Assembly: GCF_025369935.1 (NCBI RefSeq) | Contig: NZ_CP104467.1 | Coordinates: 1,867,001 to 1,931,000 of the forward strand | Origin: Paenibacillus andongensis | Lineage (GTDB): Bacteria > Bacillota > Bacilli > Paenibacillales > NBRC-103111 | Length of the DNA stretch: 64,000 bases | Direction: 5' to 3' | Part shown: in pieces, positions 1 through 64,000 of the stretch | Position numbering within the stretch: the first letter of the stretch is position 1 | Layout: each line of letters begins with the position of its first letter | Translations under genes and position numbers: made by a program | The notes under the pieces: model-generated | The model's database searches: none | What the model saw: only the letters and a program-made list of their open reading frames with translations | Told to the model about the DNA's origin: nothing

Positions 1-27
1 CTGTCTTTGTTTGATAATGATCTGCTT

Positions 28-57
28 CCTTGGCCATCAATGGTCAAGGTTTTTTTG
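28..57 (+). terminator. Rho-independent terminator upstream of the nickel/cobalt permease
   Basis: The arms CCTTGGCCAT and ATGGTCAAGG pair with one wobble and are followed by a run of seven T. It ends a transcript entering from the left of the window, or could be an attenuator for the permease whose start lies 36 bases downstream; the upstream part of any leader is outside the window. Confidence 0.75.
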
Positions 58-92
58 TTTGGAATTAAAAACAAAACAAGGAGGAATGAACG

Positions 93-812
93 ATGGGTAG
101 CGAGTATCTGGTTATTATTTTTTCGTCATTATTACTGGGATTTAGGCACGGGGTTGATTGGGATCATATTGCAGCCATTACGGATTTGGTTGGGGTAGAA
201 ACAAAAGCTAGAAAGGGCATGCTGCTTGCAACTATGTATTCTCTTGGTCATGGTTTGGTTATCCTTGTTCTTGGTTTGAGTGCAATTGTCTTAGGCAAAA
301 ATATTCCTAGTTGGCTTGATTCGACAATGGAACTCCTAGTAGCATCAACGCTTATTTTACTTAGTATCTGGATGTTTATCACTTTGATTCGCCAGTGGAA
401 TGGATTTGAATTGCGAAGCAAATGGAGTGTTGCGCTTGAGGGGATTCGTCAATTAAAGTACGTTGTTGCTGCGAAAGTATTGAAAAAAGAAGTCGTTCAA
501 GTTTCTTCAACGAAAAAAACAATCGGACATGCTGGTGCGTTTTTAGTTGGAATCATACATGGATTCGGCGCTGAGACACCTACGCAAATCTTACTGCTTA
601 GTACGGCTGCTGGAATGAGTACAATGATTTTAGGAGGATCTGTCGTTTTTTCCTTTGTGTTCGGTTTGATTTTATCTACTTCTCTGATTGCTTTATTAGC
701 AGTCATAGGTTTTCTAAAAGCTCGATTGCGACTTTCTGTGTATCGAGTAGTTGGTTGTCTAACTGCTGCGTATAGCTTTGTATTGGGTGTAATGATTTTT
801 ATGCGTATATAG
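93..812 (+). CDS. NiCoT-family nickel/cobalt permease
   Basis: Integral membrane protein of 239 residues, probably a transporter of Ni2+ or Co2+. The signature of the NiCoT (HoxN/NixA) family is visible: RHGVDWDHIAAI in the first helix (residues 18-29), a second motif SLGHGLVILVLG around residues 51-62, and HGFGAETPTQI around residues 156-166. About six hydrophobic segments can be counted, separated by a charged loop (about residues 95-145). AAGGAGG lies eight bases before the ATG. It is shorter than classical NiCoT proteins (about 330-350 residues), as are several Bacillota homologs. Metal specificity cannot be read from the sequence. A cobalt role would fit the cobalamin riboswitch 5 kb away, but that is only context. 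Confidence 0.8.
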   Translation: MGSEYLVIIFSSLLLGFRHGVDWDHIAAITDLVGVETKARKGMLLATMYSLGHGLVILVLGLSAIVLGKNIPSWLDSTMELLVASTLILLSIWMFITLIRQWNGFELRSKWSVALEGIRQLKYVVAAKVLKKEVVQVSSTKKTIGHAGAFLVGIIHGFGAETPTQILLLSTAAGMSTMILGGSVVFSFVFGLILSTSLIALLAVIGFLKARLRLSVYRVVGCLTAAYSFVLGVMIFMRI

Positions 813-817
813 ATTTT

Positions 818-852
818 GAGGCCATAGCATTCAATGCTATGGCCTCTTTATT
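818..852 (+). terminator. Terminator after the permease
   Basis: A 13-bp perfect stem (GAGGCCATAGCAT / ATGCTATGGCCTC, loop TCA) starts six bases after the stop codon and is followed by TTTATTATT. Confidence 0.85.
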
Positions 853-853
853 A

Positions 854-1045
854 TTATCGTATGTAATTGTCCAGAGCTTTTTGTAAATCAAATAACACTC
901 GGCTTCGATGTTCATCCTGAACAGATGATACAACGCAATGTTCCAGGGTTATGTAAAGGTGGATAAATCCAAAGTTATGCTAGCCTATGGATGCCAAAAC
1001 TTTAGAATCAATTTCGTGCCGGACATTAACATGTGATAGAATGTG
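854..1045 (-). pseudogene. Possible decayed gene remnant, minus strand
   Basis: Read on the minus strand, this stretch gives about 61 protein-like codons ending in LFDLQKALDNYIR and a stop at 854-856. The frame is broken by TAG at 980-982 and closed upstream by TAG at 1046-1048. There is no start codon with a ribosome binding site. The rest of the 850-1185 gap is AT-rich and holds nothing else I can support. I do not recognise the family; this could be chance. Confidence 0.2.
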
Positions 1046-1185
1046 CTAGTATCGAGTTCTCGTTTGAGATAAATAATTGAAATTTTGCAACTTCCAGATT
1101 CCAGAAAACCTTAAGGAAAAAAATATAGGTTTTTACCCCAATTTGGAAATAATAAAGAAAAATTTGGGGATAGTAACCTATTTTT

Positions 1186-1214
1186 TTTACAAAAGCCCTA
1201 CACTACATTACAAT
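1186..1214 (+). promoter_or_regulatory. Sigma-A promoter of rph
   Basis: TTTACA (1186-1191), a 17-base spacer and TACAAT (1209-1214), about 50 bases before the rph start. No other strong promoter is visible in the long gap before rph. Confidence 0.75.
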
Positions 1215-1265
1215 GGGGCGTAGGAACAAGCTTCTGATGGAAGCAACAGGAGGAGAACAACATTT

Positions 1266-2024
1266 ATGAGAATTGGCGGTAGAACGAATCAAGAACTGCG
1301 ACCTATGAAAATTACCCCTCATTATATAAAACACGCGGAAGGCTCGGTGCTTATTGAGGTCGGGGATACCAAAGTGATTTGTACAGCGACGGTTGAAGAA
1401 CGCGTTCCACCTTTTATGAAAGGTCAAGGGAAAGGGTGGGTTACAGCCGAATATTCGATGCTGCCTCGAGCTACGCAGGTTAGAAATCAGCGTGAAGCTG
1501 CCAAAGGTAAGCTTGGTGGACGTACGATGGAGATTCAGCGTCTTATTGGCCGTGCGCTTCGTTCTGTGGTGAATTTGGAAGCCTTAGGCGAAAGATCCAT
1601 CACACTCGATTGCGATGTTATTCAAGCGGATGGCGGTACGCGTACTACGTCAATTACCGGTGCTTTTGTTGCCATGGCATTTGCCATCGACAAGCTTTCG
1701 ACAGACAAGAAATTAGCCAAATTCCCGATTAACGACTTTCTGGCTTCTGTGAGTGTTGGTGTTATCGGCCAAACACCGCGGCTGGATCTGAATTATGAAG
1801 AAGATTCACATGCCAAAGTTGATATGAACGTCGTGATGACGGGGCAGGGTCAATTCGTAGAAATCCAAGGAACTGGCGAGGATGCTCCTTTTTCCCGTAA
1901 AGAACTGGATGAATTGCTCGCTCTCGCTGAAACTGGCATCCATACGATGATTGAAGAGCAATCTAACGTTTTAGGCCCGATCGCTGATCGCATTCGAGGT
2001 GTACACCATGCAGCTACAAAGTAA
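1266..2024 (+). CDS. rph: Ribonuclease PH
   Basis: Phosphate-dependent 3'-5' exoribonuclease that trims tRNA 3' ends, a hexameric cytoplasmic enzyme. The 252-residue product has the family length (about 245) and typical blocks: an N-terminal [11 protein letters not shown], the EYSMLPRAT substrate-binding region (about residues 60-68), the LIGRALR motif, [12 protein letters not shown] (about residues 118-129) and EIQGTGE near the C-terminus. The ATG follows AGGAGGA by ten bases. Its last 17 bases overlap the next gene, so the two are probably translated in a coupled way. Bacillus subtilis has the same rph-ysnA pair. Confidence 0.96.
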
Positions 2025-2655
2025 TTTTGTCGTCATTGCAACGCGTAACGAGGGCAAAGTCAAAGAGTTTGAGAAGCTTTTTGGAGCAAAAGGATACAAA
2101 GTTCGCTGTTTAACGGACTATACAGATCTTCCGGAAATCGTGGAGAGCGGAACGACGTTTGCAGAAAATGCACGGATCAAAGCGCAGATCATTTCGGCAC
2201 ATCTCCATGTGCCGGTTCTTGCCGATGATTCCGGTTTGTGTGTAGCCGCTTTGAACGGTGAACCGGGCGTTTATTCAGCCAGGTACGCTGGAGAGAATGC
2301 TACGGATGCAGACAATAATGCTAAGCTGCTGCAAGCATTAAGCGAGGTAGATCCTGTAGACGGATTGCCTGCTGATGGAGAGCACCCAAAGCTTCTTAGC
2401 GAAGCTTCCTTTGTTTGCGCGCTTACGCTTATCGATCCAGTAGCGAATGAGGTGATTGAAGCGGAGGACTCTTGCCGTGGTTTCATCATTGGGGAAGAAC
2501 GTGGCGAGAGCGGCTTCGGCTATGATCCTTTATTTTATATCCCTGCTCTTGGGAGAACGATGGCAGAACTATCCGTGGAAGAGAAGAATGAAATGAGCCA
2601 TCGAGCCAAAGCTTTACGTATGTTTTTGGATCGACTTCCTGATCAGAACGGCTAA
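2008..2655 (+). CDS. XTP/dITP (non-canonical purine NTP) pyrophosphatase
   Basis: House-cleaning enzyme (RdgB/HAM1/YsnA family) that hydrolyses ITP, dITP and XTP to monophosphates, preventing their incorporation into nucleic acids. Family motifs are clear: [14 protein letters not shown] at the N-terminus, [10 protein letters not shown], then LADDSGL and GVYSARYAG, and GFGYDPLF towards the C-terminus. The ATG at 2008 is preferred over the upstream in-frame GTG (1999), because GAGG at 1996-1999 is then correctly spaced. The gene overlaps the end of rph. A loop of about 20 residues ([17 protein letters not shown]) before the SFVCALTL strand looks longer than in the shortest homologs. Confidence 0.93.
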
Positions 2656-2664
2656 TATCATAAA

Positions 2665-2706
2665 GAAAACCTGCTTCCACTTTTTATGTGGCCAGCAGGT
2701 TTTTCT
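2665..2706. terminator. Bidirectional terminator between the XTPase gene and asnB
   Basis: GAAAACCTGCT and AGCAGGTTTTTC form the outer stem, with CCAC/GTGG inside. The A-rich 5' side and T-rich 3' side let it serve both convergent genes; it ends only a few bases from the asnB stop at 2710. Confidence 0.8.
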
Positions 2707-2709
2707 TAT

Positions 2710-4554
2710 TTATCGGATGGAAATTTTATAGGAACGCAGCCATGTATCCACCTGTGCCAAATAGGCGAATAGTTGAGGACCTGTCATTAACTGACCAAAC
2801 CATGGAAGGTCGAAATCATTCGTCTCCGAGCTGGCAAGTGCACGGATTTTCTTGACATCAATGAAAGGAAGTAAGGGTGAGCTGGGGTCATCCAGAATTT
2901 CCAACACCCATTTTCTCACAGCTGCCAAATAATTAGGATTGTGTGTCTTTGGATAAGGACTCTTCTTGCGAGTGAGCACATCCTCAGGAAGAACACCTTT
3001 GAGCGCTTTGCGCAAAATGCCTTTCTCCCGATCACCGGATGTTTTGATTTCCCAGGGAATGTTCCAGACATACTCGACAAGACGGTGATCACAGAAAGGG
3101 ACGCGAACTTCAAGTCCGACGGCCATACTCATACGATCCTTTCGATCGAGAAGTGTCGGCATGAACCGGGTAATGTTCAAGTAAGACATTTCCCGCATAC
3201 GGTTTTGCTGCTGTGTTTCCCCAGCTAACCGCGGCACTTCGCTGAGCGCTTGCTGGTATCGATTACTGACATACTCGACGGGTTTGATCCAATCCACAAG
3301 ATCTGGAGCCAGCAGGTCGACGCGATTGTTCAGTTTCAAAGACCAAGGGAACGTACCCGCAGCCAACGCTTCTTCGTTATGGAACCAGGGATATCCGCCG
3401 AATATTTCGTCAGCTGCTTCGCCGGAAATCGCAACCGTCGCTTCTTTTTTGATCTCACGACAAAATAAATAAAGAGACCCATCAACATCAGCCATTCCTG
3501 GTGTATCGCGGGCAAATACGGCAGTTTTCAGAGATTCCACAAGCTCGGGTGTGTCGAATTCAATATAGTGATGCTCAGTTCCTAGATGCTCCGTCATCCG
3601 TTTAATCCAAGGTGCGTCTGAATTTGGCTGAAAGATGTTGGCTTTAAAATGCTTGTCGTTATCTTTGTAATCAACGGAAAAAGTATGCAAAGCGCCTTGC
3701 CCGCTTTCCTTGTAGTGAGCAGAGGCAAGTGCCGTAAGCGCACTAGAGTCAAGACCACCTGATAGAAGGGTACAGATGGGAACATCAGACACAAGTTGGC
3801 GCTGGGATGTATCTCTAAGCAGTTGCTGAACTTGCAATGCCGTAGCAGCGATATCGTCGGAGTGCTGGTGGCTTTCGAGCTTCCAATACGTGCGAATGGA
3901 TAAGCCATTGCGGTCAAAAACAGCGCATTGACCTGGTTTGAGCTCAGACATGTTGCGATAAATCCCATGACCAGGTGTGCGAGCCGGACCTACTGCGAAG
4001 ATTTCAGCCAAGCCTTCCGCACCGACCTCTGCTTGAAAGTCGGGGTGTGCGAGTATGGCTTTTGGCTCTGAGCCGAATAGAAGCACACTATTTTGATGAG
4101 AATAAAAAAGCGGCTTTACACCGAGCCGATCTCTGACCAAATAAAGAGATTGTTCCTGATCATTCCAAGCCGCGAAAGCGAAAATGCCATTAAGTCGATC
4201 TACACAGGCTCTCCCCCATTCAATAAAGGCAACAAGCAGCACCTCTGTATCACAGGTCGTGCGGAAATGATGCCCACGAAGTTCGAGTTCCTTTTTGAGT
4301 TCAGGGGCGTTATAGAGTTCGCCATTATATACGATCGTATACGTGTAGTCTCCTTGTTTCCGTACCATAGGCTGAGCGCCGTTTTCCGGATCCATTACAC
4401 TAAGACGTCGATGGCCGAGGGCACAATGCTGTGAAATCCAAGTACCAGAAGCATCAGGTCCACGCAAATGGAGCGTTTCCGTCATATTTTCTAGAATGGA
4501 CGGGTACCCGGTCAAGTCTTTCCGCCAATCTATCCAACCCGTTATTCCGCACAT
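2710..4554 (-). CDS. asnB: Asparagine synthase (glutamine-hydrolysing)
   Basis: Makes asparagine from aspartate, ATP and glutamine-derived ammonia. The N-terminal class II glutaminase domain starts at the catalytic Cys2 (MCGITGWIDW) and contains LRGPDASG, GHRRLSVMD and YNGELYN. The C-terminal synthetase domain has the PP-loop LSGGLDSSALTAL (about residues 254-266) and the SGEAADEIFGGYP block. The length of 614 residues matches Bacillus AsnO/YisO better than AsnB (632) or AsnH (747), and AsnO is sporulation-associated in B. subtilis, so the paralog assignment is open. GGAAGG sits before the ATG. It is transcribed away from the small gene at 4734. Confidence 0.95.
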   Translation of the reverse strand: MCGITGWIDWRKDLTGYPSILENMTETLHLRGPDASGTWISQHCALGHRRLSVMDPENGAQPMVRKQGDYTYTIVYNGELYNAPELKKELELRGHHFRTTCDTEVLLVAFIEWGRACVDRLNGIFAFAAWNDQEQSLYLVRDRLGVKPLFYSHQNSVLLFGSEPKAILAHPDFQAEVGAEGLAEIFAVGPARTPGHGIYRNMSELKPGQCAVFDRNGLSIRTYWKLESHQHSDDIAATALQVQQLLRDTSQRQLVSDVPICTLLSGGLDSSALTALASAHYKESGQGALHTFSVDYKDNDKHFKANIFQPNSDAPWIKRMTEHLGTEHHYIEFDTPELVESLKTAVFARDTPGMADVDGSLYLFCREIKKEATVAISGEAADEIFGGYPWFHNEEALAAGTFPWSLKLNNRVDLLAPDLVDWIKPVEYVSNRYQQALSEVPRLAGETQQQNRMREMSYLNITRFMPTLLDRKDRMSMAVGLEVRVPFCDHRLVEYVWNIPWEIKTSGDREKGILRKALKGVLPEDVLTRKKSPYPKTHNPNYLAAVRKWVLEILDDPSSPLLPFIDVKKIRALASSETNDFDLPWFGQLMTGPQLFAYLAQVDTWLRSYKISIR

Positions 4555-4664
4555 AGACGTTCCTTCCTTTCCTTATAAAGAGAGCATGATGATAAAAGGT
4601 ATGCAAACTGAAGGCATATAATGTCTGTCCAGGAATGGGATGGACGCAGTCAACCGGACGGATT

Positions 4665-4693
4665 TTGTGTTTTGTAGACAGGCCTGATACAAT
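4665..4693 (+). promoter_or_regulatory. Putative sigma-A promoter for the 4734 gene
   Basis: TTGTGT (4665-4670), 17 bases, TACAAT (4688-4693), 41 bases before the chosen start. It lies in the 180-base divergent gap with asnB; no convincing asnB promoter was found there. Confidence 0.5.
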
Positions 4694-4733
4694 AAATCCA
4701 ATTCTTACTTACTAAATGACAAAGGTGATGACC

Positions 4734-5090
4734 ATGAAAAAGAAACACTCCAAAGCACAAATTGACTATTTGGCCTCAAGAGAACACTTCCTGCAAATCA
4801 GTAACCAAGCCGATAAACGAATTGCGGAATTAAAAGAAGAAGGTAAAGAAGTTGGGCAAGCGGAAATGGAAGAAATTATTGAGCGTGTCGGCTTGCATCG
4901 TGCTTACAATGAACTTACCCAAGCGGAGAATGTCTTGATTAACTGGACACAAACGGCTATCAAAACCGAACCGGAATTTATTCAAAATCGCGCTAATTTT
5001 GAGGGATTATACGAAAAAGTCAAAACAGATGCAGAAGCAAGAGGCGCGATTCTTAATCTTGCCATGCGTTTAAATTTAGAGCTTGCGTGA
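4734..5090 (+). CDS. Conserved-looking hydrophilic protein of unknown function
   Basis: 118 residues, strongly charged and predicted to be mostly helical (KRIAELKEEGKEVGQAEMEEII, then a second helical half rich in Glu, Asn and Lys). No signal peptide or membrane segment. I do not recognise the family with confidence; the helical makeup is loosely like YlbF/YmcA-type proteins but I see no diagnostic motif. Three in-frame ATGs exist (4716, 4728, 4734). The third is chosen because AAAGGTG at 4721-4727 is spaced six bases from it. Confidence 0.7.
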   Translation: MKKKHSKAQIDYLASREHFLQISNQADKRIAELKEEGKEVGQAEMEEIIERVGLHRAYNELTQAENVLINWTQTAIKTEPEFIQNRANFEGLYEKVKTDAEARGAILNLAMRLNLELA

Positions 5091-5136
5091 CATTCTAAAG
5101 GGGTAGTGCCATTCTTTCTTCAGGAGGCGAATGCTC

Positions 5137-5250
5137 ATGGATAGTCATTTCATTAGCAAGCTGCACGACAAGCAGAGGAAAGCCGCGAAGAACTTCAGGA
5201 CTCAAGGTGACGGTCAGCCAGGCAGTAATTTGCCGCACAAGAAGCACTAA
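5137..5250 (+). CDS. Small DUF4023-like protein (37 aa)
   Basis: A short basic peptide, MDSHFISKLHDKQRKAAKNF followed by a Gly/Gln-rich stretch and ending LPHKKH. The pattern (HxFxxKLHxxQxKAxxN...G...LPxKxH) is what I remember of the DUF4023 family of tiny Paenibacillus/Bacillus proteins of unknown function. AGGAGG (5122-5127) is ideally placed nine bases before the ATG. It is followed at once by a terminator, so it is probably expressed together with the gene at 4734. Confidence 0.65.
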   Translation: MDSHFISKLHDKQRKAAKNFRTQGDGQPGSNLPHKKH

Positions 5251-5270
5251 AGTCTAATGGCACCATCAAG

Positions 5271-5306
5271 AGCCTGTAGGGAGATTTCCTTACAGGCTTT
5301 TGCTTT
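5271..5306 (+). terminator. Terminator after the DUF4023-like gene
   Basis: AGCCTGTAGG and CCTTACAGGCT pair with a one-base bulge, followed by TTTTGCTTTT. Confidence 0.7.
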
Positions 5307-5421
5307 TGTGTTCCCTTTGCCTTCGTCCCTTATGGGTATTTTATACAGCATATTTGGTGCGGTATCTCTCCATACTAATCAAGTGATCATTATTTCAACT
5401 CACAGGAGGATGAATCCTATC

Positions 5422-5553
5422 ATGAGCAAAAAGAAAAGTATGGACCAGCGGACACAAAGCACAATCGATCATTCGAAGCAATCTTCTCGCATACAGTCCA
5501 ATCTGGATTCAACAGAACCTGGGCATCATCAGCCGAATCGTCCTTCCGTTTGA
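5422..5553 (+). CDS. Small Ser/Gln-rich hypothetical protein (43 aa)
   Basis: Encodes MSKKKSMDQRTQSTIDHSKQ and ends HHQPNRPSV. Very hydrophilic, no hydrophobic segment, reminiscent in composition of small spore or stress peptides, but I cannot name a family. AGGAGG at 5404-5409 is 12 bases from this ATG; the alternative ATG at 5410 directly abuts it and is unlikely. It lies between two terminators, so it would be a single-gene transcript; no clear promoter was seen in 5307-5403. Confidence 0.5.
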   Translation: MSKKKSMDQRTQSTIDHSKQSSRIQSNLDSTEPGHHQPNRPSV

Positions 5554-5592
5554 ATGAGTGATTTGTATTCGTAAATACAGCTTCCGATGAAG

Positions 5593-5618
5593 TCCCTACC
5601 ATTTGGTGGGGGTTTTTC
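5593..5618 (+). terminator. Terminator after the 43-aa ORF
   Basis: CCCTACC and GGTGGGG pair (one G-T) around ATTT, followed by five T. Its presence supports real transcription of the small ORF. Confidence 0.65.
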
Positions 5619-5619
5619 C

Positions 5620-5649
5620 TTGTATGTAGATAGAGTTATAAGGTATGAT
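5620..5649 (+). promoter_or_regulatory. Putative sigma-A promoter of the B12 riboswitch transcript
   Basis: TTGTAT (5620-5625), 18 bases, TATGAT (5644-5649), about 46 bases before the riboswitch P1 stem. Confidence 0.5.
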
Positions 5650-5694
5650 GATTGAGTTTAAAAGATTTGAATAAGCTCATGCAATTTCATATTC

Positions 5695-5874
5695 GAAATA
5701 GGTGCTTACATCCGCTTTCCAATCGCAGAGTAAGCTTAAAAGGGAAGATCGGTTAGAAGCCGACGCGGTCCCGCCACTGTAACAGAGGAGTCAACGTCTC
5801 TATGCCACTGATCGACTAGATTGGGAAGGCTGACGTTCGATGAAGATCCTGAAGCCAGGAGACCTGCCTATTTC
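5695..5874 (+). promoter_or_regulatory. Cobalamin (adenosylcobalamin) riboswitch
   Basis: All landmarks of the B12 aptamer are present in order: P1 GAAATAGG (5695-5702) closing with CCTATTTC (5867-5874); the conserved core AGAAGCCGACGCGGTCCCGC from about 5755; GCCACTGTAAC; a second GCCACTG arm; GGGAAGGC; and the B12 box GAAGCCAGGAGACCTGCC (5851-5868). There is no clear terminator between it and the gene at 5917, so control by hiding the ribosome binding site is more likely. It implies repression of the downstream gene when cobalamin is plentiful. Confidence 0.95.
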
Positions 5875-5916
5875 AGCAGCACATTATATACCTACGGGAG
5901 ATAGGGAGGTGTTCTT

Positions 5917-6285
5917 ATGAGTACGTGGGATCTATCCACAGTCCAACATCATGTACTTATTTGTAACGGGGGATCTTGCCTGAAACATTCAGGAGATGAA
6001 ACAACACTAGCCATTCGAGATGAAATTTCGAAGCATGGAGCCGAGCATCTTATACATACTACGCGGACTCGATGTAATGGCCGCTGTCAGGATGCAGGTG
6101 TCGTCACCGTTTATCCGCAAGGGATTTGGTACAAGGAAATGACACCAGAGACGGGGAGAAGGCTTGTTAGAGAACATTTACTAGAGGGGAAACCGCTCAA
6201 GGAACATATGACTTATGATTTTGAGGAACGCTTTGTGCCAACCGGAAAAGGGAATACGGGCATAAGTCGCCTACAAAGTAAATAA
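5917..6285 (+). CDS. Thioredoxin-like 2Fe-2S ferredoxin under B12 control (CbiW-like)
   Basis: A 122-residue protein of the thioredoxin-fold [2Fe-2S] ferredoxin type. Two cysteine pairs fit cluster binding: CNGGSC (about residues 16-21) and CNGRC (about residues 52-56) followed by QDAGVVTVYPQGIWY. Similar proteins (CbiW and relatives) lie in anaerobic cobalamin operons of bacilli, where they are thought to supply electrons or metal-cluster chemistry. Here it stands alone: no other cob/cbi gene is adjacent, yet a full cobalamin riboswitch precedes it. GGGAGGTG before the ATG is strong. Its electron partner is unknown. Confidence 0.85.
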   Translation: MSTWDLSTVQHHVLICNGGSCLKHSGDETTLAIRDEISKHGAEHLIHTTRTRCNGRCQDAGVVTVYPQGIWYKEMTPETGRRLVREHLLEGKPLKEHMTYDFEERFVPTGKGNTGISRLQSK

Positions 6286-6301
6286 ATAAGTATTGGCTTA
6301 A

Positions 6302-6353
6302 TAGAGCAGAAGAGGTTGATCATCCAGTAGGATGATAACTTTCTAATGCTCTA
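6302..6353. other. Long imperfect hairpin after the ferredoxin gene
   Basis: TAGAGCA at 6302-6308 pairs with TGCTCTA at 6347-6353, and inner arms ATCATCC / GGATGAT close around AGTA. There is no T-run, so it is not a standard terminator; it may protect the 3' end. The remainder of the gap, 6354-6607, is AT-rich and shows nothing else I can support. Confidence 0.45.
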
Positions 6354-6607
6354 TCTGTTAATAGGGAAGGTTTCGTTGCCTAATTTCTAGCTGCGATAAT
6401 TATATGGACATAGGATTGGATAAATATAGATTTGAAAAATTATCAACGAAGCGTACTTTTTTACATACGATCTTGATGAAAGATTTTTTTTAAAAAAAGC
6501 CGTCATGATAGGCGACTAAGATTGCATGAATAAAGCACTTCTGATTGACACAAAAACTGTTGGAAATACTGTTTCGTTATTGTATTGATATTATATTTTC
6601 AGACAAC

Positions 6608-6633
6608 AAAAAAGATCGCGATTTCTCGCGATC
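6608..6633 (-). terminator. Terminator of the tRNA-Arg gene
   Basis: On the minus strand GATCGCGA / TCGCGATC with a GAAA loop and six T. It lies 18 bases past the tRNA 3' end. Confidence 0.85.
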
Positions 6634-6650
6634 CTTTTGTCTTGCATGAA

Positions 6651-6724
6651 CGTCCCAGGAGGGATTCGAACCCCCGACCGCACGCTTAGAAGGCGTGTGC
6701 TCTATCCAGCTGAGCTACTGAGAC
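6651..6724 (-). tRNA. tRNA-Arg (anticodon TCT)
   Basis: The minus strand folds into a full cloverleaf of 74 nt: acceptor GTCTCAG / CTGGGAC with discriminator G, a D-arm AGCTCAGCTGGATAGAGC, an anticodon arm with loop CTTCTAA (anticodon TCT, reading AGA/AGG), and the T-arm with GGTTCGAATCC. CCA is not encoded and must be added after transcription. It has its own promoter and terminator and is transcribed opposite to its neighbours. Confidence 0.95.
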
Positions 6725-6775
6725 ATAAACCTCTTCTTACCTAGCGGAATGAATCCGTTTAGCGAAGCGAGAGTT

Positions 6776-6805
6776 AATATATCATATCGTTTTATAGGAA
6801 GTCAA
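6776..6805 (-). promoter_or_regulatory. Sigma-A promoter of tRNA-Arg
   Basis: On the minus strand TTGACT (6805-6800), 18 bases, TATATT (6781-6776), about 52 bases upstream of the tRNA 5' end. Confidence 0.7.
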
Positions 6806-6868
6806 CCCTCTATTCATAATTATTTTGCAATCACTCTGACAATCAAGTAAACTGTCTCCAGCGAGACC

Positions 6869-7798
6869 ATGATTTCTGAGGTGATCATCATAACAGACCC
6901 ATCCATCAATAACTTAATTCTTTTTCCGAAAACAGAGCAATATTACGAAGAGGAACTGACTCGGTTTCTAAAAACAGAGCAGTATAGTGATGCGCTTCAA
7001 CTGCTAACTTTTCTACTGCAATTTCCTACAGTAGACCCTCATAAAGCCGAACAATGGGAAGCTCTGCGGAACTGGCTGTATACCATGTATCCGGAATCCA
7101 TGTTCCCCATGACGCCGCCAATGGAAGAGGACCTAGAGGAAGAAACAGATTTATTACGGCAATACATACAAGAAAAGACAGCCGATGATGGGGCCTTTGC
7201 GCTTAAGCTTCTGAATATGCTGAAAGACGGTACGTTGGAGCAGCAAGTCAACGCCCTTGAACAATTGGCGTTCATCGATCAATCTGACGTAAGCCAGCGT
7301 GTAAAAGAGTGGTTGTGTGAGAAGCCGCGGCACCCTCACATTCAGTTCAAAGCTTTGCAGGCGCTTAAACAGATGGGTGAGCGAGGATTTATCGAATTCC
7401 CCAAGAATGGGGAAAAGATCCTGGTCGAGATCGAAGAGACACCGATGTGTCCGGAGGATTTCCCATCACGTATTCGTGATATGATTCGCAGAGTCGGGGA
7501 CATTAGTGAAATTAGCCAACCTGATTTTGTTTATTTTGCCAAACAAACCTGGCAGGAATTTCTAGCCTATGCCTATGGGACTTCGATCTATACTGATCTA
7601 CAGAATGCGGAAGAAGGTGCTGTAGATGTGTGGGCATCTGCCCTGCATGCTATTCTTCAGGAGAAATTGTTTGGTACGGTGAATCGTGAAGAATTACTAG
7701 AAAATTACGGGATTGTCGATTCCATGAAGCTTCAGTGGAAACGAGCTAATCTGGTGCTGCAAGCGTTTGTGAAGCAGTTTAATCCGGATCCATCATAA
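6869..7798 (+). CDS. Unknown helical protein in the ysoA position upstream of tig
   Basis: 309 residues, acidic, without signal peptide or membrane segment. The N-terminal half (YYEEELTRFLKTEQYSDALQ, then HKAEQWEALRNWLYTMYP) looks like TPR or HEAT-type helical repeats. A middle region contains HIQFKALQALKQMGERG. In B. subtilis the TPR-repeat gene ysoA occupies this position just before tig, so it may be its counterpart; I infer that from position and helical character only. The start is uncertain: the ATG at 6869 has no good ribosome binding site, whereas GAGGTG at 6878-6883 is followed by no standard start codon at the right distance. Confidence 0.75.
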   Translation: MISEVIIITDPSINNLILFPKTEQYYEEELTRFLKTEQYSDALQLLTFLLQFPTVDPHKAEQWEALRNWLYTMYPESMFPMTPPMEEDLEEETDLLRQYIQEKTADDGAFALKLLNMLKDGTLEQQVNALEQLAFIDQSDVSQRVKEWLCEKPRHPHIQFKALQALKQMGERGFIEFPKNGEKILVEIEETPMCPEDFPSRIRDMIRRVGDISEISQPDFVYFAKQTWQEFLAYAYGTSIYTDLQNAEEGAVDVWASALHAILQEKLFGTVNREELLENYGIVDSMKLQWKRANLVLQAFVKQFNPDPS

Positions 7799-7814
7799 GG
7801 CAAGAAGTGCTGCC

Positions 7815-7842
7815 TTGAAATGAAAATCTTATATGGTATAAT
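7815..7842 (+). promoter_or_regulatory. Sigma-A promoter of tig
   Basis: TTGAAA (7815-7820), 16 bases, TATAAT (7837-7842). It lies 67 bases before the trigger-factor start. Confidence 0.8.
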
Positions 7843-7908
7843 AGAATGGTTGTAATGAGCGTAACGTGAAAATATGTCATCGTACATTTTTGGAGGGGAA
7901 AGCATAAA

Positions 7909-9210
7909 ATGAAAGCAAGTTGGGAAAAAATAGAGAAGAACGTAGGCGTTCTTGAAGTGGAAGTTGGCGCAGAGCGCGTAGCAGATGCTTTGGATAAAGC
8001 ATTTAAAAAGGTATCCGCGAAAGTGAATGTTCCAGGATTCCGTAAAGGGAAAGTACCTCGTTCTATCTTTGAAGCTAAATTTGGTGTAGAAAGCTTGTAT
8101 CAAGATGCTTTAGATATCATTTTGCCAGAAGTTTATGTGGAAGCGATTGAAGAGGTTAAAATCGAGCCTGTTGATCGTCCTGAAGTAGACGTTGAGCAAT
8201 TCGGCAAAGGACAAGTGCTGAAGTTCAAAGCAAAAGTTACTGTTAAGCCTGAAGTAACTCTTGGCGAATACAAAGGTATCGAAGTTGAAGCTGCTAGTGC
8301 AGTTGTAACGGATGAAGAATTGAATGAAGAGCTTACTCGTTTGCAACAGCGTCATGCTGAATTGGTTGTTCTTGAAGAAGGACAAGCAGCAAATGGTGAC
8401 GTCGTTGTCCTTGATTTCGAAGGATTCGTTGATGGAGAAGCATTCGAAGGCGGCAAAGCGGAGAAATACTCCCTTGAGCTTGGTTCCAACTCCTTCATTC
8501 CAGGTTTCGAAGATCAGCTCGTAGGACTTGGTAAAGGCGAAGAGAAAGATGTTAATGTTAGCTTCCCTGAAAACTACCACTCCGAAGATTTGAAAGGTAA
8601 AGCGGCTGTGTTTAAAGTGAAAATTCACGACATTAAACGCAAGAACTTGCCAGAGCTTGATGATGAATTTGCTAAAGACGTGAGCGAGTACGATACACTT
8701 GTAGAGTACAAAGAAGAGTTGAAAAAACGTCTTCAAGAGCGCAAAGAAAAAGATTCAGAGGCTGCTCTGGAAACAGCTGTTGTTGAAAAAGCTGCAGCTA
8801 ACGCTGAAGTTGAAATTCCAGCTTCCATGGTAGAAGCAGAGCTAGATGTTATGGTGAAGGAATTCGAAAGACGTCTTCGCTCCCAAGGCATGACGCTTGA
8901 GATCTACTTCCAGTTCTCCGGTCAAAACGAGAGCGTGCTGAAAGAACAAATGAGAGAAGATGCTGACAAGCGTGTTCGTAACAACCTTGTTCTTGAAGCC
9001 ATCGCAGCTGCAGAAAAAATCACAGTTTCCGATGAAGAAGTTGACACGGAACTTGAGAAATATGCACAATCCTACCAAAAAACAACGGCAGAACTTCGTG
9101 AACTGTTTGCTTCAAACGGCAGCCTAGAAGGTCTGAGCAACGATCTTGTGATTAGAAAAACGGTTGACTTCTTGCTTGAAAATAGCAAGCATGTTTCCGC
9201 AGCAGTATAA
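7909..9210 (+). CDS. tig: Trigger factor (ribosome-associated chaperone, prolyl isomerase)
   Basis: First chaperone to meet nascent chains at the ribosomal tunnel exit. The 433 residues have the usual three parts. The N-terminal ribosome-binding domain carries [20 protein letters not shown] (about residues 44-63), whose GFRKG signature contacts L23. The central FKBP-like PPIase domain (about 160-245) has [19 protein letters not shown] and [12 protein letters not shown] long C-terminal helical arm follows. GGAGGGG precedes the ATG. Codon use is strongly biased, as in highly expressed genes. It is a single-gene transcript with its own promoter and terminator. Confidence 0.97.
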
Positions 9211-9221
9211 ATAAGGTAAGT

Positions 9222-9256
9222 AAAGGCACGTACGTAAGCAACGTGCCTTTCTTTTA
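9222..9256 (+). terminator. Terminator after tig
   Basis: AAAGGCACGT (9222-9231) and ACGTGCCTTT (9241-9250) form a perfect 10-bp stem followed by a T-rich tract. Confidence 0.85.
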
Positions 9257-9409
9257 CCCTATTTTAGCCCCAAAACTGCCCAAGACCATAAGAAATACCC
9301 TCATACATAGCAGTTCTCTGAAAAAATGACTTTGCTGTGCAAACGTGTTAAACTGTATCTGAATCTCAATTGAGAGAACTTGGCTATTGCCGCAAAAGGA
9401 GTTGGTACA

Positions 9410-10000
9410 ATGAGTCTTATTCCTATGGTTGTTGAACAAGAGGCTCGTGGGGAACGTTCTTACGATATCTACTCGCGTTTACTAAAGGACCGCATTATCT
9501 TCATTGGGAGCGCTATTGATGACGATGTGGCTAATTTGGTCATTGCCCAGCTGCTCTTTTTATCAGCTCAAGATCCTGACAAGGATATCCACTTATATAT
9601 CAATTCACCAGGTGGATCTGTAACAGCTGGAATGGGTATCTTCGATACCATGCAGTTTATTAAACCAGATGTATCTACGATTTGTGTAGGTATGGCTGCA
9701 AGTATGGGCTCTTTGCTGTTAACAGCAGGTGCCAAAGGCAAGCGATACGCGCTGCCGAATGCAGAAGTAATGATTCACCAACCGCTCGGCGGTGTAAGAG
9801 GTCAAGCAACCGATATCAAAATCCACGCGGATTGGATTATCAAAACGAAGCAAAAACTCAACCAGATCTATGTGGACCGTACGGGACAGCCGCTTGAAAA
9901 GATCGAAAGAGACACCGACCGGGATAACTTTATGAGCGCTGAAGAAGCGAAGGCATATGGGTTAATCGACGAGGTTATCACTCGAAACGACTTGAAATAA
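9410..10000 (+). CDS. clpP: ATP-dependent Clp protease proteolytic subunit
   Basis: Serine peptidase that forms the tetradecameric chamber of ClpXP and ClpCP. From the ATG at 9410 the catalytic residues fall at the standard positions: Ser98 (GMAASMGS), His123 (MIHQPLGG) and Asp172 (RDTDRDNF). The total of 196 residues is the family length. AAAAGGAG lies correctly before 9410; the upstream TTG at 9380 would add ten unlikely residues. clpX starts 12 bases after the stop, so the two form an operon, unlike B. subtilis where clpP is elsewhere. No CtsR operator (tandem GGTCAAA heptads) is seen upstream. Confidence 0.97.
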
Positions 10001-10012
10001 AGGAGTGATCCC

Positions 10013-11281
10013 ATGTTTAAATTTAACGATGAAAAAGGCCAACTCAAATGTTCCTTTTGTGGAAAATCCCAAGACCAAGTTCGCAAACTTGTTGCAGGTC
10101 CGGGAGTTTACATTTGTGATGAATGTATAGAGCTTTGCACGGAGATTGTGGAAGAAGAATTAGGACATGAAGAAGAGCTAGATCTGAAAGATGTTCCGAA
10201 ACCAAAAGAAATTCGTAATATCTTGGATCAATACGTTATTGGGCAAGAACAAGCGAAAAAATCATTGGCTGTAGCGGTTTATAATCACTACAAACGGATC
10301 AACTCGCAAAACAAGCTCGAAGATGTTGAGCTTCAAAAAAGTAATATCGTCCTTTTAGGACCAACAGGAAGCGGTAAAACGTTGCTTGCGCAAACGCTCG
10401 CCAAAATTTTAAATGTTCCTTTCGCGATCGCTGATGCCACTTCGTTGACAGAAGCTGGTTATGTGGGCGAAGATGTGGAGAACATTTTGCTTAAATTGAT
10501 TCAAGCAGCCGATTATGATGTAGAAAAAGCCGAACGCGGCATTATCTATATCGATGAGATCGATAAAGTGGCACGTAAATCCGAGAACCCGTCTATTACA
10601 AGAGACGTTTCCGGCGAAGGCGTTCAACAAGCTTTGCTCAAAATTCTTGAAGGCACAGTTGCCTCTGTTCCTCCGCAAGGTGGACGTAAGCATCCGCACC
10701 AAGAATTCATTCAAATTGATACAACCAATATTCTGTTTATTTGCGGTGGAGCTTTCGATGGCCTTGAGCAAATTATCAAACGCAGAATTGGTAAAAAAGT
10801 AATTGGCTTTAGCACCGATGGGGCTAAAGTTGATTTGAAACCAGGCGAGTACTTATCCATGGTGCTCCCGGAAGATCTCTTGCGATTCGGATTAATCCCG
10901 GAATTCGTAGGTCGTCTACCGGTCATCTCCACACTAGAGCCGCTGGATGAAGCAGCACTTGTGCGTATTCTTTCCGAGCCTAAGAACGCGCTCGTTAAGC
11001 AGTACCAGAAGATGCTCGAGATGGATAATGTATCCCTCGAATTCGACGCAGAGGCACTTGATGCTATTGCCAAAGAAGCAATCAAACGTAATACTGGCGC
11101 GCGCGGTCTGAGAGCCATCATTGAAAGCATTATGCTTGATGTGATGTTCGAAGTCCCTTCGAGAACAGACGTCACGACATGTGTGGTATCTAAGGAAACG
11201 GTTCAGAACAAGATCACTCCTGTTTTGACGACCAAAGATGGCGCGCAGGCGACTGGTAAGAAGAAAGAAGAAAGTGCGTAA
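10013..11281 (+). CDS. clpX: ATP-dependent Clp protease ATP-binding subunit ClpX
   Basis: AAA+ unfoldase that feeds substrates to ClpP. The N-terminal zinc domain has the four cysteines CSFCGKSQ...[10 protein letters not shown] (about residues 13-44). The AAA+ module has Walker A GPTGSGKT (about 117-124), Walker [10 protein letters not shown], the GYVGEDVE pore loop, the ClpP-docking IGF loop ([10 protein letters not shown]) and the sensor-2 region GARGLR. 422 residues, normal length. AAAGGAG precedes the ATG. It is in an operon with clpP. Confidence 0.97.
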
Positions 11282-11308
11282 CCCATAATTTCACAAATTA
11301 CACACAGC

Positions 11309-11342
11309 CTCCAATCCGATTCCCTGCTACTGGGAATTGGAG
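11309..11342 (+). other. Hairpin between clpX and ispG
   Basis: CTCCA (11309-11313) pairs with TGGAG (11338-11342), and ATTCCC (11319-11324) with GGGAAT (11332-11337), around a seven-base loop. No T-run follows, so it is not a typical terminator; it ends directly before the ispG start region and could affect translation or mark an mRNA processing site. Confidence 0.4.
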
Positions 11343-11378
11343 CGGAGGATGTTTGGTGTCATGGGGAGAGAAACCATA

Positions 11379-12476
11379 ATGTTCCATAGAAAAGATACGC
11401 GAGCTGTTCGTGTAGGCGATTTAACGATCGGTGGCAGCAATGAAGTCATCATGCAAAGTATGTGTACTACGAAGACAGCAGATGTGAAGGCGACTGTGGC
11501 TGAAATTCTTCGTTTGGAAGAAGCAGGCTGCCAAATCGTTCGTGTCACTGTTAACAATAAGGAAGCCGCTGAAGCAATTAAAGAAATCAAAAAACAAATT
11601 CATATTCCACTCGTTGCGGATATTCATTTTGACCATCGCTTAGCCCTTGCTGCTATCGAGAATGGCATTGATAAAGTGCGTATCAATCCAGGTAATATCG
11701 GCCGCCGCGAGAAGGTAGAAGCGGTCGTTAAAGCTTGTAAGGAACGTGGCATTCCAATTCGCATTGGGGTCAATGCTGGCTCATTAGAGAATCATCTTCT
11801 CGAAAAGTATGGGTACCCAACACCTGAAGCTATGGTAGAAAGTGCTTTGTTCCACATTAACATTCTGGAAGAGCTTGATTTTCATGATATAATCGTTTCC
11901 CTCAAAGCTTCCGATGTTCCTATGGCGATTGCAGCTTATTCCCAAGCGGCGAAAGCATTCAACTACCCGCTTCACCTCGGGATTACTGAGGCTGGAACGC
12001 TCTTTACAGGGGCTGTGAAGAGTGCGGCAGGAATTGGTACGCTCCTTAACATGGGACTCGGTAACACTCTCCGTATCTCTCTTAGCGCGGATCCTGTTGA
12101 AGAGATTAAAGTAGCTCGTGAGCTGCTGAAAACGTTCGGATTGATTACTAATGCTGCAACGCTTGTTTCTTGTCCCACTTGTGGCCGCTTGGATATCGAT
12201 TTGTTCTCGATAGCTAACGAAGTTGAGGACTATATTGCAAAGATCAAAGTACCGATTAAAGTATCTGTACTTGGCTGTGCAGTGAATGGTCCAGGGGAAG
12301 CACGTGAAGCTGACATCGGTATTGCAGGTGCACGTGGTGAAGGTATGCTTTTCCGTTATGGGGAAATGATTCGTAAAGTTCCTGAAGCAGAATTGCTAGC
12401 TGAGCTTAAAAAAGAAATTGATATCATCGTAGATTCATATGAAAAAACGGGTGTTATTCCAGGACGCAAGCACTAA
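11379..12476 (+). CDS. ispG: 4-hydroxy-3-methylbut-2-en-1-yl diphosphate synthase (IspG/GcpE)
   Basis: Penultimate step of the non-mevalonate isoprenoid pathway: converts MEcPP to HMBPP with a [4Fe-4S] cluster. The TIM-barrel domain shows [26 protein letters not shown] and [10 protein letters not shown]. The C-terminal domain carries the cluster ligands SCPTCGR and [12 protein letters not shown] with a downstream Glu. From the ATG at 11379 ([19 protein letters not shown]) it is 365 residues and aligns with homologs from the first residues; upstream in-frame ATGs at 11349 and 11361 have poorer spacing. It follows clpX by about 100 bases without a terminator. Confidence 0.95.
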
Positions 12477-12500
12477 TTGCCTATATGTTAAAAAAGTTAG

Positions 12501-12543
12501 CCGTTAAAGGTGCCTCGGGTGAGGTGCTTTAACGGTTTTTTTG
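12501..12543 (+). terminator. Terminator after ispG
   Basis: CCGTTAAAG with CTTTAACGG, inner GCCTC/GAGG, then seven T. Confidence 0.85.
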
Positions 12544-12669
12544 TGTACCAAAGCCGTTTATTCCTTATACGCATATTTGTAGCGAAAGAGAAGCATAATG
12601 AGTAAAACTGGAAAGCATGTTCATTTGAAGGAAGTTTTTCTAACGATTACATGAAAACAAGGAGATGCT

Positions 12670-13488
12670 TTGAATTTGCTAAGCAAGTATAGGACTGCTC
12701 GTCACATTACCCTAACGGTAATCGTAGGGATTTTTTTGCTTCTTTTACCTTGGCATACGGATGCTTCAGATGCGGCAATGCCTGCACAGCATGCAGCTGA
12801 GATCAAGACGAAGAAGGTGGCCATTGTCATTGATGACTTTGGTAATAACATGGATGGCACCAAAGAGATGATGGATCTACCCATCCCTTTCACTGTCGCT
12901 GTCATGCCTTTCCTGCCCTCTTCCAAGCAAGACGCGCAATTAGCACACGATAAGGGGCATGAAGTCATTCTACACCTTCCTATGGAGCCTGTGCGGGGCA
13001 AGAAGAGCTGGTTAGGTCCAGGAGCCATTACTACCGATTTATCGAATGATGAGATTCACAAACGGATCGTAGCGGCAATTGAAGATGTTCCCTATGTAAT
13101 AGGAATTAATAATCATATGGGATCCAAGGCTACTGCCGATGAGAGAGTAATGAAAATTCTTATTGATATCTGCAAAGAGAAAAATCTCATTTTATTAGAT
13201 AGCCGTACGACGCCAAAAAGCCTAATCGGCAAGTTGGCGGGGCAAAATGGAGTTCCTTATTCTGAGAATCAACTTTTCTTCGATGATCTTTACACGTACA
13301 GTCACATCAGCAACCAAATGGTGAAGTTTAAAAAGTTAATCCATCAACGAGACGTGGTCATCGCGATCGGACATGTGGGTCCACCAGGGAAAAAAACAGC
13401 CCAAGTCATCAAAGAGGCTATTCCGGCCATTCAAAAGGAAGCTACCTTTGTTCCGATTTCACAAACAATGAAGCTAAATACTAATTAG
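12670..13488 (+). CDS. Secreted divergent polysaccharide deacetylase (YibQ/DUF610 type)
   Basis: 272 residues with an N-terminal signal or anchor segment (LTVIVGIFLLLLPWHTDASDA). The mature part has the family hallmarks KVAIVIDDFGNNMDGT, FTVAVMPFLP, GHEVILHLPMEP and INNHMGSKAT with a final AIGHVGPPG. These proteins share the NodB-like barrel of carbohydrate deacetylases but their substrate is unknown. TTG is the start codon; AAGGAGATG precedes it well. A weak sigma-E-like pair (GCATATT at 12571, CATAATGA) lies upstream but the spacing is two bases long, so I do not claim it. Its last eight bases overlap the convergent amidase gene. Confidence 0.85.
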   Translation: MNLLSKYRTARHITLTVIVGIFLLLLPWHTDASDAAMPAQHAAEIKTKKVAIVIDDFGNNMDGTKEMMDLPIPFTVAVMPFLPSSKQDAQLAHDKGHEVILHLPMEPVRGKKSWLGPGAITTDLSNDEIHKRIVAAIEDVPYVIGINNHMGSKATADERVMKILIDICKEKNLILLDSRTTPKSLIGKLAGQNGVPYSENQLFFDDLYTYSHISNQMVKFKKLIHQRDVVIAIGHVGPPGKKTAQVIKEAIPAIQKEATFVPISQTMKLNTN

Positions 13489-14176
13489 GATGAATCATGG
13501 CAAAGTATTGATCTATAGCCTGAGTAATGGCTTTTGCTAGCTTGGCTTGATGATGAGAATCACTCAGCAGCTTGCGGTCTGCTTTATTAGAAATAAATCC
13601 TAATTCAACGATGACAGCTGGGCATTTCGTATGCTTAAGAACATAATACTTTTTACCAAGAACAGGAAGTTCTTCCGTACCATAAATATGATTCAGGTTT
13701 TCCTGTAAAAGTTGAGCAAGCAAAATGCTTTCCGATTGATTTTGATAAATGACAAGTGGTCCTCTTCGATCGGATTTGCGGGACCAATTAATATGCATGC
13801 TTAGCATCATTTTGGGTTTAATGGTATTAGCGATTCCGGAGCGCTGCGCTAAATCTTTGCGGTGTCTTCCGCCGAAAGACCACTTGTTATCCTCGCTTAA
13901 AGCGTAGTCCTCTGTCCTATTGATGATGACGCGATAGCCTCTTTTCTTCAATAGCTTATATGTTTTTTTGGAGATGGCTAAATTCATATCTTTTTCTAGA
14001 TATTTACCGTGCAAAGCACCGCTGTCTATGCCTCCATGCCCAACGTCAATAATGATATCAGCACTAGGCAGTAGGGGATCATTCACCAACGCGGATGCAT
14101 CAGAGGTCTTACAAAGACAGAGGAAAACAAGTAGAATCATTAAAATTTGCTTCAACCGAACCACGTCCTTTTGCAT
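13481..14176 (-). CDS. N-acetylmuramoyl-L-alanine amidase (Amidase_3), secreted
   Basis: Zinc-dependent peptidoglycan hydrolase cutting the bond between MurNAc and L-Ala. Signal peptide LMILLVFLCLCKTSDASA, then the Amidase_3 core: DVGHGGIDSGALHGKYLEKDMNL holds the first zinc His and the Glu (listed in part: VGHGG, LEKDMN), SMHINWS the second His region, and VIVELGFISNKAD the catalytic Glu. 231 residues, a single catalytic domain without repeats, like CwlD of B. subtilis, which makes the muramic lactam of the spore cortex with a deacetylase. The product may therefore be CwlD-like; the neighbouring deacetylase makes this tempting but it is not of the PdaA type. The 3' ends of the two genes overlap by eight bases. 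Confidence 0.88.
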   Translation of the reverse strand: MQKDVVRLKQILMILLVFLCLCKTSDASALVNDPLLPSADIIIDVGHGGIDSGALHGKYLEKDMNLAISKKTYKLLKKRGYRVIINRTEDYALSEDNKWSFGGRHRKDLAQRSGIANTIKPKMMLSMHINWSRKSDRRGPLVIYQNQSESILLAQLLQENLNHIYGTEELPVLGKKYYVLKHTKCPAVIVELGFISNKADRKLLSDSHHQAKLAKAITQAIDQYFAMIHPN

Positions 14177-14244
14177 GAATATCTACTCTTATCCTTCTTC
14201 TGTAAGGGGGCTATCATACGTCACGCAAAAGTTTGCATGTATTG

Positions 14245-14273
14245 GATTAACCTTCTTTTTCACGGGAATAATG
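14245..14273 (+). promoter_or_regulatory. Putative sigma-F/sigma-G forespore promoter of lonB
   Basis: GGGAATAATG (14264-14273) matches the sigma-F/G -10 consensus GGNRANAHTR at every position; GATTA 14 bases upstream is a one-mismatch fit to GYWTA. B. subtilis lonB is transcribed by sigma-F, which supports the reading. The hairpin repeats below lie between this promoter and the lonB start. Confidence 0.5.
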
Positions 14274-14292
14274 GAAGCTATGACAAAAGTAT

Positions 14293-14390
14293 GAGTGCCA
14301 AAGCAAAGCTCAGCTTATGCTTACGAAGACAGTTTTCTAGCGAAAACTCAGCCAATGCTTACGATGAAAGTTTTGTTAAAGCAAAACTCT
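14293..14390 (+). repeat. 38-bp hairpin repeats in the lonB leader
   Basis: Two and a half units with a 38-base period. CTCAGC-NN-ATGCTTACGA recurs at 14309 and 14347. Between are palindromes AGTTTTC / GAAAACT (14331-14348) and AGTTTTG / CAAAACT (14369-14388); the C-G pair flips to G-C, keeping the stem. The last stem ends five bases before the lonB Shine-Dalgarno AGGAGG. The first unit is degenerate. Confidence 0.75.
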
Positions 14391-14406
14391 TAGGAGGTTA
14401 TGACAA

Positions 14407-16125
14407 ATGAGTTTAAGTATTATTCTTATGGTAATTCAAGTTTTCTTTGCCGTTGTGATTGGGTTGTATTTCTGGAATTTGCTGCGTAATCAACAGACGA
14501 ACCGGTCTGCTGTCGATAGAGAGTCCAGGAAAGAATTGGAGAAATTAAGAAAGCTGAGATCCATTTCACTAACAAAACCGCTTTCAGAGAAAACAAGACC
14601 GTCCTCTATGCAGGATATCGTTGGCCAGGTAGAAGGACTGAAAGCCCTAAAAGCTGCGCTATGCGGACCCAATCCTCAGCATGTCATTATTTATGGCCCC
14701 CCTGGGGTTGGTAAAACGGCTGCTGCTCGTGTTGTTTTAGAAGAAGCTAAGAAAAATCAGGAATCACCCTTCCGTCCGGACTCCAAATTTACAGAGATCG
14801 ATGCTACGACAGCACGCTTTGACGAAAGAGGAATTGCCGATCCGTTGATTGGTTCGGTTCATGACCCTATTTATCAAGGTGCTGGTGCAATGGGGGTTGC
14901 GGGGATTCCACAGCCTAAGCCAGGTGCCGTAACAAAGGCGCACGGCGGCATTTTATTTATCGATGAGATTGGTGAATTACACCCCACTCAGATGAACAAA
15001 TTATTAAAGGTGCTGGAAGATCGTAAAGTATTTCTGGAAAGCGCGTATTATAGCTCCGAGGATACGAATATTCCAGGCTATATTCATGATATATTTCAAA
15101 ATGGTCTACCCGCTGATTTCCGTTTAGTAGGGGCTACAACACGTACACCTAGCGAGATTCCTCCAGCTATCCGTTCGCGCTGTTTGGAAATTTATTTCCG
15201 TCCTCTTTTACCGGATGAGGTTGGGGAAATTGCTCGGAAAGCCCTTGATAAGATTGGCTTCAAGAAATGTGAAGCTGCTGTTCAAGTTGTAACGAAATAT
15301 GCAACCAACGGCAGAGAGGCTGTGAATGTGATTCAGCTTGCCGCGGGTATCGCCTTAACGGATAAGCGTGATGAGATCACGGCAGCCGATATTGAGTGGG
15401 TTGTCAATTCATCGCAAATCCCACCTAGACCAGAGCGGAAAATACCAGCACAACCACAAATTGGATTCGTCAATGGTTTAGCTGTGTATGGTCCTAATTT
15501 GGGTACACTACTTGAGATCGAAGTGACTGCAATACCAATTGCCGCTTCCGGTACTGGGAAATTTAATATTACGGGTGTTGTAGATGAAGAGGAAATGGGA
15601 GGAGGCTCTCGAACCATTCGCAGAAAGAGTATGGCGCGCGGATCTGTGGAAAATGTGCTGACAGTCCTTCGCAAACTTGGATTTAATACGTCAGATTATG
15701 ATCTGCACATTAATTTCCCTGGCGGAGTGCCTATCGATGGACCTTCTGCAGGTATTTCCATGGCGACAGCTATTGCATCTGCGATACATAAAATACCTGT
15801 GGATAATAAATTGGCAATGACGGGTGAAATGAGTATCCATGGTAAAGTTAAGCCAGTTGGCGGCGTTGTAGCGAAGGTTGAAGCTGCATTCCAAGCGGGA
15901 GCTACTAAAGTCATTATCCCTAAAGAAAACTGGCAAGAAATGTTCGCCAATTTACCGGGTGTAGAGGTGCTTGCTGCTGACTCAATCGAAGAAGTGCTGG
16001 AAGTTGCGTTAGGCTTAGAGCTACACGATAATGTGATTCACTTGCCTTTTGCTACAGAAAGGGCGATTCCAGCTTCGTCTTTACCCATTTTACATGCAAA
16101 TTCACAACATACAATTGACTCATAG
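14407..16125 (+). CDS. lonB: ATP-dependent protease LonB
   Basis: Lon-type AAA+ serine protease, membrane-associated, active in the forespore in B. subtilis. An N-terminal hydrophobic segment (LSIILMVIQVFFAVVIGLYFW) is followed by the ATPase with Walker [11 protein letters not shown] (about residues 98-107) and Walker B GGILFIDEIGEL. The C-terminal protease domain has the Ser-Lys dyad: Ser in DGPSAGISMA and Lys in VVAKVEAAFQAG. 572 residues, near the family length (552). The start ATG is preceded by AGGAGG. It lies directly upstream of lonA, as in B. subtilis. Confidence 0.96.
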   Translation: MSLSIILMVIQVFFAVVIGLYFWNLLRNQQTNRSAVDRESRKELEKLRKLRSISLTKPLSEKTRPSSMQDIVGQVEGLKALKAALCGPNPQHVIIYGPPGVGKTAAARVVLEEAKKNQESPFRPDSKFTEIDATTARFDERGIADPLIGSVHDPIYQGAGAMGVAGIPQPKPGAVTKAHGGILFIDEIGELHPTQMNKLLKVLEDRKVFLESAYYSSEDTNIPGYIHDIFQNGLPADFRLVGATTRTPSEIPPAIRSRCLEIYFRPLLPDEVGEIARKALDKIGFKKCEAAVQVVTKYATNGREAVNVIQLAAGIALTDKRDEITAADIEWVVNSSQIPPRPERKIPAQPQIGFVNGLAVYGPNLGTLLEIEVTAIPIAASGTGKFNITGVVDEEEMGGGSRTIRRKSMARGSVENVLTVLRKLGFNTSDYDLHINFPGGVPIDGPSAGISMATAIASAIHKIPVDNKLAMTGEMSIHGKVKPVGGVVAKVEAAFQAGATKVIIPKENWQEMFANLPGVEVLAADSIEEVLEVALGLELHDNVIHLPFATERAIPASSLPILHANSQHTIDS

Positions 16126-16236
16126 AATTGCCTGAAAGAAACCTTACATGATGAGTCAGGGTGCTAGTTGGTGTTTTGTTTGCAGTTTTGATAAAATGTA
16201 AAGGGCATCGAGGATATAGAAATATGTTCCAAGAAG

Positions 16237-16305
16237 CGGAGAGACTTTGAACTCCGTTCAAAGATCCAAAACTGAGAGACTTTGAGCACTGCTCAAAGAT
16301 CCCTA
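16237..16305 (+). repeat. Two CTTTG-hairpin repeats in the lonA leader
   Basis: Unit 1 stem CTTTGAAC / GTTCAAAG (16245-16263), unit 2 stem CTTTGAGC / GCTCAAAG (16280-16298), 35 bases apart. Both are preceded by GAGAGA and followed by GATCC, and unit 2 ends CCCTATA directly before the lonA Shine-Dalgarno. The A-T to G-C change is matched on both arms. Same family as the repeats at 21521, 28738, 58894 and 59818. The rest of the 16126-16236 gap shows nothing. Confidence 0.85.
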
Positions 16306-16323
16306 TAAATGGAGGTGCAGAGG

Positions 16324-18669
16324 ATGGGACCCGGAAAAATCAAGGTGCGCAGATTGCCGCTATTGCCTCTTAGGGGACTGCTGGTTTATCCGAGCATGGT
16401 TCTACATCTGGATGTAGGGCGAGAAAAGTCGGTTAAAGCACTCGAGCGGGCAATGGTGGATGACAGCATGATTCTCCTCTGCTCTCAATCAGAGATCAAC
16501 ATAGAAGAACCTGCCAAAGAGGATATTTATCGCATTGGGACAATTGCTAAGGTACGGCAAATGCTGAAACTGCCGAATGGAACCATTCGTGTCTTGGTAG
16601 AAGGCGTTTTGCGTGCTGAGATTGTTGAATACCTTGTAAATGATGAATATTATGAAGTCACGGCTAAGGAATTACCAGAGCAAGAGATCACCGATCCTGA
16701 GATTGATGCGCTCATGCGAAGTGTACTCAGCCAATTCGAGCATTACATTAATTTATCTAAAAAGGTTACACCAGAAACGCTTGCTGCTGTATCGGACATT
16801 GATGAACCAGGCCGTTTAGCAGATGTCATATGCAGCCATTTATCGCTCAAAATTAAGGATAAACAAGAGATTCTGGAGACCGTAGATGTACGTGAGCGTC
16901 TCGAGAAAATGCTCAATATCTTAAATAATGAGCGAGAAGTGCTTGAACTCGAACGTAAAATTAGTCAACGTGTTAAGAAACAAATGGAAAAAACGCAGAA
17001 GGAATACTACCTTCGCGAGCAGATGAAAGCCATCCAGAAGGAACTTGGCGATAAGGAAGGCCGTGCTGGTGAAGTAGATGACCTGCGCAACCAGTTGACG
17101 GAAGCTGAATTGCCAGAGAAAGTCCGCGAGAAGGTTGAGAAGGAAATCGACCGTTTAGAGAAGATGCCGGCGACTTCGGCCGAGGGAGGCGTCATCCGCA
17201 ACTATATTGATTGGCTGCTAGGACTGCCATGGTCCAAAAACACGGACGATGACTTGGATTTGGATAAAGCCGAGGAGATCTTGAACGAGGATCACTTCGG
17301 GCTTGATAAGCCAAAGGAACGCGTACTTGAGTATCTAGCGGTACAGAAGCTTGTTAAGAAGCTGAAAGGACCTATCCTTTGTTTAGTTGGTCCTCCGGGC
17401 GTTGGTAAAACCTCCATTGCTCGTTCGATTGCCAGATCCATGGGAAGACAGTTCATTCGTATCTCGCTTGGCGGGGTCAGAGATGAAGCTGAGATTCGCG
17501 GCCATCGTCGTACGTATGTAGGGGCTATGCCGGGACGGATTATCCAGGGGATGAAGAACGCTGGAACGAATAATCCTGTTTTCTTGCTAGATGAAATTGA
17601 TAAAATGGCAATGGATTTCCGCGGCGATCCGGCTTCGGCATTGCTTGAAGTTCTTGATCCCGAGCAGAATAGCACTTTTAGTGATCATTTCATTGAAGTT
17701 CCGTTTGACTTGTCCAATGTCATGTTCGTGACAACGGCGAATGCTGTTCACAATATTCCTCGCCCTCTGTTAGATCGGATGGAAGTTCTCTACATTCCTG
17801 GCTACACAGAGATTGAGAAGCTGCAAATTGCGAAAAAATATTTGCTGCCTAAGCAAAAGCGTGACCATGGTCTAGAAGAAGATCAACTTGTTGTGGATGA
17901 AGCTGCCTTAATGAAAATCGTTCGTGAATATACACGTGAAGCGGGCGTCCGTAATTTAGAGCAGCAGGTCGCAGGCATGAATCGCAAAGCAGCCAAAAAG
18001 ATCGTATCCGACCCAACTACACCGGTACATGTAACGGAAGAAAACTTGAAGGACTATCTAGGACCGAGCAAATTCCGGTATAGTGTAGCAGAAGAGAAAG
18101 ATCAAATAGGTGCTGTGACAGGCCTTGCTTGGACGGAAGTTGGCGGGGATACCCTAGTTATTGAGGTCACCGTTATGCCAGGAACAGGCAAATTGACTTT
18201 GACGGGTAAACTCGGTGATGTGATGAAGGAATCCGCACAAGCTGCTTTCAGTTATACACGCACGCGGGCTGATGTATTCGGCATTGCACCTGACTTTCAT
18301 GAGAAGAATGATATCCACATTCACATCCCTGAAGGCGCCATTCCAAAGGATGGTCCATCCGCAGGAATAACGATGGCGACGGCATTGATCTCAGCGTTGA
18401 CGAATATTCCAGTTTCCCGTATGGTAGCTATGACAGGTGAGATTACATTGCGCGGCCGAGTACTTCCAATCGGAGGACTCAAAGAAAAGGCGCTAGCTGC
18501 ACATCGAGCTGGTATCCGTACGATTCTGCTGCCTCAGGATAATGAGAAAGACATCATCGAAATTCCAGAAAGTGTCCGTGCCGAGATGACCTTCATTCCA
18601 GTCAGCCATATGGATCAAGTGCTGGAACATGCGCTTGTCAAAAATAAGCCTCCCGTGCAAGTCGGATAA
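16324..18669 (+). CDS. lonA: ATP-dependent protease La (Lon)
   Basis: Cytosolic AAA+ protease of 781 residues, degrading misfolded and regulatory proteins. Domain order: N-terminal substrate domain ([20 protein letters not shown]), coiled coil ([20 protein letters not shown], about 225-245), ATPase with Walker [10 protein letters not shown] and Walker [11 protein letters not shown], and a protease domain with the dyad Ser in [10 protein letters not shown] and Lys in [11 protein letters not shown]. The ATG at 16324 is chosen because GGAGGTG (16311-16317) is six bases upstream; the ATG at 16309 overlaps that site. Confidence 0.97.
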
Positions 18670-18692
18670 CGATAGAAAGTAGTTGAACATCC

Positions 18693-19352
18693 ATGAAAGT
18701 CAATCAAGCTGAGTTTATAATCAGTGCGGTTGGACCTAGCCAGTATCCAGAGGATGCCTTGCCAGAGATTGCTCTGGCAGGGCGTTCTAATGTCGGGAAA
18801 TCGTCACTCATTAACTGTATGATCTCCCGCAAAAATTTGGCCAGAACCAGCTCACAGCCCGGCAAAACCCAAACGCTAAATTATTATAAAATCAACCAGG
18901 ACTTATATTTCGTAGATCTTCCAGGTTATGGCTACGCCAAAGTTTCCAAAACGAAACGGGAGCAGTGGGGAAAATTCATTGAGAGTTACTTGATGAATCG
19001 AGAAACACTTCGTCTTGTTATGCAATTAGTTGATTTGCGGCATCCTCCTTCCAAAGATGATCAAGCTATGTACGAGTGGCTAAGACATAATGATGTGCCA
19101 GTCATTGTTATTGCGACCAAGGCTGATAAGATCCCGAAAAGCAGATGGCCTAAGCATATCAAGATTGTGCGAGAAACACTTGGGATGGATAAGGGTGTCC
19201 AGCCGTTGATGTTCTCCTCGGAACTTGGGCTCGGGAAAGACGAGCTGTGGGGGATTCTTGAGCAAGCCATTGCTTATGGAGAAGCAGAGCCTGAAGAAGC
19301 GAACGAACTTGTGATCGAGCAAGAACAAGATAAAGAACAAGAACCGTCCTGA
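18693..19352 (+). CDS. ysxC: Ribosome biogenesis GTPase YsxC/EngB
   Basis: Essential GTPase of the TrmE-Era-EngA superfamily needed for late 50S assembly. G-motifs: G1 [10 protein letters not shown] (about residues 30-39), G2/Thr region KTQTLNYY, G3 [10 protein letters not shown]4 TKADK, and a C-terminal [11 protein letters not shown]. 219 residues versus about 195 in B. subtilis, because of a Glu/Gln-rich tail ([17 protein letters not shown]). It begins 24 bases after lonA, with a weak ribosome binding site. Confidence 0.95.
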
Positions 19353-19371
19353 TTCATAGGGCGGTTTTTTG
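19343..19371 (+). terminator. Terminator overlapping the ysxC stop
   Basis: ACCGTCC (19343-19349) and GGGCGGT (19359-19365), followed by six T. The 5' arm lies inside the last codons of ysxC. Confidence 0.75.
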
Positions 19372-19596
19372 TGTAGGGATTAGGAGGACGTCAAAAGACA
19401 GAGAAAATCAAGAAGAAGCATACGGGAAAGCGAGGTTTACTGGGGAAAATTTGCTGGCATTCCGTAATTCCTTGGTTTTTTCAGAATATTTGGCTGATTA
19501 TAATGAATTGTACGCAGGAATATTAGAGACGCATGTAGTATAATAATAATCAAGGTAATAGTTAATGGCTTGAAAACAAAGAATCGAGGGATTTTT

Positions 19597-20184
19597 ATGG
19601 CACAAAGGTTAGCGACTGAATATGTCAAAACCTGCCTCCAGTTAACAGAAGCCGAGATGTTCAGGTTTTTTCAAATGTTTGTGGATCATCAAGTGACGTT
19701 GCAAGTGAAAGTCTTGGAAAATGGCAACCAAGAGGTTGTTTTTCAAGATGGAGCAGGTCAGGAAATCGTCCTTTCATTTGAGAAGAAATCGGGCCTATAT
19801 GAATGCACAGGATCCTGCAGATTAAGTAACACATTATTGGCTAATTTGATGCGTAAAGCGGTATCAGAGTTTAAAGGAAGCGCAACAGTAAACCGAATTT
19901 ACCCTAGTTACACCATGGTTTACTATTATGAACGTGGAACAGTCGTTAAGATCGAGGAAGTCAAAGGGCAATTGTTGACCGTTATTTATGAGTACAAAGA
20001 CACCATTGGTCAAATGCAGCAAATGTTCCAAAAGAGAGAAGTCGAGCAAGAGATTGAAATGATCTACGATCAAATTAACCATCTACTTGATTTACGCAAT
20101 ATGCTGCAGGGACAGGAAGAACATCAGCAGATCGACACTCGCCTCAATGAGCTAACACATCGTTTGTTTATATTGGAGGCTTAA
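19597..20184 (+). CDS. Conserved-looking protein of unknown function
   Basis: 195 residues. The N-terminal two thirds look like an alpha/beta domain (ATEYVKTCLQLTEAEMFRFF, then TLQVKVLENGNQEVVFQDGA), with RIYPSYTMVYYYERGTV in the middle. The C-terminal third is a coiled coil (KREVEQEIEMIYDQINHLLD). No signal or membrane segment. I recall similar proteins in Paenibacillus next to speD, sometimes with misleading names, but no known function. GAGGG six bases before the ATG at 19597 decides the start. The gap 19372-19596 has a good -10 (TATAAT at 19539-19544) but no -35. Confidence 0.75.
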   Translation: MAQRLATEYVKTCLQLTEAEMFRFFQMFVDHQVTLQVKVLENGNQEVVFQDGAGQEIVLSFEKKSGLYECTGSCRLSNTLLANLMRKAVSEFKGSATVNRIYPSYTMVYYYERGTVVKIEEVKGQLLTVIYEYKDTIGQMQQMFQKREVEQEIEMIYDQINHLLDLRNMLQGQEEHQQIDTRLNELTHRLFILEA

Positions 20185-20208
20185 CCACACATATACCACT
20201 ATTACAAT

Positions 20209-20235
20209 AGACCCTTTTTAGGGTCTTTTTTGTTT
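20209..20235 (+). terminator. Terminator before the speD leader
   Basis: AGACCCT / AGGGTCT with loop TTTT, then a T-run. Confidence 0.8.
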
Positions 20236-20307
20236 TAAGACACTTGGTAAAAAAAACTATTGCATTTCTCGTCGATAGATGTTATTTTTATTCTCGTTGA
20301 AACAATA

Positions 20308-20419
20308 TAGGAACCAGGATTCACTCAGGACATTGAATGTTGCGAGAGATTATACCCTCGGGAAGTGAATGACGTAGGTCCTAGCGGATGAAATTTTTTT
20401 CAGACATTTTATTCCTAGG
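20308..20419 (+). promoter_or_regulatory. Structured leader of speD, candidate riboregulator
   Basis: Closing helix TAGGAACC (20308-20315) with GGTCCTA (20377-20383, one bulge); second helix ATTCACT (20319-20325) with AGTGAAT (20364-20370); inside it two hairpins, ACAT-tga-ATGT (20330-20340) and CGAG...CTCG (20343-20360). After eight T comes CTAGGA (20415-20420), which can pair with TCCTAG of the closing helix and lies on the speD Shine-Dalgarno. This gives two exclusive folds. I cannot match it to a known riboswitch class. Confidence 0.5.
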
Positions 20420-20435
20420 AAGGGGGAACCGAAAG

Positions 20436-20843
20436 ATGGAAACAGAATACTCAACTTTCGGAAGACACGTTGCTGTAGATACTTGGGGGGTAGATTTCGA
20501 ACTTCTGAACAATGCAGATTGGCTGCAGGCTCAGATGGTAGAAGCTGCCGAGGTATGCGGAGCAACCGTACTATCTGTACAATCCAAGCAATTTGAACCA
20601 CAAGGAGCAACTGTACTTGTTATGTTGTCCGAGAGTCATCTCTCCATTCATACTTATCCTGAGAGAGGTTTTGCCGCGCTTGACTGCTATACATGCGGTG
20701 AGACAGTGGACCCTCAATTAGCAATTGACTTTATGGTATCCGTATTGAAACCAGAAACATTCTATGCGAAGAAATTAGTTCGCGGAATGGGTGAACTACA
20801 AGTTGAAACTCCTGAAATAAAGCAAGCAGAGCTTGTTAAATAA
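20436..20843 (+). CDS. speD: S-adenosylmethionine decarboxylase proenzyme
   Basis: Makes decarboxylated SAM, the aminopropyl donor for spermidine. A 135-residue prokaryotic class 1B enzyme. The self-cleavage site is in LSESHLSIHTYPE (about residues 61-73): cut before the second Ser, which becomes the pyruvoyl group. The catalytic Cys is in LDCYTCGET. The start is the ATG at 20436 after AGGGGG; earlier in-frame codons belong to the leader. It is a single-gene unit with its own terminator; speE is not in the window. Confidence 0.95.
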   Translation: METEYSTFGRHVAVDTWGVDFELLNNADWLQAQMVEAAEVCGATVLSVQSKQFEPQGATVLVMLSESHLSIHTYPERGFAALDCYTCGETVDPQLAIDFMVSVLKPETFYAKKLVRGMGELQVETPEIKQAELVK

Positions 20844-20865
20844 GAATCTGCGCATAACAATAACG

Positions 20866-20897
20866 ATAACCACGGAGAAATCCGTGGTTATTTGTTT
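20866..20897 (+). terminator. Terminator after speD
   Basis: ATAACCACGGA / TCCGTGGTTAT with a GAAA loop, followed by TTGTTTG. Confidence 0.8.
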
Positions 20898-20969
20898 GTC
20901 CAGATACCCATACAATGTTATTGCGACACATGTCCGAACATGAAGCAAACATGAATTGGGGGAACGGAA

Positions 20970-21506
20970 TTGAAACAAAAAATAGTTAGAAAAGCAGTGA
21001 TTTACAGTGTTGTTGTCTTCCTCATTATCTGGCCTATCTATCAGCTCATTCAAATACTAGGCCCGCATAAAGAAGAGCATGATGCTACCCATCTCCTGTA
21101 TCAAGTATCTCTGTTTCAGATGGAACTTCTAAAGAGCTATCTGGAAGAAGCTGCTCAAAGCAAGGATACCGAAGGGTTGAATGCTGTGGGGCAAGCCCTT
21201 TACTCGGCAAGTTATACACATGAACGCCTGGTGCTCGCTGCAGGAGGAAGTGAATATCTGACTACACTGGACAGCATGACCCAGCTAACGCAATACTTGA
21301 AGCGTATGCAGGTGGGGGGAGAGCGCACATTAAAGCCTGATGAGCTCCAAGTTTTGAAGGAAGTTTGGCTTCAATACAAGAGTATGTACGATCTGTATGA
21401 AAAAATTATGGCTTCGAATGGCGATATTGTTTCGTCCCAAAATACGAAGCTGGCTGAACTAGATCGAAATTTAACCTCTTTTATTCGAAAAAAAGCACTT
21501 CAATAA
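20970..21506 (+). CDS. Single-span membrane protein of unknown function (ysxD position)
   Basis: 178 residues: an N-terminal membrane anchor (AVIYSVVVFLIIWPIYQLI, about residues 9-27), then a mostly helical extracytoplasmic or cytoplasmic domain with no cysteine and no recognised motif (LYQVSLFQMELLKSYLEEAA, then EVWLQYKSMYDLYEKIM). In B. subtilis the unknown membrane gene ysxD lies between ysxC and hemA; this may be a positional analogue but I see no sequence basis for homology. The start is TTG, with GGGGG about nine bases upstream. The hairpin array begins 15 bases after its stop. Confidence 0.7.
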   Translation: MKQKIVRKAVIYSVVVFLIIWPIYQLIQILGPHKEEHDATHLLYQVSLFQMELLKSYLEEAAQSKDTEGLNAVGQALYSASYTHERLVLAAGGSEYLTTLDSMTQLTQYLKRMQVGGERTLKPDELQVLKEVWLQYKSMYDLYEKIMASNGDIVSSQNTKLAELDRNLTSFIRKKALQ

Positions 21507-21520
21507 AGGACTTATAGAAA

Positions 21521-21840
21521 ACTTTGAGCAACGCTCAAAGATCCCAAAGCGGAGAGACTTTGAGCTACGCTCAAAGATCCCAAAGTGGAGAGACTTTGAG
21601 CAACGCTCAAAGATCCCAAAGCGGAGAGACTTTGAGCAACGCTCAAAGATCCTAAAGCGGAGAGACTTTGAGCAACGCTCAAAGATCCTAAAGCGGAGAG
21701 ACTTTGAGCAACGCTCAAAGATCCTAAAGCGGAGAGACTTTGAGCAACGCTCAAAGATCCTAAAGCGGAGAGACTTTGAGCAACGCTCAAAGATCCTAAA
21801 GCGGAGAGACTTTGAGCAACGCTCAAAGATCCCTATATTA
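21521..21840 (+). repeat. Nine tandem 36-bp hairpin repeats between the 20970 gene and hemA
   Basis: Units begin at 21521, 21557, 21593, 21629, 21665, 21701, 21737, 21773 and 21809, exactly 36 bases apart. Each is ACTTTGAGC-aac-GCTCAAAGATCC, a short link and GGAGAG. Units 1-3 have CCCAAAG and 4-8 CCTAAAG in the link, and unit 2 has loop TAC, so the array has partly homogenised by duplication. The last unit ends CCCTATA, like the single copies elsewhere. There are no spacers, so it is not a CRISPR array. Confidence 0.95.
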
Positions 21841-21930
21841 GGTATATACGAACCGAATGCTGTTAAAACTAACGAGAAGTAAAGCATTCATAATTTATAC
21901 AAAAAATTTGTCGGATTGCTTGTTTTGCTG

Positions 21931-21939
21931 TGCTATAAT
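21931..21939 (+). promoter_or_regulatory. Extended -10 promoter of the hem operon
   Basis: TGCTATAAT (TATAAT at 21934-21939) is a consensus extended -10, 37 bases before the hemA start. The best -35-like hexamer, TTGTCG (21908), is 20 bases away, so it probably depends on the TGn extension. It lies downstream of the repeat array. Confidence 0.65.
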
Positions 21940-21975
21940 GGGACATAGAATTAGACGGAAAGGCAGGTGGTACCT

Positions 21976-23379
21976 TTGCATATTATCGCACTAGGCTTGA
22001 ATTATCGTACGGCCCCGGTAGAAATTCGGGAGAAGTTCGCTTTCTCCGATCAGGATTTACCTAAGGCATTGGCAGAATTGAAAGAAACGAAAAGTATATT
22101 GGAGTGTGTAATTGTCGCCACCTGCAATCGCACGGAAATCTACGCTGTTGTGGATCGACCGCAGATGTGCAGTCATTATTTGACACACTTCATTGAACGT
22201 TGGTTCCAAGTCGGTAAGGATCAATTCCAAAAACATTTATATATGTATGAAAATGAAAAAGCGATTGAACATTTATTCCGCGTAACAAGCGGGTTAGATT
22301 CCATGGTCATTGGGGAAACCCAAATTCTAGGACAAGTGCGTGATGCTTTTTTATCATCTCAAAATATGAAAGCAACCGGAGCTTATTTCAATACATTGTT
22401 TAAGCAATCCGTGACACTTGCCAAAAAAGCACACTCCGAAACAGGCATTAGCAATAATCCAGTTTCCATCAGTTATGCCGCGGTGGAACTTGGTAAACGA
22501 ATATTCGGTACCTACATGAACAAGACGGTTATGATTATTGGTGCTGGTAAGATGAGCGAACTCACTGTGAAGCACCTTTACGCAAATGGCGCTAACAAAG
22601 TTATCGTGGTTAACCGTACGTTTGAACGTGCAGTAGAATTGGCCCAGAAATTTAACGGTATTCCATGTACCATGGATAACATGCCCGAGCATCTAGCGGA
22701 AGTGGACATTATTATTAGCTCGACAGGCGCTCCGGGATATGTTCTTACGAAGAATGATATTCAGTCCTATGTTCAAAAAAGAAAATCACGTCCGCTTTTT
22801 ATGATGGATATTGCGGTCCCTCGGGATCTAGATCCGCAAATTAGCGGCTTACCTAATGTTTTTCTTTATGATATCGATGATCTGGAGAATATCGTTGATA
22901 AGCATTTGCAGGAGAGAAAGAAAGAAGCAGCTAAGATTGAAACGATGATTGAAACTGAAATGGGTGTTTTCGAACAATGGACGAAGACGCTAGGTGTAAG
23001 TCCGGTCATTAGCGCTCTTCAAACAAAAGCGAGTCAGATTCACGAAGAGACGATGGATAATATGCTAAAGAAGCTGCCGGACCTAGATGAACGTGAAATT
23101 AAAGTTATTCGTAAATTAACGAAAAGCATTGTGAATCAAGTGCTGCGAGACCCGATCCTTCGCATTAAGGAAATGGCGGGAGAGCGGCATGGTGATGAAG
23201 CGCTCGAGCTATTCACGAAACTGTTTGCCCTAGAAGAGACCCTTGAACAACAAGAACAAGCCGATCAGTTAGCACAAGAACTAGAAGCCGGGCATAAAGC
23301 AGTTGAAGCTAAGCAGTTGCTGGATGAGAAGTTGTCCGTGCTTAGTTTACAGAACGCTGATGTTCTAGCCCAATCTTGA
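21976..23379 (+). CDS. hemA: Glutamyl-tRNA reductase
   Basis: First committed step of heme synthesis: reduces Glu-tRNA to glutamate-1-semialdehyde with NADPH. Motifs: catalytic Cys in VIVATCNRTEIYAV (about residues 41-54), GLDSMVIGETQILGQVRDAF, NAD-binding GAGKMSELT, and the dimerisation helices at the C-terminus. 467 residues; the C-terminal 30 are Gln/Glu/Ala-rich and vary in the family. Start TTG at 21976: AGGTGG is five bases before it and the product then begins MHIIALGLNYRTAPVEIREK, aligning with B. subtilis HemA. It heads a run of nine tetrapyrrole genes. Confidence 0.96.
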   Translation: MHIIALGLNYRTAPVEIREKFAFSDQDLPKALAELKETKSILECVIVATCNRTEIYAVVDRPQMCSHYLTHFIERWFQVGKDQFQKHLYMYENEKAIEHLFRVTSGLDSMVIGETQILGQVRDAFLSSQNMKATGAYFNTLFKQSVTLAKKAHSETGISNNPVSISYAAVELGKRIFGTYMNKTVMIIGAGKMSELTVKHLYANGANKVIVVNRTFERAVELAQKFNGIPCTMDNMPEHLAEVDIIISSTGAPGYVLTKNDIQSYVQKRKSRPLFMMDIAVPRDLDPQISGLPNVFLYDIDDLENIVDKHLQERKKEAAKIETMIETEMGVFEQWTKTLGVSPVISALQTKASQIHEETMDNMLKKLPDLDEREIKVIRKLTKSIVNQVLRDPILRIKEMAGERHGDEALELFTKLFALEETLEQQEQADQLAQELEAGHKAVEAKQLLDEKLSVLSLQNADVLAQS

Positions 23380-23412
23380 AGAAAAGGGCGCTAATCGCCT
23401 AGGAGAGGTGCC

Positions 23413-24243
23413 ATGGTAACACGTAGCTGGTTGTTTGATGCGATGATTTATATGTATGCCCTGAGCCTATTGTTTTACTTTTCGGATTTCGCTAATGCGA
23501 ACCGAAGTGCGAAACGGATGGGGACGGGGCTGCTTTTGTTTGTATGGGTTCTGCAAACCGCTTACCTAGGAATTAACTTGTTTGGTCATTTGACAGAATG
23601 GGCATTTGCCCGGTCGGATGTACTATTTATGTTTTCGTGGTTGATTGTCACGATTTCACTGTTGATTAACCGATTTTTCCGCATTGAATTGTTTGTATTT
23701 TTTGTGAATGTACTCGGTTTTGCTATTTTGGCTTTGAATGTTTTCAGTAATCCGAACGTAACGCCAATTAAGCCCGATTGGAACATTAATGATGAGCTAT
23801 TATTTATCCATATTACCCTAGCGATTGGCAGCTACGTGGCATTCTCGATTGCAGCTATTTTCTCAGGCATGTATGTGTTCTTACACAAAATGCTGAAAGC
23901 GAAGAAATTTTCTCAAACGGTGATGAGACTACCTTCCCTTGAGAAAATTGAGCATTACACCTATCTCTCCGTGATTATCGGAGCTCCTTTGCTTCTTATG
24001 GCTTTAAGCCTGGGTGTGGTTTGGGTTGTACTGGAAGGAAATCGTAATTTACTTTATGATCCTAAGGTAATTAATTCATTTTTTGTATTAGCAGCGTACG
24101 CTTTTTATTTATTTCAGCAGCATTCTATGCGTATTTCGGGTAATAAGCTAGCAGCTTGGAACCTTGCAGCATTCTTGATTGTAGTTCTCAATTTCGTGGT
24201 TTCTAATCTGGTTTCAGGTTTTCATGGCTGGATATGGAGCTAA
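23413..24243 (+). CDS. hemX: HemX / CcsA-type cytochrome c assembly membrane protein
   Basis: 276 residues with about eight membrane segments. It belongs to the CcsA/HemX family; in B. subtilis HemX is the second hem-operon product and lowers the level of HemA by an unknown mechanism. WDxN-like element PDWNINDELLFIHITLAIGS resembles the conserved region of the family and includes a His. Start ATG with GGAGAGGTG upstream. A role in heme handling for cytochrome c is possible but not shown by the sequence. Confidence 0.88.
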   Translation: MVTRSWLFDAMIYMYALSLLFYFSDFANANRSAKRMGTGLLLFVWVLQTAYLGINLFGHLTEWAFARSDVLFMFSWLIVTISLLINRFFRIELFVFFVNVLGFAILALNVFSNPNVTPIKPDWNINDELLFIHITLAIGSYVAFSIAAIFSGMYVFLHKMLKAKKFSQTVMRLPSLEKIEHYTYLSVIIGAPLLLMALSLGVVWVVLEGNRNLLYDPKVINSFFVLAAYAFYLFQQHSMRISGNKLAAWNLAAFLIVVLNFVVSNLVSGFHGWIWS

Positions 24244-24248
24244 CGACG

Positions 24249-25001
24249 ATGAATCATCCTTATCCGATTATGATGAATCTGTCTGGACGCCGATGTTTAG
24301 TTGTAGGCGGCGGTTCAGTGGCTGAACGAAAGGTGAAATCGCTTCTGCAAGCAGGTGCTCATGTAACAATCGTAAGCACAGAATTCACTGAGGGACTTAT
24401 GAAGATGGAGAACCAGTCGGAAGTGGTACTGTATAGGCAAACGTTTCAGCCTTCGATAATGATCGATGAAAGTTCAGATTGTGCGCCTTACACTTTGGTT
24501 GTAGCTGCAACGAACGATGCGAAAGTTAATGCCGGGGTGTATGAGATTGCATCAAGGCAGGGACAGCTGATCAACGTTGTTGATCAACCTCAATTGAGCT
24601 CCTTCATCGTACCTTCTGTTGTTCGTAGAGGGAAGTTAGTTATTGCCGTTTCAACAGGTGGCGCAAGTCCGTCAGCTGCTCGTAAGATCGCTCAAGAACT
24701 AGACACCGCTTATGGTGAGGAGTATGAAACATACCTCGATTTCCTCAGTGATTTGCGGTTATTGATTCAGAGTAAGGTGGCCGATAAACAGGCTAGACAA
24801 CGTGTGTTTAAAGAAATGCTAGAATGGGACGTGCTCGCCAAAATACGGAGCGGAACGTTCGAGAGTTGGAAAGAAAAGCTCTACATAACCATAGAAAAAG
24901 AACCTTGGATGCAGAGTCAAGTTGGGGATAAAGGTACAGATCTATCTGCTTGGTTAACAGCTATCAAGGATATCGGGCAGCAAGTACAAGGAGGCGGGTA
25001 G
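24249..25001 (+). CDS. Precorrin-2 dehydrogenase / sirohydrochlorin ferrochelatase-like protein
   Basis: NAD-dependent oxidation of precorrin-2 to sirohydrochlorin on the way to siroheme, and entry to the B12 branch. The N-terminal Rossmann fold is clear: [20 protein letters not shown] (residues about 14-33), then [11 protein letters not shown] and [20 protein letters not shown] with the SPSAARKI motif, as in CysG, Met8p and YlnF. 250 residues; the C-terminal 70 are less conserved. The ATG at 24249 follows GGAG (24236-24239); an in-frame ATG at 24234 overlaps hemX. It sits between hemX and hemC, as in several Bacillota. Confidence 0.88.
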
Positions 25002-25003
25002 AG

Positions 25004-25951
25004 ATGAGAACAATCATTGTAGGAACTAGGCAAAGTGCGTTGGCACTAACTCAGACAGGGCAAGTTGTGGAACTCTTAAAACAGCTTGCAGCTGACCATG
25101 GGATCGCTTGTCAATTTGAAATAAAGAAAATAGTCACGAAGGGCGATCGCATTTTGGACGTCACCTTATCCAAGGTGGGCGGTAAGGGGCTGTTCGTCAA
25201 GGAAATCGAACAGGCACTCGTGGACGGCGACATCGACATGGCCGTCCACAGCATGAAAGATATGCCCTTCGAGCTACCCGAAGGGCTAGTCGTTGGAGCG
25301 GTGCCGAAGCGTGAGGATCCGCGCGATGCGCTGATCACACGCGGGCACCGCTCCCTGGACGAGCTGCCGCAAGGCGCGCTCGTCGGAACCAGCTCGCTGC
25401 GGCGCGCCAGCCAGCTGCAGCATCTTCGCCCGGACCTCCGCATCGAGTCGGTCCGCGGCAACATCGATTCGAGGCTGCGCAAGCTCGATGATGAGAACTT
25501 CGATGCGATTCTGCTTGCCGCGGCCGGTTTGCACCGGATCGGCTGGCAGGATCGCATCAGTGCGTACTTGCCGCCCGAGATCTGCCTCCCTGCCGTAGGG
25601 CAGGGGGCGCTGTGCATCGAGTGCCGGGGCGGCGACGCCTTCATGCTGGACCTGCTGAGCAGGTTCCAGCATGAGCCAACTGCGCTCGCGGTGCGAGCGG
25701 AGCGGGCTTTCCTCGGCAGACTCAATGGAGGCTGCCAAGTGCCGCTCGGCGCTTACGCGAGCATAAGCGAAGACAGCAGCGTATCAGAGTCGCCGCTGCT
25801 CACTTTAACGGGCATGGTGGGTACGCCGGACGGCGTCACCATGCTCAAGGAAACGGCTTCCGGGCGCGATCCGGAAGCGCTTGGTTTGCTTGTCGCCGAT
25901 AAGCTAATCGCACAAGGCGCAGAACGTATCCTGGCTGAGGTAAGGAAGTGA
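25004..25951 (+). CDS. hemC: Hydroxymethylbilane synthase (porphobilinogen deaminase)
   Basis: Joins four porphobilinogen units to hydroxymethylbilane. Motifs: [10 protein letters not shown] at the N-terminus, [30 protein letters not shown] and the dipyrromethane-cofactor Cys in [12 protein letters not shown]. 315 residues; start ATG at 25004 after AAGGAGG, two bases after the previous stop. From about 25140 to the end the gene is conspicuously richer in G and C than the first 130 bases and all neighbours, with codons such as CGC, GCG, CTG and GGC; see findings. Confidence 0.96.
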
Positions 25952-27489
25952 GCATCGTGAACAAAGGAAGAGTCTATCTCGTTGGTGCGGGTCCCGGAGA
26001 TCCTAAACTCATCTCGGTTCGCGGTATGGAAGCTATTCAGAAAGCCGATGTCATCGTTTATGACCGGCTGGCCAACCCTCGTCTACTCAAGCATCGCAGA
26101 CCGGAAGCAGAGCTGATCTTTGTCGGTAAACTTCCGGACAAACATATACTAAAGCAAGAAGAAATTAATCAATTGCTCGTGGATTTGGCCCTTCAAGGGA
26201 AAGTCGTGACTCGTCTCAAAGGCGGCGATCCCAGCGTCTTCGGTCGAGTTGGCGAGGAAGCGGAGCTGCTTGCAGATAACGATGTGATCTTCGATATTAT
26301 TCCGGGTATCACATCCTCGATTGCGGTTCCAGCCTATGCGGGTATTCCAGTCACTCATCGCGATTTCACTTCGTCTTTTGCCATTATTACCGGCCATGAA
26401 TATCCGAATAAAACCTACTCCAGTTTGGACTGGGAGCATCTGGCTAAGGCGATTGGCACCATGGTCTTCTTGATGGGTGTAGCGAATCTTGAACAAATTT
26501 GCCGCGAATTGATTCGCTGCGGCAAACCGCCAGAAATGCCTGTTGCTCTTGTCAGATGGGGGACATGGGCGGATCAGGCTACGATTACAGGAACGCTGTC
26601 AGACATTACTGAAAAGGTCAGAGAAGCTAATTTCAAATCGCCAGCCGTGATTATTGTTGGTGAAGTTGTTAAGCTGCGTGAGAAGCTGGCCTGGATTGAG
26701 AAAAAGCCGCTCTTTGGGCGTCGAGTGCTGGTCACAAGAGCTAGAAGTCAAGCAAGCGAGCTTGTGGATTTAATCGATGACATGGGCGGGGAAGCGGTTG
26801 AATTCCCAGTTATTCGATTACAACCGCCAAGTCGCCCTGAGGCCATTCAAGAGTTGGATCTGGCGCTAGACAAGCTTCAAGAATTTGACTGGGTGTTGCT
26901 GACAAGCGTCAACGGTGTTGAGTATTTTTTCCGCAGGCTGCGTGAAAAAGGGATCGATGTTCGTAAAATGGGGAATGCTCGCATTGCTGCCGTAGGGCCT
27001 AAGACAGCCGAAGCGCTAGCTGAGCGTGGCATTATTGCGGATGTACTCCCGGCCAAATATCAAGGCGAGGGTATCCTGGAAGCCATTCAAGCAGATTTGA
27101 AAGCCGGTCAGAAGGTGCTGTTGCCTACGGCTGATCTGGCACGTGATTATTTGCCTGCTAAGCTCAAAGAACTCGGTCTTGAAGTAACCGAAGTCGATGT
27201 CTACGAAAATGTACTCACGACAGATGATGGGGATGAAATTATTCATCTTCTGCAAAATCAAAGCATTCATATCATAACTTTTACAAGTTCATCCACGGTT
27301 ACAAATTTACTTGAAGCCTTGCGTCAGCTGGGTGTGGAAGATCCGCTATCCTTGCTGCAAGGGGTTGAAATTGCCTGTATTGGACCCAAGACTGCAGAGA
27401 CCGCAAGTCAATGTGGACTGCCTGTTACTTATATGGCAGAAGAGGCTACCGTTGCATCGTTAGTACAAAGCATTTCTCAACATAAATAA
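25948..27489 (+). CDS. Bifunctional uroporphyrinogen-III C-methyltransferase / uroporphyrinogen-III synthase (CobA-HemD fusion)
   Basis: 513 residues joining two enzymes. Residues 1-250 are SUMT (CobA): [35 protein letters not shown], and [20 protein letters not shown]. Residues about 256-510 are Hem[40 protein letters not shown], and [11 protein letters not shown]. HemD closes uroporphyrinogen III, and SUMT diverts it to precorrin-2 for siroheme and B12. The GTG at 25948 overlaps the hemC stop (GTGA); a second GTG at 25957 with AAGGA upstream is also possible. Such fusions are known in Paenibacillus, Clostridium and Leptospira. Confidence 0.94.
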
Positions 27490-27556
27490 TAAAAAGCCTC
27501 AGCTGCAGCTTCTTTAGGAGCTGCATCTGATCGCCAATAAGGAGGCGGAATTCTTC

Positions 27557-28549
27557 ATGAGTTTTCCTATCGTTCGTAATCGCCGCTTACGCGGCAGTGC
27601 AGCTATTCGTAATCTGGTACGTGAAAATCAAGTGACTGTTCACGATGTTGTACAACCGATTTTTGTCACACATGGTTCGAACATCAAGTCCGAAATTGCT
27701 TCAATGCCAGGCGTTTATCATTTTTCTTTAGACAGAGTGCAAGAAGAGATCGAAGAAATTACAAAGCTTGGCATTCAAGCTATTCTTTTATTTGGTGTTC
27801 CGGATCATAAAGATGCGAAAGGAACATCCGCTTTTATGGATGATGGCATTGTACAGCAAGCAACTCGGTTGATTAAAGAATTGAATCCGAATTTGCTCAT
27901 TATCGCCGATACGTGTCTATGTCAGTTTACGGATACAGGCCACTGTGGTGTCATCCATCATCATCCGGTTACAGGACAGGCGGATGTGGCGAATGATGCT
28001 TCCTTGGAGCTATTGGTTCGTACGGCTGTATCGCAAGCCAAAGCGGGTGCTGACATTATCGCACCTTCCAACATGATGGACGGTTATGTACATGCGATTC
28101 GTTCAGGTTTAGATGAAGCTGGCTATGAGAATACACCGATTATGGCCTATTCCGTTAAATATGCATCTGCTTACTACGGTCCATTCCGTGATGCTGTAGA
28201 TTCTACACCGCAATTCGGTGACCGCAAGACGTATCAAATGGATCCAGCCAACGGGCGCGAAGCTTTGCGCGAAGCGGAAAGTGACGTTGCTGAAGGCGCT
28301 GATTTCCTCATGGTGAAACCGGCTCTTGCTTATATGGACATCATTCGGATGCTGAAGGACAACTTCGATTTGCCGGTAGTGGCCTATAATGTGAGTGCGG
28401 AGTATTCAATGATTAAGGCTGCGGCCATGCAGGGCTGGGTGAATGAAGAGGCTATCGTAATGGAAACAATGACGAGCTTCAAACGTGCCGGTGCTGATAT
28501 TATCTTGACTTATTTTGCTAAAGACATTGCTCGATATTTGAAGAAATAG
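27557..28549 (+). CDS. hemB: Delta-aminolevulinic acid dehydratase (porphobilinogen synthase)
   Basis: Condenses two ALA molecules to porphobilinogen. The zinc site is cysteine-rich: [15 protein letters not shown] (about residues 118-132), so it is a Zn-type enzyme. Schiff-base lysines lie in [16 protein letters not shown] and [11 protein letters not shown]. 330 residues, normal length. AAGGAGGCGG precedes the ATG. The 67-base gap before it has a small hairpin (TGCAGCT / AGCTGCA) without a T-run, so read-through from cobA-hemD is expected. Confidence 0.97.
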
Positions 28550-28680
28550 CTAATATCTATTTAGAGCCATTCACCTAAGATGCAGGGCGAGCAGTTTCCG
28601 GTGGAAACGATCAGCATGTAGTCTATAGTGCGGATGGTTCTTTTGTCATACTTTTGTCGCAAAACCTAAGCTTACCTCAG

Positions 28681-28709
28681 TTGTGACAGGGGTATAATTA
28701 GGGCATAAT
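28681..28709 (+). promoter_or_regulatory. Putative internal promoter of hemEHY
   Basis: TTGTGA (28681-28686), 17 bases, CATAAT (28704-28709). An additional TATAAT at 28693-28698 lacks a -35. The 28550-28680 part of the gap has only a small hairpin (GTTTCC-ggt-GGAAAC, 28594-28608). Confidence 0.5.
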
Positions 28710-28737
28710 GAATGAGAATAGATGGAAACCAATCGGA

Positions 28738-28768
28738 TAGACTTTGGCTTAGGGCCAAAGATCCCTAT
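28738..28768 (+). repeat. Single CTTTG-hairpin repeat in the hemE leader
   Basis: Stem CTTTGGC / GCCAAAG (28742-28748, 28754-28760) preceded by AGA and followed by GATCCCTATA. The end of the element is five bases from GGAAGGTG, the hemE Shine-Dalgarno. The GGC/GCC pair differs from lonA and hemA copies but is fully complementary. Confidence 0.85.
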
Positions 28769-28784
28769 ATATGGAAGGTGCCTC

Positions 28785-29849
28785 ATGACCTACAACGATA
28801 ATTTTATTAAAGCATGCCGGAAAGAACAGGTGGATACGCTGCCTGTTTGGTATATGCGCCAAGCTGGACGTTACGATCCGGATTATCGCAAAATCAAAGA
28901 AAAGTACTCACTGCTCGAAATTTGTCAGCAACCAGAGCTAGCTGCAGAAGTTACGATGATGCCCATTAAAAAGTTGGGTGTTGATGCGGCCATTTTATAT
29001 TCGGACATTATGAATCCCGTTGCTTCTCTTGGGGTTGATTTTGATATTGTCAAAGATGTGGGTCCTGTCATTCATACGCCGGTTCGGACAGCACAAGATG
29101 TTGAGCGCCTGCGTCCAATCGATGTGGACAAAGATTTATCGCATATTATTCAAACGATCCGTATTTTAGATAAGGAGCTTGAGGTTCCCCTCATCTCATT
29201 TGCGGGTGCGCCATTTACGATTGCAAGCTACTTAATTGAAGGTAGACCATCCAAAAGCTATATCCGTACGAAGCAGCTTATGTACTCCGAACCAACCGTT
29301 TGGTTTGCCTTAATGGAGAAACTGGGTGATATGGTCATTACCTACTTGCGAGCGCATATCGCAGCGGGTGCCAAAGCTGTTCAAGTTTTTGATAGCTGGG
29401 TTGGCGCGCTTTCTCCTGCGGATTTCCAAATGTATGTGCTACCGACAATGACGCGTATTTTCAAAGAACTTGCGGACTTGAAGGAGCCAAAGATTTATTT
29501 CCCAGGCGTGAGTTCAGGGGAGCTGCTTCCATATCTCAAAGACATCCAAGCGGATGTCATTGGTCTAGATTGGCGGATTCCAATTTCTGTAGGCCGCGGA
29601 CGAGTTGGCGAACGCTTTGCCGTACAAGGAAATTTGGATCCCTATATTTTAACAGCTCCTATGAGCGTTATTGAGCAGCAGGCGAAAGCGATTATCGATG
29701 AGGGGATTCAGCAACCGGGTTATATCTTTAACCTTGGCCATGGATTATTCCCGGAAGCATCGCTTGAGAAGTTAAAGGATTTGACTACATTCATTCATAC
29801 TTACTCACATTCCGTATTAACGAAGCAAGCAGAAAAGAGTGGTGTTTAG
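28785..29849 (+). CDS. hemE: Uroporphyrinogen decarboxylase
   Basis: Removes four acetate carboxyls from uroporphyrinogen III to give coproporphyrinogen III. Signature PVWYMRQAGRYDPDYR (about residues 21-36), the catalytic Asp region ILYSDIMNPVASLG, FAGAPFTIASYL, and GLDWRIPI / VQGNLDP. 354 residues. Start ATG at 28785; the upstream in-frame ATG at 28722 would translate through the repeat element. It is followed at one base by hemH. Confidence 0.97.
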   Translation: MTYNDNFIKACRKEQVDTLPVWYMRQAGRYDPDYRKIKEKYSLLEICQQPELAAEVTMMPIKKLGVDAAILYSDIMNPVASLGVDFDIVKDVGPVIHTPVRTAQDVERLRPIDVDKDLSHIIQTIRILDKELEVPLISFAGAPFTIASYLIEGRPSKSYIRTKQLMYSEPTVWFALMEKLGDMVITYLRAHIAAGAKAVQVFDSWVGALSPADFQMYVLPTMTRIFKELADLKEPKIYFPGVSSGELLPYLKDIQADVIGLDWRIPISVGRGRVGERFAVQGNLDPYILTAPMSVIEQQAKAIIDEGIQQPGYIFNLGHGLFPEASLEKLKDLTTFIHTYSHSVLTKQAEKSGV

Positions 29850-29850
29850 C

Positions 29851-30798
29851 ATGGGAAGTCAGCGCATTGGTGTTTTAGTCATGTCTTATGGTACTCCGGA
29901 AAGTTTGGATCAAGTTGAAGCTTACTACACACATATTAGACGCGGGCACCCTCCAACGCCTGAACAGCTGCATGAGTTAACGGCTCGTTATGAGGCAATT
30001 GTAGGTGGGTTTTTCCCGCTGCGTGAAAATACGAACAAGCAGGTTAAAGGCCTGGAGAGTACACTTCGTCAAGAGCATCCAGAACTTGAATTCGTCTGTT
30101 ATCAGGGTCTGAAGCATGCTCAGCCTTATGTAGAAGACGGTGTGGAGCAAATGGTTAAGGACGGTATTACAGAGGCTGTAGGAGTCGTTCTGGCCCCTCA
30201 CTACTCCACTATGAGTGTTGGCGGCTACGTGAAAAGAGCGAAAGATAAGGCAGAGGCGCTTGGTCTGAAGATTGATTTCGTTCTTGACTACCATCTTCAT
30301 CCGAAACTGCTTGATGCCCTTAGCACACGTGTTGATAAAGCCTTGGAGAAATTCGCAGGTATTGATCGCAATGATGTGCGTGTTATCTTTACAGCCCACA
30401 GCTTGCCTGAGAAAATACTTGAAATGAAAGACCCATACCCAGATCAATTGCTTGCCACTTCCAAAGCCATTGCTGAACGTGTAGGTCTGACGAATTGGCA
30501 GTTTGGTTGGCAAAGTGCTGGGCAAACAGCGATGCCGTGGCTCGGTCCGGATATTTTGGAAGTTCTTCAAAAGATCAATCAAGAAGAAAACGTCAAAAAT
30601 GTTCTCCTATGTCCGATAGGTTTTGTTTCCGATCATCTGGAGGTTCTCTACGATATTGATATTGAAGCACAGGCTTTGGCTAAGGAACTTGGACTGCATT
30701 TGGAACGAACAGAATCACTAAATACAGACCCTCTATACCTGGAAACATTGAGTGATGTTGTCTACAAGAAATGGAAAGAGGTCACCCGTTTATCATGA
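29851..30798 (+). CDS. hemH: Coproporphyrin III ferrochelatase
   Basis: Inserts Fe2+ into the porphyrin. 315 residues, with VLVMSYGTPESLD at the N-terminus, GGFFPLRENTNKQ, the conserved metal-site His in TAHSLPEKI, and a C-terminal CPIGFVSDHLEVLYDID. Gram-positive enzymes of this type use coproporphyrin III, made by HemY, giving coproheme (CpfC in newer names). The ATG at 29851 lies one base after the hemE stop. Confidence 0.95.
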   Translation: MGSQRIGVLVMSYGTPESLDQVEAYYTHIRRGHPPTPEQLHELTARYEAIVGGFFPLRENTNKQVKGLESTLRQEHPELEFVCYQGLKHAQPYVEDGVEQMVKDGITEAVGVVLAPHYSTMSVGGYVKRAKDKAEALGLKIDFVLDYHLHPKLLDALSTRVDKALEKFAGIDRNDVRVIFTAHSLPEKILEMKDPYPDQLLATSKAIAERVGLTNWQFGWQSAGQTAMPWLGPDILEVLQKINQEENVKNVLLCPIGFVSDHLEVLYDIDIEAQALAKELGLHLERTESLNTDPLYLETLSDVVYKKWKEVTRLS

Positions 30799-32255
30799 GT
30801 ACTAGGATTCCTCACTACATGATTATTGGCGGGGGGATTACGGGGCTTAGCGCAGCTTTTTACTTAAAGAAAAGGTTGGAGTCGGCGGAAGCCCCTTTTC
30901 GGCTTTCTGTGGTGGAGAAGTCCCCGACATTTGGCGGGAAAATTCATACCATAGAGCGAGAAGGATTCGTCATTGAAAAGGGTCCGGATTCCTTCCTTGC
31001 ACGGAAGCGTCCTATTATTGATCTGGCTTATGATCTTGGGCTTGAACAAGAGCTTACAGGTACGAATCCTGGGGCGAAAAAGACCTACATCGTACGTCAA
31101 GGCAAGCTGCACCGCATGCCGCCTGGCTTAGTGCTCGGCATACCCACGCAGATGACACCGTTCATGAAGACGGGCCTCATCTCCCCGTTAGGTAAAATGC
31201 GAGCTGCACTCGATTTGATTCTGCCTAAGCGCGATTTATCGACGGATGAATCGCTTGGGCATTTCCTGGAGCGCCGATTAGGGAAAGAAGTGCTTCAGCG
31301 CATCGTGGAACCGCTTCTAGCAGGGATTTATGCCGGTGATACATTTAAGCTTAGTTTGAAAGCAACGTTCCCACAGTTTCGAGCGATGGAACAGAAGCAT
31401 CGAAGTTTAATTCTAGGGATGATGGCGAGCCGCAAAAATGTGAGTGAAGAGAGTGCTCACTTACCTTCCGGTGTTCGTAACTCGCTTTTTGTAACGTTCA
31501 AGAAGGGACTTCAGACGTTGGTTTCGGGCTTAGAAGACGCCTTAAAGACTGTGGATCTGCGAAATGGCGTTGGGGTTATATCTGTTCGTAAAATGGGGCA
31601 GCAGCAAGCCGAGGTTATCTTTGAAGATGGGCATAGTGAAGTGGTAGATGGCGTTATCCTAACTACGCCGACTTATCAGGCAGCGCATTTGTTAGCAGAT
31701 CTGCCCGCAGCAAATCAGCTTAAGAAGATTGAGTACATTTCTGTGGCGAATGTAATTATGGCTTTCGATCGCAAAGATATCCCATTTGAACTGGATGCGT
31801 CGGGCTTTCTAGTACCCAAAACCGAGGGCAGGACGATTACGGCGTGCACCTTAACATCTGCCAAATGGCTGCACACAGCCCCAGACGGGAAGGTGCTTCT
31901 GCGCTGTTATATCGGTCGTTCAGGTGAGCAAAAATGGCCGGAGTGGTCGGATGAACAACTAGTTAGCAAAGCTCGCCATGATCTTCGAGAATTGCTAGGA
32001 CTAAAGGCGGAACCGCTCTTTACGGATGTAACTCGCCTCATGCATTCCATGCCCCAGTATCCTGTCGGTCATCTGGAGCAGATTGCACAGTTTCGTGAAG
32101 AGCTTGCTGCAGCTATGCCTCAAGTCATTGTCGTGGGCGCCGGGTTTCATGGTGTGGGTCTTCCTGACTGTATAAGGCAAGGTAAAGAGGCTGCTCTGCA
32201 GCTTGCAGACCTGGTCCAAAACCAGTCACAGGAAGCCGTAGCTAGTTCGATTTAA
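30795..32255 (+). CDS. hemY: Coproporphyrinogen III oxidase (HemY/CgoX)
   Basis: FAD enzyme that oxidises coproporphyrinogen III to coproporphyrin III with oxygen in Bacillota. Dinucleotide motif MIIGGGITGLSAAFYL (about residues 9-24), EKSPTFGGKI, GFVIEKGPDSF, and a C-terminal VVGAGFHGVGLPDCIRQGK. 486 residues. ATG overlaps the hemH stop (ATGA). Its final four bases overlap the convergent regulator gene. The last pathway enzyme, coproheme decarboxylase (HemQ/ChdC), is not in the window. Confidence 0.95.
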   Translation: MSTRIPHYMIIGGGITGLSAAFYLKKRLESAEAPFRLSVVEKSPTFGGKIHTIEREGFVIEKGPDSFLARKRPIIDLAYDLGLEQELTGTNPGAKKTYIVRQGKLHRMPPGLVLGIPTQMTPFMKTGLISPLGKMRAALDLILPKRDLSTDESLGHFLERRLGKEVLQRIVEPLLAGIYAGDTFKLSLKATFPQFRAMEQKHRSLILGMMASRKNVSEESAHLPSGVRNSLFVTFKKGLQTLVSGLEDALKTVDLRNGVGVISVRKMGQQQAEVIFEDGHSEVVDGVILTTPTYQAAHLLADLPAANQLKKIEYISVANVIMAFDRKDIPFELDASGFLVPKTEGRTITACTLTSAKWLHTAPDGKVLLRCYIGRSGEQKWPEWSDEQLVSKARHDLRELLGLKAEPLFTDVTRLMHSMPQYPVGHLEQIAQFREELAAAMPQVIVVGAGFHGVGLPDCIRQGKEAALQLADLVQNQSQEAVASSI

Positions 32256-32911
32256 CGAAGTTTGGCCAGGTCTAATTTGAAATCGGATGATGAAATGGTT
32301 AAGATTTGCTTTTCTTCAAGATCACGAATCACCTGCATAAGTGTCGCTTTTTGCACGCCGGCTAGTTGAGATATTTCATCAAAGTTAAGCACGAGCTTAA
32401 TGGTAATCGTAGATCCGTTACGCAGCCCATGTTTATTGGCCATTGTGATCAAACTTTTGATGACACGCGTTCTCGCGTCTAAGAAGGTCAAGTCAAACAC
32501 TTGTTGATTCGTATCACGCAGTCGATTGCTGAGCTCTTGCATAATGCCCAAGGTAATGTCAAAATGAGTGCGTAGCAGATCGAGGAAATTTTGTCCTGTC
32601 AATGTGAGAAGCACACTGTCTTCCAACGTTTGGGCAGAAGCAGAGCGCGGCTTGCCATCTATCAGTGAAAGTTCACCGAAGCTTTCGCCTGATTTGCAGA
32701 TGGACAATATTTTTTCCTCACCGGAGCTGCTTGTTGTGAAAATTTTGACGGAGCCGCTGAGGACCATATAAAAGACAGAGCCAACTTCTTTTTCGGAAAA
32801 TAGGACGGTACTCCTTGTAAAGGAGCGTTTCGTACAGATCTGAGCTAGAGCGTTGAAATGTTCTTCATTCAATTGGGAGAATAAAGGTACTTTTTTGAGG
32901 ATTTCGATCAT
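32252..32911 (-). CDS. Crp/Fnr-family transcriptional regulator
   Basis: 219 residues: N-terminal cyclic-nucleotide-binding-type beta-roll (VLFSEKEVGSVFYMVLSGSV, then SFGELSLIDGKPRSASAQT), a dimerisation helix and a C-terminal winged helix with LNFDEISQLAGVQKATLMQVIRD (listed in parts: EISQLAGV, KATLMQVIRDLEE). The pattern FGELSLIDGKPRSA is close to cNMP-binding consensus, but cAMP signalling is not established in this group. Only two cysteines, not arranged for an Fe-S cluster, so it is not a classical FNR oxygen sensor. It is divergent from hemL and convergent with hemY, a position suited to controlling heme genes; that is inference. Confidence 0.88.
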   Translation of the reverse strand: MIEILKKVPLFSQLNEEHFNALAQICTKRSFTRSTVLFSEKEVGSVFYMVLSGSVKIFTTSSSGEEKILSICKSGESFGELSLIDGKPRSASAQTLEDSVLLTLTGQNFLDLLRTHFDITLGIMQELSNRLRDTNQQVFDLTFLDARTRVIKSLITMANKHGLRNGSTITIKLVLNFDEISQLAGVQKATLMQVIRDLEEKQILTISSSDFKLDLAKLR

Positions 32912-32981
32912 ATGGGTACCGCCTTTATATGTTGTAAGTCAACTCATTTTATCATAGATCGTTTACTGGGGGTATGAAATT

Positions 32982-34280
32982 ATGGAAAATTCGAGCAGAA
33001 TCGACACGCGCTCTTCAGCTGCCTTTCAAGAAGCTAAGAAGATCATTCCTGGTGGAGTGAATAGTCCTGTTCGCGCCTTCAAGTCAGTTGGTTTAACACC
33101 TTTGTTCATGGAGAAGGGCTCAGGTTCTCGCGTAACGGATATTGACGGCAATACTTTTATCGATTATGTAGGATCTTGGGGCCCACTAATTGTAGGACAT
33201 GCTCACCCTGTCGTGCTGGAAGCCATTAAAAGTACGGCCGAGAAGGGGACGAGCTTCGGTGCTCCGACGCTTCTAGAAACGGAAATGGCAAAGCTGGTTA
33301 TAGAACGCGTGCCGTCGATTGATATGGTTCGCATGGTGAATTCAGGGACGGAAGCGACCATGAGCGCCCTACGGTTAGCCCGCGGATTTACGAAGCGTGA
33401 TAAGATCGTGAAATTCGAAGGAAGCTACCATGGACATGCAGATGCATTGCTGATCAAAGCTGGCTCAGGTGTAGCTACATTAGGCCTTCCGGATAGTCCA
33501 GGGGTTCCGAATAGCGTAGCCTCGAATACGATCACCGTGCCTTACAATGATTTGGCATCCGTCCAATTAGTCTTTGAAAAGTTTGGGGAAGAAATCGCCG
33601 CTTTAATTGTAGAGCCGATTGCAGGGAATATGGGCGTAGTGCCTCCAGCAGAAGGATTTTTGCAAGGTTTACGTACGATTACGCAGCAATATGGTTCCTT
33701 GCTAATATTTGATGAGGTAATGACGGGTTTTCGTGTGCATAAACACTGCGCTCAGGGCTTGTACGGCGTTACGCCTGATTTAACATGTCTAGGTAAGGTC
33801 ATTGGCGGAGGACTGCCTGTTGGCGCTTATGGAGGCCGACTGGACATTATGGAGCAGATTGCTCCTGCAGGTCCAATCTATCAGGCGGGAACTTTATCCG
33901 GTAATCCGCTAGCGATGGCAGCTGGCTTCGCTACGTTATCCTTATTGGGTGAGCCCAATGTGTATGAGGAACTGGAACGCAAGTCCGCGAAGCTGGAAGC
34001 TGGATTTGCTGGGAATGCAGCTGAATTTGGTGTAGCAAGCACAATAAACCGAGTAGGGTCCATGATATGTCCATTCTTCACCGAGCAGAAGGTCACGAAT
34101 TACGATACAGCCAAAACATCTGATCTGGCTAAATTTAATGCTTATTTTGGCCATTTGCTGGATTTGGGAGTTTCGGTTGCACCTTCGCAATTCGAAGGGA
34201 TGTTTGTATCAACGGTACACTCCGATGAAGATATCGATGCCACAATCGATGCTCATCGCGAAGCTTTGAAACGATTATAA
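32982..34280 (+). CDS. hemL: Glutamate-1-semialdehyde 2,1-aminomutase
   Basis: PLP enzyme turning glutamate-1-semialdehyde into 5-aminolevulinate. 432 residues. Motifs: [12 protein letters not shown] near the N-terminus, [39 protein letters not shown] and the PLP-lysine in [21 protein letters not shown] precedes the ATG. It is separated from hemA-hemY by the regulator gene. The 70-base divergent gap contains GTTG-taagt-CAAC (32931-32942), a possible small operator, but no convincing promoter. Confidence 0.97.
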
Positions 34281-34294
34281 GTTTGTGAACATAC

Positions 34295-34325
34295 AAAGAC
34301 CTGGCCAATGCGGCCAGGTCTTTTG
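34295..34325. terminator. Terminator between hemL and the 34344 gene
   Basis: AAAGACCTGGCC / GGCCAGGTCTTTT, loop AATGC. A-run and T-run on both sides make it usable for both convergent genes. Confidence 0.85.
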
Positions 34326-34343
34326 CGATTTATGTAGAAGAAT

Positions 34344-35822
34344 TTATTCTGTTTTTACTGTAGGAGGAACGGTTGGAGATGGCAATGTACTATTCCCGTT
34401 GTTTGTTTGCCCTTGGATAGGGCTTGTATTCGGTGTAGGCGTCGGGCTTGGCTTTGATGATGTGGAAGCTCCTGGTGAAGAGCTTCCTATGCCAGTGCCA
34501 GAACCTGTGCCTGCATTTCCGTTGCCAGTGCCCGTACTCGGAGATGGACTTGGCTTCGGTGAAGGCGTCGGTGAAGTTTCAGGCTTCGCTGATGAACTTG
34601 GTTTGACCGTCCCATTATCTGATCCTGAAGGTGGATTAGATGTGCCGTTTTTACCAGCTTCACTGCTGGATTCAGGCTTGGTAGACGTTGTTGACTTCGG
34701 TGTAGCTGTTGCTTTAGGCGGGTTCGCTTTTTTAGTTGCTTGTTCTTTCAAGAAGTCAGGGTGGTCATAAGCACCGCCTGGATCGATTGTCGTAAGTCCT
34801 TCCCAAACGTTCTTCACTTTAACTTGGTCGGGATGATCAAAAACTAAGAAAGCGGAAGGTAAGCGACGCTCTCCATAACGGCTAGAAGGTTTCGTGATCA
34901 ACTCATCATTGTATACCATCTCGGAGGAAGCTCCGCCATCCAAGAAGCCAGCATTTATGACGCCATCTTCAAGGAACATATCCTGTACTTCTTTGAGAGT
35001 TGCGCCTACACTGTGTGTTTGCCGGCCGTCGATCACGATGAAGATAACCGTACCGTCGGCTTTTTGTCCGACAGCGGTACGAGGTGCGCGTCCCCATCCT
35101 CCGTCACCGCTCGTAATGAGCGGTTTTCCATTAGCGATAACGCGTGGGTAAAAGGATACAGCTTCCGTAACACCCAGCTTCAAAAGTTCGTTAATTGTGT
35201 ATTTACCGATAATAAGCGTTCCTTCTTTGGTAAATCCTACAATATGTTGAGCAATGCTGCCTTCTTGGTCGGTATAAAGTATATTCCCACCGGACATAAT
35301 AGCTCCAATTGGGGCAAATCCGTTTCCTAATCCGTCCGGATCATTAAATCCGCCGCCATTTACGCCAGCGACAGCACCGGTACGCTGCACCATGGATGTA
35401 ATTCGCTCCCCTTCACCTTGCTTACCGGGAACGACAACACGAATGGTTCGTGGGTCATACACATACATTTTCTTACCTTTCCAGAACTGACCGGAAATGT
35501 CCTCGACTTTTACAAGACTCTCCAAAGGACGATTTTTATTGAATTGAACCGCCCGCAAATCTTGTTTTTCAACAGAGTTGATTTCGGTCAAATTTTGCAT
35601 TTCAAGAACCATTTGATCTCTACGTTCAGCACCAACGAAAATCCAGGCCCAGTCACGATGCTGCGTGGTAATAACCGTTTTAGCCAAATATTCGCGCAAA
35701 TCTTTCCCAGGAGGAGTTAGAAATAAGAAGCTTGAACTCAGAAAAGTACAAACAGCTATAATGAGAAAAGTGCGTTTCAGCCAACTATAACTCCGAAAAT
35801 GCTCTAATATTGAACTACCCAA
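34344..35822 (-). CDS. Membrane-anchored phosphodiester glycosidase (NAGPA domain) protein
   Basis: 492 residues. An N-terminal membrane anchor or signal (TFLIIAVCTFLSSSFLFLT, about 18-36), then a NAGPA/phosphodiester glycosidase domain (about 80-335): VAGVNGGGFND, GAIMSGGNILYTD, APRTAVGQKADGTVIFIVID, and GFLDGGASSEMVYN. The last 120 residues are a low-complexity Ser/Thr/Pro/Gly tail, typical of cell-wall spanning linkers. Family members remove sugars or cap phosphodiester-linked sugars of envelope polymers; a role in wall or capsule polymer metabolism is likely but not specific. Start TTG with AGGAGAGG. Confidence 0.85.
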   Translation of the reverse strand: MGSSILEHFRSYSWLKRTFLIIAVCTFLSSSFLFLTPPGKDLREYLAKTVITTQHRDWAWIFVGAERRDQMVLEMQNLTEINSVEKQDLRAVQFNKNRPLESLVKVEDISGQFWKGKKMYVYDPRTIRVVVPGKQGEGERITSMVQRTGAVAGVNGGGFNDPDGLGNGFAPIGAIMSGGNILYTDQEGSIAQHIVGFTKEGTLIIGKYTINELLKLGVTEAVSFYPRVIANGKPLITSGDGGWGRAPRTAVGQKADGTVIFIVIDGRQTHSVGATLKEVQDMFLEDGVINAGFLDGGASSEMVYNDELITKPSSRYGERRLPSAFLVFDHPDQVKVKNVWEGLTTIDPGGAYDHPDFLKEQATKKANPPKATATPKSTTSTKPESSSEAGKNGTSNPPSGSDNGTVKPSSSAKPETSPTPSPKPSPSPSTGTGNGNAGTGSGTGIGSSSPGASTSSKPSPTPTPNTSPIQGQTNNGNSTLPSPTVPPTVKTE

Positions 35823-35993
35823 GGTTGTCCTCTCCTGCTCTATTATTCTATTTGGTATTAGATATTTTGATAAGTAATGTCGAAAAAAAACAATACAAGA
35901 TTTATATTATCATATTTTAGCATGCAATAGTTATTGGTAATTGTTAAAATAAAGTGTACATAATCCCTATTTTCTTAAGGAGTCATGGATTCT

Positions 35994-36107
35994 ATGAAAC
36001 GATATTACTTTTTTGATTTTCCAATAGATTTAATGGCCGTTATTTTTGGCTTTCTAGTGATTTTGCTCGTAATCTATTTATCTTTTCGTAAAGGAACACT
36101 GAAATGA
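35994..36107 (+). CDS. 37-aa single-span membrane protein coupled to an RluA-type gene
   Basis: Encodes MKRYYFFDFPIDLMAVIF followed by a hydrophobic run and a basic end (SFRKGTLK). One transmembrane helix, positive C-terminus. AAGGAG (35977-35982) precedes; the in-frame ATG at 35985 is too close to it. Its stop overlaps the next start (ATGA at 36104-36107), which suggests translational coupling and so real expression. Function unknown. The 171-base gap to 35822 is AT-rich with no clear promoter. Confidence 0.6.
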   Translation: MKRYYFFDFPIDLMAVIFGFLVILLVIYLSFRKGTLK

Positions 36108-36991
36108 CGGAGTGGAAGCGCAGCGGTGAATGGTTGGAGCTCCCGGTTCCAAATCCGTTATGGAAACCGCTTAAACCGGGAGCTATCGAAGAATTAGCAG
36201 TTATGCTGCCAGTTCCTAGAAAGTATTTTCTTCGACTAGCCTCTCAAGGCCTTATCCGGATTCAAGATAACAAAATTCGACTCCATGCGTTTCCTGAAGA
36301 GAAGGCTGCTTTCAGACAGGAGTCTTATGATCTTGGCATTTTGTATGAGGACGACTTTTGCCTTGTCGTTAATAAACCGGCAGGCATGTCCGTACATCCA
36401 GCAGAAGCAGGGCAAAGCGGTACGTTGGCTTCAGCGGTAGCCTACTATTTTGAATCGACTGGCCAGGCTTGCGGGGTTCGGCACATCCATCGTTTAGATC
36501 AAGATACGACCGGAGCTGTACTTTATGCCAAAAATGAGTGGGCGCATGTGCTTCTTGATGAAGCGATGCGTGACAAACGGATTGATAGACGCTATGTGGC
36601 GCTAGCTGAAGGCGTATTCCGGAAAAAGCAGGGATCGATAGATGAACCTATCGGTAAAGATCGCTATATCTCAGGCAAACGAAGAGTTTCACCAAGCGGT
36701 GATCAAGCGGTAACGCATTATAGGGTTATAGAGCAAATGAAGAAAGCAGCTTTCGTGGAATTAGAGTTAGAAACAGGGAGAACCCATCAAATTCGAGTCC
36801 ACCTCAGTCATTTAGGCCACCCATTAGTAGGGGATTCTCTTTACGGGGGTTCATCGCGTTTGTTTCATCGACAAGCCTTGCATGGAGAGAGGCTTTTATT
36901 CGATCATCCGGTTACTCAAAAGCAGGTCATCGTGCATGCTCCGCTGCCGCAAGATTTCAAGCTTTTACTAGAAGAAGTTTCAGCCCTGTAA
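36104..36991 (+). CDS. RluA-family RNA pseudouridine synthase
   Basis: 295 residues. Catalytic motif HRLDQDTTGAVLYAK (Asp about residue 132), preceded by VVNKPAGMSVHP, and followed by ELETGRTHQIRVHLSHLGHP and GDSLYGG, all classic for the RluA group. The N-terminal 80 residues are not a standard S4 domain. Substrate (rRNA or tRNA site) cannot be told. Starts on the stop of the small membrane ORF. Confidence 0.93.
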   Translation: MTEWKRSGEWLELPVPNPLWKPLKPGAIEELAVMLPVPRKYFLRLASQGLIRIQDNKIRLHAFPEEKAAFRQESYDLGILYEDDFCLVVNKPAGMSVHPAEAGQSGTLASAVAYYFESTGQACGVRHIHRLDQDTTGAVLYAKNEWAHVLLDEAMRDKRIDRRYVALAEGVFRKKQGSIDEPIGKDRYISGKRRVSPSGDQAVTHYRVIEQMKKAAFVELELETGRTHQIRVHLSHLGHPLVGDSLYGGSSRLFHRQALHGERLLFDHPVTQKQVIVHAPLPQDFKLLLEEVSAL

Positions 36992-37108
36992 AAATGTAGT
37001 CATGCCTAGCCCACCCTACCCATATACTTTTAGAGACAAACAAGTAAATGGCCAAACAATCCGAATGCTGTCCAGCATCTGGATTTGATGGAAGGGAGGA
37101 TTAATTCG

Positions 37109-38131
37109 GTGTCTGAACAACAACCAGGTTTAAGGTTCGATATCTATGAGCGCGTTCATTTGCAAGAAGATTTGGCGGGGATACAAGAATTAAATGATGT
37201 AGAATTGCTTCCTCATATTCAGGTAATTACTTTGGATGATCAGGCAATCCTGAAAGGAAACTTGCTGCTCACGGGTAATTATTTTAGTGAAGAAAGGGAT
37301 ACTCCCAGATCACTAGAGCATCTGATTCCAGTCGAGATCACATTACCTTTAAATCGCATTCATCGTGTGGAAGATATTCAGGTCGAAATTGAAAATTTTG
37401 ATATTGATCTTTTATCTGCACGAAGTCTGAACGTTACAGGTGTTCTTTCCCTACAAGGTGTCGAAATTGTTTCGGCTCCGCCGGAGAACTGGCGGGAAGA
37501 AGAGGAAGTTACCTTCGTTCATGAGGTTAACATCCCAAGTTCCGTGCCACCTATGCCCTATCAGCCGCAACCTTCGCAGGAACCACAGGCAATTCCAACC
37601 ATACGAGAACCTGTAAATGTACCGTCTATTGCTGCTGCTATTCCATTTGTTGCTCCCGTTCAAAATGAGGTTAATGCTGACGATGGTGTCGTTGTCGTGG
37701 AGATTGAACAAACCGAATTAAAAGTGACCCCCCATCAAGAAAGCACGGTGGTTACGGAAGATAAGAAAGAACTCAAAGTCGCCTTTGGCAAAAAGGCGGA
37801 TGAGGCTGTGGACATCAACCCGTACGGTATTAAATCGCTACTTTCTAAGGCAGGCTCGTATCTTACCGATAAGCGGAATGCAGAAGCAGAAGCGCAAGCT
37901 GCACTTGCGGAAGAGAGTCGAATAGATGCTGTAGAGTGGAAGCGACTATTTCTTCAGAGCAGCACAGGATCACAAGAGTTCAGGAAACTAAAACTATGCA
38001 TTGTTCAAAAAGAAGATACGTTGGAATCTATTGCCAAACGATATCAACTCAACCCGCGTGAGCTTCAACTTCTGAACCGAATGAGTGATCAAGAAATTTC
38101 AGTTGGTCAGGTTATTTATCTGCCTAGATAA
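37109..38131 (+). CDS. spoVID: Stage VI sporulation protein D (spore coat assembly)
   Basis: Coat morphogenetic protein needed for coat encasement, recruited by SpoIVA at the mother-cell side of the forespore. 340 residues: a beta-rich N-terminal region (LRFDIYERVHLQEDLAGIQE, then PVEITLPLNRIHRVEDIQVEIENFDI) that aligns with B. subtilis SpoVID, a Pro/Gln/Glu-rich middle, and a C-terminal LysM domain (KLCIVQKEDTLESIAKRYQL to GQVIYLPR). In B. subtilis spoVID also lies between hemL and valS. Start GTG at 37109, nine bases after GGGAGG; the ATG at 37088 overlaps that site. Confidence 0.88.
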   Translation: MSEQQPGLRFDIYERVHLQEDLAGIQELNDVELLPHIQVITLDDQAILKGNLLLTGNYFSEERDTPRSLEHLIPVEITLPLNRIHRVEDIQVEIENFDIDLLSARSLNVTGVLSLQGVEIVSAPPENWREEEEVTFVHEVNIPSSVPPMPYQPQPSQEPQAIPTIREPVNVPSIAAAIPFVAPVQNEVNADDGVVVVEIEQTELKVTPHQESTVVTEDKKELKVAFGKKADEAVDINPYGIKSLLSKAGSYLTDKRNAEAEAQAALAEESRIDAVEWKRLFLQSSTGSQEFRKLKLCIVQKEDTLESIAKRYQLNPRELQLLNRMSDQEISVGQVIYLPR

Positions 38132-38149
38132 ATAACAGGTTACATAGGC

Positions 38150-38192
38150 AAGAGCCTCTGGCTGCTTCTAGCGGCTGGGGGCTCTTATTTCA
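38150..38192 (+). terminator. Terminator after spoVID
   Basis: AAGAGCCTC... with ...GGGGCTCTT, inner GCTGCT/AGCGGC, followed by ATTTCATTTT. Confidence 0.75.
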
Positions 38193-38309
38193 TTTTCGTA
38201 ACATCTATCGGAAGCAAGCATAATTTATACATAAACGGTAATACTGGAATGATATATTGACTCTATTTCAAATGTTCGATATCATATGATGTAAACCATT
38301 TTGAGTAAT

Positions 38310-38582
38310 ATTGGAAACGTTGATAGGGAGTAGTAGTCGGTAAGCCCTTCAGAGAGTGGAACTGGTAGCGCTGAAAGGTTCCATAGGAAGCAACCGAACG
38401 AAGTCGCCCTGGAGTAGTGAATGTGATTGTATGCATCCGTTTAAGCGGTGAGCAGCATTAGCATTCGCCGGCCGCAGCCGTTATCTGTTTGAGAGCCACG
38501 CGCTTCTTTTGAAGCTGCGCGGAATGAAGGTGGTACCACGGAAGCAAGCCTTTCGTCCTTTGCGGGCGGAGGGCTTTTTTTG
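38310..38582 (+). promoter_or_regulatory. T-box leader of valS (specifier GTC)
   Basis: tRNA-Val-sensing attenuator. Stem I: AGGG...CCCT with the S-turn AGTAG on the 5' side and, on the 3' side, ACGAAGTCG holding the Val codon GTC at 38403-38405 followed by a purine; above it TCGGT / ACCGA closes. The T-box AATGAAGGTGGTACCACGG is at about 38523-38541, and the terminator AAGCCTTTCGTCC...GGGCGGAGGGCTT plus seven T at 38544-38582. Uncharged tRNA-Val should favour read-through. Confidence 0.93.
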
Positions 38583-38662
38583 TTTGAATGGATGCCGATG
38601 TGAGATGACTTACAGGCCTTATAAGCTTGTTTAACAGAGATAATAGTAATGGAGGTAATCTT

Positions 38663-41332
38663 ATGACAGAAGCTAATGAGACCAAAGAACAATTGCAAAT
38701 GCCTACTACGTATGATCCTAAAGAAGCTGAGCGCAAGTGGTATGATTACTGGATTAAAAATGAATTTTTCAAAGCGGGCACCCGTCCTGATGCGGAAACC
38801 TACACCATTGTGATCCCGCCACCGAACGTTACGGGTATGCTGCATATCGGGCATGCGCTTGATTTCACACTTCAGGATATTATAATTCGCACCAAAAGGA
38901 TGCAGGGTTATGACGCGCTTTGGCTGCCTGGATCTGACCACGCAGGTATTGCTACTCAAACTAGGGTTGAGCAAAAGCTCCGTGAGCAAGGACAATCACG
39001 TTATGATCTTGGACGCGAGAAGTTCTTGGAGACGGTTTGGGAGTGGAAGGAGCTATATGCGAACACGATTCGTGAGCAATGGGCCAAAATGGGCTTCTCA
39101 CTGGACTATTCGCGTGAACGCTTCACCTTGGATGAGGGCCTATCGCAAGCCGTTCGCGAAGTATTCGTTAGCCTTTATGAGAAAGGTCTCATCTACCGCG
39201 GGAATTATATTATTAACTGGGATCCAGCGGCTCGTACAGCGCTATCTGACATTGAAGTAGAATATAAAGAGGTGCAAGGCGCTCTCTATCACTTAGAATA
39301 CAAAACGACGGATGGGACAGGTTCAATCGTTGTTGCTACGACTCGTCCTGAGACGATGCTCGGGGATACAGCTGTCGCTGTTCATCCCAAGGATGAGCGC
39401 TATCAGCATCTCATCGGCAAAATGCTACTTCTGCCTATCGTGAATCGTGAGATTCCGATCATTGCGGATGAGTATGTTGAAAAAGAGTTCGGAAGCGGTG
39501 CTGTTAAAATTACGCCGGCTCACGATCCGAACGACTTCGAAGTCGGGAAACGTCACAACCTGCCGCAAGTTCTGGTTATGGACGAATCCGGCACGATGAA
39601 CGCGAATGCGGGTCCTTATCAAGGCCAAGATCGTTTTGAATGCCGCAAGCAAATTGTCGCTGACTTGAAAGAGCAAGGTGTTCTTATCAAAATAGAGGAA
39701 CACGTTCATCAAGTAGGTCATAGCGAGCGCAGCGGCGCAGTAATCGAGCCTTATTTATCTACGCAATGGTTTGTGAAAATGCAGCCGCTTGCTGATCAAG
39801 CGATTGATGTACAAAAATCAGGCAAAGGCGTTAACTTCGTACCGGATCGTTTCGAGAAAATTTACTTAAACTGGATTGAAAACGTGCGTGACTGGTGTAT
39901 TTCCCGTCAGTTGTGGTGGGGACATCGTATTCCAGCTTGGCATTGTGCGGATTGCAAACAAATCACGGTAACGCGTGAAGACGCAATGGCTTGCTCGCAT
40001 TGCCAAAGCACGAACTTGAACCAAGACAACGATGTGCTTGATACATGGTTTAGTTCCGCATTGTGGCCATTCTCCACGTTAGGCTGGCCGAATGAGACGG
40101 AGGATATGAAGCGGTTCTATCCGACGAATGTACTGGTTACGGGCTATGATATCATTTATTTCTGGGTAGCTCGGATGATCTTCACTGCTCTTGAATTTAC
40201 GGATCAAATTCCGTTCAAAGATGTATTGATGCATGGTCTTGTACGGGATTCCGAAGGGCGCAAAATGTCAAAATCACTCGGCAATGGTGTCGATCCGCTT
40301 GAAGTTATCGAGAAGTACGGCGCTGATGCCATGCGCTATATGATTTCGACGAGCAGCACACCTGGGCAGGATCTGCGTTTCCGCCTAGAACGTGTAGAGC
40401 AAGCGCGGAATTTTGCCAATAAGATATGGAATGCATCTCGCTTTGCTTTAATGAATCTTGAAGGTGTAAACGCAGCGGATATTGATTTAACGGGTCAACT
40501 GGGTACGGCAGACCGCTGGATTCTGCACCGCCTGAATGAAACCGTTCGTGACGTGACGCGTCTAATTGACAGCTATGAATTCGGAGAAACTGGCCGCTTG
40601 CTGTATAATTTCATCTGGGATGATCTCTGTGATTGGTACATTGAGTTTAGTAAATTAAGCTTATATGGGGCAGATGCAGCTGTTAAGAGTAAAACGCAGT
40701 CCGTACTTGCTTACGTTCTTGATCATACACAACGTTTGATTCATCCGTTCATGCCTTTCATTTCAGAAGAGATTTGGCAGCATCTGCCGCATGTGGGAGA
40801 GACCATTACGCTTGCATCTTGGCCAGTAGAGAATGAGGCTTTCGAATCGCCTGACGCTGTTCGTGAGATGGAACTCTTGATGGACGTAATTCGTTCCGTT
40901 CGTAATATTCGTTCCGAAGTGAATGTGCCGATGAGTAAGAAAGTTGAACTGCTTGTAAAGCCGGCTAGCAGCGAAACGCTGAGCATACTCCGCAGCAATG
41001 AAGAATACCTGAAGCGTTTCTGTAACACATCCCTGCTCCAAATCGACGCAGAGATGGCAGCTCCGGAGAAAGCAATGACGGCTATCATTACAGGAGCAGA
41101 GCTTTTCTTGCCGCTGGCTGGTCTTATTGACATTGCGCAAGAGCTCACACGCTTGGATAAAGAATTACAATCTTTGCACGGTGAAGTAGAGCGTATCGAG
41201 AAGAAATTGGGCAATGAGGGCTTTGTGGCCAAGGCGCCAGCCAAGGTCATCGAGGAAGAAAAAGCAAAGCTTGCTGATTATGCCGATAAGCGAGACAAAG
41301 TGATCGCTCGATTGGCGGAGTTAAAAGGATAA
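38663..41332 (+). CDS. valS: Valyl-tRNA synthetase
   Basis: Class Ia synthetase of 889 residues. HIGH motif in [17 protein letters not shown] (about residue 50), KMSKS in [14 protein letters not shown] (about 530), an editing domain between, a zinc knuckle HCADC...CSHC, an anticodon domain, and a C-terminal coiled-coil arm ([20 protein letters not shown]). Start ATG at 38663 after GGAGGT; earlier in-frame codons lie in the leader. Regulated by the T-box. Confidence 0.98.
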
Positions 41333-41402
41333 TTGCGGTAAAACAAACGAATGCCTAGTTACGAAAACAAGCTGATTCATATAGTAAATGAGGATGAGAT
41401 CG

Positions 41403-42779
41403 ATGGATAAAATCAAAGACACCCCTTCGGCTGAATTCCAGACCGCGCAAGAAGCCATTGCTTGGATTGTCGGCCGGATGGAGAAGCTCGGCATAAAACC
41501 GGGACTTCAACGAATGCAGATGTTAATGGAGAAACTAGGGCACCCCGAACGCAGGCTGAAGTTCATTCATGTGGCTGGGACGAATGGTAAAGGCTCTACA
41601 TGTGCCTATCTTTCTTCTGTGTTGCAGGCTTGCGGGTATGACGTGGGTACATTCACCTCTCCTTATTTGGAGAAGTATACGAATCGTATCCAAGTGAACG
41701 GGTCCGACATTCCAGACGACGTGCTGCTCAGACTGGTGAATGATATGAAGCCAATCGTAGACGAAATTGCAGAGACTGAGGTCGGTCCTCCGTCAATGTT
41801 TGAAATTTCGACCGCACTAGCGATTATGTATTTCGGCAAAGTGGCATATCCCGATTACGTAGTATGGGAAACAGGTCTCGGGGGAAGGCTGGATAGCACG
41901 AATATAGTGAATCCTGTCGTCACCATCATTACGAATGTCGGCCATGACCATATGGAAATCTTGGGAGATACACTCGAATTAGTAGCAGCAGAGAAAGCAG
42001 GAATTATTAAAGCTGGTGTACCCGTCATTACCGCTGTCCAGCCCCATGAGGTTTGGCGTGTGATCGATCAAACAGCCAAGGCGAAAAAAGCAACACTCTA
42101 CTCTCTTGGCGGACAATTCAATTTCACGAATGTGACAAGTGAGCTAGATAGCCAAACTTTTGATTTTAGCGGGCCGTTTCGAAATATTACTAGTGTGCCG
42201 ATTTCACTAAACGGAGAACACCAATTGAAGAACGCAGCAGTGGCCGTAATGACGCTTGAAGTTCTTCGTCAATATTATGCGTGCATCGTAGATGATGAAG
42301 ATCTGTTCAAAGGACTCAAGGAGACACGTTGGCCGGGCAGACTTGAGATGGTTTCGAGCAAGCCTCGTATATTACTCGATGGCGCTCACAACCCTGAAGG
42401 GGCCGCAACACTGGCTGCCGCGCTTCAAAGTGTATATACGTACCGGAAGCTTCATATGATGGTAGGAATGCTTTCGACGAAGAATCATACAGGCTACTTA
42501 AGGCATATACTACCATTGGTGGATACTCTTATAATTACGGAACCTGATTTTCATAAAAAAGGCGACGCTTCTATGCTTGCTGGGATTGCAAGTGAGCTGC
42601 TGCGTGAGATGAATCGAACGGTAGATATCATTGTCGAGCGAGATTGGAAGCTAGCCTTAGAAACACTAACAAGTAGAACTGAGCAGGATGATCTGGCGGT
42701 CGTATCCGGCACGCTGTATTTAATCTCTGATGTTCGTTCTTGGATTACCTATCAAACCGATTCTGAAAAAGGATGGTGA
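41403..42779 (+). CDS. folC: Folylpolyglutamate synthase / dihydrofolate synthase
   Basis: Adds glutamate to folates (and to dihydropteroate). Mur-ligase-type P-loop HVAGTNGKGST (about residues 56-66), then TFTSPYLEKYTNRIQ, the ETGLGGRLDSTN block, TNVGHDHMEILG and ILLDGAHNPEG. 458 residues from the ATG at 41403 (GAGG nine bases upstream); ATGs at 41388 and 41394 overlap or crowd that site. It is followed by murC after seven bases. Confidence 0.96.
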   Translation: MDKIKDTPSAEFQTAQEAIAWIVGRMEKLGIKPGLQRMQMLMEKLGHPERRLKFIHVAGTNGKGSTCAYLSSVLQACGYDVGTFTSPYLEKYTNRIQVNGSDIPDDVLLRLVNDMKPIVDEIAETEVGPPSMFEISTALAIMYFGKVAYPDYVVWETGLGGRLDSTNIVNPVVTIITNVGHDHMEILGDTLELVAAEKAGIIKAGVPVITAVQPHEVWRVIDQTAKAKKATLYSLGGQFNFTNVTSELDSQTFDFSGPFRNITSVPISLNGEHQLKNAAVAVMTLEVLRQYYACIVDDEDLFKGLKETRWPGRLEMVSSKPRILLDGAHNPEGAATLAAALQSVYTYRKLHMMVGMLSTKNHTGYLRHILPLVDTLIITEPDFHKKGDASMLAGIASELLREMNRTVDIIVERDWKLALETLTSRTEQDDLAVVSGTLYLISDVRSWITYQTDSEKGW

Positions 42780-42786
42780 GAACGGC

Positions 42787-44175
42787 GTGAGTCAAGCAGA
42801 ACACGTACATTTTATAGGCATCGGCGGATACGGCATGAGTGCCATTGCCAAAGTCATGCTGGAAATGGGATACCGGATATCTGGTTCCGATCTGGCACAG
42901 CAAGAGCTTACAGAAAAGCTGAAAGCGAAGGGTGCGCAAGTTTTCATCGGACATGAAGCTACGAACGTGTCAGGAGCCGATTTAGTTGTGTATTCAACCG
43001 CTCTGGCCAAAGATAACGTAGAAATGCAAGCTGCGGAACAATTGAATATTCCGATTATTCATCGCTCACAAATGCTTGCTCGGCTCATGAACGAGCGCAA
43101 AGGCATTGCGGTAGCCGGGGCCCACGGCAAAACAACAACATCATCAATGATTGCTTTAGTCATGGAGATTTGTGGCATAGATCCGACCTATATCATCGGT
43201 GGCGAGATCATGAATGTTGGCAGTAATGCCAAGGCTGGCAAGGGTGAATTCGTCGTAGCAGAAGCGGACGAGAGTGATGGAACCTTTCTTCAATATCACC
43301 CGACTCTCGCACTTGTGAACAATATAGAAGCGGATCACTTGGAGAATTACAATGGTGATTTCGAGAATTTAAAGAAAGCTTACAAGCAGTTCCTCAGTCA
43401 AGTTAGACCTGGCGGGAGAGCGATTGTTTGTAATGATGATACGTTCTTACGTGAAATGATTCCGCATATTGGAAGCGAAGTTATTACGTATGGTATAGAT
43501 ACTGAGGCTGATTATGTTGCAAGCGATATTACGTTAGGTGATCGTAAGGTTACGTTTACTGTTCAGTTCAAAGGGGCGGAACTCGGTCAGGTGAGCTTGT
43601 CCGTACCAGGTAAACACAACGTGTATAATGCACTAGCTACACTTATCACTTGTCTGGAAGCAGGACTCCGTTTCGAGAACATTGCAGAAGCCATTCAAGA
43701 ATTCCGCGGTGCAAAGCGTAGGTTCCAAGTGATGGGAGAAGTTGCGAATATATTGGTCATTGATGACTACGCGCATCATCCTACGGAGATTCAAGCTACC
43801 ATTTCCGCAGCAAAAGCAACAGGCAAACGGATCATAGCTGTATTCCAACCGCAACGTTACACGAGAACCTATTATTTATTTGAACAGTTCAGCCGCTCAT
43901 TCGATGAAGCTGATGAGGTTATTATTACGGATATCTATTCACCAGCCGGCGAGAAGCGAATTGAGGGAATAGATTCAGCCAAGCTGACCCAATTGATCCG
44001 CAGTAACAGCAACCCGAATGTTCAGCATATGGCAACTCGAGATGAGGTACTTACTTATCTGATTCAGCATGTGCAGCCTGGTGACTTGGTGTTAACCATG
44101 GGAGCGGGCGACATCTGGAAAACAGCGGATGGTTTAGCCAAATCGCTGCGTAAAAAGTACGAAGCGAATAGTTAG
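42787..44175 (+). CDS. murC: UDP-N-acetylmuramate--L-alanine ligase
   Basis: Adds L-Ala to UDP-MurNAc in peptidoglycan precursor synthesis. 462 residues. N-terminal HFIGIGGYGMSAIAKVML, P-loop VAGAHGKTTTSSMIA (about residues 107-121), EADESDGTFLQYHP, NNIEADHLENY, and DDYAHHPTEI. Start GTG at 42787 with a GGTGAG site; the ORF is open further upstream inside folC. In B. subtilis murC is elsewhere, so folC-murC pairing is a lineage feature. Confidence 0.96.
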   Translation: MSQAEHVHFIGIGGYGMSAIAKVMLEMGYRISGSDLAQQELTEKLKAKGAQVFIGHEATNVSGADLVVYSTALAKDNVEMQAAEQLNIPIIHRSQMLARLMNERKGIAVAGAHGKTTTSSMIALVMEICGIDPTYIIGGEIMNVGSNAKAGKGEFVVAEADESDGTFLQYHPTLALVNNIEADHLENYNGDFENLKKAYKQFLSQVRPGGRAIVCNDDTFLREMIPHIGSEVITYGIDTEADYVASDITLGDRKVTFTVQFKGAELGQVSLSVPGKHNVYNALATLITCLEAGLRFENIAEAIQEFRGAKRRFQVMGEVANILVIDDYAHHPTEIQATISAAKATGKRIIAVFQPQRYTRTYYLFEQFSRSFDEADEVIITDIYSPAGEKRIEGIDSAKLTQLIRSNSNPNVQHMATRDEVLTYLIQHVQPGDLVLTMGAGDIWKTADGLAKSLRKKYEANS

Positions 44176-44179
44176 AAGA

Positions 44180-44220
44180 AAGATCGCTGCAAGCCAAATG
44201 GCTGGAGGCGGTCTTTTTTT
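44180..44220 (+). terminator. Terminator after murC
   Basis: AGATCGC / GCGGTCT with inner AGCC / GGCT, then seven T. The following 115 bases to 44335 hold only the ribosome binding site GAGGAGTG. Confidence 0.8.
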
Positions 44221-44335
44221 GCTGAAAGAAACATAATGGGGTTCTCTCAATCATAATCTAGTAACAGAAGATTTGGACAAGACGACGCGGCGCTATGCCC
44301 GTTTCCAAATAAATATTACGAGGAGTGATTGAGAG

Positions 44336-45685
44336 ATGAATAAGAATAAAGCAAGAATAACCTACCGTTTCGATCCACAAGAAAGGTCGGAATCGACCCG
44401 TAGAGCATCGCGCGTACCTGATCAAGAGGAGAAAGTGATACCACTCTATCAGGAAGAGTTTAAGGTTATAGATTCTACGATTGACCGTCATACTTCGGAT
44501 GAGGTGACTCCTTATCATCAAGCGGAGAGGGAGCAAGTCGAACAAATCTTTGAACCTCATGCTTTAAATACGTTCACGACGGATTTTGGAAGCTGGAACA
44601 GTCAGATTGAATCAGAAGGTGAGCGAGTGGAACGGATCATTCGTGAGTCACAGGCGGCCCGAGAGAATCCAACGGTAAGAAATCCGTCAACAGAGAGAGC
44701 TGAGCCTACTTCTGACCGACATCGGGATGAGTGGTCAACCTGGACGTCTAAGGAGCCGTATACGGAAGCGGGGACAGGTGCCAGATACGCGAAATCAACG
44801 AGTACTCCTTGGATTCGAATTGCTACATCAGTGGCAGGAGCGGTGGTGACGGGGATTGCGTTTGGATTCTTTGTTCTCTCCATGTTTTCAAGCGATCGTG
44901 ATACCAAAGATACGGCATCGAGTAATCATACGATTACAGTTGCTTCACCTAATGTACAAGCAGCAGTTCCATCGAAAGCGCCAACAGGAGCAACTAAAAC
45001 GACGACAGATCAAGCATCCTCCCTTCCTGCTTCAGCCTCAGCGGTCACAGCGGTTCAAATTCCTGCGAAATCCTATACTTTCCTTCAAAATGGTGTGTTT
45101 AGTAATTTACAGGGAGCTCAAGCTATCCAAGATACCTTGAAGAAGAAAGGACTAGCCACTGCGCTTGACACCACAGATAAGCTAACCGTATTCGTCGGAT
45201 TTGCCAAAAACCGAGATGACGCTCTCGCTCTAAGAGAACAAGTGCAAACAACGGATAAAACCATTGAAGTTTATATGAAAAATATGGATATCCCTGCGGC
45301 CACAGGAATTCGTTGGAGCGGTTCAAAACCGGAGTCGGTTCCAACCTTCATTAGCGAAGGTGATAAACTGGTGAATACGATCAATGGATTGGCGCTTGTT
45401 CATTTGGCTGAGACGAAGCCAACCCCGCTGGCTGAAACATCGTTGCAATCGATTCGCTCTTCGCATCAGCTGCTTACGACATTGTCGGCCTCGCTAGGCG
45501 AGGGGCTAGGTGATGACACGAAGTCATTCGTGCAAAAAATGACAACGTCGATCAACAGTGCGGTTCAATCCATGGAAGAATACAAGAAGAGTCCTTCCAC
45601 TGCTATGCTATGGCAAGCTCAATCGTCCATGATGCAGTACATTATTGCTCAGAGAGAGCTGCTAAAGAAAATCAGCGTATCTTAA
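44336..45685 (+). CDS. spoIIB: SpoIIB-like SPOR-domain membrane protein
   Basis: 449 residues: a hydrophilic, charged cytoplasmic N-terminal half (about 1-165), one membrane helix (IRIATSVAGAVVTGIAFGFF, about 161-180), a Ser/Thr/Ala linker, then a SPOR-like repeat (KSYTFLQNGVFSNLQGAQAI, then LTVFVGFAKNRDDALALREQ). SPOR domains bind denuded septal glycan. In B. subtilis spoIIB lies between comC and maf and helps start septal wall thinning and engulfment; position and domain layout both fit. The C-terminal 120 residues after the SPOR domain are helical and of unknown role. Confidence 0.75.
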   Translation: MNKNKARITYRFDPQERSESTRRASRVPDQEEKVIPLYQEEFKVIDSTIDRHTSDEVTPYHQAEREQVEQIFEPHALNTFTTDFGSWNSQIESEGERVERIIRESQAARENPTVRNPSTERAEPTSDRHRDEWSTWTSKEPYTEAGTGARYAKSTSTPWIRIATSVAGAVVTGIAFGFFVLSMFSSDRDTKDTASSNHTITVASPNVQAAVPSKAPTGATKTTTDQASSLPASASAVTAVQIPAKSYTFLQNGVFSNLQGAQAIQDTLKKKGLATALDTTDKLTVFVGFAKNRDDALALREQVQTTDKTIEVYMKNMDIPAATGIRWSGSKPESVPTFISEGDKLVNTINGLALVHLAETKPTPLAETSLQSIRSSHQLLTTLSASLGEGLGDDTKSFVQKMTTSINSAVQSMEEYKKSPSTAMLWQAQSSMMQYIIAQRELLKKISVS

Positions 45686-45687
45686 TG

Positions 45688-45740
45688 AAAAAGCAGTGTG
45701 CCCAAAACTCTCAGGAGTTTGAACACACTGCTTTTTATTT
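45688..45740. terminator. Bidirectional terminator between spoIIB and the SLH amidase
   Basis: AAAAAGCAGTGTG (45688-45700) pairs with CACACTGCTTTTT (45724-45736); AAACTC / GAGTTT inside. It overlaps the minus-strand stop codon at 45735. Confidence 0.9.
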
Positions 45741-46985
45741 GTAGTAGCGATTGAGCATGGCAGCAATCTCTGCACGGGTAATCGTTTGACTTGGTTTAAA
45801 TTCGGTATCCGTTATACCATCAATGATGCCCTTATTTCTAAGTGCATAAATGGCCTTAGCACTCCATAATGCTTCAGGTACATCGTTGAATGATGCGGAA
45901 GACTCTGTTGCCGGAACGGGCTGGCTATTCGTTGTTATAGACGACATTTGCAAAAGGCGATCGAAAAGAAAAGCGACTTCGCCTCGCGTGATCGATTGAT
46001 TGGGTCTAATCGTTCCATCGGAGTAGCCCTGTAAGAGGTTTAAGTTTTTGGCTTTGGCAAATACAGGGTTTGCCCAATGAGATGACGGCAAGTCTATGTA
46101 ACTTTGCTCAGCGGCAGATTGGCAGCCATAAACGCTGGATGTCACAGTTCCGCTCGGCTCACAGACGGCTTTCAACTTGCTGAATGTAAATACCCGATCC
46201 ATTAATGTGAGAAATTCCGCTCTTGTTAAAGCACGATCCGGTTCATAACGATTAGCTATGCCTTCGATGATCCCTTTATTTTTCATCCGCAAAATCGCTT
46301 CTCTGGCCCAATGACCAAGTGAATCTGTGAACAATGGCGGTGTGTAGGCAGCAATACCATCCGCAATACCTGCAGCCATTTTAGACCGAACAGAGTCACT
46401 TGCAAGCAAAGCTGCGTCGCTTGTTTGGTTAAGAAAGGCTGTCTCCACGAGAATACTCGGAATTGTTCCCATTCTGGCTACATAAACGGCACTTGGAATG
46501 AGACCTAAGTTTTTGGTGCCGGCTGCAGCTAGTAGAGAATCCAAAACATGCTGTGCGAGGTCTTTACTATACGGAGTTAATTTTTTCATCGTTTCACTTG
46601 CTGGATAGTCTTCTTGCGGATAATCATTGTCGTAGTAGAGAACCATAGTTCCCTTCGTTTTGCCGTCCGGATGCGAATTGGCGTGGATAGATACGAATAA
46701 ATCCGCTTTTTGAGCATTTGTGAATTCGACTCGCTGCGCAAGTGACCAATAGGAGTCATCTGTTCTTGTTAAGACGACTTCGTAACCTTTTGCGACGAGC
46801 TCGTCCCGTACCTTCTGGGTGATGTCCCAATTGACATCTTTTTCAAGCAACCCGTTTATACCGGTCGCTCCAGGATCACTACCACCATGTCCGGCATCGA
46901 GGACAACTTTGTAAGCGAAGGCTTGATAAGGAAATGCAAATGTAAGGAATAAGGATAAAAGGATAAGTCTTTTAAGTAGAGTCAT
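45735..46985 (-). CDS. N-acetylmuramoyl-L-alanine amidase with three SLH domains
   Basis: Secreted wall hydrolase of 416 residues. Signal peptide LILLSLFLTFAFPYQAFA; Amidase_3 domain (about 25-210) with LDAGHGGSDPGATG, LLEKDVNW, LFVSIHANSHPDG and ILVETAFLNQ (zinc and catalytic residues His, Glu, His, Glu); then three S-layer-homology repeats: SLGHWAREAILRMKNKGIIE, SSHWANPVFAKAKNLNLLQG, and EALWSAKAIYALRNKGIIDG, each ending in an ITRAE/LTRAE-type motif. SLH repeats attach it to pyruvylated wall polymer. GGAGGG precedes the ATG. Confidence 0.95.
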   Translation of the reverse strand: MTLLKRLILLSLFLTFAFPYQAFAYKVVLDAGHGGSDPGATGINGLLEKDVNWDITQKVRDELVAKGYEVVLTRTDDSYWSLAQRVEFTNAQKADLFVSIHANSHPDGKTKGTMVLYYDNDYPQEDYPASETMKKLTPYSKDLAQHVLDSLLAAAGTKNLGLIPSAVYVARMGTIPSILVETAFLNQTSDAALLASDSVRSKMAAGIADGIAAYTPPLFTDSLGHWAREAILRMKNKGIIEGIANRYEPDRALTRAEFLTLMDRVFTFSKLKAVCEPSGTVTSSVYGCQSAAEQSYIDLPSSHWANPVFAKAKNLNLLQGYSDGTIRPNQSITRGEVAFLFDRLLQMSSITTNSQPVPATESSASFNDVPEALWSAKAIYALRNKGIIDGITDTEFKPSQTITRAEIAAMLNRYYK

Positions 46986-47008
46986 AAGTTGAAATCCCTC
47001 CGCTAACT

Positions 47009-47036
47009 ATCTTACTAGGATCGGCTTACGTTGTAA
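47009..47036 (-). promoter_or_regulatory. Putative promoter of the SLH amidase
   Basis: Minus strand TTACAA (47036-47031), 16 bases, TAAGAT (47014-47009). CTTAC-gtt-GTAAG overlaps the -35 as a small palindrome. Confidence 0.4.
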
Positions 47037-47070
47037 GCTGGTAAGAAACGCCACCCTATCCTATTTTTAC

Positions 47071-47100
47071 TTGGAAAAAAGAAGAGTCTACCCGTATAAT
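47071..47100 (+). promoter_or_regulatory. Sigma-A promoter of the DUF4321-maf unit
   Basis: TTGGAA (47071-47076), 18 bases, TATAAT (47095-47100). Confidence 0.65.
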
Positions 47101-47131
47101 AGGGCTTGTACATAAAGAGAGGATGACAGGA

Positions 47132-47374
47132 ATGAAAAAAGGTACCTTCACATTGATCGTATTTTTAATCGTCGGCTTAATTACCGGGATTATCATAGGC
47201 CAGCTGCTGGCTGCAGTGCCTGCTCTCGCATTTTTGACCAAATCGGCACAAATTTCATGGGAGCCCAAAGCTGATTTACAAGTCGTGAAATATGAGTTCC
47301 ATCTTTTGGTGAAACTAAACCTGTGCAGTATTCTTGGATTAGTAGGGGCGTACCTCCTGTATCGTAAGGTGTAA
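47132..47374 (+). CDS. DUF4321-type small membrane protein
   Basis: 80 residues with two hydrophobic helices (FTLIVFLIVGLITGIIIGQL near the N-terminus and SILGLVGAYLLY at the C-terminus) joined by about 30 residues. The size, layout and position before maf match the DUF4321 family of Bacillota and Clostridia, function unknown. The ATG at 47132 is chosen, since AGAGG abuts the ATG at 47123. It shares its transcript with maf. Confidence 0.75.
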   Translation: MKKGTFTLIVFLIVGLITGIIIGQLLAAVPALAFLTKSAQISWEPKADLQVVKYEFHLLVKLNLCSILGLVGAYLLYRKV

Positions 47375-47429
47375 CTGGATTGCATTAAGAAAACCATAGT
47401 AAATAACAATCAGCTAGGAGTTGTTTCTT

Positions 47430-48032
47430 TTGAGTCATTCCCCTAAACAAAGACTTATTCTTGCTTCGTCTTCGCCGCGGAGGCAGGAACTCATTCAATC
47501 ACTTGGTTTACCCTATATCATTCGAGTGAGTGACGCAGATGAGACCGTCGAAGAAAAAATATCGCCATCTGAACTCGTAGAAGTGCTCTCTTTGCGTAAA
47601 GCTTCAACTGTTCTAGAAATGCTTGAAGCTAGTGAAAAAGAAGGAATCATCATCGGATCGGACACCGTCGTTGTCTATCAAGATGAAGTTTTGGGTAAAC
47701 CGGTGGATGAACAGGATTCTTTCCGGATGCTTAAAGCACTGCAAGGCAGTACGCATCAGGTTTATAGTGGAGTTGCTTGTGTGGACGCGGCTACAGGTAA
47801 GCAGGTTGTCTCTCATCGTGTGACTCATGTGAAGATGAAGATTATGTCTGACGCACAAATTCATCGTTATATCGCCACTGGAGAACCTAAGGATAAAGCA
47901 GGTTCCTATGCGATTCAAGGGATCGGAGCAACGATCGTGGAATCGATTGAAGGTGATTACTTTACCGTTGTTGGATTGCCGCTTTCTCTACTCAGTGATC
48001 TGCTGCTAAGCTTTGAAATTCAAGTTCTATAA
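47430..48032 (+). CDS. maf: Maf-type nucleoside triphosphate pyrophosphatase
   Basis: Hydrolyses dTTP, UTP or modified nucleotides; in B. subtilis Maf affects septum formation and competence. 200 residues. Motifs: LILASSSPRRQELI at the N-terminus, SDADETVEE, IIGSDTVVVYQDEVLGKP (about residues 72-89) and GDYFTVVGLPLSLL near the end. Start TTG at 47430 (TAGGAG nine bases upstream); the TTG at 47421 abuts that site. Confidence 0.94.
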   Translation: MSHSPKQRLILASSSPRRQELIQSLGLPYIIRVSDADETVEEKISPSELVEVLSLRKASTVLEMLEASEKEGIIIGSDTVVVYQDEVLGKPVDEQDSFRMLKALQGSTHQVYSGVACVDAATGKQVVSHRVTHVKMKIMSDAQIHRYIATGEPKDKAGSYAIQGIGATIVESIEGDYFTVVGLPLSLLSDLLLSFEIQVL

Positions 48033-48078
48033 TCACTTGATCCTAGCTGGAAATTATGTCTAAAGTAGGACGCATACA

Positions 48079-48107
48079 TTGACTGTGTAATCTGTAACGG
48101 TTACAAT
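48079..48107 (+). promoter_or_regulatory. Promoter of the Rrf2 gene with overlapping palindromic operator
   Basis: TTGACT (48079-48084), 17 bases, TACAAT (48102-48107). The perfect palindrome TGTAAC-G-GTTACA (48093-48105) covers the spacer end and half of the -10, the usual place for an autorepressor to act. Confidence 0.75.
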
Positions 48108-48153
48108 GACAGTAAGCGACATGACTTCGCATTCTTCTGGGAGGTATTTGGCC

Positions 48154-48603
48154 ATGAACAGCGAATTTACAATAGCCGTCCACAGTCTCGTATTTCTGGC
48201 TCATTTGCCCGATCATATGGCAACCAGTGAAGAAATTGCTGCGAATGTATCCACCCATTCTGCTCGTATACGTAAAGTTATGGGCTTTCTACGAAAAGCA
48301 GGTTACGTTTCTACGAAAGAAGGGATCGGTGGCGGATTCATACTTAGCTGCAATCCGGACGAGGTGACACTCGGCGAAATTTACCGACTAACTTGTCATG
48401 GTTCCTTGAAACCGAGCTGGTGCTCTGGTGATGAGAATAAGACCTGCGTCATTTCATCTAAAATGGATTTTTTGATGGGGAAGGTTTTCATTGACGCAGA
48501 GAAGCAGATGGAAATATACTTTGATGGACATACCATCGGCAGTATGCTGGAACAAATCAGAGCATTCGAGTGTCCACAATCGAATAAAGAGCAATTGTCC
48601 TAG
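48154..48603 (+). CDS. Rrf2-family transcriptional regulator
   Basis: 149 residues. Winged helix at the N-terminus with SEFTIAVHSLVFLAHLPDHM, TSEEIAANVSTHSARIRKVM and the wing GYVSTKEGIGGGFILS. Cysteines are present (NPDEVTLGEIYRLTCHGS, SWCSGDENKTCVIS, FECPQ), but not in the tight three-Cys arrangement of IscR/NsrR cluster binders, so it more resembles YwnA/HypR-type thiol sensors. Start ATG at 48154 with GGGAGGT. The palindrome in its promoter suggests self-control. It separates maf from radC, unlike B. subtilis. Confidence 0.88.
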   Translation: MNSEFTIAVHSLVFLAHLPDHMATSEEIAANVSTHSARIRKVMGFLRKAGYVSTKEGIGGGFILSCNPDEVTLGEIYRLTCHGSLKPSWCSGDENKTCVISSKMDFLMGKVFIDAEKQMEIYFDGHTIGSMLEQIRAFECPQSNKEQLS

Positions 48604-48642
48604 AAGCCCTCGGATCTTACAAATCCGCGGGCTTTATTTTTG
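48604..48642 (+). terminator. Terminator after the Rrf2 gene
   Basis: AAGCCCTCGGAT / ATCCGCGGGCTT with loop CTTACAA, then TATTTTTG. It starts at the stop codon. Confidence 0.8.
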
Positions 48643-48715
48643 TTTTATGGGCACTTATCCGAATGAATGGGATGCGAATAAGTAACACAACCTACATAAT
48701 GAAAGAGGGGAATTC

Positions 48716-49405
48716 ATGGAAGTCACAAGCTTGATGCTACGAGAAGTACCACAGGAGGAAAGACCTAGAGAGCGAATGCTCCAATACGGAGCAGGTGCAT
48801 TAAGTCATGCAGAACTCCTGGCCATTTTACTTCGAACAGGGACGGTGTCGGAGTCTGCGCTGAGGCTAGCAGGTCGTATATTAAGTGAAAGCGGCGGGCT
48901 GCGCAGCCTTGTTGACATGAGCAAAGACCAGCTTACCCAAATCAAAGGAATCGGCGATGCGAAGGCTTTGCAAATTCAAGCTGGGATCGAGCTTGGTCGA
49001 AGATTGGCCAAGAGTACATTTGCGGAGCGAGTTATTATTCGTTCTCCCAAGGATATTGCAGATTTAGTGAGTGAAGATCTTCGCTATTTGCAGAAGGAAC
49101 ATTTCGTTTGCTTATTTCTCAATACAAAGAACCATTTGCTTGCGCAGGAAACATTATCGATGGGCAGCCTCAACGCATCTATTGTTCATCCTCGCGAAGT
49201 GTTTCGTGCGGCAATCAAACGCAGCAGTGCTTCGATCATCTGTGTGCACAATCATCCAAGCGGTGATCCAACGCCAAGTCCGGAGGATATACAGCTCACT
49301 CATCGGCTAATGGAAGCGGGAACTATAATTGGTATTGAAGTGCTTGATCATGTTATCATTGGTGATCAGAGATTCATAAGTTTGAAGGAACAAGGCTTTA
49401 TGTAA
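48716..49405 (+). CDS. radC: RadC-family (MPN/JAB1) protein
   Basis: 229 residues: N-terminal helix-hairpin-helix region (LTQIKGIGDAKALQIQAGIE, about 80-99) and a C-terminal metalloprotease-like JAB domain with the metal motif HNHPSGDPTPSPEDI (about 176-190). Despite the name, a DNA-repair role is not supported in bacteria studied; function open. GAGGGG precedes the ATG. It lies just before mreB, the conserved B. subtilis order. Confidence 0.94.
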   Translation: MEVTSLMLREVPQEERPRERMLQYGAGALSHAELLAILLRTGTVSESALRLAGRILSESGGLRSLVDMSKDQLTQIKGIGDAKALQIQAGIELGRRLAKSTFAERVIIRSPKDIADLVSEDLRYLQKEHFVCLFLNTKNHLLAQETLSMGSLNASIVHPREVFRAAIKRSSASIICVHNHPSGDPTPSPEDIQLTHRLMEAGTIIGIEVLDHVIIGDQRFISLKEQGFM

Positions 49406-49411
49406 TATAAT
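49382..49411 (+). promoter_or_regulatory. Putative promoter of mreB inside the radC 3' end
   Basis: TTGAAG (49382-49387), 18 bases, TATAAT (49406-49411), 30 bases before the mreB start. Confidence 0.55.
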
Positions 49412-49441
49412 AGATATCGCAATAGGAAAGGAGCAACTACC

Positions 49442-50476
49442 ATGTTCGGTGGTTTTACCAAAGATTTAGGAATTGATTTAGGTACAGCGAATACACTGGT
49501 TTATGTAAAAGGCAGAGGAATTGTCGTTAGGGAGCCGTCCGTGGTTGCTCTACGTACTGATACAAAAACAATCGAGGCTGTCGGAGATGCCGCTAAAAAA
49601 ATGATCGGTCGTACACCAGGAAACATTCGCGCAATTCGTCCAATGAAGGATGGGGTAATTGCTGATTTTGAGACGACCGCTACGATGATTCGCTACTTCT
49701 TAAGACAAGCACAGAAGCAGCGTTGGTTATTCGCGCGCCACCCGAATGTCATGGTTTGTGTGCCTTCAGGCATCACAGCTGTTGAGAAGCGTGCTGTTGA
49801 GGATGCGACGAAACAGGCTGGAGCTCGCGAAGCTTACACCATTGAAGAGCCTTTCGCAGCAGCGATCGGTGCTGATCTTCCTGTCTGGGAACCAACAGGA
49901 AGCATGGTTGTCGACATTGGCGGGGGAACAACGGAGGTTGCTGTCATCTCGCTTGGAGGGATTGTAACAAGCCGTTCCATCCGTATCGCCGGCGATGAAA
50001 TGGACGAAGCCATCATTCAATACATTAAACGAACGTATAATTTGATGATCGGGGAACGTACATCCGAAACGCTTAAGATGGAAATCGGATCGGCACTTCC
50101 AATGGACGAGCCGGAGTCCCTCGAAATACGAGGACGGGATCTTGTTTCCGGCTTACCCAAAACGCTAAGTGTTACATCGCATGAAATTACGGAATCATTA
50201 ACGGACACAGTGAATGCGATCGTTGACGCTGTGAAGGTTACTCTCGAGAAATGCCCGCCTGAATTATCAGCGGATATTATGGATCGCGGAATTGTACTGA
50301 CGGGTGGCGGCGGATTACTTCGTAATCTTGACCGACTGCTTGCCAGAGAAACCGGAATGCCAGTACTCGTTGCTGATAATCCGTTAGATTGTGTGGCGAT
50401 TGGAACGGGTCGCGCATTGGAAAATATCCATTTGTTCAAGAGTAGATCAGGATCCAGTTCGAGATATAAGCGTTAA
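49442..50476 (+). CDS. mreB: Rod shape-determining protein MreB
   Basis: Bacterial actin that directs lateral wall synthesis. 344 residues. ATP-binding motifs: phosphate 1 [13 protein letters not shown] (residues about 9-21), connect 1 and [17 protein letters not shown] (about 158-174), adenosine motif [14 protein letters not shown] (about 288-301). AAAGGAG precedes the ATG. First of mreB-mreC-mreD-minC-minD-rodA, closely packed. Confidence 0.98.
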
Positions 50477-50497
50477 TATTCGTTAGAAGGTGCTAAT

Positions 50498-51361
50498 TTG
50501 TTTAAATTTATGGGCAACAAGAGGCTGATTTTTCTGATGTTCGGTCTAGTCTGCTTCTTTATATTGATGGGACTGACACTTGGGAACCGGGGACCTATGA
50601 CATGGCCGGAGAAATTTGTCAAAGACTCGGTATCATGGACGCAAGGACTACTCTACAAGCCCGCTGCGCAGGTAGCGGGTTTCTTCGAAGATATCCGGCA
50701 GCTAAGAGTCATCTACGAGGAAAATAAGACGTTGAAACTGACGCTTACGCAGTATGCACGAGATACACAGCGTTTGAATGAGCTAGAATCACAAAACAAG
50801 CGATTAATGGAGGCCCTTGGCTTCACAGAAAGACAGCGTCAGGCTAACGTATATACGTATCGCATTGCTGAGGTCGTAACCATTGATCCGGATCCGTATA
50901 ATAGCACGGTTACCATTAATTTAGGCGACAAAGATGGCATCAAGGAGAATATGGCCGTCATGACCGTAGATGGGTTGATCGGCAGGGTGAGTAAGGTGTT
51001 TGGTTTTCACTCTAATGTTCAATTACTCACGGAAACCAATGACACCGATAATAACTCTAAGGCTATTGCTGTCACTGTGAAGGGGAATGAGAGTCAACCC
51101 TTCGGTATGATCGAGTCTTATGACTCCAAAACAGGCGAGCTTGTGATGAACAAGGTTGAACATGCGGACGATATGAAGATCGGGGAAACGATCATTACAT
51201 CCGGCATGGGGCAAGTATTTCCTAAGGGCATTGAGGTAGGGACAATCTCTTCCATAGGTCCAGGGGAATTCGGCATTACATACAAGGTTATGGTGAAGCC
51301 CAAAGCTTCGTTCAATCGTATCCGAGAAGTGTTTGTTGTCGAAGTCCCGGAAGTGAAATGA
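50498..51361 (+). CDS. mreC: Rod shape-determining protein MreC
   Basis: Bitopic membrane scaffold of the elongasome. 287 residues: N-terminal membrane helix (RLIFLMFGLVCFFILMGLTL, about 9-28), a coiled coil (IYEENKTLKLTLTQYARDTQ), and beta-barrel domains with PYNSTVTINLGDKDGIKENM and SGMGQVFPKGIEVGTI. Start TTG at 50498 with AAGGTG. Confidence 0.95.
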   Translation: MFKFMGNKRLIFLMFGLVCFFILMGLTLGNRGPMTWPEKFVKDSVSWTQGLLYKPAAQVAGFFEDIRQLRVIYEENKTLKLTLTQYARDTQRLNELESQNKRLMEALGFTERQRQANVYTYRIAEVVTIDPDPYNSTVTINLGDKDGIKENMAVMTVDGLIGRVSKVFGFHSNVQLLTETNDTDNNSKAIAVTVKGNESQPFGMIESYDSKTGELVMNKVEHADDMKIGETIITSGMGQVFPKGIEVGTISSIGPGEFGITYKVMVKPKASFNRIREVFVVEVPEVK

Positions 51362-51374
51362 GGTGAGCCGTTAA

Positions 51375-51902
51375 GTGATTCGACATCTATTGTGGCTCAT
51401 TCTACTCGGTTTGTTTATCCTGCAAGGAACTTTGCTTGTTTGGCTGATCCCTTCATCATGGCAATCTAGCGTTAATGTTACACCCCATTTAACACTTGTT
51501 TTCATATTGTTTATCGGACTTTTTCATCATCGTCATACCGCATTAATTTATGGGCTTTTGTTCGGACTATTGCACGACTTTAACTATTATGGATCGATGC
51601 TAGGTGTATATTCCTTCGGTATGGGGCTTACTGGTTATTTGGCCGGACTGGCACAGCGAAGGCAGCCTAATTTGATTTTTTATAATTTACTCATAACTGG
51701 CGTTGGTTTGCTCTTGTTTGAGTTTATTAATTATGGAATTAATCGGTTGTTCAAGCTCATTGATATTGATTTGAAGTTTGCTCTCACCCACTACATGCTT
51801 CCGAGTGTTCTATTTAATCTGCTCATCGCCTTGATTTGCTACGTTCCTATCCGCAAGCTGCTTGAAGGAAAGCGGATTGTGCCGTCCGGAAACGAAGATT
51901 AA
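51375..51902 (+). CDS. mreD: Rod shape-determining protein MreD
   Basis: Polytopic membrane partner of MreC, 175 residues with about five hydrophobic helices. HRHTALIYGLLFGLLHDFNY is the conserved loop/helix region (G-x-L-x-D-x typical of MreD). Start GTG at 51375, 14 bases after mreC. Confidence 0.92.
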   Translation: MIRHLLWLILLGLFILQGTLLVWLIPSSWQSSVNVTPHLTLVFILFIGLFHHRHTALIYGLLFGLLHDFNYYGSMLGVYSFGMGLTGYLAGLAQRRQPNLIFYNLLITGVGLLLFEFINYGINRLFKLIDIDLKFALTHYMLPSVLFNLLIALICYVPIRKLLEGKRIVPSGNED

Positions 51903-51974
51903 TTTTCCAGGCTCTAGGCAGGAGAATTCAGGACATGAACCGAAATGTATAGGTTGGGAGGTCGTAGCGCAATT

Positions 51975-52634
51975 ATGTCCGTAACAAAGCACCATGTGAT
52001 GATAAAAGGGGTCAAGGATGGCCTTGTTTTTTTGCTAAATGACGCATGCGAATGGCAAGATTTACTGCAAGAGCTGCAGCACAAGCTTGAGAAAACGCAT
52101 CAACAAATATTGACTGGACCGATTATTCATGTGCACGTTAAATTAGGCAGCCGAGAAGCGACCGAAGAACAGAAGGAAGAAATTCGGTCCGTCATCCGGC
52201 AAAAAGGCAACCTGCTTATCCAATCGATCGAAAGTGAGTCGCCTAAAGAGGAAGCTGCAGAAGAGTCTGCGGTTTCTATGACAACGCTCAAAGGAATGAT
52301 TCGGTCGGGACAAACCCTACACAACGAGGGTGATTTATTATATTTAGGCGATGTTAATCCTGGCGGAACCATTACCTCTACAGGGAACATTTATATAATG
52401 GGATCACTTCGCGGCATGGCGCATGCAGGGGTAGATGGCGATGAGAATGCGATTATTGCTGCTTCTCATATGCGTCCCACGCAGCTTAGGATTGCCGGAA
52501 TTATTAGTCGTCCACCGGATGAATGGGGAATCGATGAGGCTTTCATGGAATTTGCCTATGTAAAAGAAGGTAAAATGGAAATCGATAAGCTGCACCAGCT
52601 TCATCGTATCTGGCCGGAATCGAATGTAAAATAA
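51975..52634 (+). CDS. minC: Septum site-determining protein MinC
   Basis: FtsZ-assembly inhibitor that blocks division near the poles. 219 residues: N-terminal domain (HHVMIKGVKDGLVFLLND), Glu/Ala linker (about 85-105) and the C-terminal beta-helix with RSGQTLHNEGDLLYLGDVNP, GNIYIMGSLRGMAHAG. Start ATG at 51975; GGGAGG is 13 bases away, so the ATG at 51945, which precedes that site, is not better supported. Confidence 0.94.
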   Translation: MSVTKHHVMIKGVKDGLVFLLNDACEWQDLLQELQHKLEKTHQQILTGPIIHVHVKLGSREATEEQKEEIRSVIRQKGNLLIQSIESESPKEEAAEESAVSMTTLKGMIRSGQTLHNEGDLLYLGDVNPGGTITSTGNIYIMGSLRGMAHAGVDGDENAIIAASHMRPTQLRIAGIISRPPDEWGIDEAFMEFAYVKEGKMEIDKLHQLHRIWPESNVK

Positions 52635-52674
52635 TCATTTGTAATTGTAAAAATAGCGTGTGGGGTGAGGAAAT

Positions 52675-53469
52675 ATGGGAGAGGCAATCGTCGTCACTTC
52701 AGGAAAAGGTGGCGTTGGTAAGACAACGACATCTGCGAATCTTGGAACGGCACTAGCGCTTTTAGGGAAAAAAGTTTGTATGGTAGATACCGACATTGGT
52801 CTGCGCAATCTGGATGTGGTCATGGGTCTGGAAAACCGTATTATTTATGATCTTGTGGATGTTGCAGAAGGCCGCTGCCGTTTGCCGCAAGCATTGATTA
52901 AGGATAAGCGCTTTGATGAGCTTTATCTTTTGCCAGCTGCTCAAACGAAGGATAAGCATGCCGTATCCCCAGAGCAAGTAAGAGATATTATCTTGGAGCT
53001 CAAAAAAGATTTCGAATTTGTCATAATTGACTGTCCAGCTGGCATCGAACAAGGCTTTAAGAATGCCGTAGCCGGTGCAGACAAAGCGATCGTTGTTACT
53101 ACACCGGAAAATGCGGCTGTACGTGATGCTGATCGCATTATCGGTTTGCTGGAGAATGAGAAAATTTCCTCACCTAAGTTAGTCATTAACCGCATTCGTC
53201 CCATGATGATGAAGAAAGGTGAGATGCTGGACATTGATGAAATATGCTCGGTACTCGCCATCGATTTGTTAGGGATAGTTCCAGATGACGAGCATGTGAT
53301 CAAAGCAGCCAACTTAGGTGAACCCACCGTAATGAATCCGTCGTCGCGCGCAGCGATTGCTTACCGCAATATCGCTCGTCGTATTCTGGGCGACACGGTG
53401 CCGCTCATGCAATTGGAGGACAAAACCGGCTGGGTCAAACGTATGAAAAAGTTTATCGGAATAGGATGA
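52675..53469 (+). CDS. minD: Septum site-determining protein MinD
   Basis: Membrane-associated ATPase of the ParA/MinD type that places MinC. 264 residues. Deviant Walker A TSGKGGVGKTTTSANLG (about residues 7-23), DTDIGLRNLD, IIDCPAGIEQGF, and a C-terminal amphipathic membrane-targeting helix (GWVKRMKKFIGIG). GGGGTGAGG precedes the ATG. Confidence 0.97.
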   Translation: MGEAIVVTSGKGGVGKTTTSANLGTALALLGKKVCMVDTDIGLRNLDVVMGLENRIIYDLVDVAEGRCRLPQALIKDKRFDELYLLPAAQTKDKHAVSPEQVRDIILELKKDFEFVIIDCPAGIEQGFKNAVAGADKAIVVTTPENAAVRDADRIIGLLENEKISSPKLVINRIRPMMMKKGEMLDIDEICSVLAIDLLGIVPDDEHVIKAANLGEPTVMNPSSRAAIAYRNIARRILGDTVPLMQLEDKTGWVKRMKKFIGIG

Positions 53470-53476
53470 TAGACCC

Positions 53477-54625
53477 GTGCTTGCCAAACTGAAAAACATA
53501 GATATTCCTATTGTTGTCATTTTGATTGCCTTTATGGTCATTAGCACGATGCTTGTGTACAGTGCATCTGTCGATCATCCAAAAATTAACGTTAGTATCA
53601 CAAAAATACTGGTCTTATACGGCGTTGGTCTAGCAGCATTCGTTGCAAGCAGTTTATTTGATTATCGAGTATTAATTAGAATCGCTCCCTATCTTTATGG
53701 TATCGGCATCTTTTCTTTGGTCGCTGTCTACTTTTTTGGGACGAAAATTCATGGGGCGCGCGGCTGGTTTGAACTCCCGGGCGGCTTAACCTTTCAACCA
53801 GCGGAGTTAGTGAAGTTAATTCTAATCGTGGCTGTTACCGCACTACTGGCAAGACGCAAAGGTGATTTACTGCAAATCAAGAATGATATTATCCCAGTCG
53901 GTGCAGCCGTGTTATTACCGTTTATTTTGGTCCTCATTCAACCTGATTTAGGGAATGCGATCATTTTTGTGATCATTCTGTTGGGAATGATTTGGATTGG
54001 TAATATTAAATACTCGCATGTCTTACTTAGCACCGTCGTACTCATAGGCGCTGGTTTCTTGCTTTTGACGTTATATAAGTATTTCCATCACTCCTTGTTT
54101 GAACTGCTTAAGGGTTATGGTTTCAGTCATTGGATGGATCGTATTGATACGTTCCTTTATCCCCAAGAGGTGTCTGCTGATGATAATTATCAGGTTCGTA
54201 ATGCGGTAAGAGCGATCGGTTCAGGAGGCTTGGAAGGCGAAGGTTTTCTGAAAGGCACCTCTGTTCATAGTAATTTCATTCCATTCGCGTATTCCGATTC
54301 GATTTTCGTCGTAGTTGGTGAAGAATTCGGTTTCCGCGGGTCTGCTGTCCTCTTGTTGATCTATTTTTTACTCATCTACCGTATGATCCTCATTTCGATC
54401 CAAAGTACTCAGCTTAGCGGAGCTTATGTTGTAGTCGGTGTGGTTTCCATGTTCGTCTTTCAAATTTTTGAAAATGTCGGGATGATGATTGGTATCATGC
54501 CGTTAACGGGAATCACCCTTCCTTTCGTCAGTTATGGGGGAACTTCTCTACTGATTAATATGCTTTCATTAGGCCTCGTGATGAGCGTAAAGCTGCATCA
54601 GGAACGCGAACCTGAATTTTTCTGA
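53477..54625 (+). CDS. rodA: SEDS-family peptidoglycan polymerase (RodA/FtsW/SpoVE)
   Basis: Membrane glycosyltransferase polymerising lipid II, 382 residues with about ten helices. Family motifs: GARGWFELPGGLTFQPAELVK (shown in part: ARGWFELPGG, FQPAELVKL), VLIQPDLGNAIIF, and the C-terminal PLTGITLPFVSYGGTSLL. The location right after minD, in an mre/min cluster, fits RodA; distinction from FtsW or SpoVE is by context. Start GTG at 53477, seven bases after minD. B. subtilis lacks a SEDS gene here. Confidence 0.92.
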   Translation: MLAKLKNIDIPIVVILIAFMVISTMLVYSASVDHPKINVSITKILVLYGVGLAAFVASSLFDYRVLIRIAPYLYGIGIFSLVAVYFFGTKIHGARGWFELPGGLTFQPAELVKLILIVAVTALLARRKGDLLQIKNDIIPVGAAVLLPFILVLIQPDLGNAIIFVIILLGMIWIGNIKYSHVLLSTVVLIGAGFLLLTLYKYFHHSLFELLKGYGFSHWMDRIDTFLYPQEVSADDNYQVRNAVRAIGSGGLEGEGFLKGTSVHSNFIPFAYSDSIFVVVGEEFGFRGSAVLLLIYFLLIYRMILISIQSTQLSGAYVVVGVVSMFVFQIFENVGMMIGIMPLTGITLPFVSYGGTSLLINMLSLGLVMSVKLHQEREPEFF

Positions 54626-54642
54626 ATATCTAGGAATGCAGT

Positions 54643-54673
54643 GCCCTTGACCTTTGGTCAGGGGCTTTTTTTG
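54643..54673 (+). terminator. Terminator after rodA
   Basis: GCCCTTGACC / GGTCAGGGGC, a ten-pair stem with one G-T, followed by seven T. Separates the shape/division operon from spoIVF. Confidence 0.85.
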
Positions 54674-54676
54674 TCC

Positions 54677-54705
54677 ACATAATCTTGTCCCTCTTCTCAT
54701 AGGCT
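54677..54705 (+). promoter_or_regulatory. Possible sigma-E promoter of spoIVFAB
   Basis: ACATAAT (54677-54683), 14 bases, CATAGGCT (54698-54705), a partial match to KMATATT-14-CATACAHT. spoIVF of B. subtilis is sigma-E-dependent, which is the main reason to propose it. Confidence 0.35.
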
Positions 54706-54736
54706 GTACAAAGGTTAACGATGGGGAGGGGCTTCC

Positions 54737-55630
54737 ATGGAAGTCAAAGATAAAGTGAAACAGCGGAGGATAGAACGACTTCGCAATTTGCGCGAAACGT
54801 CAGATCCTTCTAACGGGAGTGGAAGTCCAATGATACCCACTCGAAATAGGGGGAGTTCATTGCCTATACATCACCATTCCGAAATATCTCACTATGTGGA
54901 TCCAGAATGGAAACGGCGAATGGAAGATCCTGAGTATGCATGGCAGCAAAAATTATTAATGGACCCAGCTTTGGTTGGGCGAGATTATTTGAGGGATGGT
55001 GAAAGAGGGTTATTAGCTCCGCCTTCGCCTCGTAAGATTGCGGTCAAGCTGTTCATTAGCTGCGTATTGTTTGCAGCGCTGTACGGGATGTTCCAGCTTA
55101 ATCAGCCTTGGGCTAATAAAGGGAAGCAATTCGTGACCTCTTCGCTTACACAGTCGTACGATTTCTCGTCGCTGTCCGCTTGGTATAGCGATCAGTTTGG
55201 TGGGTCACCTTCGTTCATTCCCAGCTTCAATCGGGAAGGGAATGAGGCCATTAAAGTGAATGCCACTAAGCGCACCTTTTTCACTCCAGCAAAGGGAAGC
55301 ATTGTTACGCGATATGACGGAACTTCTCATATCGGAGTTAATTTGAACACCATTGAATTTGCACCGGTTTATGCGCTGGATACAGGTCAGGTCATCTTCT
55401 CCGGAGTAGCTGCAGATACGGGCTTAACGATTGTGATTCGCCATCCAGGAGGTCTCCAATCCTTGTATGGCGGATTGAGTGAGGCCAGTGTTGAGGTAGG
55501 CGACTGGATGAAAGTTGGTGAACCCGTCGGTAAGGCTTCCAAGAAGGATCCTGCAAAGGGGACGCTTTACTTTGCTGTTACGAAGGACGGGCATCCCGTC
55601 AACCCATCGGATGTGATCAGCTTTGATTAA
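54737..55630 (+). CDS. spoIVFA: Stage IV sporulation protein FA (LytM/M23 domain)
   Basis: Membrane protein that holds the SpoIVFB protease inactive in the outer forespore membrane until the forespore signal arrives. 297 residues: a long charged cytoplasmic region (1-98), one membrane helix (IAVKLFISCVLFAALYGMFQ, about 101-120) and a LytM-like domain (about 190-295) with GSIVTRYDGTSHIGVNL, IVIRHPGGLQSLYGGL and KGTLYFAVTKDGHPVNP. The metallopeptidase His residues look incomplete, consistent with a degenerate fold. GGGAGGGG precedes the ATG. Overlaps spoIVFB. Confidence 0.9.
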   Translation: MEVKDKVKQRRIERLRNLRETSDPSNGSGSPMIPTRNRGSSLPIHHHSEISHYVDPEWKRRMEDPEYAWQQKLLMDPALVGRDYLRDGERGLLAPPSPRKIAVKLFISCVLFAALYGMFQLNQPWANKGKQFVTSSLTQSYDFSSLSAWYSDQFGGSPSFIPSFNREGNEAIKVNATKRTFFTPAKGSIVTRYDGTSHIGVNLNTIEFAPVYALDTGQVIFSGVAADTGLTIVIRHPGGLQSLYGGLSEASVEVGDWMKVGEPVGKASKKDPAKGTLYFAVTKDGHPVNPSDVISFD

Positions 55631-56498
55631 ATGGGCCGGAACTACGTACCGATTCCACCCCCTATTTACACTCATTATGATTGGCTCTGCCATTACAGGC
55701 TACTTCCTGGAGGCCGTTACGTTATTTGGCATCGTACTGGTTCATGAGCTTGGTCATTTGGCTGCGGCGAGCGGCTTTGGGTGGAGGGTGCGGGAAGTGC
55801 AGCTTCTGCCTTTTGGTGGAGTCTTGATCGTTGATGAGCTTGGAACGGCTCCAACGCGTGAAGAACTTATTGTCTCCCTAGCTGGGCCGCTGCAGCATGT
55901 ATGGATGATTCTTATTGCTTTGCTGATGAAATGGGTGGACGTGGGCGCAAGCAGTTGGTGGGATTATTTCATTGAGGCAAATATAATGATTGGCTTATTT
56001 AATCTCATTCCAGTCATGCCGCTCGATGGCGGCAAAGTGATGCAGTCATTGTTAGGGTATTTATTGTCCTACCATAACACAATTTTATATACAACTTGGA
56101 TCAGTATGATATTAAGCTTGGCCATTATTGCAATAGCCATTATCCAACTGATTAGCGGACACCTCCCGCTCAATATATTAGTTATCGGTATTTTCTTGCT
56201 TGTATCCAATTGGTACGCCTATCGGCAGCTGCCCTATCACTTTTTTCGTTTTCTTATGGGGCGCGGAACCCGAATGAGCAGGCTTTTGAGCCGCGGGACA
56301 TTAGCACAGCCAATTATCATTACGAGACATCGCACAATGGCGGAAACATTGAAGCTTTTTATGAGGGAAAAATATCATTTAATCTATATCGTAGGAGAAA
56401 CGGGGCGCATACAAGCCGTATTGCCGGAACAGCAATTAGTGAGCGGTTATTTGGATGGGAAAAAACCGGGGAGTGCAGTTTCCGATCTTTTCATGTAA
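55623..56498 (+). CDS. spoIVFB: Stage IV sporulation protein FB (site-2 protease)
   Basis: Intramembrane metalloprotease that cleaves pro-sigma-K. 291 residues. HELGHLAAASGFGW (about residues 41-54) holds the HExxH zinc motif; the third ligand is in NLIPVMPLDGGKVMQSL. Six hydrophobic helices, then a C-terminal CBS-like domain (about 225-285). Start TTG at 55623, inside the last codons of spoIVFA, an eight-base overlap. Confidence 0.93.
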   Translation: MIKWAGTTYRFHPLFTLIMIGSAITGYFLEAVTLFGIVLVHELGHLAAASGFGWRVREVQLLPFGGVLIVDELGTAPTREELIVSLAGPLQHVWMILIALLMKWVDVGASSWWDYFIEANIMIGLFNLIPVMPLDGGKVMQSLLGYLLSYHNTILYTTWISMILSLAIIAIAIIQLISGHLPLNILVIGIFLLVSNWYAYRQLPYHFFRFLMGRGTRMSRLLSRGTLAQPIIITRHRTMAETLKLFMREKYHLIYIVGETGRIQAVLPEQQLVSGYLDGKKPGSAVSDLFM

Positions 56499-56521
56499 AA
56501 TAACTGTTGAGGTGAACGTGT

Positions 56522-57685
56522 ATGAAGCAACTTATAATTCACTGCGCACCTGATCTTACACAAGCGGCATTGCTTGAAGAAAGTCGACTTGTTGAGTATG
56601 ATACGCAGTATCCGCTTGATTCTCAAAGAGCAGGCAGCATCTACATGGGTCGCATCGTCAACGTCCTTCCCGGCATGCAGGCGGCATTCGTCGATATCGG
56701 TCTTGCGAAGAATGCCTTTCTATATATAGACGACCTCCTACCCGTCCACTTGGACAAGCAGCCTAAGATTAAACCTTCAATAACGGAGCTCGCCGAAGTC
56801 GGTCAGACGCTGATGGTGCAGGTGACGAAGGATCCGCAAGGTACCAAAGGTGCAAGAGTAACAACACATGTTTCTATTGCTGGCCGCTGGATTGTCTACA
56901 TGCCAGACGCTGATTATATTGCAATCTCCCGTAAAATTGATTTGGACGCAGAACGGCAGCGCCTCAAACAGCTTGCTGAAGGCAGCTTGCTGCCTGGTGA
57001 AGGTGTTATTATACGAACGGGTGCTATTGGTCAAAGTGAAGAAGCGATTCGTGATGATTTGCAAAATTTACGAGAATTATGGAGTGCCATTGTCTCCAAA
57101 ATGGAAGAGGTACACGCACCTGCACAGCTGTATCAGGATCTTGATCTTTTGCCAAGATTAGCCCGAGATGTCATTACAGATGACGTTCATGAAGTTTGGC
57201 TCAATGACGCCAAGGTGTACGAAGAGATGAAACAATTATTACGAAAGCAGCAGCCGAGTTGGCGAGGGCGCGTAGCTTTTTATGACCGCAAGATTCCTTT
57301 GTTTGATCAATTTGGTGTCACGGAAGAACTGAATCAAAGCTTTAGACGTAAAATTTGGCTGCCTAGCGGCGGATATTTGGTCATTGATCAAACCGAAGCA
57401 CTTACCGTTATTGATGTGAATACGGGAAGGTACACCGGATCCATTGATTTAGAACAGACAGTTACCGATATTAATCGAGAAGCGGCGAGTGAAATTCCAA
57501 GGCTTCTGCGGCTTCGTAATATAAGAGGCATTATTATTGTTGATTTTATAGACATGAGTTCGGAAGTAAATCGAGCAGCCGTGATGGAGAACATCACACA
57601 AGCCGTGCGTAAGGATCGCTCCAAAACGATTATTGTGGGTTGGACCAAGCTAGGTCTGCTTGAGATGACGCGTAAGCGGAAATAA
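56522..57685 (+). CDS. rng: Ribonuclease G/E family endoribonuclease
   Basis: Endoribonuclease that cuts single-stranded RNA. 387 residues: S1 domain (SIYMGRIVNVLPGMQAAFVD, about 39-58), RNase H-like and 5'-sensor region, and the catalytic DNase I-like part with TVIDVNTGRYTG (Asp about 300) and IIIVDFIDMSSEV (Asp about 341). It ends at KLGLLEMTRKR, so it lacks the zinc-link and small domain seen in E. coli RNase G (489 residues); this short form occurs in Bacillota next to rplU. B. subtilis itself lacks it. Confidence 0.93.
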   Translation: MKQLIIHCAPDLTQAALLEESRLVEYDTQYPLDSQRAGSIYMGRIVNVLPGMQAAFVDIGLAKNAFLYIDDLLPVHLDKQPKIKPSITELAEVGQTLMVQVTKDPQGTKGARVTTHVSIAGRWIVYMPDADYIAISRKIDLDAERQRLKQLAEGSLLPGEGVIIRTGAIGQSEEAIRDDLQNLRELWSAIVSKMEEVHAPAQLYQDLDLLPRLARDVITDDVHEVWLNDAKVYEEMKQLLRKQQPSWRGRVAFYDRKIPLFDQFGVTEELNQSFRRKIWLPSGGYLVIDQTEALTVIDVNTGRYTGSIDLEQTVTDINREAASEIPRLLRLRNIRGIIIVDFIDMSSEVNRAAVMENITQAVRKDRSKTIIVGWTKLGLLEMTRKRK

Positions 57686-57688
57686 TAA

Positions 57689-57718
57689 TTGCATTACAAA
57701 ATGTTTCTGTGATATAAT
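57689..57718 (+). promoter_or_regulatory. Promoter of the rplU-prp-rpmA operon
   Basis: TTGCAT (57689-57694), 18 bases, TATAAT (57713-57718), with TGA directly before the -10 as an extended element. Confidence 0.75.
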
Positions 57719-57830
57719 ACTCGGAGTGTGTTGTTTAGGCATGCTGTAACCGCACGAATCGGGTCTAAGCACGGATTTGGATTTGATCCTACCGTCACCT
57801 GGACAAGGCGAGTCTGAGACATGAGGAGGT
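57719..57830 (+). promoter_or_regulatory. L21 ribosomal protein leader
   Basis: The about 110-base leader has the usual position and features of the Bacillota L21 leader RNA: an early hairpin region (GCATGCTGTAACCGCACGAA), a middle part (CCTACCGTCACCTGG), and the final GAGTCTGAGACATGAGGAGG before rplU. It is believed to bind L21 for feedback control. I identify it by location and these sequence blocks, not by a covariance model. Confidence 0.7.
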
Positions 57831-57837
57831 AATGAAA

Positions 57838-58149
57838 ATGTACGCAATTATTGAAACAGGTGGTAAACAGTACAAAGTTCAAGAGGGCGATGTTCTTTAC
57901 ATCGAAAAATTGAACGCAGCTGAAGGTGAAGTTGTTTCTTTTGATCGTGTGTTCTTGGTTTCCAAAGAGAGCGGCTTAGTAGTAGGTGCTCCATTGGTTG
58001 CTGGTGCTTCAGTTTCCGCGAAAGTGGAGAAACACGGCAAAGGCGCTAAAGTCATCGTTTATAAGTACAAGCCGAAAAAGAACTATCACAAAAAGCAAGG
58101 TCATCGTCAACCGTACACAAGAGTAGTAGTTGAGAAAATCCAAGCGTAA
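57838..58149 (+). CDS. rplU: 50S ribosomal protein L21
   Basis: 103 residues starting [18 protein letters not shown] and ending [11 protein letters not shown], with [18 protein letters not shown] as the rRNA-binding segment. The ATG at 57838 is chosen: GGAGGT is directly beside the ATG at 57832. Confidence 0.98.
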
Positions 58150-58160
58150 GAGGCAGCCTT

Positions 58161-58514
58161 ATGATCTATGTGACCATAGAGCGTCTTGCACCGGATTCAC
58201 CTCAAATCTCATCTTTTGTAGTGGAAGGCCATGCTGAATATGACGTACCTGGCAAAGACTTGGTCTGCGCTGCAGTATCGGCGGTAACGTTCGGTACTTA
58301 TAATTCGATTGAATCGCTGACGGGTGTGATTCCTATTCACGAGATGGAACGAGGCTTGATGGATGTTACCATTCCAGAGAGTACACGATCTGTTCCGGAG
58401 ACATGGAATAAAGTCCAATTGATTCTTGAATCGATGGTCGTCATGCTACAAACCATTGCAGATAATTACGGTGACTATATAACGATTGAAACAATCTATC
58501 ACAAAGGAGGATAA
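58161..58514 (+). CDS. prp: Ribosomal-processing cysteine protease Prp
   Basis: Cleaves the N-terminal extension of L27 before it enters the 50S subunit. 117 residues. Catalytic pair: His in [16 protein letters not shown] (about residue 23) and Cys about 12 residues later in LVCAAVSAV. Formerly YsxB. Its target sequence is present in the next gene. Located between rplU and rpmA as in most Bacillota. Confidence 0.95.
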
Positions 58515-58518
58515 CACC

Positions 58519-58830
58519 ATGTTGAAATTGGATCTCCAGTTTTTCGCTTCCAAAAAAGGGGTGGGTTCCACAAAGAACGGACGTGACTCACACTCTAAGC
58601 GCCTTGGCGCTAAACGTGCTGACGGTCAAACCGTTACTGCTGGAAGCATTCTCTACCGCCAACGCGGTACGAAAATTCACCCAGGAACGAACGTAGGCAT
58701 CGGTTCGGATGATACACTTTTCGCTTTGGTACAAGGCGTAGTGAAATTCGAGCGTTGGGGCCGCGATCGCAAAAAAGTGAGCGTATACCCAGTTGATGTA
58801 GCTCCTGTGGCTGCAGCTTTAGAAGCGTAA
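58519..58830 (+). CDS. rpmA: 50S ribosomal protein L27 (precursor)
   Basis: 103 residues. The N-terminus [20 protein letters not shown] contains the extension removed by Prp, with cleavage expected after LQFFA, leaving mature SKKGVGST; the freed N-terminal tail reaches the peptidyl-transferase centre. AAAGGAGG precedes the ATG at 58519. Confidence 0.98.
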
Positions 58831-58834
58831 TTTG

Positions 58835-58873
58835 AATCCCTGGCGAGCGATAAGCCCGCCCAGGGATTTTTTT
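58835..58873 (+). terminator. Terminator after rpmA
   Basis: AATCCCTGG / CCAGGGATT with a GC-rich interior, then seven T. Confidence 0.85.
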
Positions 58874-58893
58874 CTAACTACAGAACAAGCCTT

Positions 58894-58928
58894 ATATAGG
58901 GATCTTTGGTCGGATGCCAAAGTCTCTC
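58894..58928 (-). repeat. Single CTTTG-hairpin repeat after rpmA (inverted)
   Basis: On the minus strand GAGAGACTTTGG-catccga-CCAAAGATCCCTATA; the stem CTTTGG / CCAAAG has a seven-base loop. Same conserved flanks as the lonA, hemA, hemE and obg copies, opposite orientation. Confidence 0.8.
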
Positions 58929-58938
58929 ATCTTAGAAA

Positions 58939-58981
58939 GCGGTCACTCATCTCGAATGACCGAAAGCAGAGGTTTTCTCAT
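58939..58981 (+). repeat. Second dispersed repeat, copy 1
   Basis: GCGGTCACTCATC, two bases, GAATGACC, six variable bases and AGAGGTTTTCTCAT. A near-identical copy is at 63797-63839. GGTCA / TGACC can form a stem. It lies between the rpmA terminator and spo0B. Confidence 0.7.
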
Positions 58982-59060
58982 TTGTTTGGTGAAGTTTGCT
59001 AGTACATCGTGATATACTGGATGAACGGTTACAAAGCAGGGAGAACGGAGCGAACGGGGA

Positions 59061-59816
59061 ATGAAACGAGCAGGTAGTACGCAAGTATATTTAATAGCAC
59101 TTGTGCTCATAGGATTGACTGGAATGATGTTTATGGAACCCTGGATTGTCAGGGGCGCATTATTTTTCATCGTCGTCATCAGTGGTTATACTGCATTCAA
59201 GTTGGAAGCGAGTAGATTGGAAGAGAAATGGAGCCAAGAGCTCCGTCAACAGGAACATCAGTCTCAACAGAAGTTAATACAAGTTATAAATCGCTCACGT
59301 CACGATTGGATGAACGATACCCAAATTTTGTTTGGTTATATTCAGTTAAAGAAGTTTGATAATTTACAGCCCTATATGGAAAAAATAAAAATGACTATGC
59401 AGCAGGAAAGTAATCTCTCCAAGTTAGGTATTCCATCGTTAATTGCTTTCTTGTTGCTGTTTCGCGTCCAGTCAAAATCACTAGAGCTGGAAGTTGAATT
59501 AGATCAAGAAATCAATCTTGGACAACTTCCTTTGCATGACGGCCTCATCGAAAGATTGGTTCGTCAAACCGTGGAATGCGTCCAAGAGCATGCTGCGGCA
59601 AGTGACGGTGAAAGCGGTACACTCAGCTTGGAATTTGATGTTCAAGAAGATGGCTTACTGCTTGATTTTGTATATCAAGGCCCCTATAACAGGGAGCAAC
59701 TTGAAAAGGCCGTGAAGGCAACCCTGCTTCCGAAAGTGGATTCTTATTCACTTGAGCAGAGTGAATGGCAAGAGGAAGAAGCGGTCATCACATTACGGTT
59801 ACCGTTTCGTACATAA
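59061..59816 (+). CDS. spo0B: Sporulation phosphotransferase Spo0B, membrane-anchored form
   Basis: Passes phosphate from Spo0F to Spo0A in the sporulation phosphorelay. 251 residues. The phosphoryl-accepting His81 lies in NRSRHDWMNDTQILFGYIQL, matching SRHDWMN of B. subtilis Spo0B; the following helix and a degenerate ATPase-like domain complete the protein. Unlike the 192-residue B. subtilis protein it starts with two hydrophobic helices (STQVYLIALVLIGLTGMMFM and GALFFIVVISGYTAF), which should anchor it to the membrane. Lies before obg, as in B. subtilis. Confidence 0.9.
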   Translation: MKRAGSTQVYLIALVLIGLTGMMFMEPWIVRGALFFIVVISGYTAFKLEASRLEEKWSQELRQQEHQSQQKLIQVINRSRHDWMNDTQILFGYIQLKKFDNLQPYMEKIKMTMQQESNLSKLGIPSLIAFLLLFRVQSKSLELEVELDQEINLGQLPLHDGLIERLVRQTVECVQEHAAASDGESGTLSLEFDVQEDGLLLDFVYQGPYNREQLEKAVKATLLPKVDSYSLEQSEWQEEEAVITLRLPFRT

Positions 59817-59817
59817 T

Positions 59818-59850
59818 AAAGGGATCTTTGGTCCAAGACCAAAGTCTCTC
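59818..59850 (-). repeat. Single CTTTG-hairpin repeat in the obg leader (inverted)
   Basis: Minus strand GGAGAGACTTTGGTC-ttg-GACCAAAGATCCC; plus-strand stem CTTTGGTC (59826-59833) / GACCAAAG (59837-59844). Sits between the spo0B stop and the obg Shine-Dalgarno GAGGTG. Stem bases GGTC/GACC are unique to this copy. Confidence 0.85.
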
Positions 59851-59868
59851 CTTAGTTGAGGTGTAGAA

Positions 59869-61170
59869 ATGTTTGTTGATAAAGCGAAGATATTTGTTAA
59901 AGGTGGCGACGGTGGGGACGGTTTAGTTGCTTTCCGCCGTGAGAAATATGTACCAGAGGGTGGACCGGCAGGTGGCGATGGAGGAAATGGCGGCGATGTT
60001 GTATTCCGTGTAGATGAGGGTCTGCGTACATTGATGGATTTCCGCTATCAGAAGCACTTTAAGGCGGAGCGCGGCGAGAAGGGCCGTAACAAGTCCATGC
60101 ATGGCGCTAATGCGGAGGATATGATTGTACGCATCCCGCCGGGTACAACCATCATCGACGATGACACGCAAGAGGTTATTGCCGACTTGACGCGTCATGG
60201 TCAAGAGGTTGTCGTGGCCAAAGGCGGTCGAGGTGGCCGGGGCAACACACGCTTCGCAACAGCGCGCGTAACAGCGCCAGAAATTGCTGAGAACGGCGAG
60301 GAAGGCGTGGAGCGTTGGGTTGTGCTGGAGATGAAGGTCATGGCCGACGTCGGCTTAGTAGGCTTCCCAAGCGTTGGAAAATCCACGCTATTGTCGGTTG
60401 TCTCTGCCGCAAAACCGAAAATTGCGGCGTATCACTTTACAACCCTGACCCCGAACCTCGGGGTTGTGGATGTTGGCGATGGACGCAGCTTCGTCATGGC
60501 GGACCTTCCCGGTCTTATTGAAGGGGCCCACGAGGGCGTGGGGCTTGGGCATGAGTTCTTGCGTCACGTAGAACGGACGCGAGTGATTGTTCATGTCGTG
60601 GACATGTCTGCTGCAGACGGCCGCGATCCTTACGAAGATTTCCTCAAGATTAATGAGGAAATTAAGCTCTATAATGCCAAGCTGGAGCAGCGTCCGCAAA
60701 TTGTTGTTGCCAACAAGATGGACATGCCGGAAGCAGAGGACAATCTGGCTTTGTTCAAAGAGCAGATGGCGGCAGATGGCAAAGAGTTTGAGATTTATCC
60801 GATCTCTGCTTTGACACGAGGCGGTGTGCAGGAGCTTCTCTACAAGATCTCGGACATTGTAGAAAGTATCCCGAATGCTCCTGAAGTTGAGGGCGTAGCT
60901 GATAAAGAAGAGCGTAAGGTGTATCGCTTCGAGAAACGCGAGGAGAATGATTACACAATACGTCGAGAGAACGATGTATTCATTGTTGAAAGTCCTTCTA
61001 TTGAGAAGTTGATCAAGCGAACGAATTTCAGCACACAGGACGGCATTGCTCGTTTTGCTCGAATTTTGCGTAATATGGGAATCGATGACGAATTGCGTAA
61101 ACGTGGAGCTGTCCATGGACAGACGATCCAAATTGGTGATTTTGACTTCGAATTCGATGAGAAGCATTAG
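59869..61170 (+). CDS. obg: Obg GTPase (CgtA)
   Basis: Essential GTPase linking 50S assembly, stress response and sporulation start. 433 residues: glycine-rich Obg fold ([20 protein letters not shown], then [16 protein letters not shown]), G domain with GFPSVGKST (about residues 165-173), [22 protein letters not shown] and ISA, and the C-terminal OCT domain (about 340-430). GAGGTG precedes the ATG. Confidence 0.97.
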
Positions 61171-61177
61171 AATAATG

Positions 61178-61211
61178 AAAAACACTTATCCTCAGGATGA
61201 GTGTTTTTTTT
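61178..61211 (+). terminator. Terminator after obg
   Basis: AAAAACACTTATCC / GGATGAGTGTTTTTTT with loop TCA. Confidence 0.85.
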
Positions 61212-61221
61212 GTATAATTTT

Positions 61222-61249
61222 TCTGTGTTTTGATTTCTGTGTTTTGATT
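61222..61249 (+). repeat. Tandem 14-bp repeat
   Basis: TCTGTGTTTTGATT occurs twice without interruption right after the obg terminator. The region 61250-61417 that follows is AT-rich and has no gene or promoter that I can support. Confidence 0.8.
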
Positions 61250-61417
61250 ATTGGTTGTCGTGGAAATCGCAGATTAGCTTGCCTAATGTTGACCAAAATA
61301 CAACACTGCAAGGACAAGTAAACGAATACTAAAGCGACTACAACTACAATTACTAAAGCAAATACTTCTTGCGAGTTGCAGCATGCATTGCTTCAACTTT
61401 AATAAATACTCTTACCT

Positions 61418-61443
61418 AAGGACGGCGAAAGCCGTTCTTTTAC
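61418..61443 (+). terminator. Solitary terminator-like hairpin
   Basis: AAGGACGGC-gaaa-GCCGTTCTTTT (one G-T pair). No gene ends before it, so it may close a small RNA or a lost gene. Confidence 0.6.
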
Positions 61444-61471
61444 ATTTAAACGCGATAATATGTCATGAAAC

Positions 61472-61500
61472 TTGACACAAATAAAGAAAAGGATTACGAT
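61472..61500 (+). promoter_or_regulatory. Sigma-A promoter of the TrpD-like gene
   Basis: TTGACA (61472-61477), 17 bases, TACGAT (61495-61500). TGTCA (61461-61465) and TGACA (61473-61477) form an inverted repeat over the -35, a possible operator. Confidence 0.6.
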
Positions 61501-61577
61501 TTCACTAATTAGCATAATTTTATGTCATTTAATATAACATTGACTACCTTGTGAATATAGGAGAAAGGAGGATTTTG

Positions 61578-62651
61578 ATGAAAAGATGGATTCAAGCAAT
61601 GGGAACAGGTAGGCAAGGGTCACGTGATTTATCTTATGAGGAAGCTGTAGAAGCAGCACATGAGATGGCCAGAGGAGATTCTACAGATGCTCAATGCGCA
61701 GCTTTCTTAATGGCCCTATGTATGAAAGGGGAAGCTGAAGAAGAGCTGATGGCTTTCATTGATGTTTTCCGCAGCTACTCTTTGAATTTCCATACTTTTG
61801 CGGATTCACTCAATTGTGCGGGACCGACGGAAGGCCGGCAATATTTTCCCATCACACTACCTGTTAGCCTTCTGCTTGCTTCAGTGGGTTTCTCTCAGGT
61901 ACTGCATGGAGGTGATTCGCTTCCGCCTAGACAGGGGACCGCAATGAAAGAACTATTAGAAAGCTTCGGTGTTGCGATAGATTTGTCAGTGAAAGCATGG
62001 GAAACGTTGCTGTTTCACCTGCATATTGGATTTCTTCACACAGATCAGATTTGTCCGCCGCTAGGGAAGCTGAAACAGGTTCGCGAGCAGTTAGGATTGC
62101 GAACCGTGATGAATACCGTTGAGAAAGTCATAAATCCCGTACGTTCAATGAATATGATAATAGGCGTCAATCAGCGGAAAGCGATGGAATCTCTGATTCC
62201 CATATCTATCCGATCTGGTTTTCAAAATGTGTATATTGTCAATGGGATTGAAGGATCCGAGGATCTGCCGATCTACCAGAACAGTACGATAAGGATCGTA
62301 ACCCCCTGGGGAGATGAGTCGCGAGTGGTTGAACCGCAGAAATTTGGTTTTCTGAGTGAGCCCCTGCAGCCTTTAAGTAAAGATGATCAGGTTGCCATGG
62401 TACGGCGCATTATTGCTGGAGAAGATTCAGAGGATTTGAAGCGAGAACGTGATCATGTCATTTTTAATACGGGACTTCGATTGATGTGGTTTGATAAAGT
62501 GGGTAGTTATGAAGAAGGATTTCAATTAGCGGAATCGCTGCTGCAAAGAAAAGAAGCCAACAAAGTCATGCAGCGCTGGGTGGATCAGAGTCATCACTTT
62601 ACGCTTCAAGATCATCCGAAAATCCGTGACTCCTCAGCCAAAATTGGATAA
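61578..62651 (+). CDS. Anthranilate phosphoribosyltransferase-like protein (divergent TrpD paralog)
   Basis: 357 residues with the glycosyltransferase family 3 layout: an N-terminal helical domain (LSYEEAVEAAHEMARGDSTD, then CAAFLMALCMKGEAEEELMA) and an alpha/beta domain. In true TrpD the phosphoribosyl site reads GTGGD..KTFNIST and HGNR; here the equivalents are NCAGPTEGRQYFPITLP and VLHGGDSLPPRQGT, so key PRPP/anthranilate residues are replaced. It is probably not a tryptophan enzyme; similar TrpD2/YbiB proteins have been reported to bind nucleic acid. No trp genes are near. Start ATG at 61578 after AAAGGAGG. Confidence 0.8.
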   Translation: MKRWIQAMGTGRQGSRDLSYEEAVEAAHEMARGDSTDAQCAAFLMALCMKGEAEEELMAFIDVFRSYSLNFHTFADSLNCAGPTEGRQYFPITLPVSLLLASVGFSQVLHGGDSLPPRQGTAMKELLESFGVAIDLSVKAWETLLFHLHIGFLHTDQICPPLGKLKQVREQLGLRTVMNTVEKVINPVRSMNMIIGVNQRKAMESLIPISIRSGFQNVYIVNGIEGSEDLPIYQNSTIRIVTPWGDESRVVEPQKFGFLSEPLQPLSKDDQVAMVRRIIAGEDSEDLKRERDHVIFNTGLRLMWFDKVGSYEEGFQLAESLLQRKEANKVMQRWVDQSHHFTLQDHPKIRDSSAKIG

Positions 62652-62700
62652 AGGCTTTCCTGTGTGCTGGTTTGTATTCAGCTAGAGGAAGGCTTTTTTT
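62651..62700 (+). terminator. Terminator after the TrpD-like gene
   Basis: GCTTTCCT / AGGAAGGC with inner GCTG / CAGC, then seven T. Between it and 62883 lies an AT-rich leader with an isolated AAAGGAGG (62760-62767) that no start codon uses well. Confidence 0.75.
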
Positions 62701-62882
62701 GTTTCCATCAACTAGAGGAATTAGAGGTAAGTTTCTAAATTATTGTGATCTTACCCACCCAAAGGAGGCCGATATTACGAATAGATATGAAGGACAACAA
62801 CTTTCGGAGTTTGGTCCTGGTGAAATAGAAGAAGATGTGAATGAGACTCGTTCTGTAACACAAAATGCTAGGAGGAAACATC

Positions 62883-63671
62883 ATGAAAAAACAACTATTG
62901 ACCCTCGTACTTGTTCCAGCCCTTATCTTTGGTGCTGTAACAATTCCTTTACCTAAAGAAGCTTCGGCCGCATCAACAGGTCAAATTATTAGCAGTGTCA
63001 GTCTTCGTCAAAGTGCAAATGAGAATTCTACGCGTATCCGGTACCTGAAGGAAGGCGAGAAAGTTACCATTCTGTCCAAAGTGAACAGTTGGTGGTATAA
63101 AGTAAAAGCTTCTGACGGCCGCGAGGGTTACATAAGCACAAGCGCCAAATACATACAAGCATCGGGTGTTACAGCGCCTGGGGATTCCGACTCGAATAGT
63201 GGTTCCGGTAGTAGTTCTGGAGCTTCAACAAGTGTAAATGTTCAAAAAATTATTGCAGCGGGTAAAAAGTATCTAGGCACGCCCTATGAATACGGATCAA
63301 GTCGTGATAATACAAGGACGTTTGATTGCTCTGATTTTGTCCGACAAGCTTTCTTGGACGGTATTGGAAAGAAGCTGCCAAGTGACTCTAGAAGCCAAGG
63401 GAATTATGTGAAATCTCTCGGGCATGCCAAAACAAATTGGCACGATCTGAAGGCTGGCGATCTCATGTTCTTCATGTCCTACAAAGGGACAAGCCAATCG
63501 AATTACAGCGGCATTAATAAGTCTACTCAGACCATCACACATGTGGCTATTTACTTAGGAAATGGACAAATCTTGTCGACATACTCCAAGGACAGCGGCG
63601 GTGTTCGGATTGATTCCATCGAGAATCGCCATTGGGAGTATCGTTTCTTATTTGGGGGCAGTGCGTTATAA
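62883..63671 (+). CDS. Secreted SH3b-NlpC/P60 peptidoglycan hydrolase
   Basis: 262 residues. Signal peptide MKKQLLTLVLVPALIFGAVT up to about ASAAS; an SH3b domain (about 33-100: SVSLRQSANENSTRIRYLKE); a Gly/Ser linker; and a C-terminal NlpC/P60 domain with catalytic Cys in TFDCSDFVRQAF, His in THVAIYLGNG and a later polar residue in NRHWEY. Likely a D,L-endopeptidase acting on wall stem peptides. AGGAGGAAA precedes the ATG. Confidence 0.94.
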   Translation: MKKQLLTLVLVPALIFGAVTIPLPKEASAASTGQIISSVSLRQSANENSTRIRYLKEGEKVTILSKVNSWWYKVKASDGREGYISTSAKYIQASGVTAPGDSDSNSGSGSSSGASTSVNVQKIIAAGKKYLGTPYEYGSSRDNTRTFDCSDFVRQAFLDGIGKKLPSDSRSQGNYVKSLGHAKTNWHDLKAGDLMFFMSYKGTSQSNYSGINKSTQTITHVAIYLGNGQILSTYSKDSGGVRIDSIENRHWEYRFLFGGSAL

Positions 63672-63681
63672 CTAGCCATTC

Positions 63682-63721
63682 AAAAAGGCAGACATCGAGA
63701 AATCGATGTCTGCCTTTTTTG
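63682..63721. terminator. Bidirectional terminator after the NlpC/P60 gene
   Basis: AAAAAGGCAGACATCGA / TCGATGTCTGCCTTTTTT, perfect 17-pair stem with GAAA-like loop; A-run and T-run serve both this gene and the convergent gene ending at 63845. Confidence 0.9.
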
Positions 63722-63728
63722 CTACCAC

Positions 63729-63772
63729 ATAAGAAAGTATAAGTTTTCGGTTCCCGAAAACCGCTTTCTTAT
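63729..63772. repeat. Long palindrome in the convergent gap
   Basis: ATAAGAAAG (63729-63737), GTTTTCGG (63743-63750), loop TTC, CCGAAAAC (63754-63761), CTTTCTTAT (63764-63772): 17 paired bases on each side. No T-run. Resembles the small dispersed palindromes elsewhere in the window. Confidence 0.7.
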
Positions 63773-63796
63773 TGGCGATAAAACCTACCTCTAAAC

Positions 63797-63839
63797 GCGG
63801 TCGCTCATCCTTGAATGACCTCGATAGAGGTTTTCTCAT
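63797..63839 (+). repeat. Second dispersed repeat, copy 2
   Basis: GCGGTCGCTCATC, three bases, GAATGACC, five variable bases and AGAGGTTTTCTCAT; matches 58939-58981 except in the two variable stretches and one base. Confidence 0.75.
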
Positions 63840-63844
63840 ACTTT

Positions 63845-64000
63845 TTAAGTCTGCAGGGGATCTACTAAAGGGTTCCAGTGAATAGTAGGTTCACCTGTGT
63901 CCAGTTGAATGCCTGCCGAACCTACCCATGGGTGCTCAGTAAGGCCAACGCTGAAATAATGTTCAAGCAAACATCGAAAAATAAAAGGGATTGGGCGCTC
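63845..64000 (-). CDS. 3' end of an unknown gene, cut by the window edge
   Basis: An open minus-strand frame runs from the window edge for 51 residues to a stop at 63845-63847: ERPIPFIFRCLLEHYFSVGL, then TEHPWVGSAGIQLDTGEPTI and HWNPLVDPLQT. The composition (Trp, His, Pro-rich, no low-complexity) looks like real coding sequence, and a bidirectional terminator lies just beyond its end. The family is not recognised. Confidence 0.6.
   Translation of the reverse strand, partial: ERPIPFIFRCLLEHYFSVGLTEHPWVGSAGIQLDTGEPTIHWNPLVDPLQT

Follow-up and report, generated by a model that had tools for sequence, protein, structure and literature searches.

A dispersed family of GG-bordered hairpins in Paenibacillus as a candidate REP-like mobile element

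Hairpins in the window and the pairing of their stems

The analysed window is a 64,000-nt stretch of the Paenibacillus andongensis genome in which small hairpins lie beside lonA, hemA, hemE, spo0B and obg (Table 1). All 14 hairpins that the initial annotation had assigned to five loci were located, nine at hemA, two at lonA and one each at hemE, rpmA/spo0B and obg. Since a single 36-nt unit, duplicated in tandem, accounts for most of the nine hemA copies, the array should be counted once as a site. Two of the assignments hold for the presence of the hairpins but not for their context: the hemA array stops ~125 nt short of the hemA start, with a TATAAT-like box (21934-21939, identified by eye) downstream of it, and therefore probably lies outside the hemA leader, and the rpmA/spo0B copy stands behind the rpmA terminator. 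The window contains 12 exact matches to GAGAGACTTTG, and 23 when two mismatches are allowed, which is no more than chance. An Rfam search of the whole window gave four matches, none at the hairpins, and all Rfam matches to the hemA array were far below the gathering score. No published description of the hairpin family was found.

Table 1. Positions of the hairpins within the 64,000-nt window
Feature	Positions	Strand	Remarks
lonA leader, copy 1 (internal tandem unit)	16238..16271	+	
lonA leader, copy 2	16273..16312	+	right end CCCTATAAAT adjoins lonA SD GGAGG
Array upstream of hemA, first unit, truncated	21522..21547	+	lacks GAGAGA
hemA array, seven further tandem 36-nt units	21551..21802	+	starts 21551, 21587, 21623, 21659, 21695, 21731, 21767
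hemA array, final unit	21803..21842	+	right end complete, CCCTATATTAGG
hemE leader, one hairpin	28735..28774	+	right end TATATAT adjoins GGAAGG
One hairpin, after the rpmA terminator and before spo0B	58890..58929	-	immediately 3' of a CCT
One hairpin, after the spo0B stop and before the obg SD	59812..59851	-	antisense relative to obg; TG instead of GG at right border

The hairpin core measures 19 nt and the whole element ~40 nt. In the favoured explanation its layout is read as AGAGACTTT, a covarying stem with a loop of ~3 nt, AAAGATCCC and TATAWWW, bordered by GG on either side. The ends, (G)GAGAGA and ATCCCTATAWWW(GG), are fixed and contain neither GTAG nor CGTC. Covariation of the stem, proposed earlier from paired changes in a few copies, is borne out in the whole genome: across 72 distinct rows, in an alignment (A2) that was fitted to the model and so favours structure, 51 double-sided changes were counted, against 13.5 +/- 2.8 in shuffles. 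In the same rows 95.9% of cells are paired, and slid pairings give at most 13 double-sided changes. A cruder measure, the number of pairs changed on both sides, is 4 and does not go beyond the shuffles (96/500). In a set of 196 distinct copies selected solely by the letters of their flanks, each of the four Watson-Crick types is frequent at stem position 7. Comparison of the strands by mismatch type gave 26 G.T versus 32 A.C. Read on the minus strand, the element is flanked by CC on either side and forms a longer, imperfect hairpin, in which two of the three copies folded have a bulged T.

Dispersal, occupied sites and empty sites

The family is dispersed well beyond the window. The 7.6-Mb genome holds 86 model matches at 57 places, and the pattern GAGAGACTTTGN(4-16)CAAAGATC has 51 genome-wide matches, compared with 0 for its reversed control. 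The hairpin occurs in 28/30 genomes from the genus and in 2/74 further genomes from the taxonomic family. Strict copies number from 0 to 82 per genome, with 75 in G001, 63 in G003 and 82 in G016.

Occupied and empty versions were seen at six sites, namely rpmA-spo0B, hemE, aspS, lonA and both 23S rRNA flanks, and these allele pairs show gain and loss of the element. The lonA site is occupied in 23/30 genomes and the aspS site in 13/30, the 17 others including close relatives; hemE is occupied in 5 and empty in 24 of the 29 readable genomes, again with close relatives among those missing it, and rpmA-spo0B is empty in 11 relatives. In the genome under study the 23S flanks carry a hairpin in 1/9 cases on the 5' side and 2/10 on the 3' side. 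At all six sites, the right-hand GG already exists in the alignable empty alleles, where the left host flank ends only a few bases short of it. On the left the junction is blurred by differences of 0-4 nt between occupied and empty alleles.

Could such a distribution arise without transposition, a few ancestral hairpins having been spread by homologous recombination, gene conversion and slippage, and the empty sites being deletions? Tandem arrays do differ in unit number (1 to 6 units at aspS; nine matches in the hemA array here and four at the matching place in G004), and the 23S 5' copies of G016 fall into two stem types with four operons each, in line with such processes. However, distant sites have the element in common and not its flanks, the 23S flanks are empty in all listed operons of G003 (8, 5' side) and G025 (5), and the hemE leader of G021 has its hairpin at a different place, which makes an origin with no transposition at all very unlikely. 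The rRNA copies also bear on the idea of a processing stalk for pre-23S rRNA, formed by pairing of the copies on either side, with all others as by-products. The two flanks do carry copies in inverted orientation, but none of the 35 listed operons with both flanks (five genomes) has both copies, even though retrieval with an occupied query would, if anything, over-represent occupied operons; the idea is therefore rejected as highly improbable.

No obvious mobiliser accompanies the hairpins. Y1 transposases (PF01797) were detected in 5/30 genomes of the genus and are absent from the high-copy genomes G001, G003, G016 and G017, and TnpB (PF07282) is absent from G001, G003 and G016; the genome under study has one partial Y1 match. 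A search for the hairpin at 10 Y1 loci (of 13 matches) and 22 TnpB loci returned one chance-level match (E 3.1). A resident Y1 or TnpB element was thus rejected as the source, being missing from high-copy genomes and having no hairpin at its loci. Carriage by phages was likewise discarded: a search of phage sequences gave no match to the hairpin, and the single viral-contig match (L352) is without the fixed right flank and was judged by eye to be coding. For plasmid carriage, also set aside, one record matched, a related array in P. cellulosilyticus.

GG borders, gene leaders and the lonA copy

By simple ORF and SD rules, the 57 places include 30 sense leaders and 7 antisense leaders, and in 23 of the sense leaders the right end lies 9-18 nt before the start codon (tight leaders). 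The suspected bias to gene leaders is thus present, and it has a simple cause: SDs (AGGAGG) and 23S ends (GGTTAAGC, either strand) contain GG, and sense-oriented copies gather just ahead of SDs, and others beside 23S rRNA, because GG is on offer there. No regulon is needed to explain it.

GG stands at the right border in 34/57 places, with a marked dependence on class: 22/23 tight sense leaders, 3/7 loose leaders, 0/7 antisense leaders and 9/20 others, that is 12/34 outside the tight leaders, where its scarcity may come from decay of the border. These figures speak against a strict GG rule. The seven antisense copies are nonetheless near start codons. GG 7 nt after CCC is found in 29/48 terminal copies of this genome, and in 88/130 of all DNA compared, a set that includes orthologues and is not independent. 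The left border (n=111) reads GG in 64 cases, TG in 26, AG in 19 and otherwise in 2. GG at both borders, found in 29/82 single copies, recalls IS607-family transposons, which insert at a GG dinucleotide, have GG at their termini and make no duplication (PMC6188088). A miniature element moved by an IS607-type serine transposase, exchanging duplex DNA at GG, would account for these borders; yet so strong a hairpin covariation is unexpected for a duplex-acting enzyme, and TnpB, the usual partner gene, is missing from three of the richest genomes, so that this origin appears quite unlikely. The element also differs from IS607-family transposons in being ~40 nt long and geneless, with a covarying hairpin.

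The initial annotation had also considered a family of cis-acting RNAs located at proteolysis, heme and ribosome-assembly genes. Hairpins kept before SDs could control translation or mRNA stability, and the share of sense leaders, their narrow spacing from the start codon and the further antisense leaders agree with this. So does lonA, where the block from hairpin to SD is 88.9% identical between seven species, compared with 67.3% and 77.1% for the neighbouring spacers (7 of the 23 hairpin-bearing genomes, the rest being excluded since tandem units or longer leaders made alignment unsure). Against it, the genes downstream of leader copies are functionally mixed, hairpins occur in both orientations, and copies lie beside 23S rRNA, behind the rpmA terminator and upstream of the hemA promoter region, while those of hemE and aspS are missing in close relatives. 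With mixed genes and polymorphic sites, the regulon is rejected, and a leader RNA family in general is considered unlikely. Given that its hairpin is kept in so many genomes, the lonA copy, judged from sequence conservation, has perhaps been domesticated.

Relation to known elements and proposed origin

Small palindromic repeats are usually discussed together with RAYT transposases and Proteobacteria. Like the GTAG- and CGTC-tagged REP elements, the hairpins are palindromes of 20-40 nt (19-nt core, ~40 nt overall) with many dispersed, mostly extragenic copies, a strand-specific imperfect hairpin and clusters. Unlike them, they have no unpaired GTAG or CGTC tag at an end, their right end is bordered by GG, and they land at SDs and 23S ends. 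In contrast to GTAG REPs, whose genomes carry a RAYT (a Y1 transposase) that the repeat often flanks, they have no RAYT in the four high-copy genomes and do not occur at the 10 Y1 loci. In IS200/IS605 elements one strand forms a hairpin that has a bulged base, one border carries a short fixed sequence, and long target duplications are lacking. The present family shares these features with them and their miniature derivatives, but has one hairpin and no tnpA or tnpB at the element, nor any in G001, G003 and G016; apart from the chance-level match, no ends matching a resident IS200/IS605 copy were found at the Y1 and TnpB loci. Bacterial MITEs such as Bcr1, NEMIS, ERIC and RUP are also non-coding, dispersed and near genes, but have terminal inverted repeats of 15-30 bp (PMC3733652), whereas here the whole element is a single hairpin with unlike ends. 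The same source reports CGTC REPs with no dedicated transposase, and its main text does not mention Paenibacillus. REP copy number is usually over 100 per genome (PMC2817692), beside which the 86 matches here and the 0 to 82 strict copies elsewhere are to be set. The family is best read as a REP-like palindromic element.

The best explanation, favoured with moderate confidence, is a REP-like palindromic mobile element, ~40 nt long and non-autonomous, that enters at GG; confidence is limited to this level by the scarcity of right-border GG in places other than the tight leaders. The earlier suggestion of a REP-like mobile repeat is thereby supported in kind, by the genus-wide spread, the six occupied and empty sites, tandem growth and compensatory stems. 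None of the patterns named beforehand as speaking against a function was found, be it a lack of covariation excess, a lack of leader bias or simple recent duplication, though the leader bias has the simpler cause given above. Insertion would occur at a GG pair, the right end of the hairpin joining a GG already in the host. The element probably moves as folded single-stranded DNA, and by analogy with REP/RAYT and IS200/IS605 logic the minus strand may be the folded substrate. Comparison shows that compensatory changes maintain the stem and that copies multiply in tandem. The mobilising enzyme may have been lost, may be very divergent or may act in trans, and a few insertions, lonA foremost, may have been retained as leader hairpins. 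A bolder version, offered tentatively, is a class of one-hairpin mobile elements with a GG insertion rule and an enzyme neither Y1/RAYT nor TnpB-linked, which would be a recurrent source of 5'-leader hairpins, the one at lonA becoming conserved.

The family is present in dozens of copies, its occupied and empty sites are clear and its border rule is simple, but the richest genomes have no recognisable transposase; it thus becomes testable by what means REPs that lack a transposase are moved. It also means that hairpins can land directly before SDs or rRNA without any regulatory plan, and occasionally are then kept.

The hairpin and its covarying stem

The core hairpin, most commonly CTTTGAGC-TAC-GCTCAAAG, lies between the fixed flanks GAGAGA and ATCCC. 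Inspection of the sequence confirmed the 14 copies that the initial annotation had counted in the window, where the exact string GAGAGACTTTG occurs 12 times; genome-wide, the element pattern gives 51 matches versus 0 for a reversed control. A covariance model (R1), run on the 7.64-Mb genome of Paenibacillus andongensis with 150 of 3394 first-look candidates scored, returned 86 matches (E <= 1), which fall into 57 places once those less than 200 nt apart are merged.

The proposal that stem pairing is kept by paired changes is borne out by 72 distinct own-genome rows (from 85 matches, in an alignment fitted to the model), which show 51 double-sided changes against 13.5 +/- 2.8 in shuffles and 13 in the best slid version of the pairing. 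In these rows 95.9% of the pairing cells are paired and the covariation score is 0.274 (shuffles, 0.092 +/- 0.010). Double changes occur at 4 of the stem pairs, a count within the shuffle range. A second count used 196 distinct copies from all fetched DNA, picked by their flanks alone and not independent since orthologues are included; it gave GC 164, TA 13 and AT 11 at stem position 5, AT 139 and GC 38 at position 6, and GC 89, TA 40, AT 27 and CG 19 at position 7.

When both strands of three copies (lonA copy 2, obg and hemE) were folded as DNA, the minus strand of the first two paired over a greater length, bulging out a T (AGGGA-T-CTTTG / CAAAG-TCTCT); that of the hemE copy did not. By eye, the place of the bulge is constant among copies and the base opposite is variable. 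The strand-selection test on 114 distinct cores counted 26 G.T versus 32 A.C mismatches.

Features in the window, the own genome and a relative
Feature	Location	Strand	Remark
Cobalamin riboswitch	window 5683-5885	+	known RNA
tRNA	window 6651-6724	-	known RNA
T-box leader	window 38311-38563	+	known RNA
L21 leader	window 57738-57825	+	known RNA
Second repeat	window about 63680-63850	-	
Second repeat	window 58934-58975	-	
Second repeat	own genome near 10183, 4465573, 6513177		
P. cellulosilyticus array	fetched stretch L353, about 2990-3125		three tandem units, core hairpin as in element

GG borders and landing sites

GG lies exactly 7 nt past CCC in 88/130 terminal copies from all fetched DNA and in 29/48 of a stricter own set, the commonest intervening stretches being TATATTA, TATATAT and TATAAAT. 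The left dinucleotide (n=111) is GG in 64, TG in 26, AG in 19 and other in 2, and 29/82 single copies have GG at both borders. The right-hand GG pre-exists in empty alleles at rpmA-spo0B, hemE, lonA, aspS and both 23S flanks; for example, the empty hemE allele of genome G003 reads GGAAACCCAGA-GG-AAGG and the occupied one of G017 reads GGAAACCAATC-GG-AGAGAC...TATATAT-GG-AAGG.

By simple ORF and Shine-Dalgarno rules, the 57 own places comprise 30 sense leaders (23 of them with their right end 9-18 nt ahead of the start codon), 7 antisense leaders and 20 others. A right-border GG is found in 34/57 overall: in 22/23 sense leaders no more than 18 nt from the start codon, a count to be read with the caveat that Shine-Dalgarno sequences are under selection to remain GG-rich, in 3/7 looser sense leaders, in 0/7 antisense leaders and in 9/20 other places. 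The rule is well obeyed in leaders and at rRNA flanks; where GG is lacking, either the copies are older and decayed or insertion is laxer than the leaders would indicate. Shine-Dalgarno sequences (AGGAGG) and 23S ends (GGTTAAGC, both strands) are themselves GG sites, and this would account for the leader bias as well as for the oppositely oriented copies next to 23S.

A second repeat, likewise dispersed and with a structured look (GAGAAAACCTC...GGATGAGCGACCGCGTTTA...), has no Rfam match of weight; hairpin copies lie at or inside it at four places, so that it seems to be another landing site. At 63.7 kb a terminator-like hairpin comes after it. Another inverted-repeat insert, with a core like AAGCTTTGTAGCTGATTCCG, follows GCTTAACC in the 23S 3' flank, in 4/5 printed operons of G025 (L253-L256) and 1/8 of G003 (L251); a similar stretch adjoins the right side of own hairpin copies at 1032437 and 3290696.

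Gain and loss among relatives

Gain and loss of copies are well supported. The rpmA-spo0B site is empty in 11 relatives (L051, L054-L062, L068; the too diverged L063 and L064 are left out), reading ...AACCT|CTAA... or a near variant, and is occupied directly after CCT by one hairpin in the window and two in L052 and L243. Among the 23S operons printed, which were retrieved with an occupied query, the 5' flank is occupied in 1/9 own operons, 8/9 of G016, 0/8 of G003, 0/5 of G025 and 0/4 of G020, and the 3' flank in 2/10, 0/10, 3/8, 0/5 and 4/4, respectively. The hemE copy shares one site in G000, G001, G004 and G017, sits at a different spot of the same leader in G021 and is missing in 24 genomes (G002 masked). 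The aspS site is occupied in 13/30 genomes, with 1-6 units within the stretch read, and the lonA site in 23/30. On a 30-genome tree built from these three loci, with five of 27 forks open, parsimony requires at least 3 changes for hemE (counting the displaced G021 copy as present), 3 for aspS and 4 for lonA. The obg copy is clear in L051, L052, L054, L055 and L056, weak in L059 (E 0.17) and not found in L053, L057, L061, L063, L064 and L068; by eye, hairpin-like remnants occur in L058, L060 and L062. Upstream of hemA, 4 matches in G004 (C16:50713-50853) versus 9 in the window (21522-21842) indicate that unit number differs between relatives; orthology was judged from where the array falls relative to the lonA and hemE matches on either side.

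The strict pattern is present in 28/30 genus genomes (82 copies in G016, 75 in G001, 63 in G003, 55 in G004, 51 in the own genome, 47 in G017; zero in G018 and G029) and in 0/30 further genomes from the family and order. A family-wide search found it in 30/104 genomes, namely those 28 and two from another genus with 2 pattern matches each. Named relatives recovered via Obg include Paenibacillus phytorum, P. alginolyticus, P. chondroitinus and P. pectinilyticus. The 2.7-Mb replicon of P. cellulosilyticus carries a related tandem array with diverged flanks (GAGTGAC and ATCCTGATGTA), directly before the SD-like AAGGAGAG; GTAG, the tag of GTAG REPs, occurs in its linker.

Function and identity of the element

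The initial annotation had also considered a family of cis-acting RNA structures on genes of proteolysis, heme and ribosome assembly. Of the genes behind the 30 sense-leader copies, 28 were scanned for families (lonA and hemE left out) and 25 matched, including a SigW-like sigma factor, aspS, a threonyl-tRNA-synthetase-like protein, an IMPDH/GMP-reductase-domain protein, floA, a SufBD-core protein, a Clp ATPase, a sugar ABC permease, an alpha-galactosidase, a chromate transporter and PgpA; this mixture of functions speaks against a regulon.

Averaged over seven species, pairwise identity at lonA reaches 88.9% for the hairpin-SD block and 92.9% for the promoter region, and 67.3% and 77.1% for two spacers; the stem is GATC/GATC in G021 where others carry GAGC/GCTC. 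The lonA hairpin is old and well kept, which suggests that this one site has been domesticated; conversion by copies elsewhere may instead explain its conservation.

Y1 transposase (PF01797) matches occur in 5/30 genus genomes, with one partial match in the own genome and none in G001, G003, G016 and G017; TnpB (PF07282) matches occur in 5/8 genomes searched, with none in G001, G003 and G016. In the DNA around 10/13 Y1 and 22/22 TnpB matches the hairpin was not found, save for one match at E 3.1. Among the literature matches listed for Paenibacillus palindromic or dispersed repeats or GAGAGACTTTG, where subscription papers are poorly covered, no title or abstract concerns the element, which is new as far as searched. 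It is best read as a REP-like mobile hairpin family of Paenibacillus, which would move by a folded-strand mechanism through a putative mobilising enzyme.
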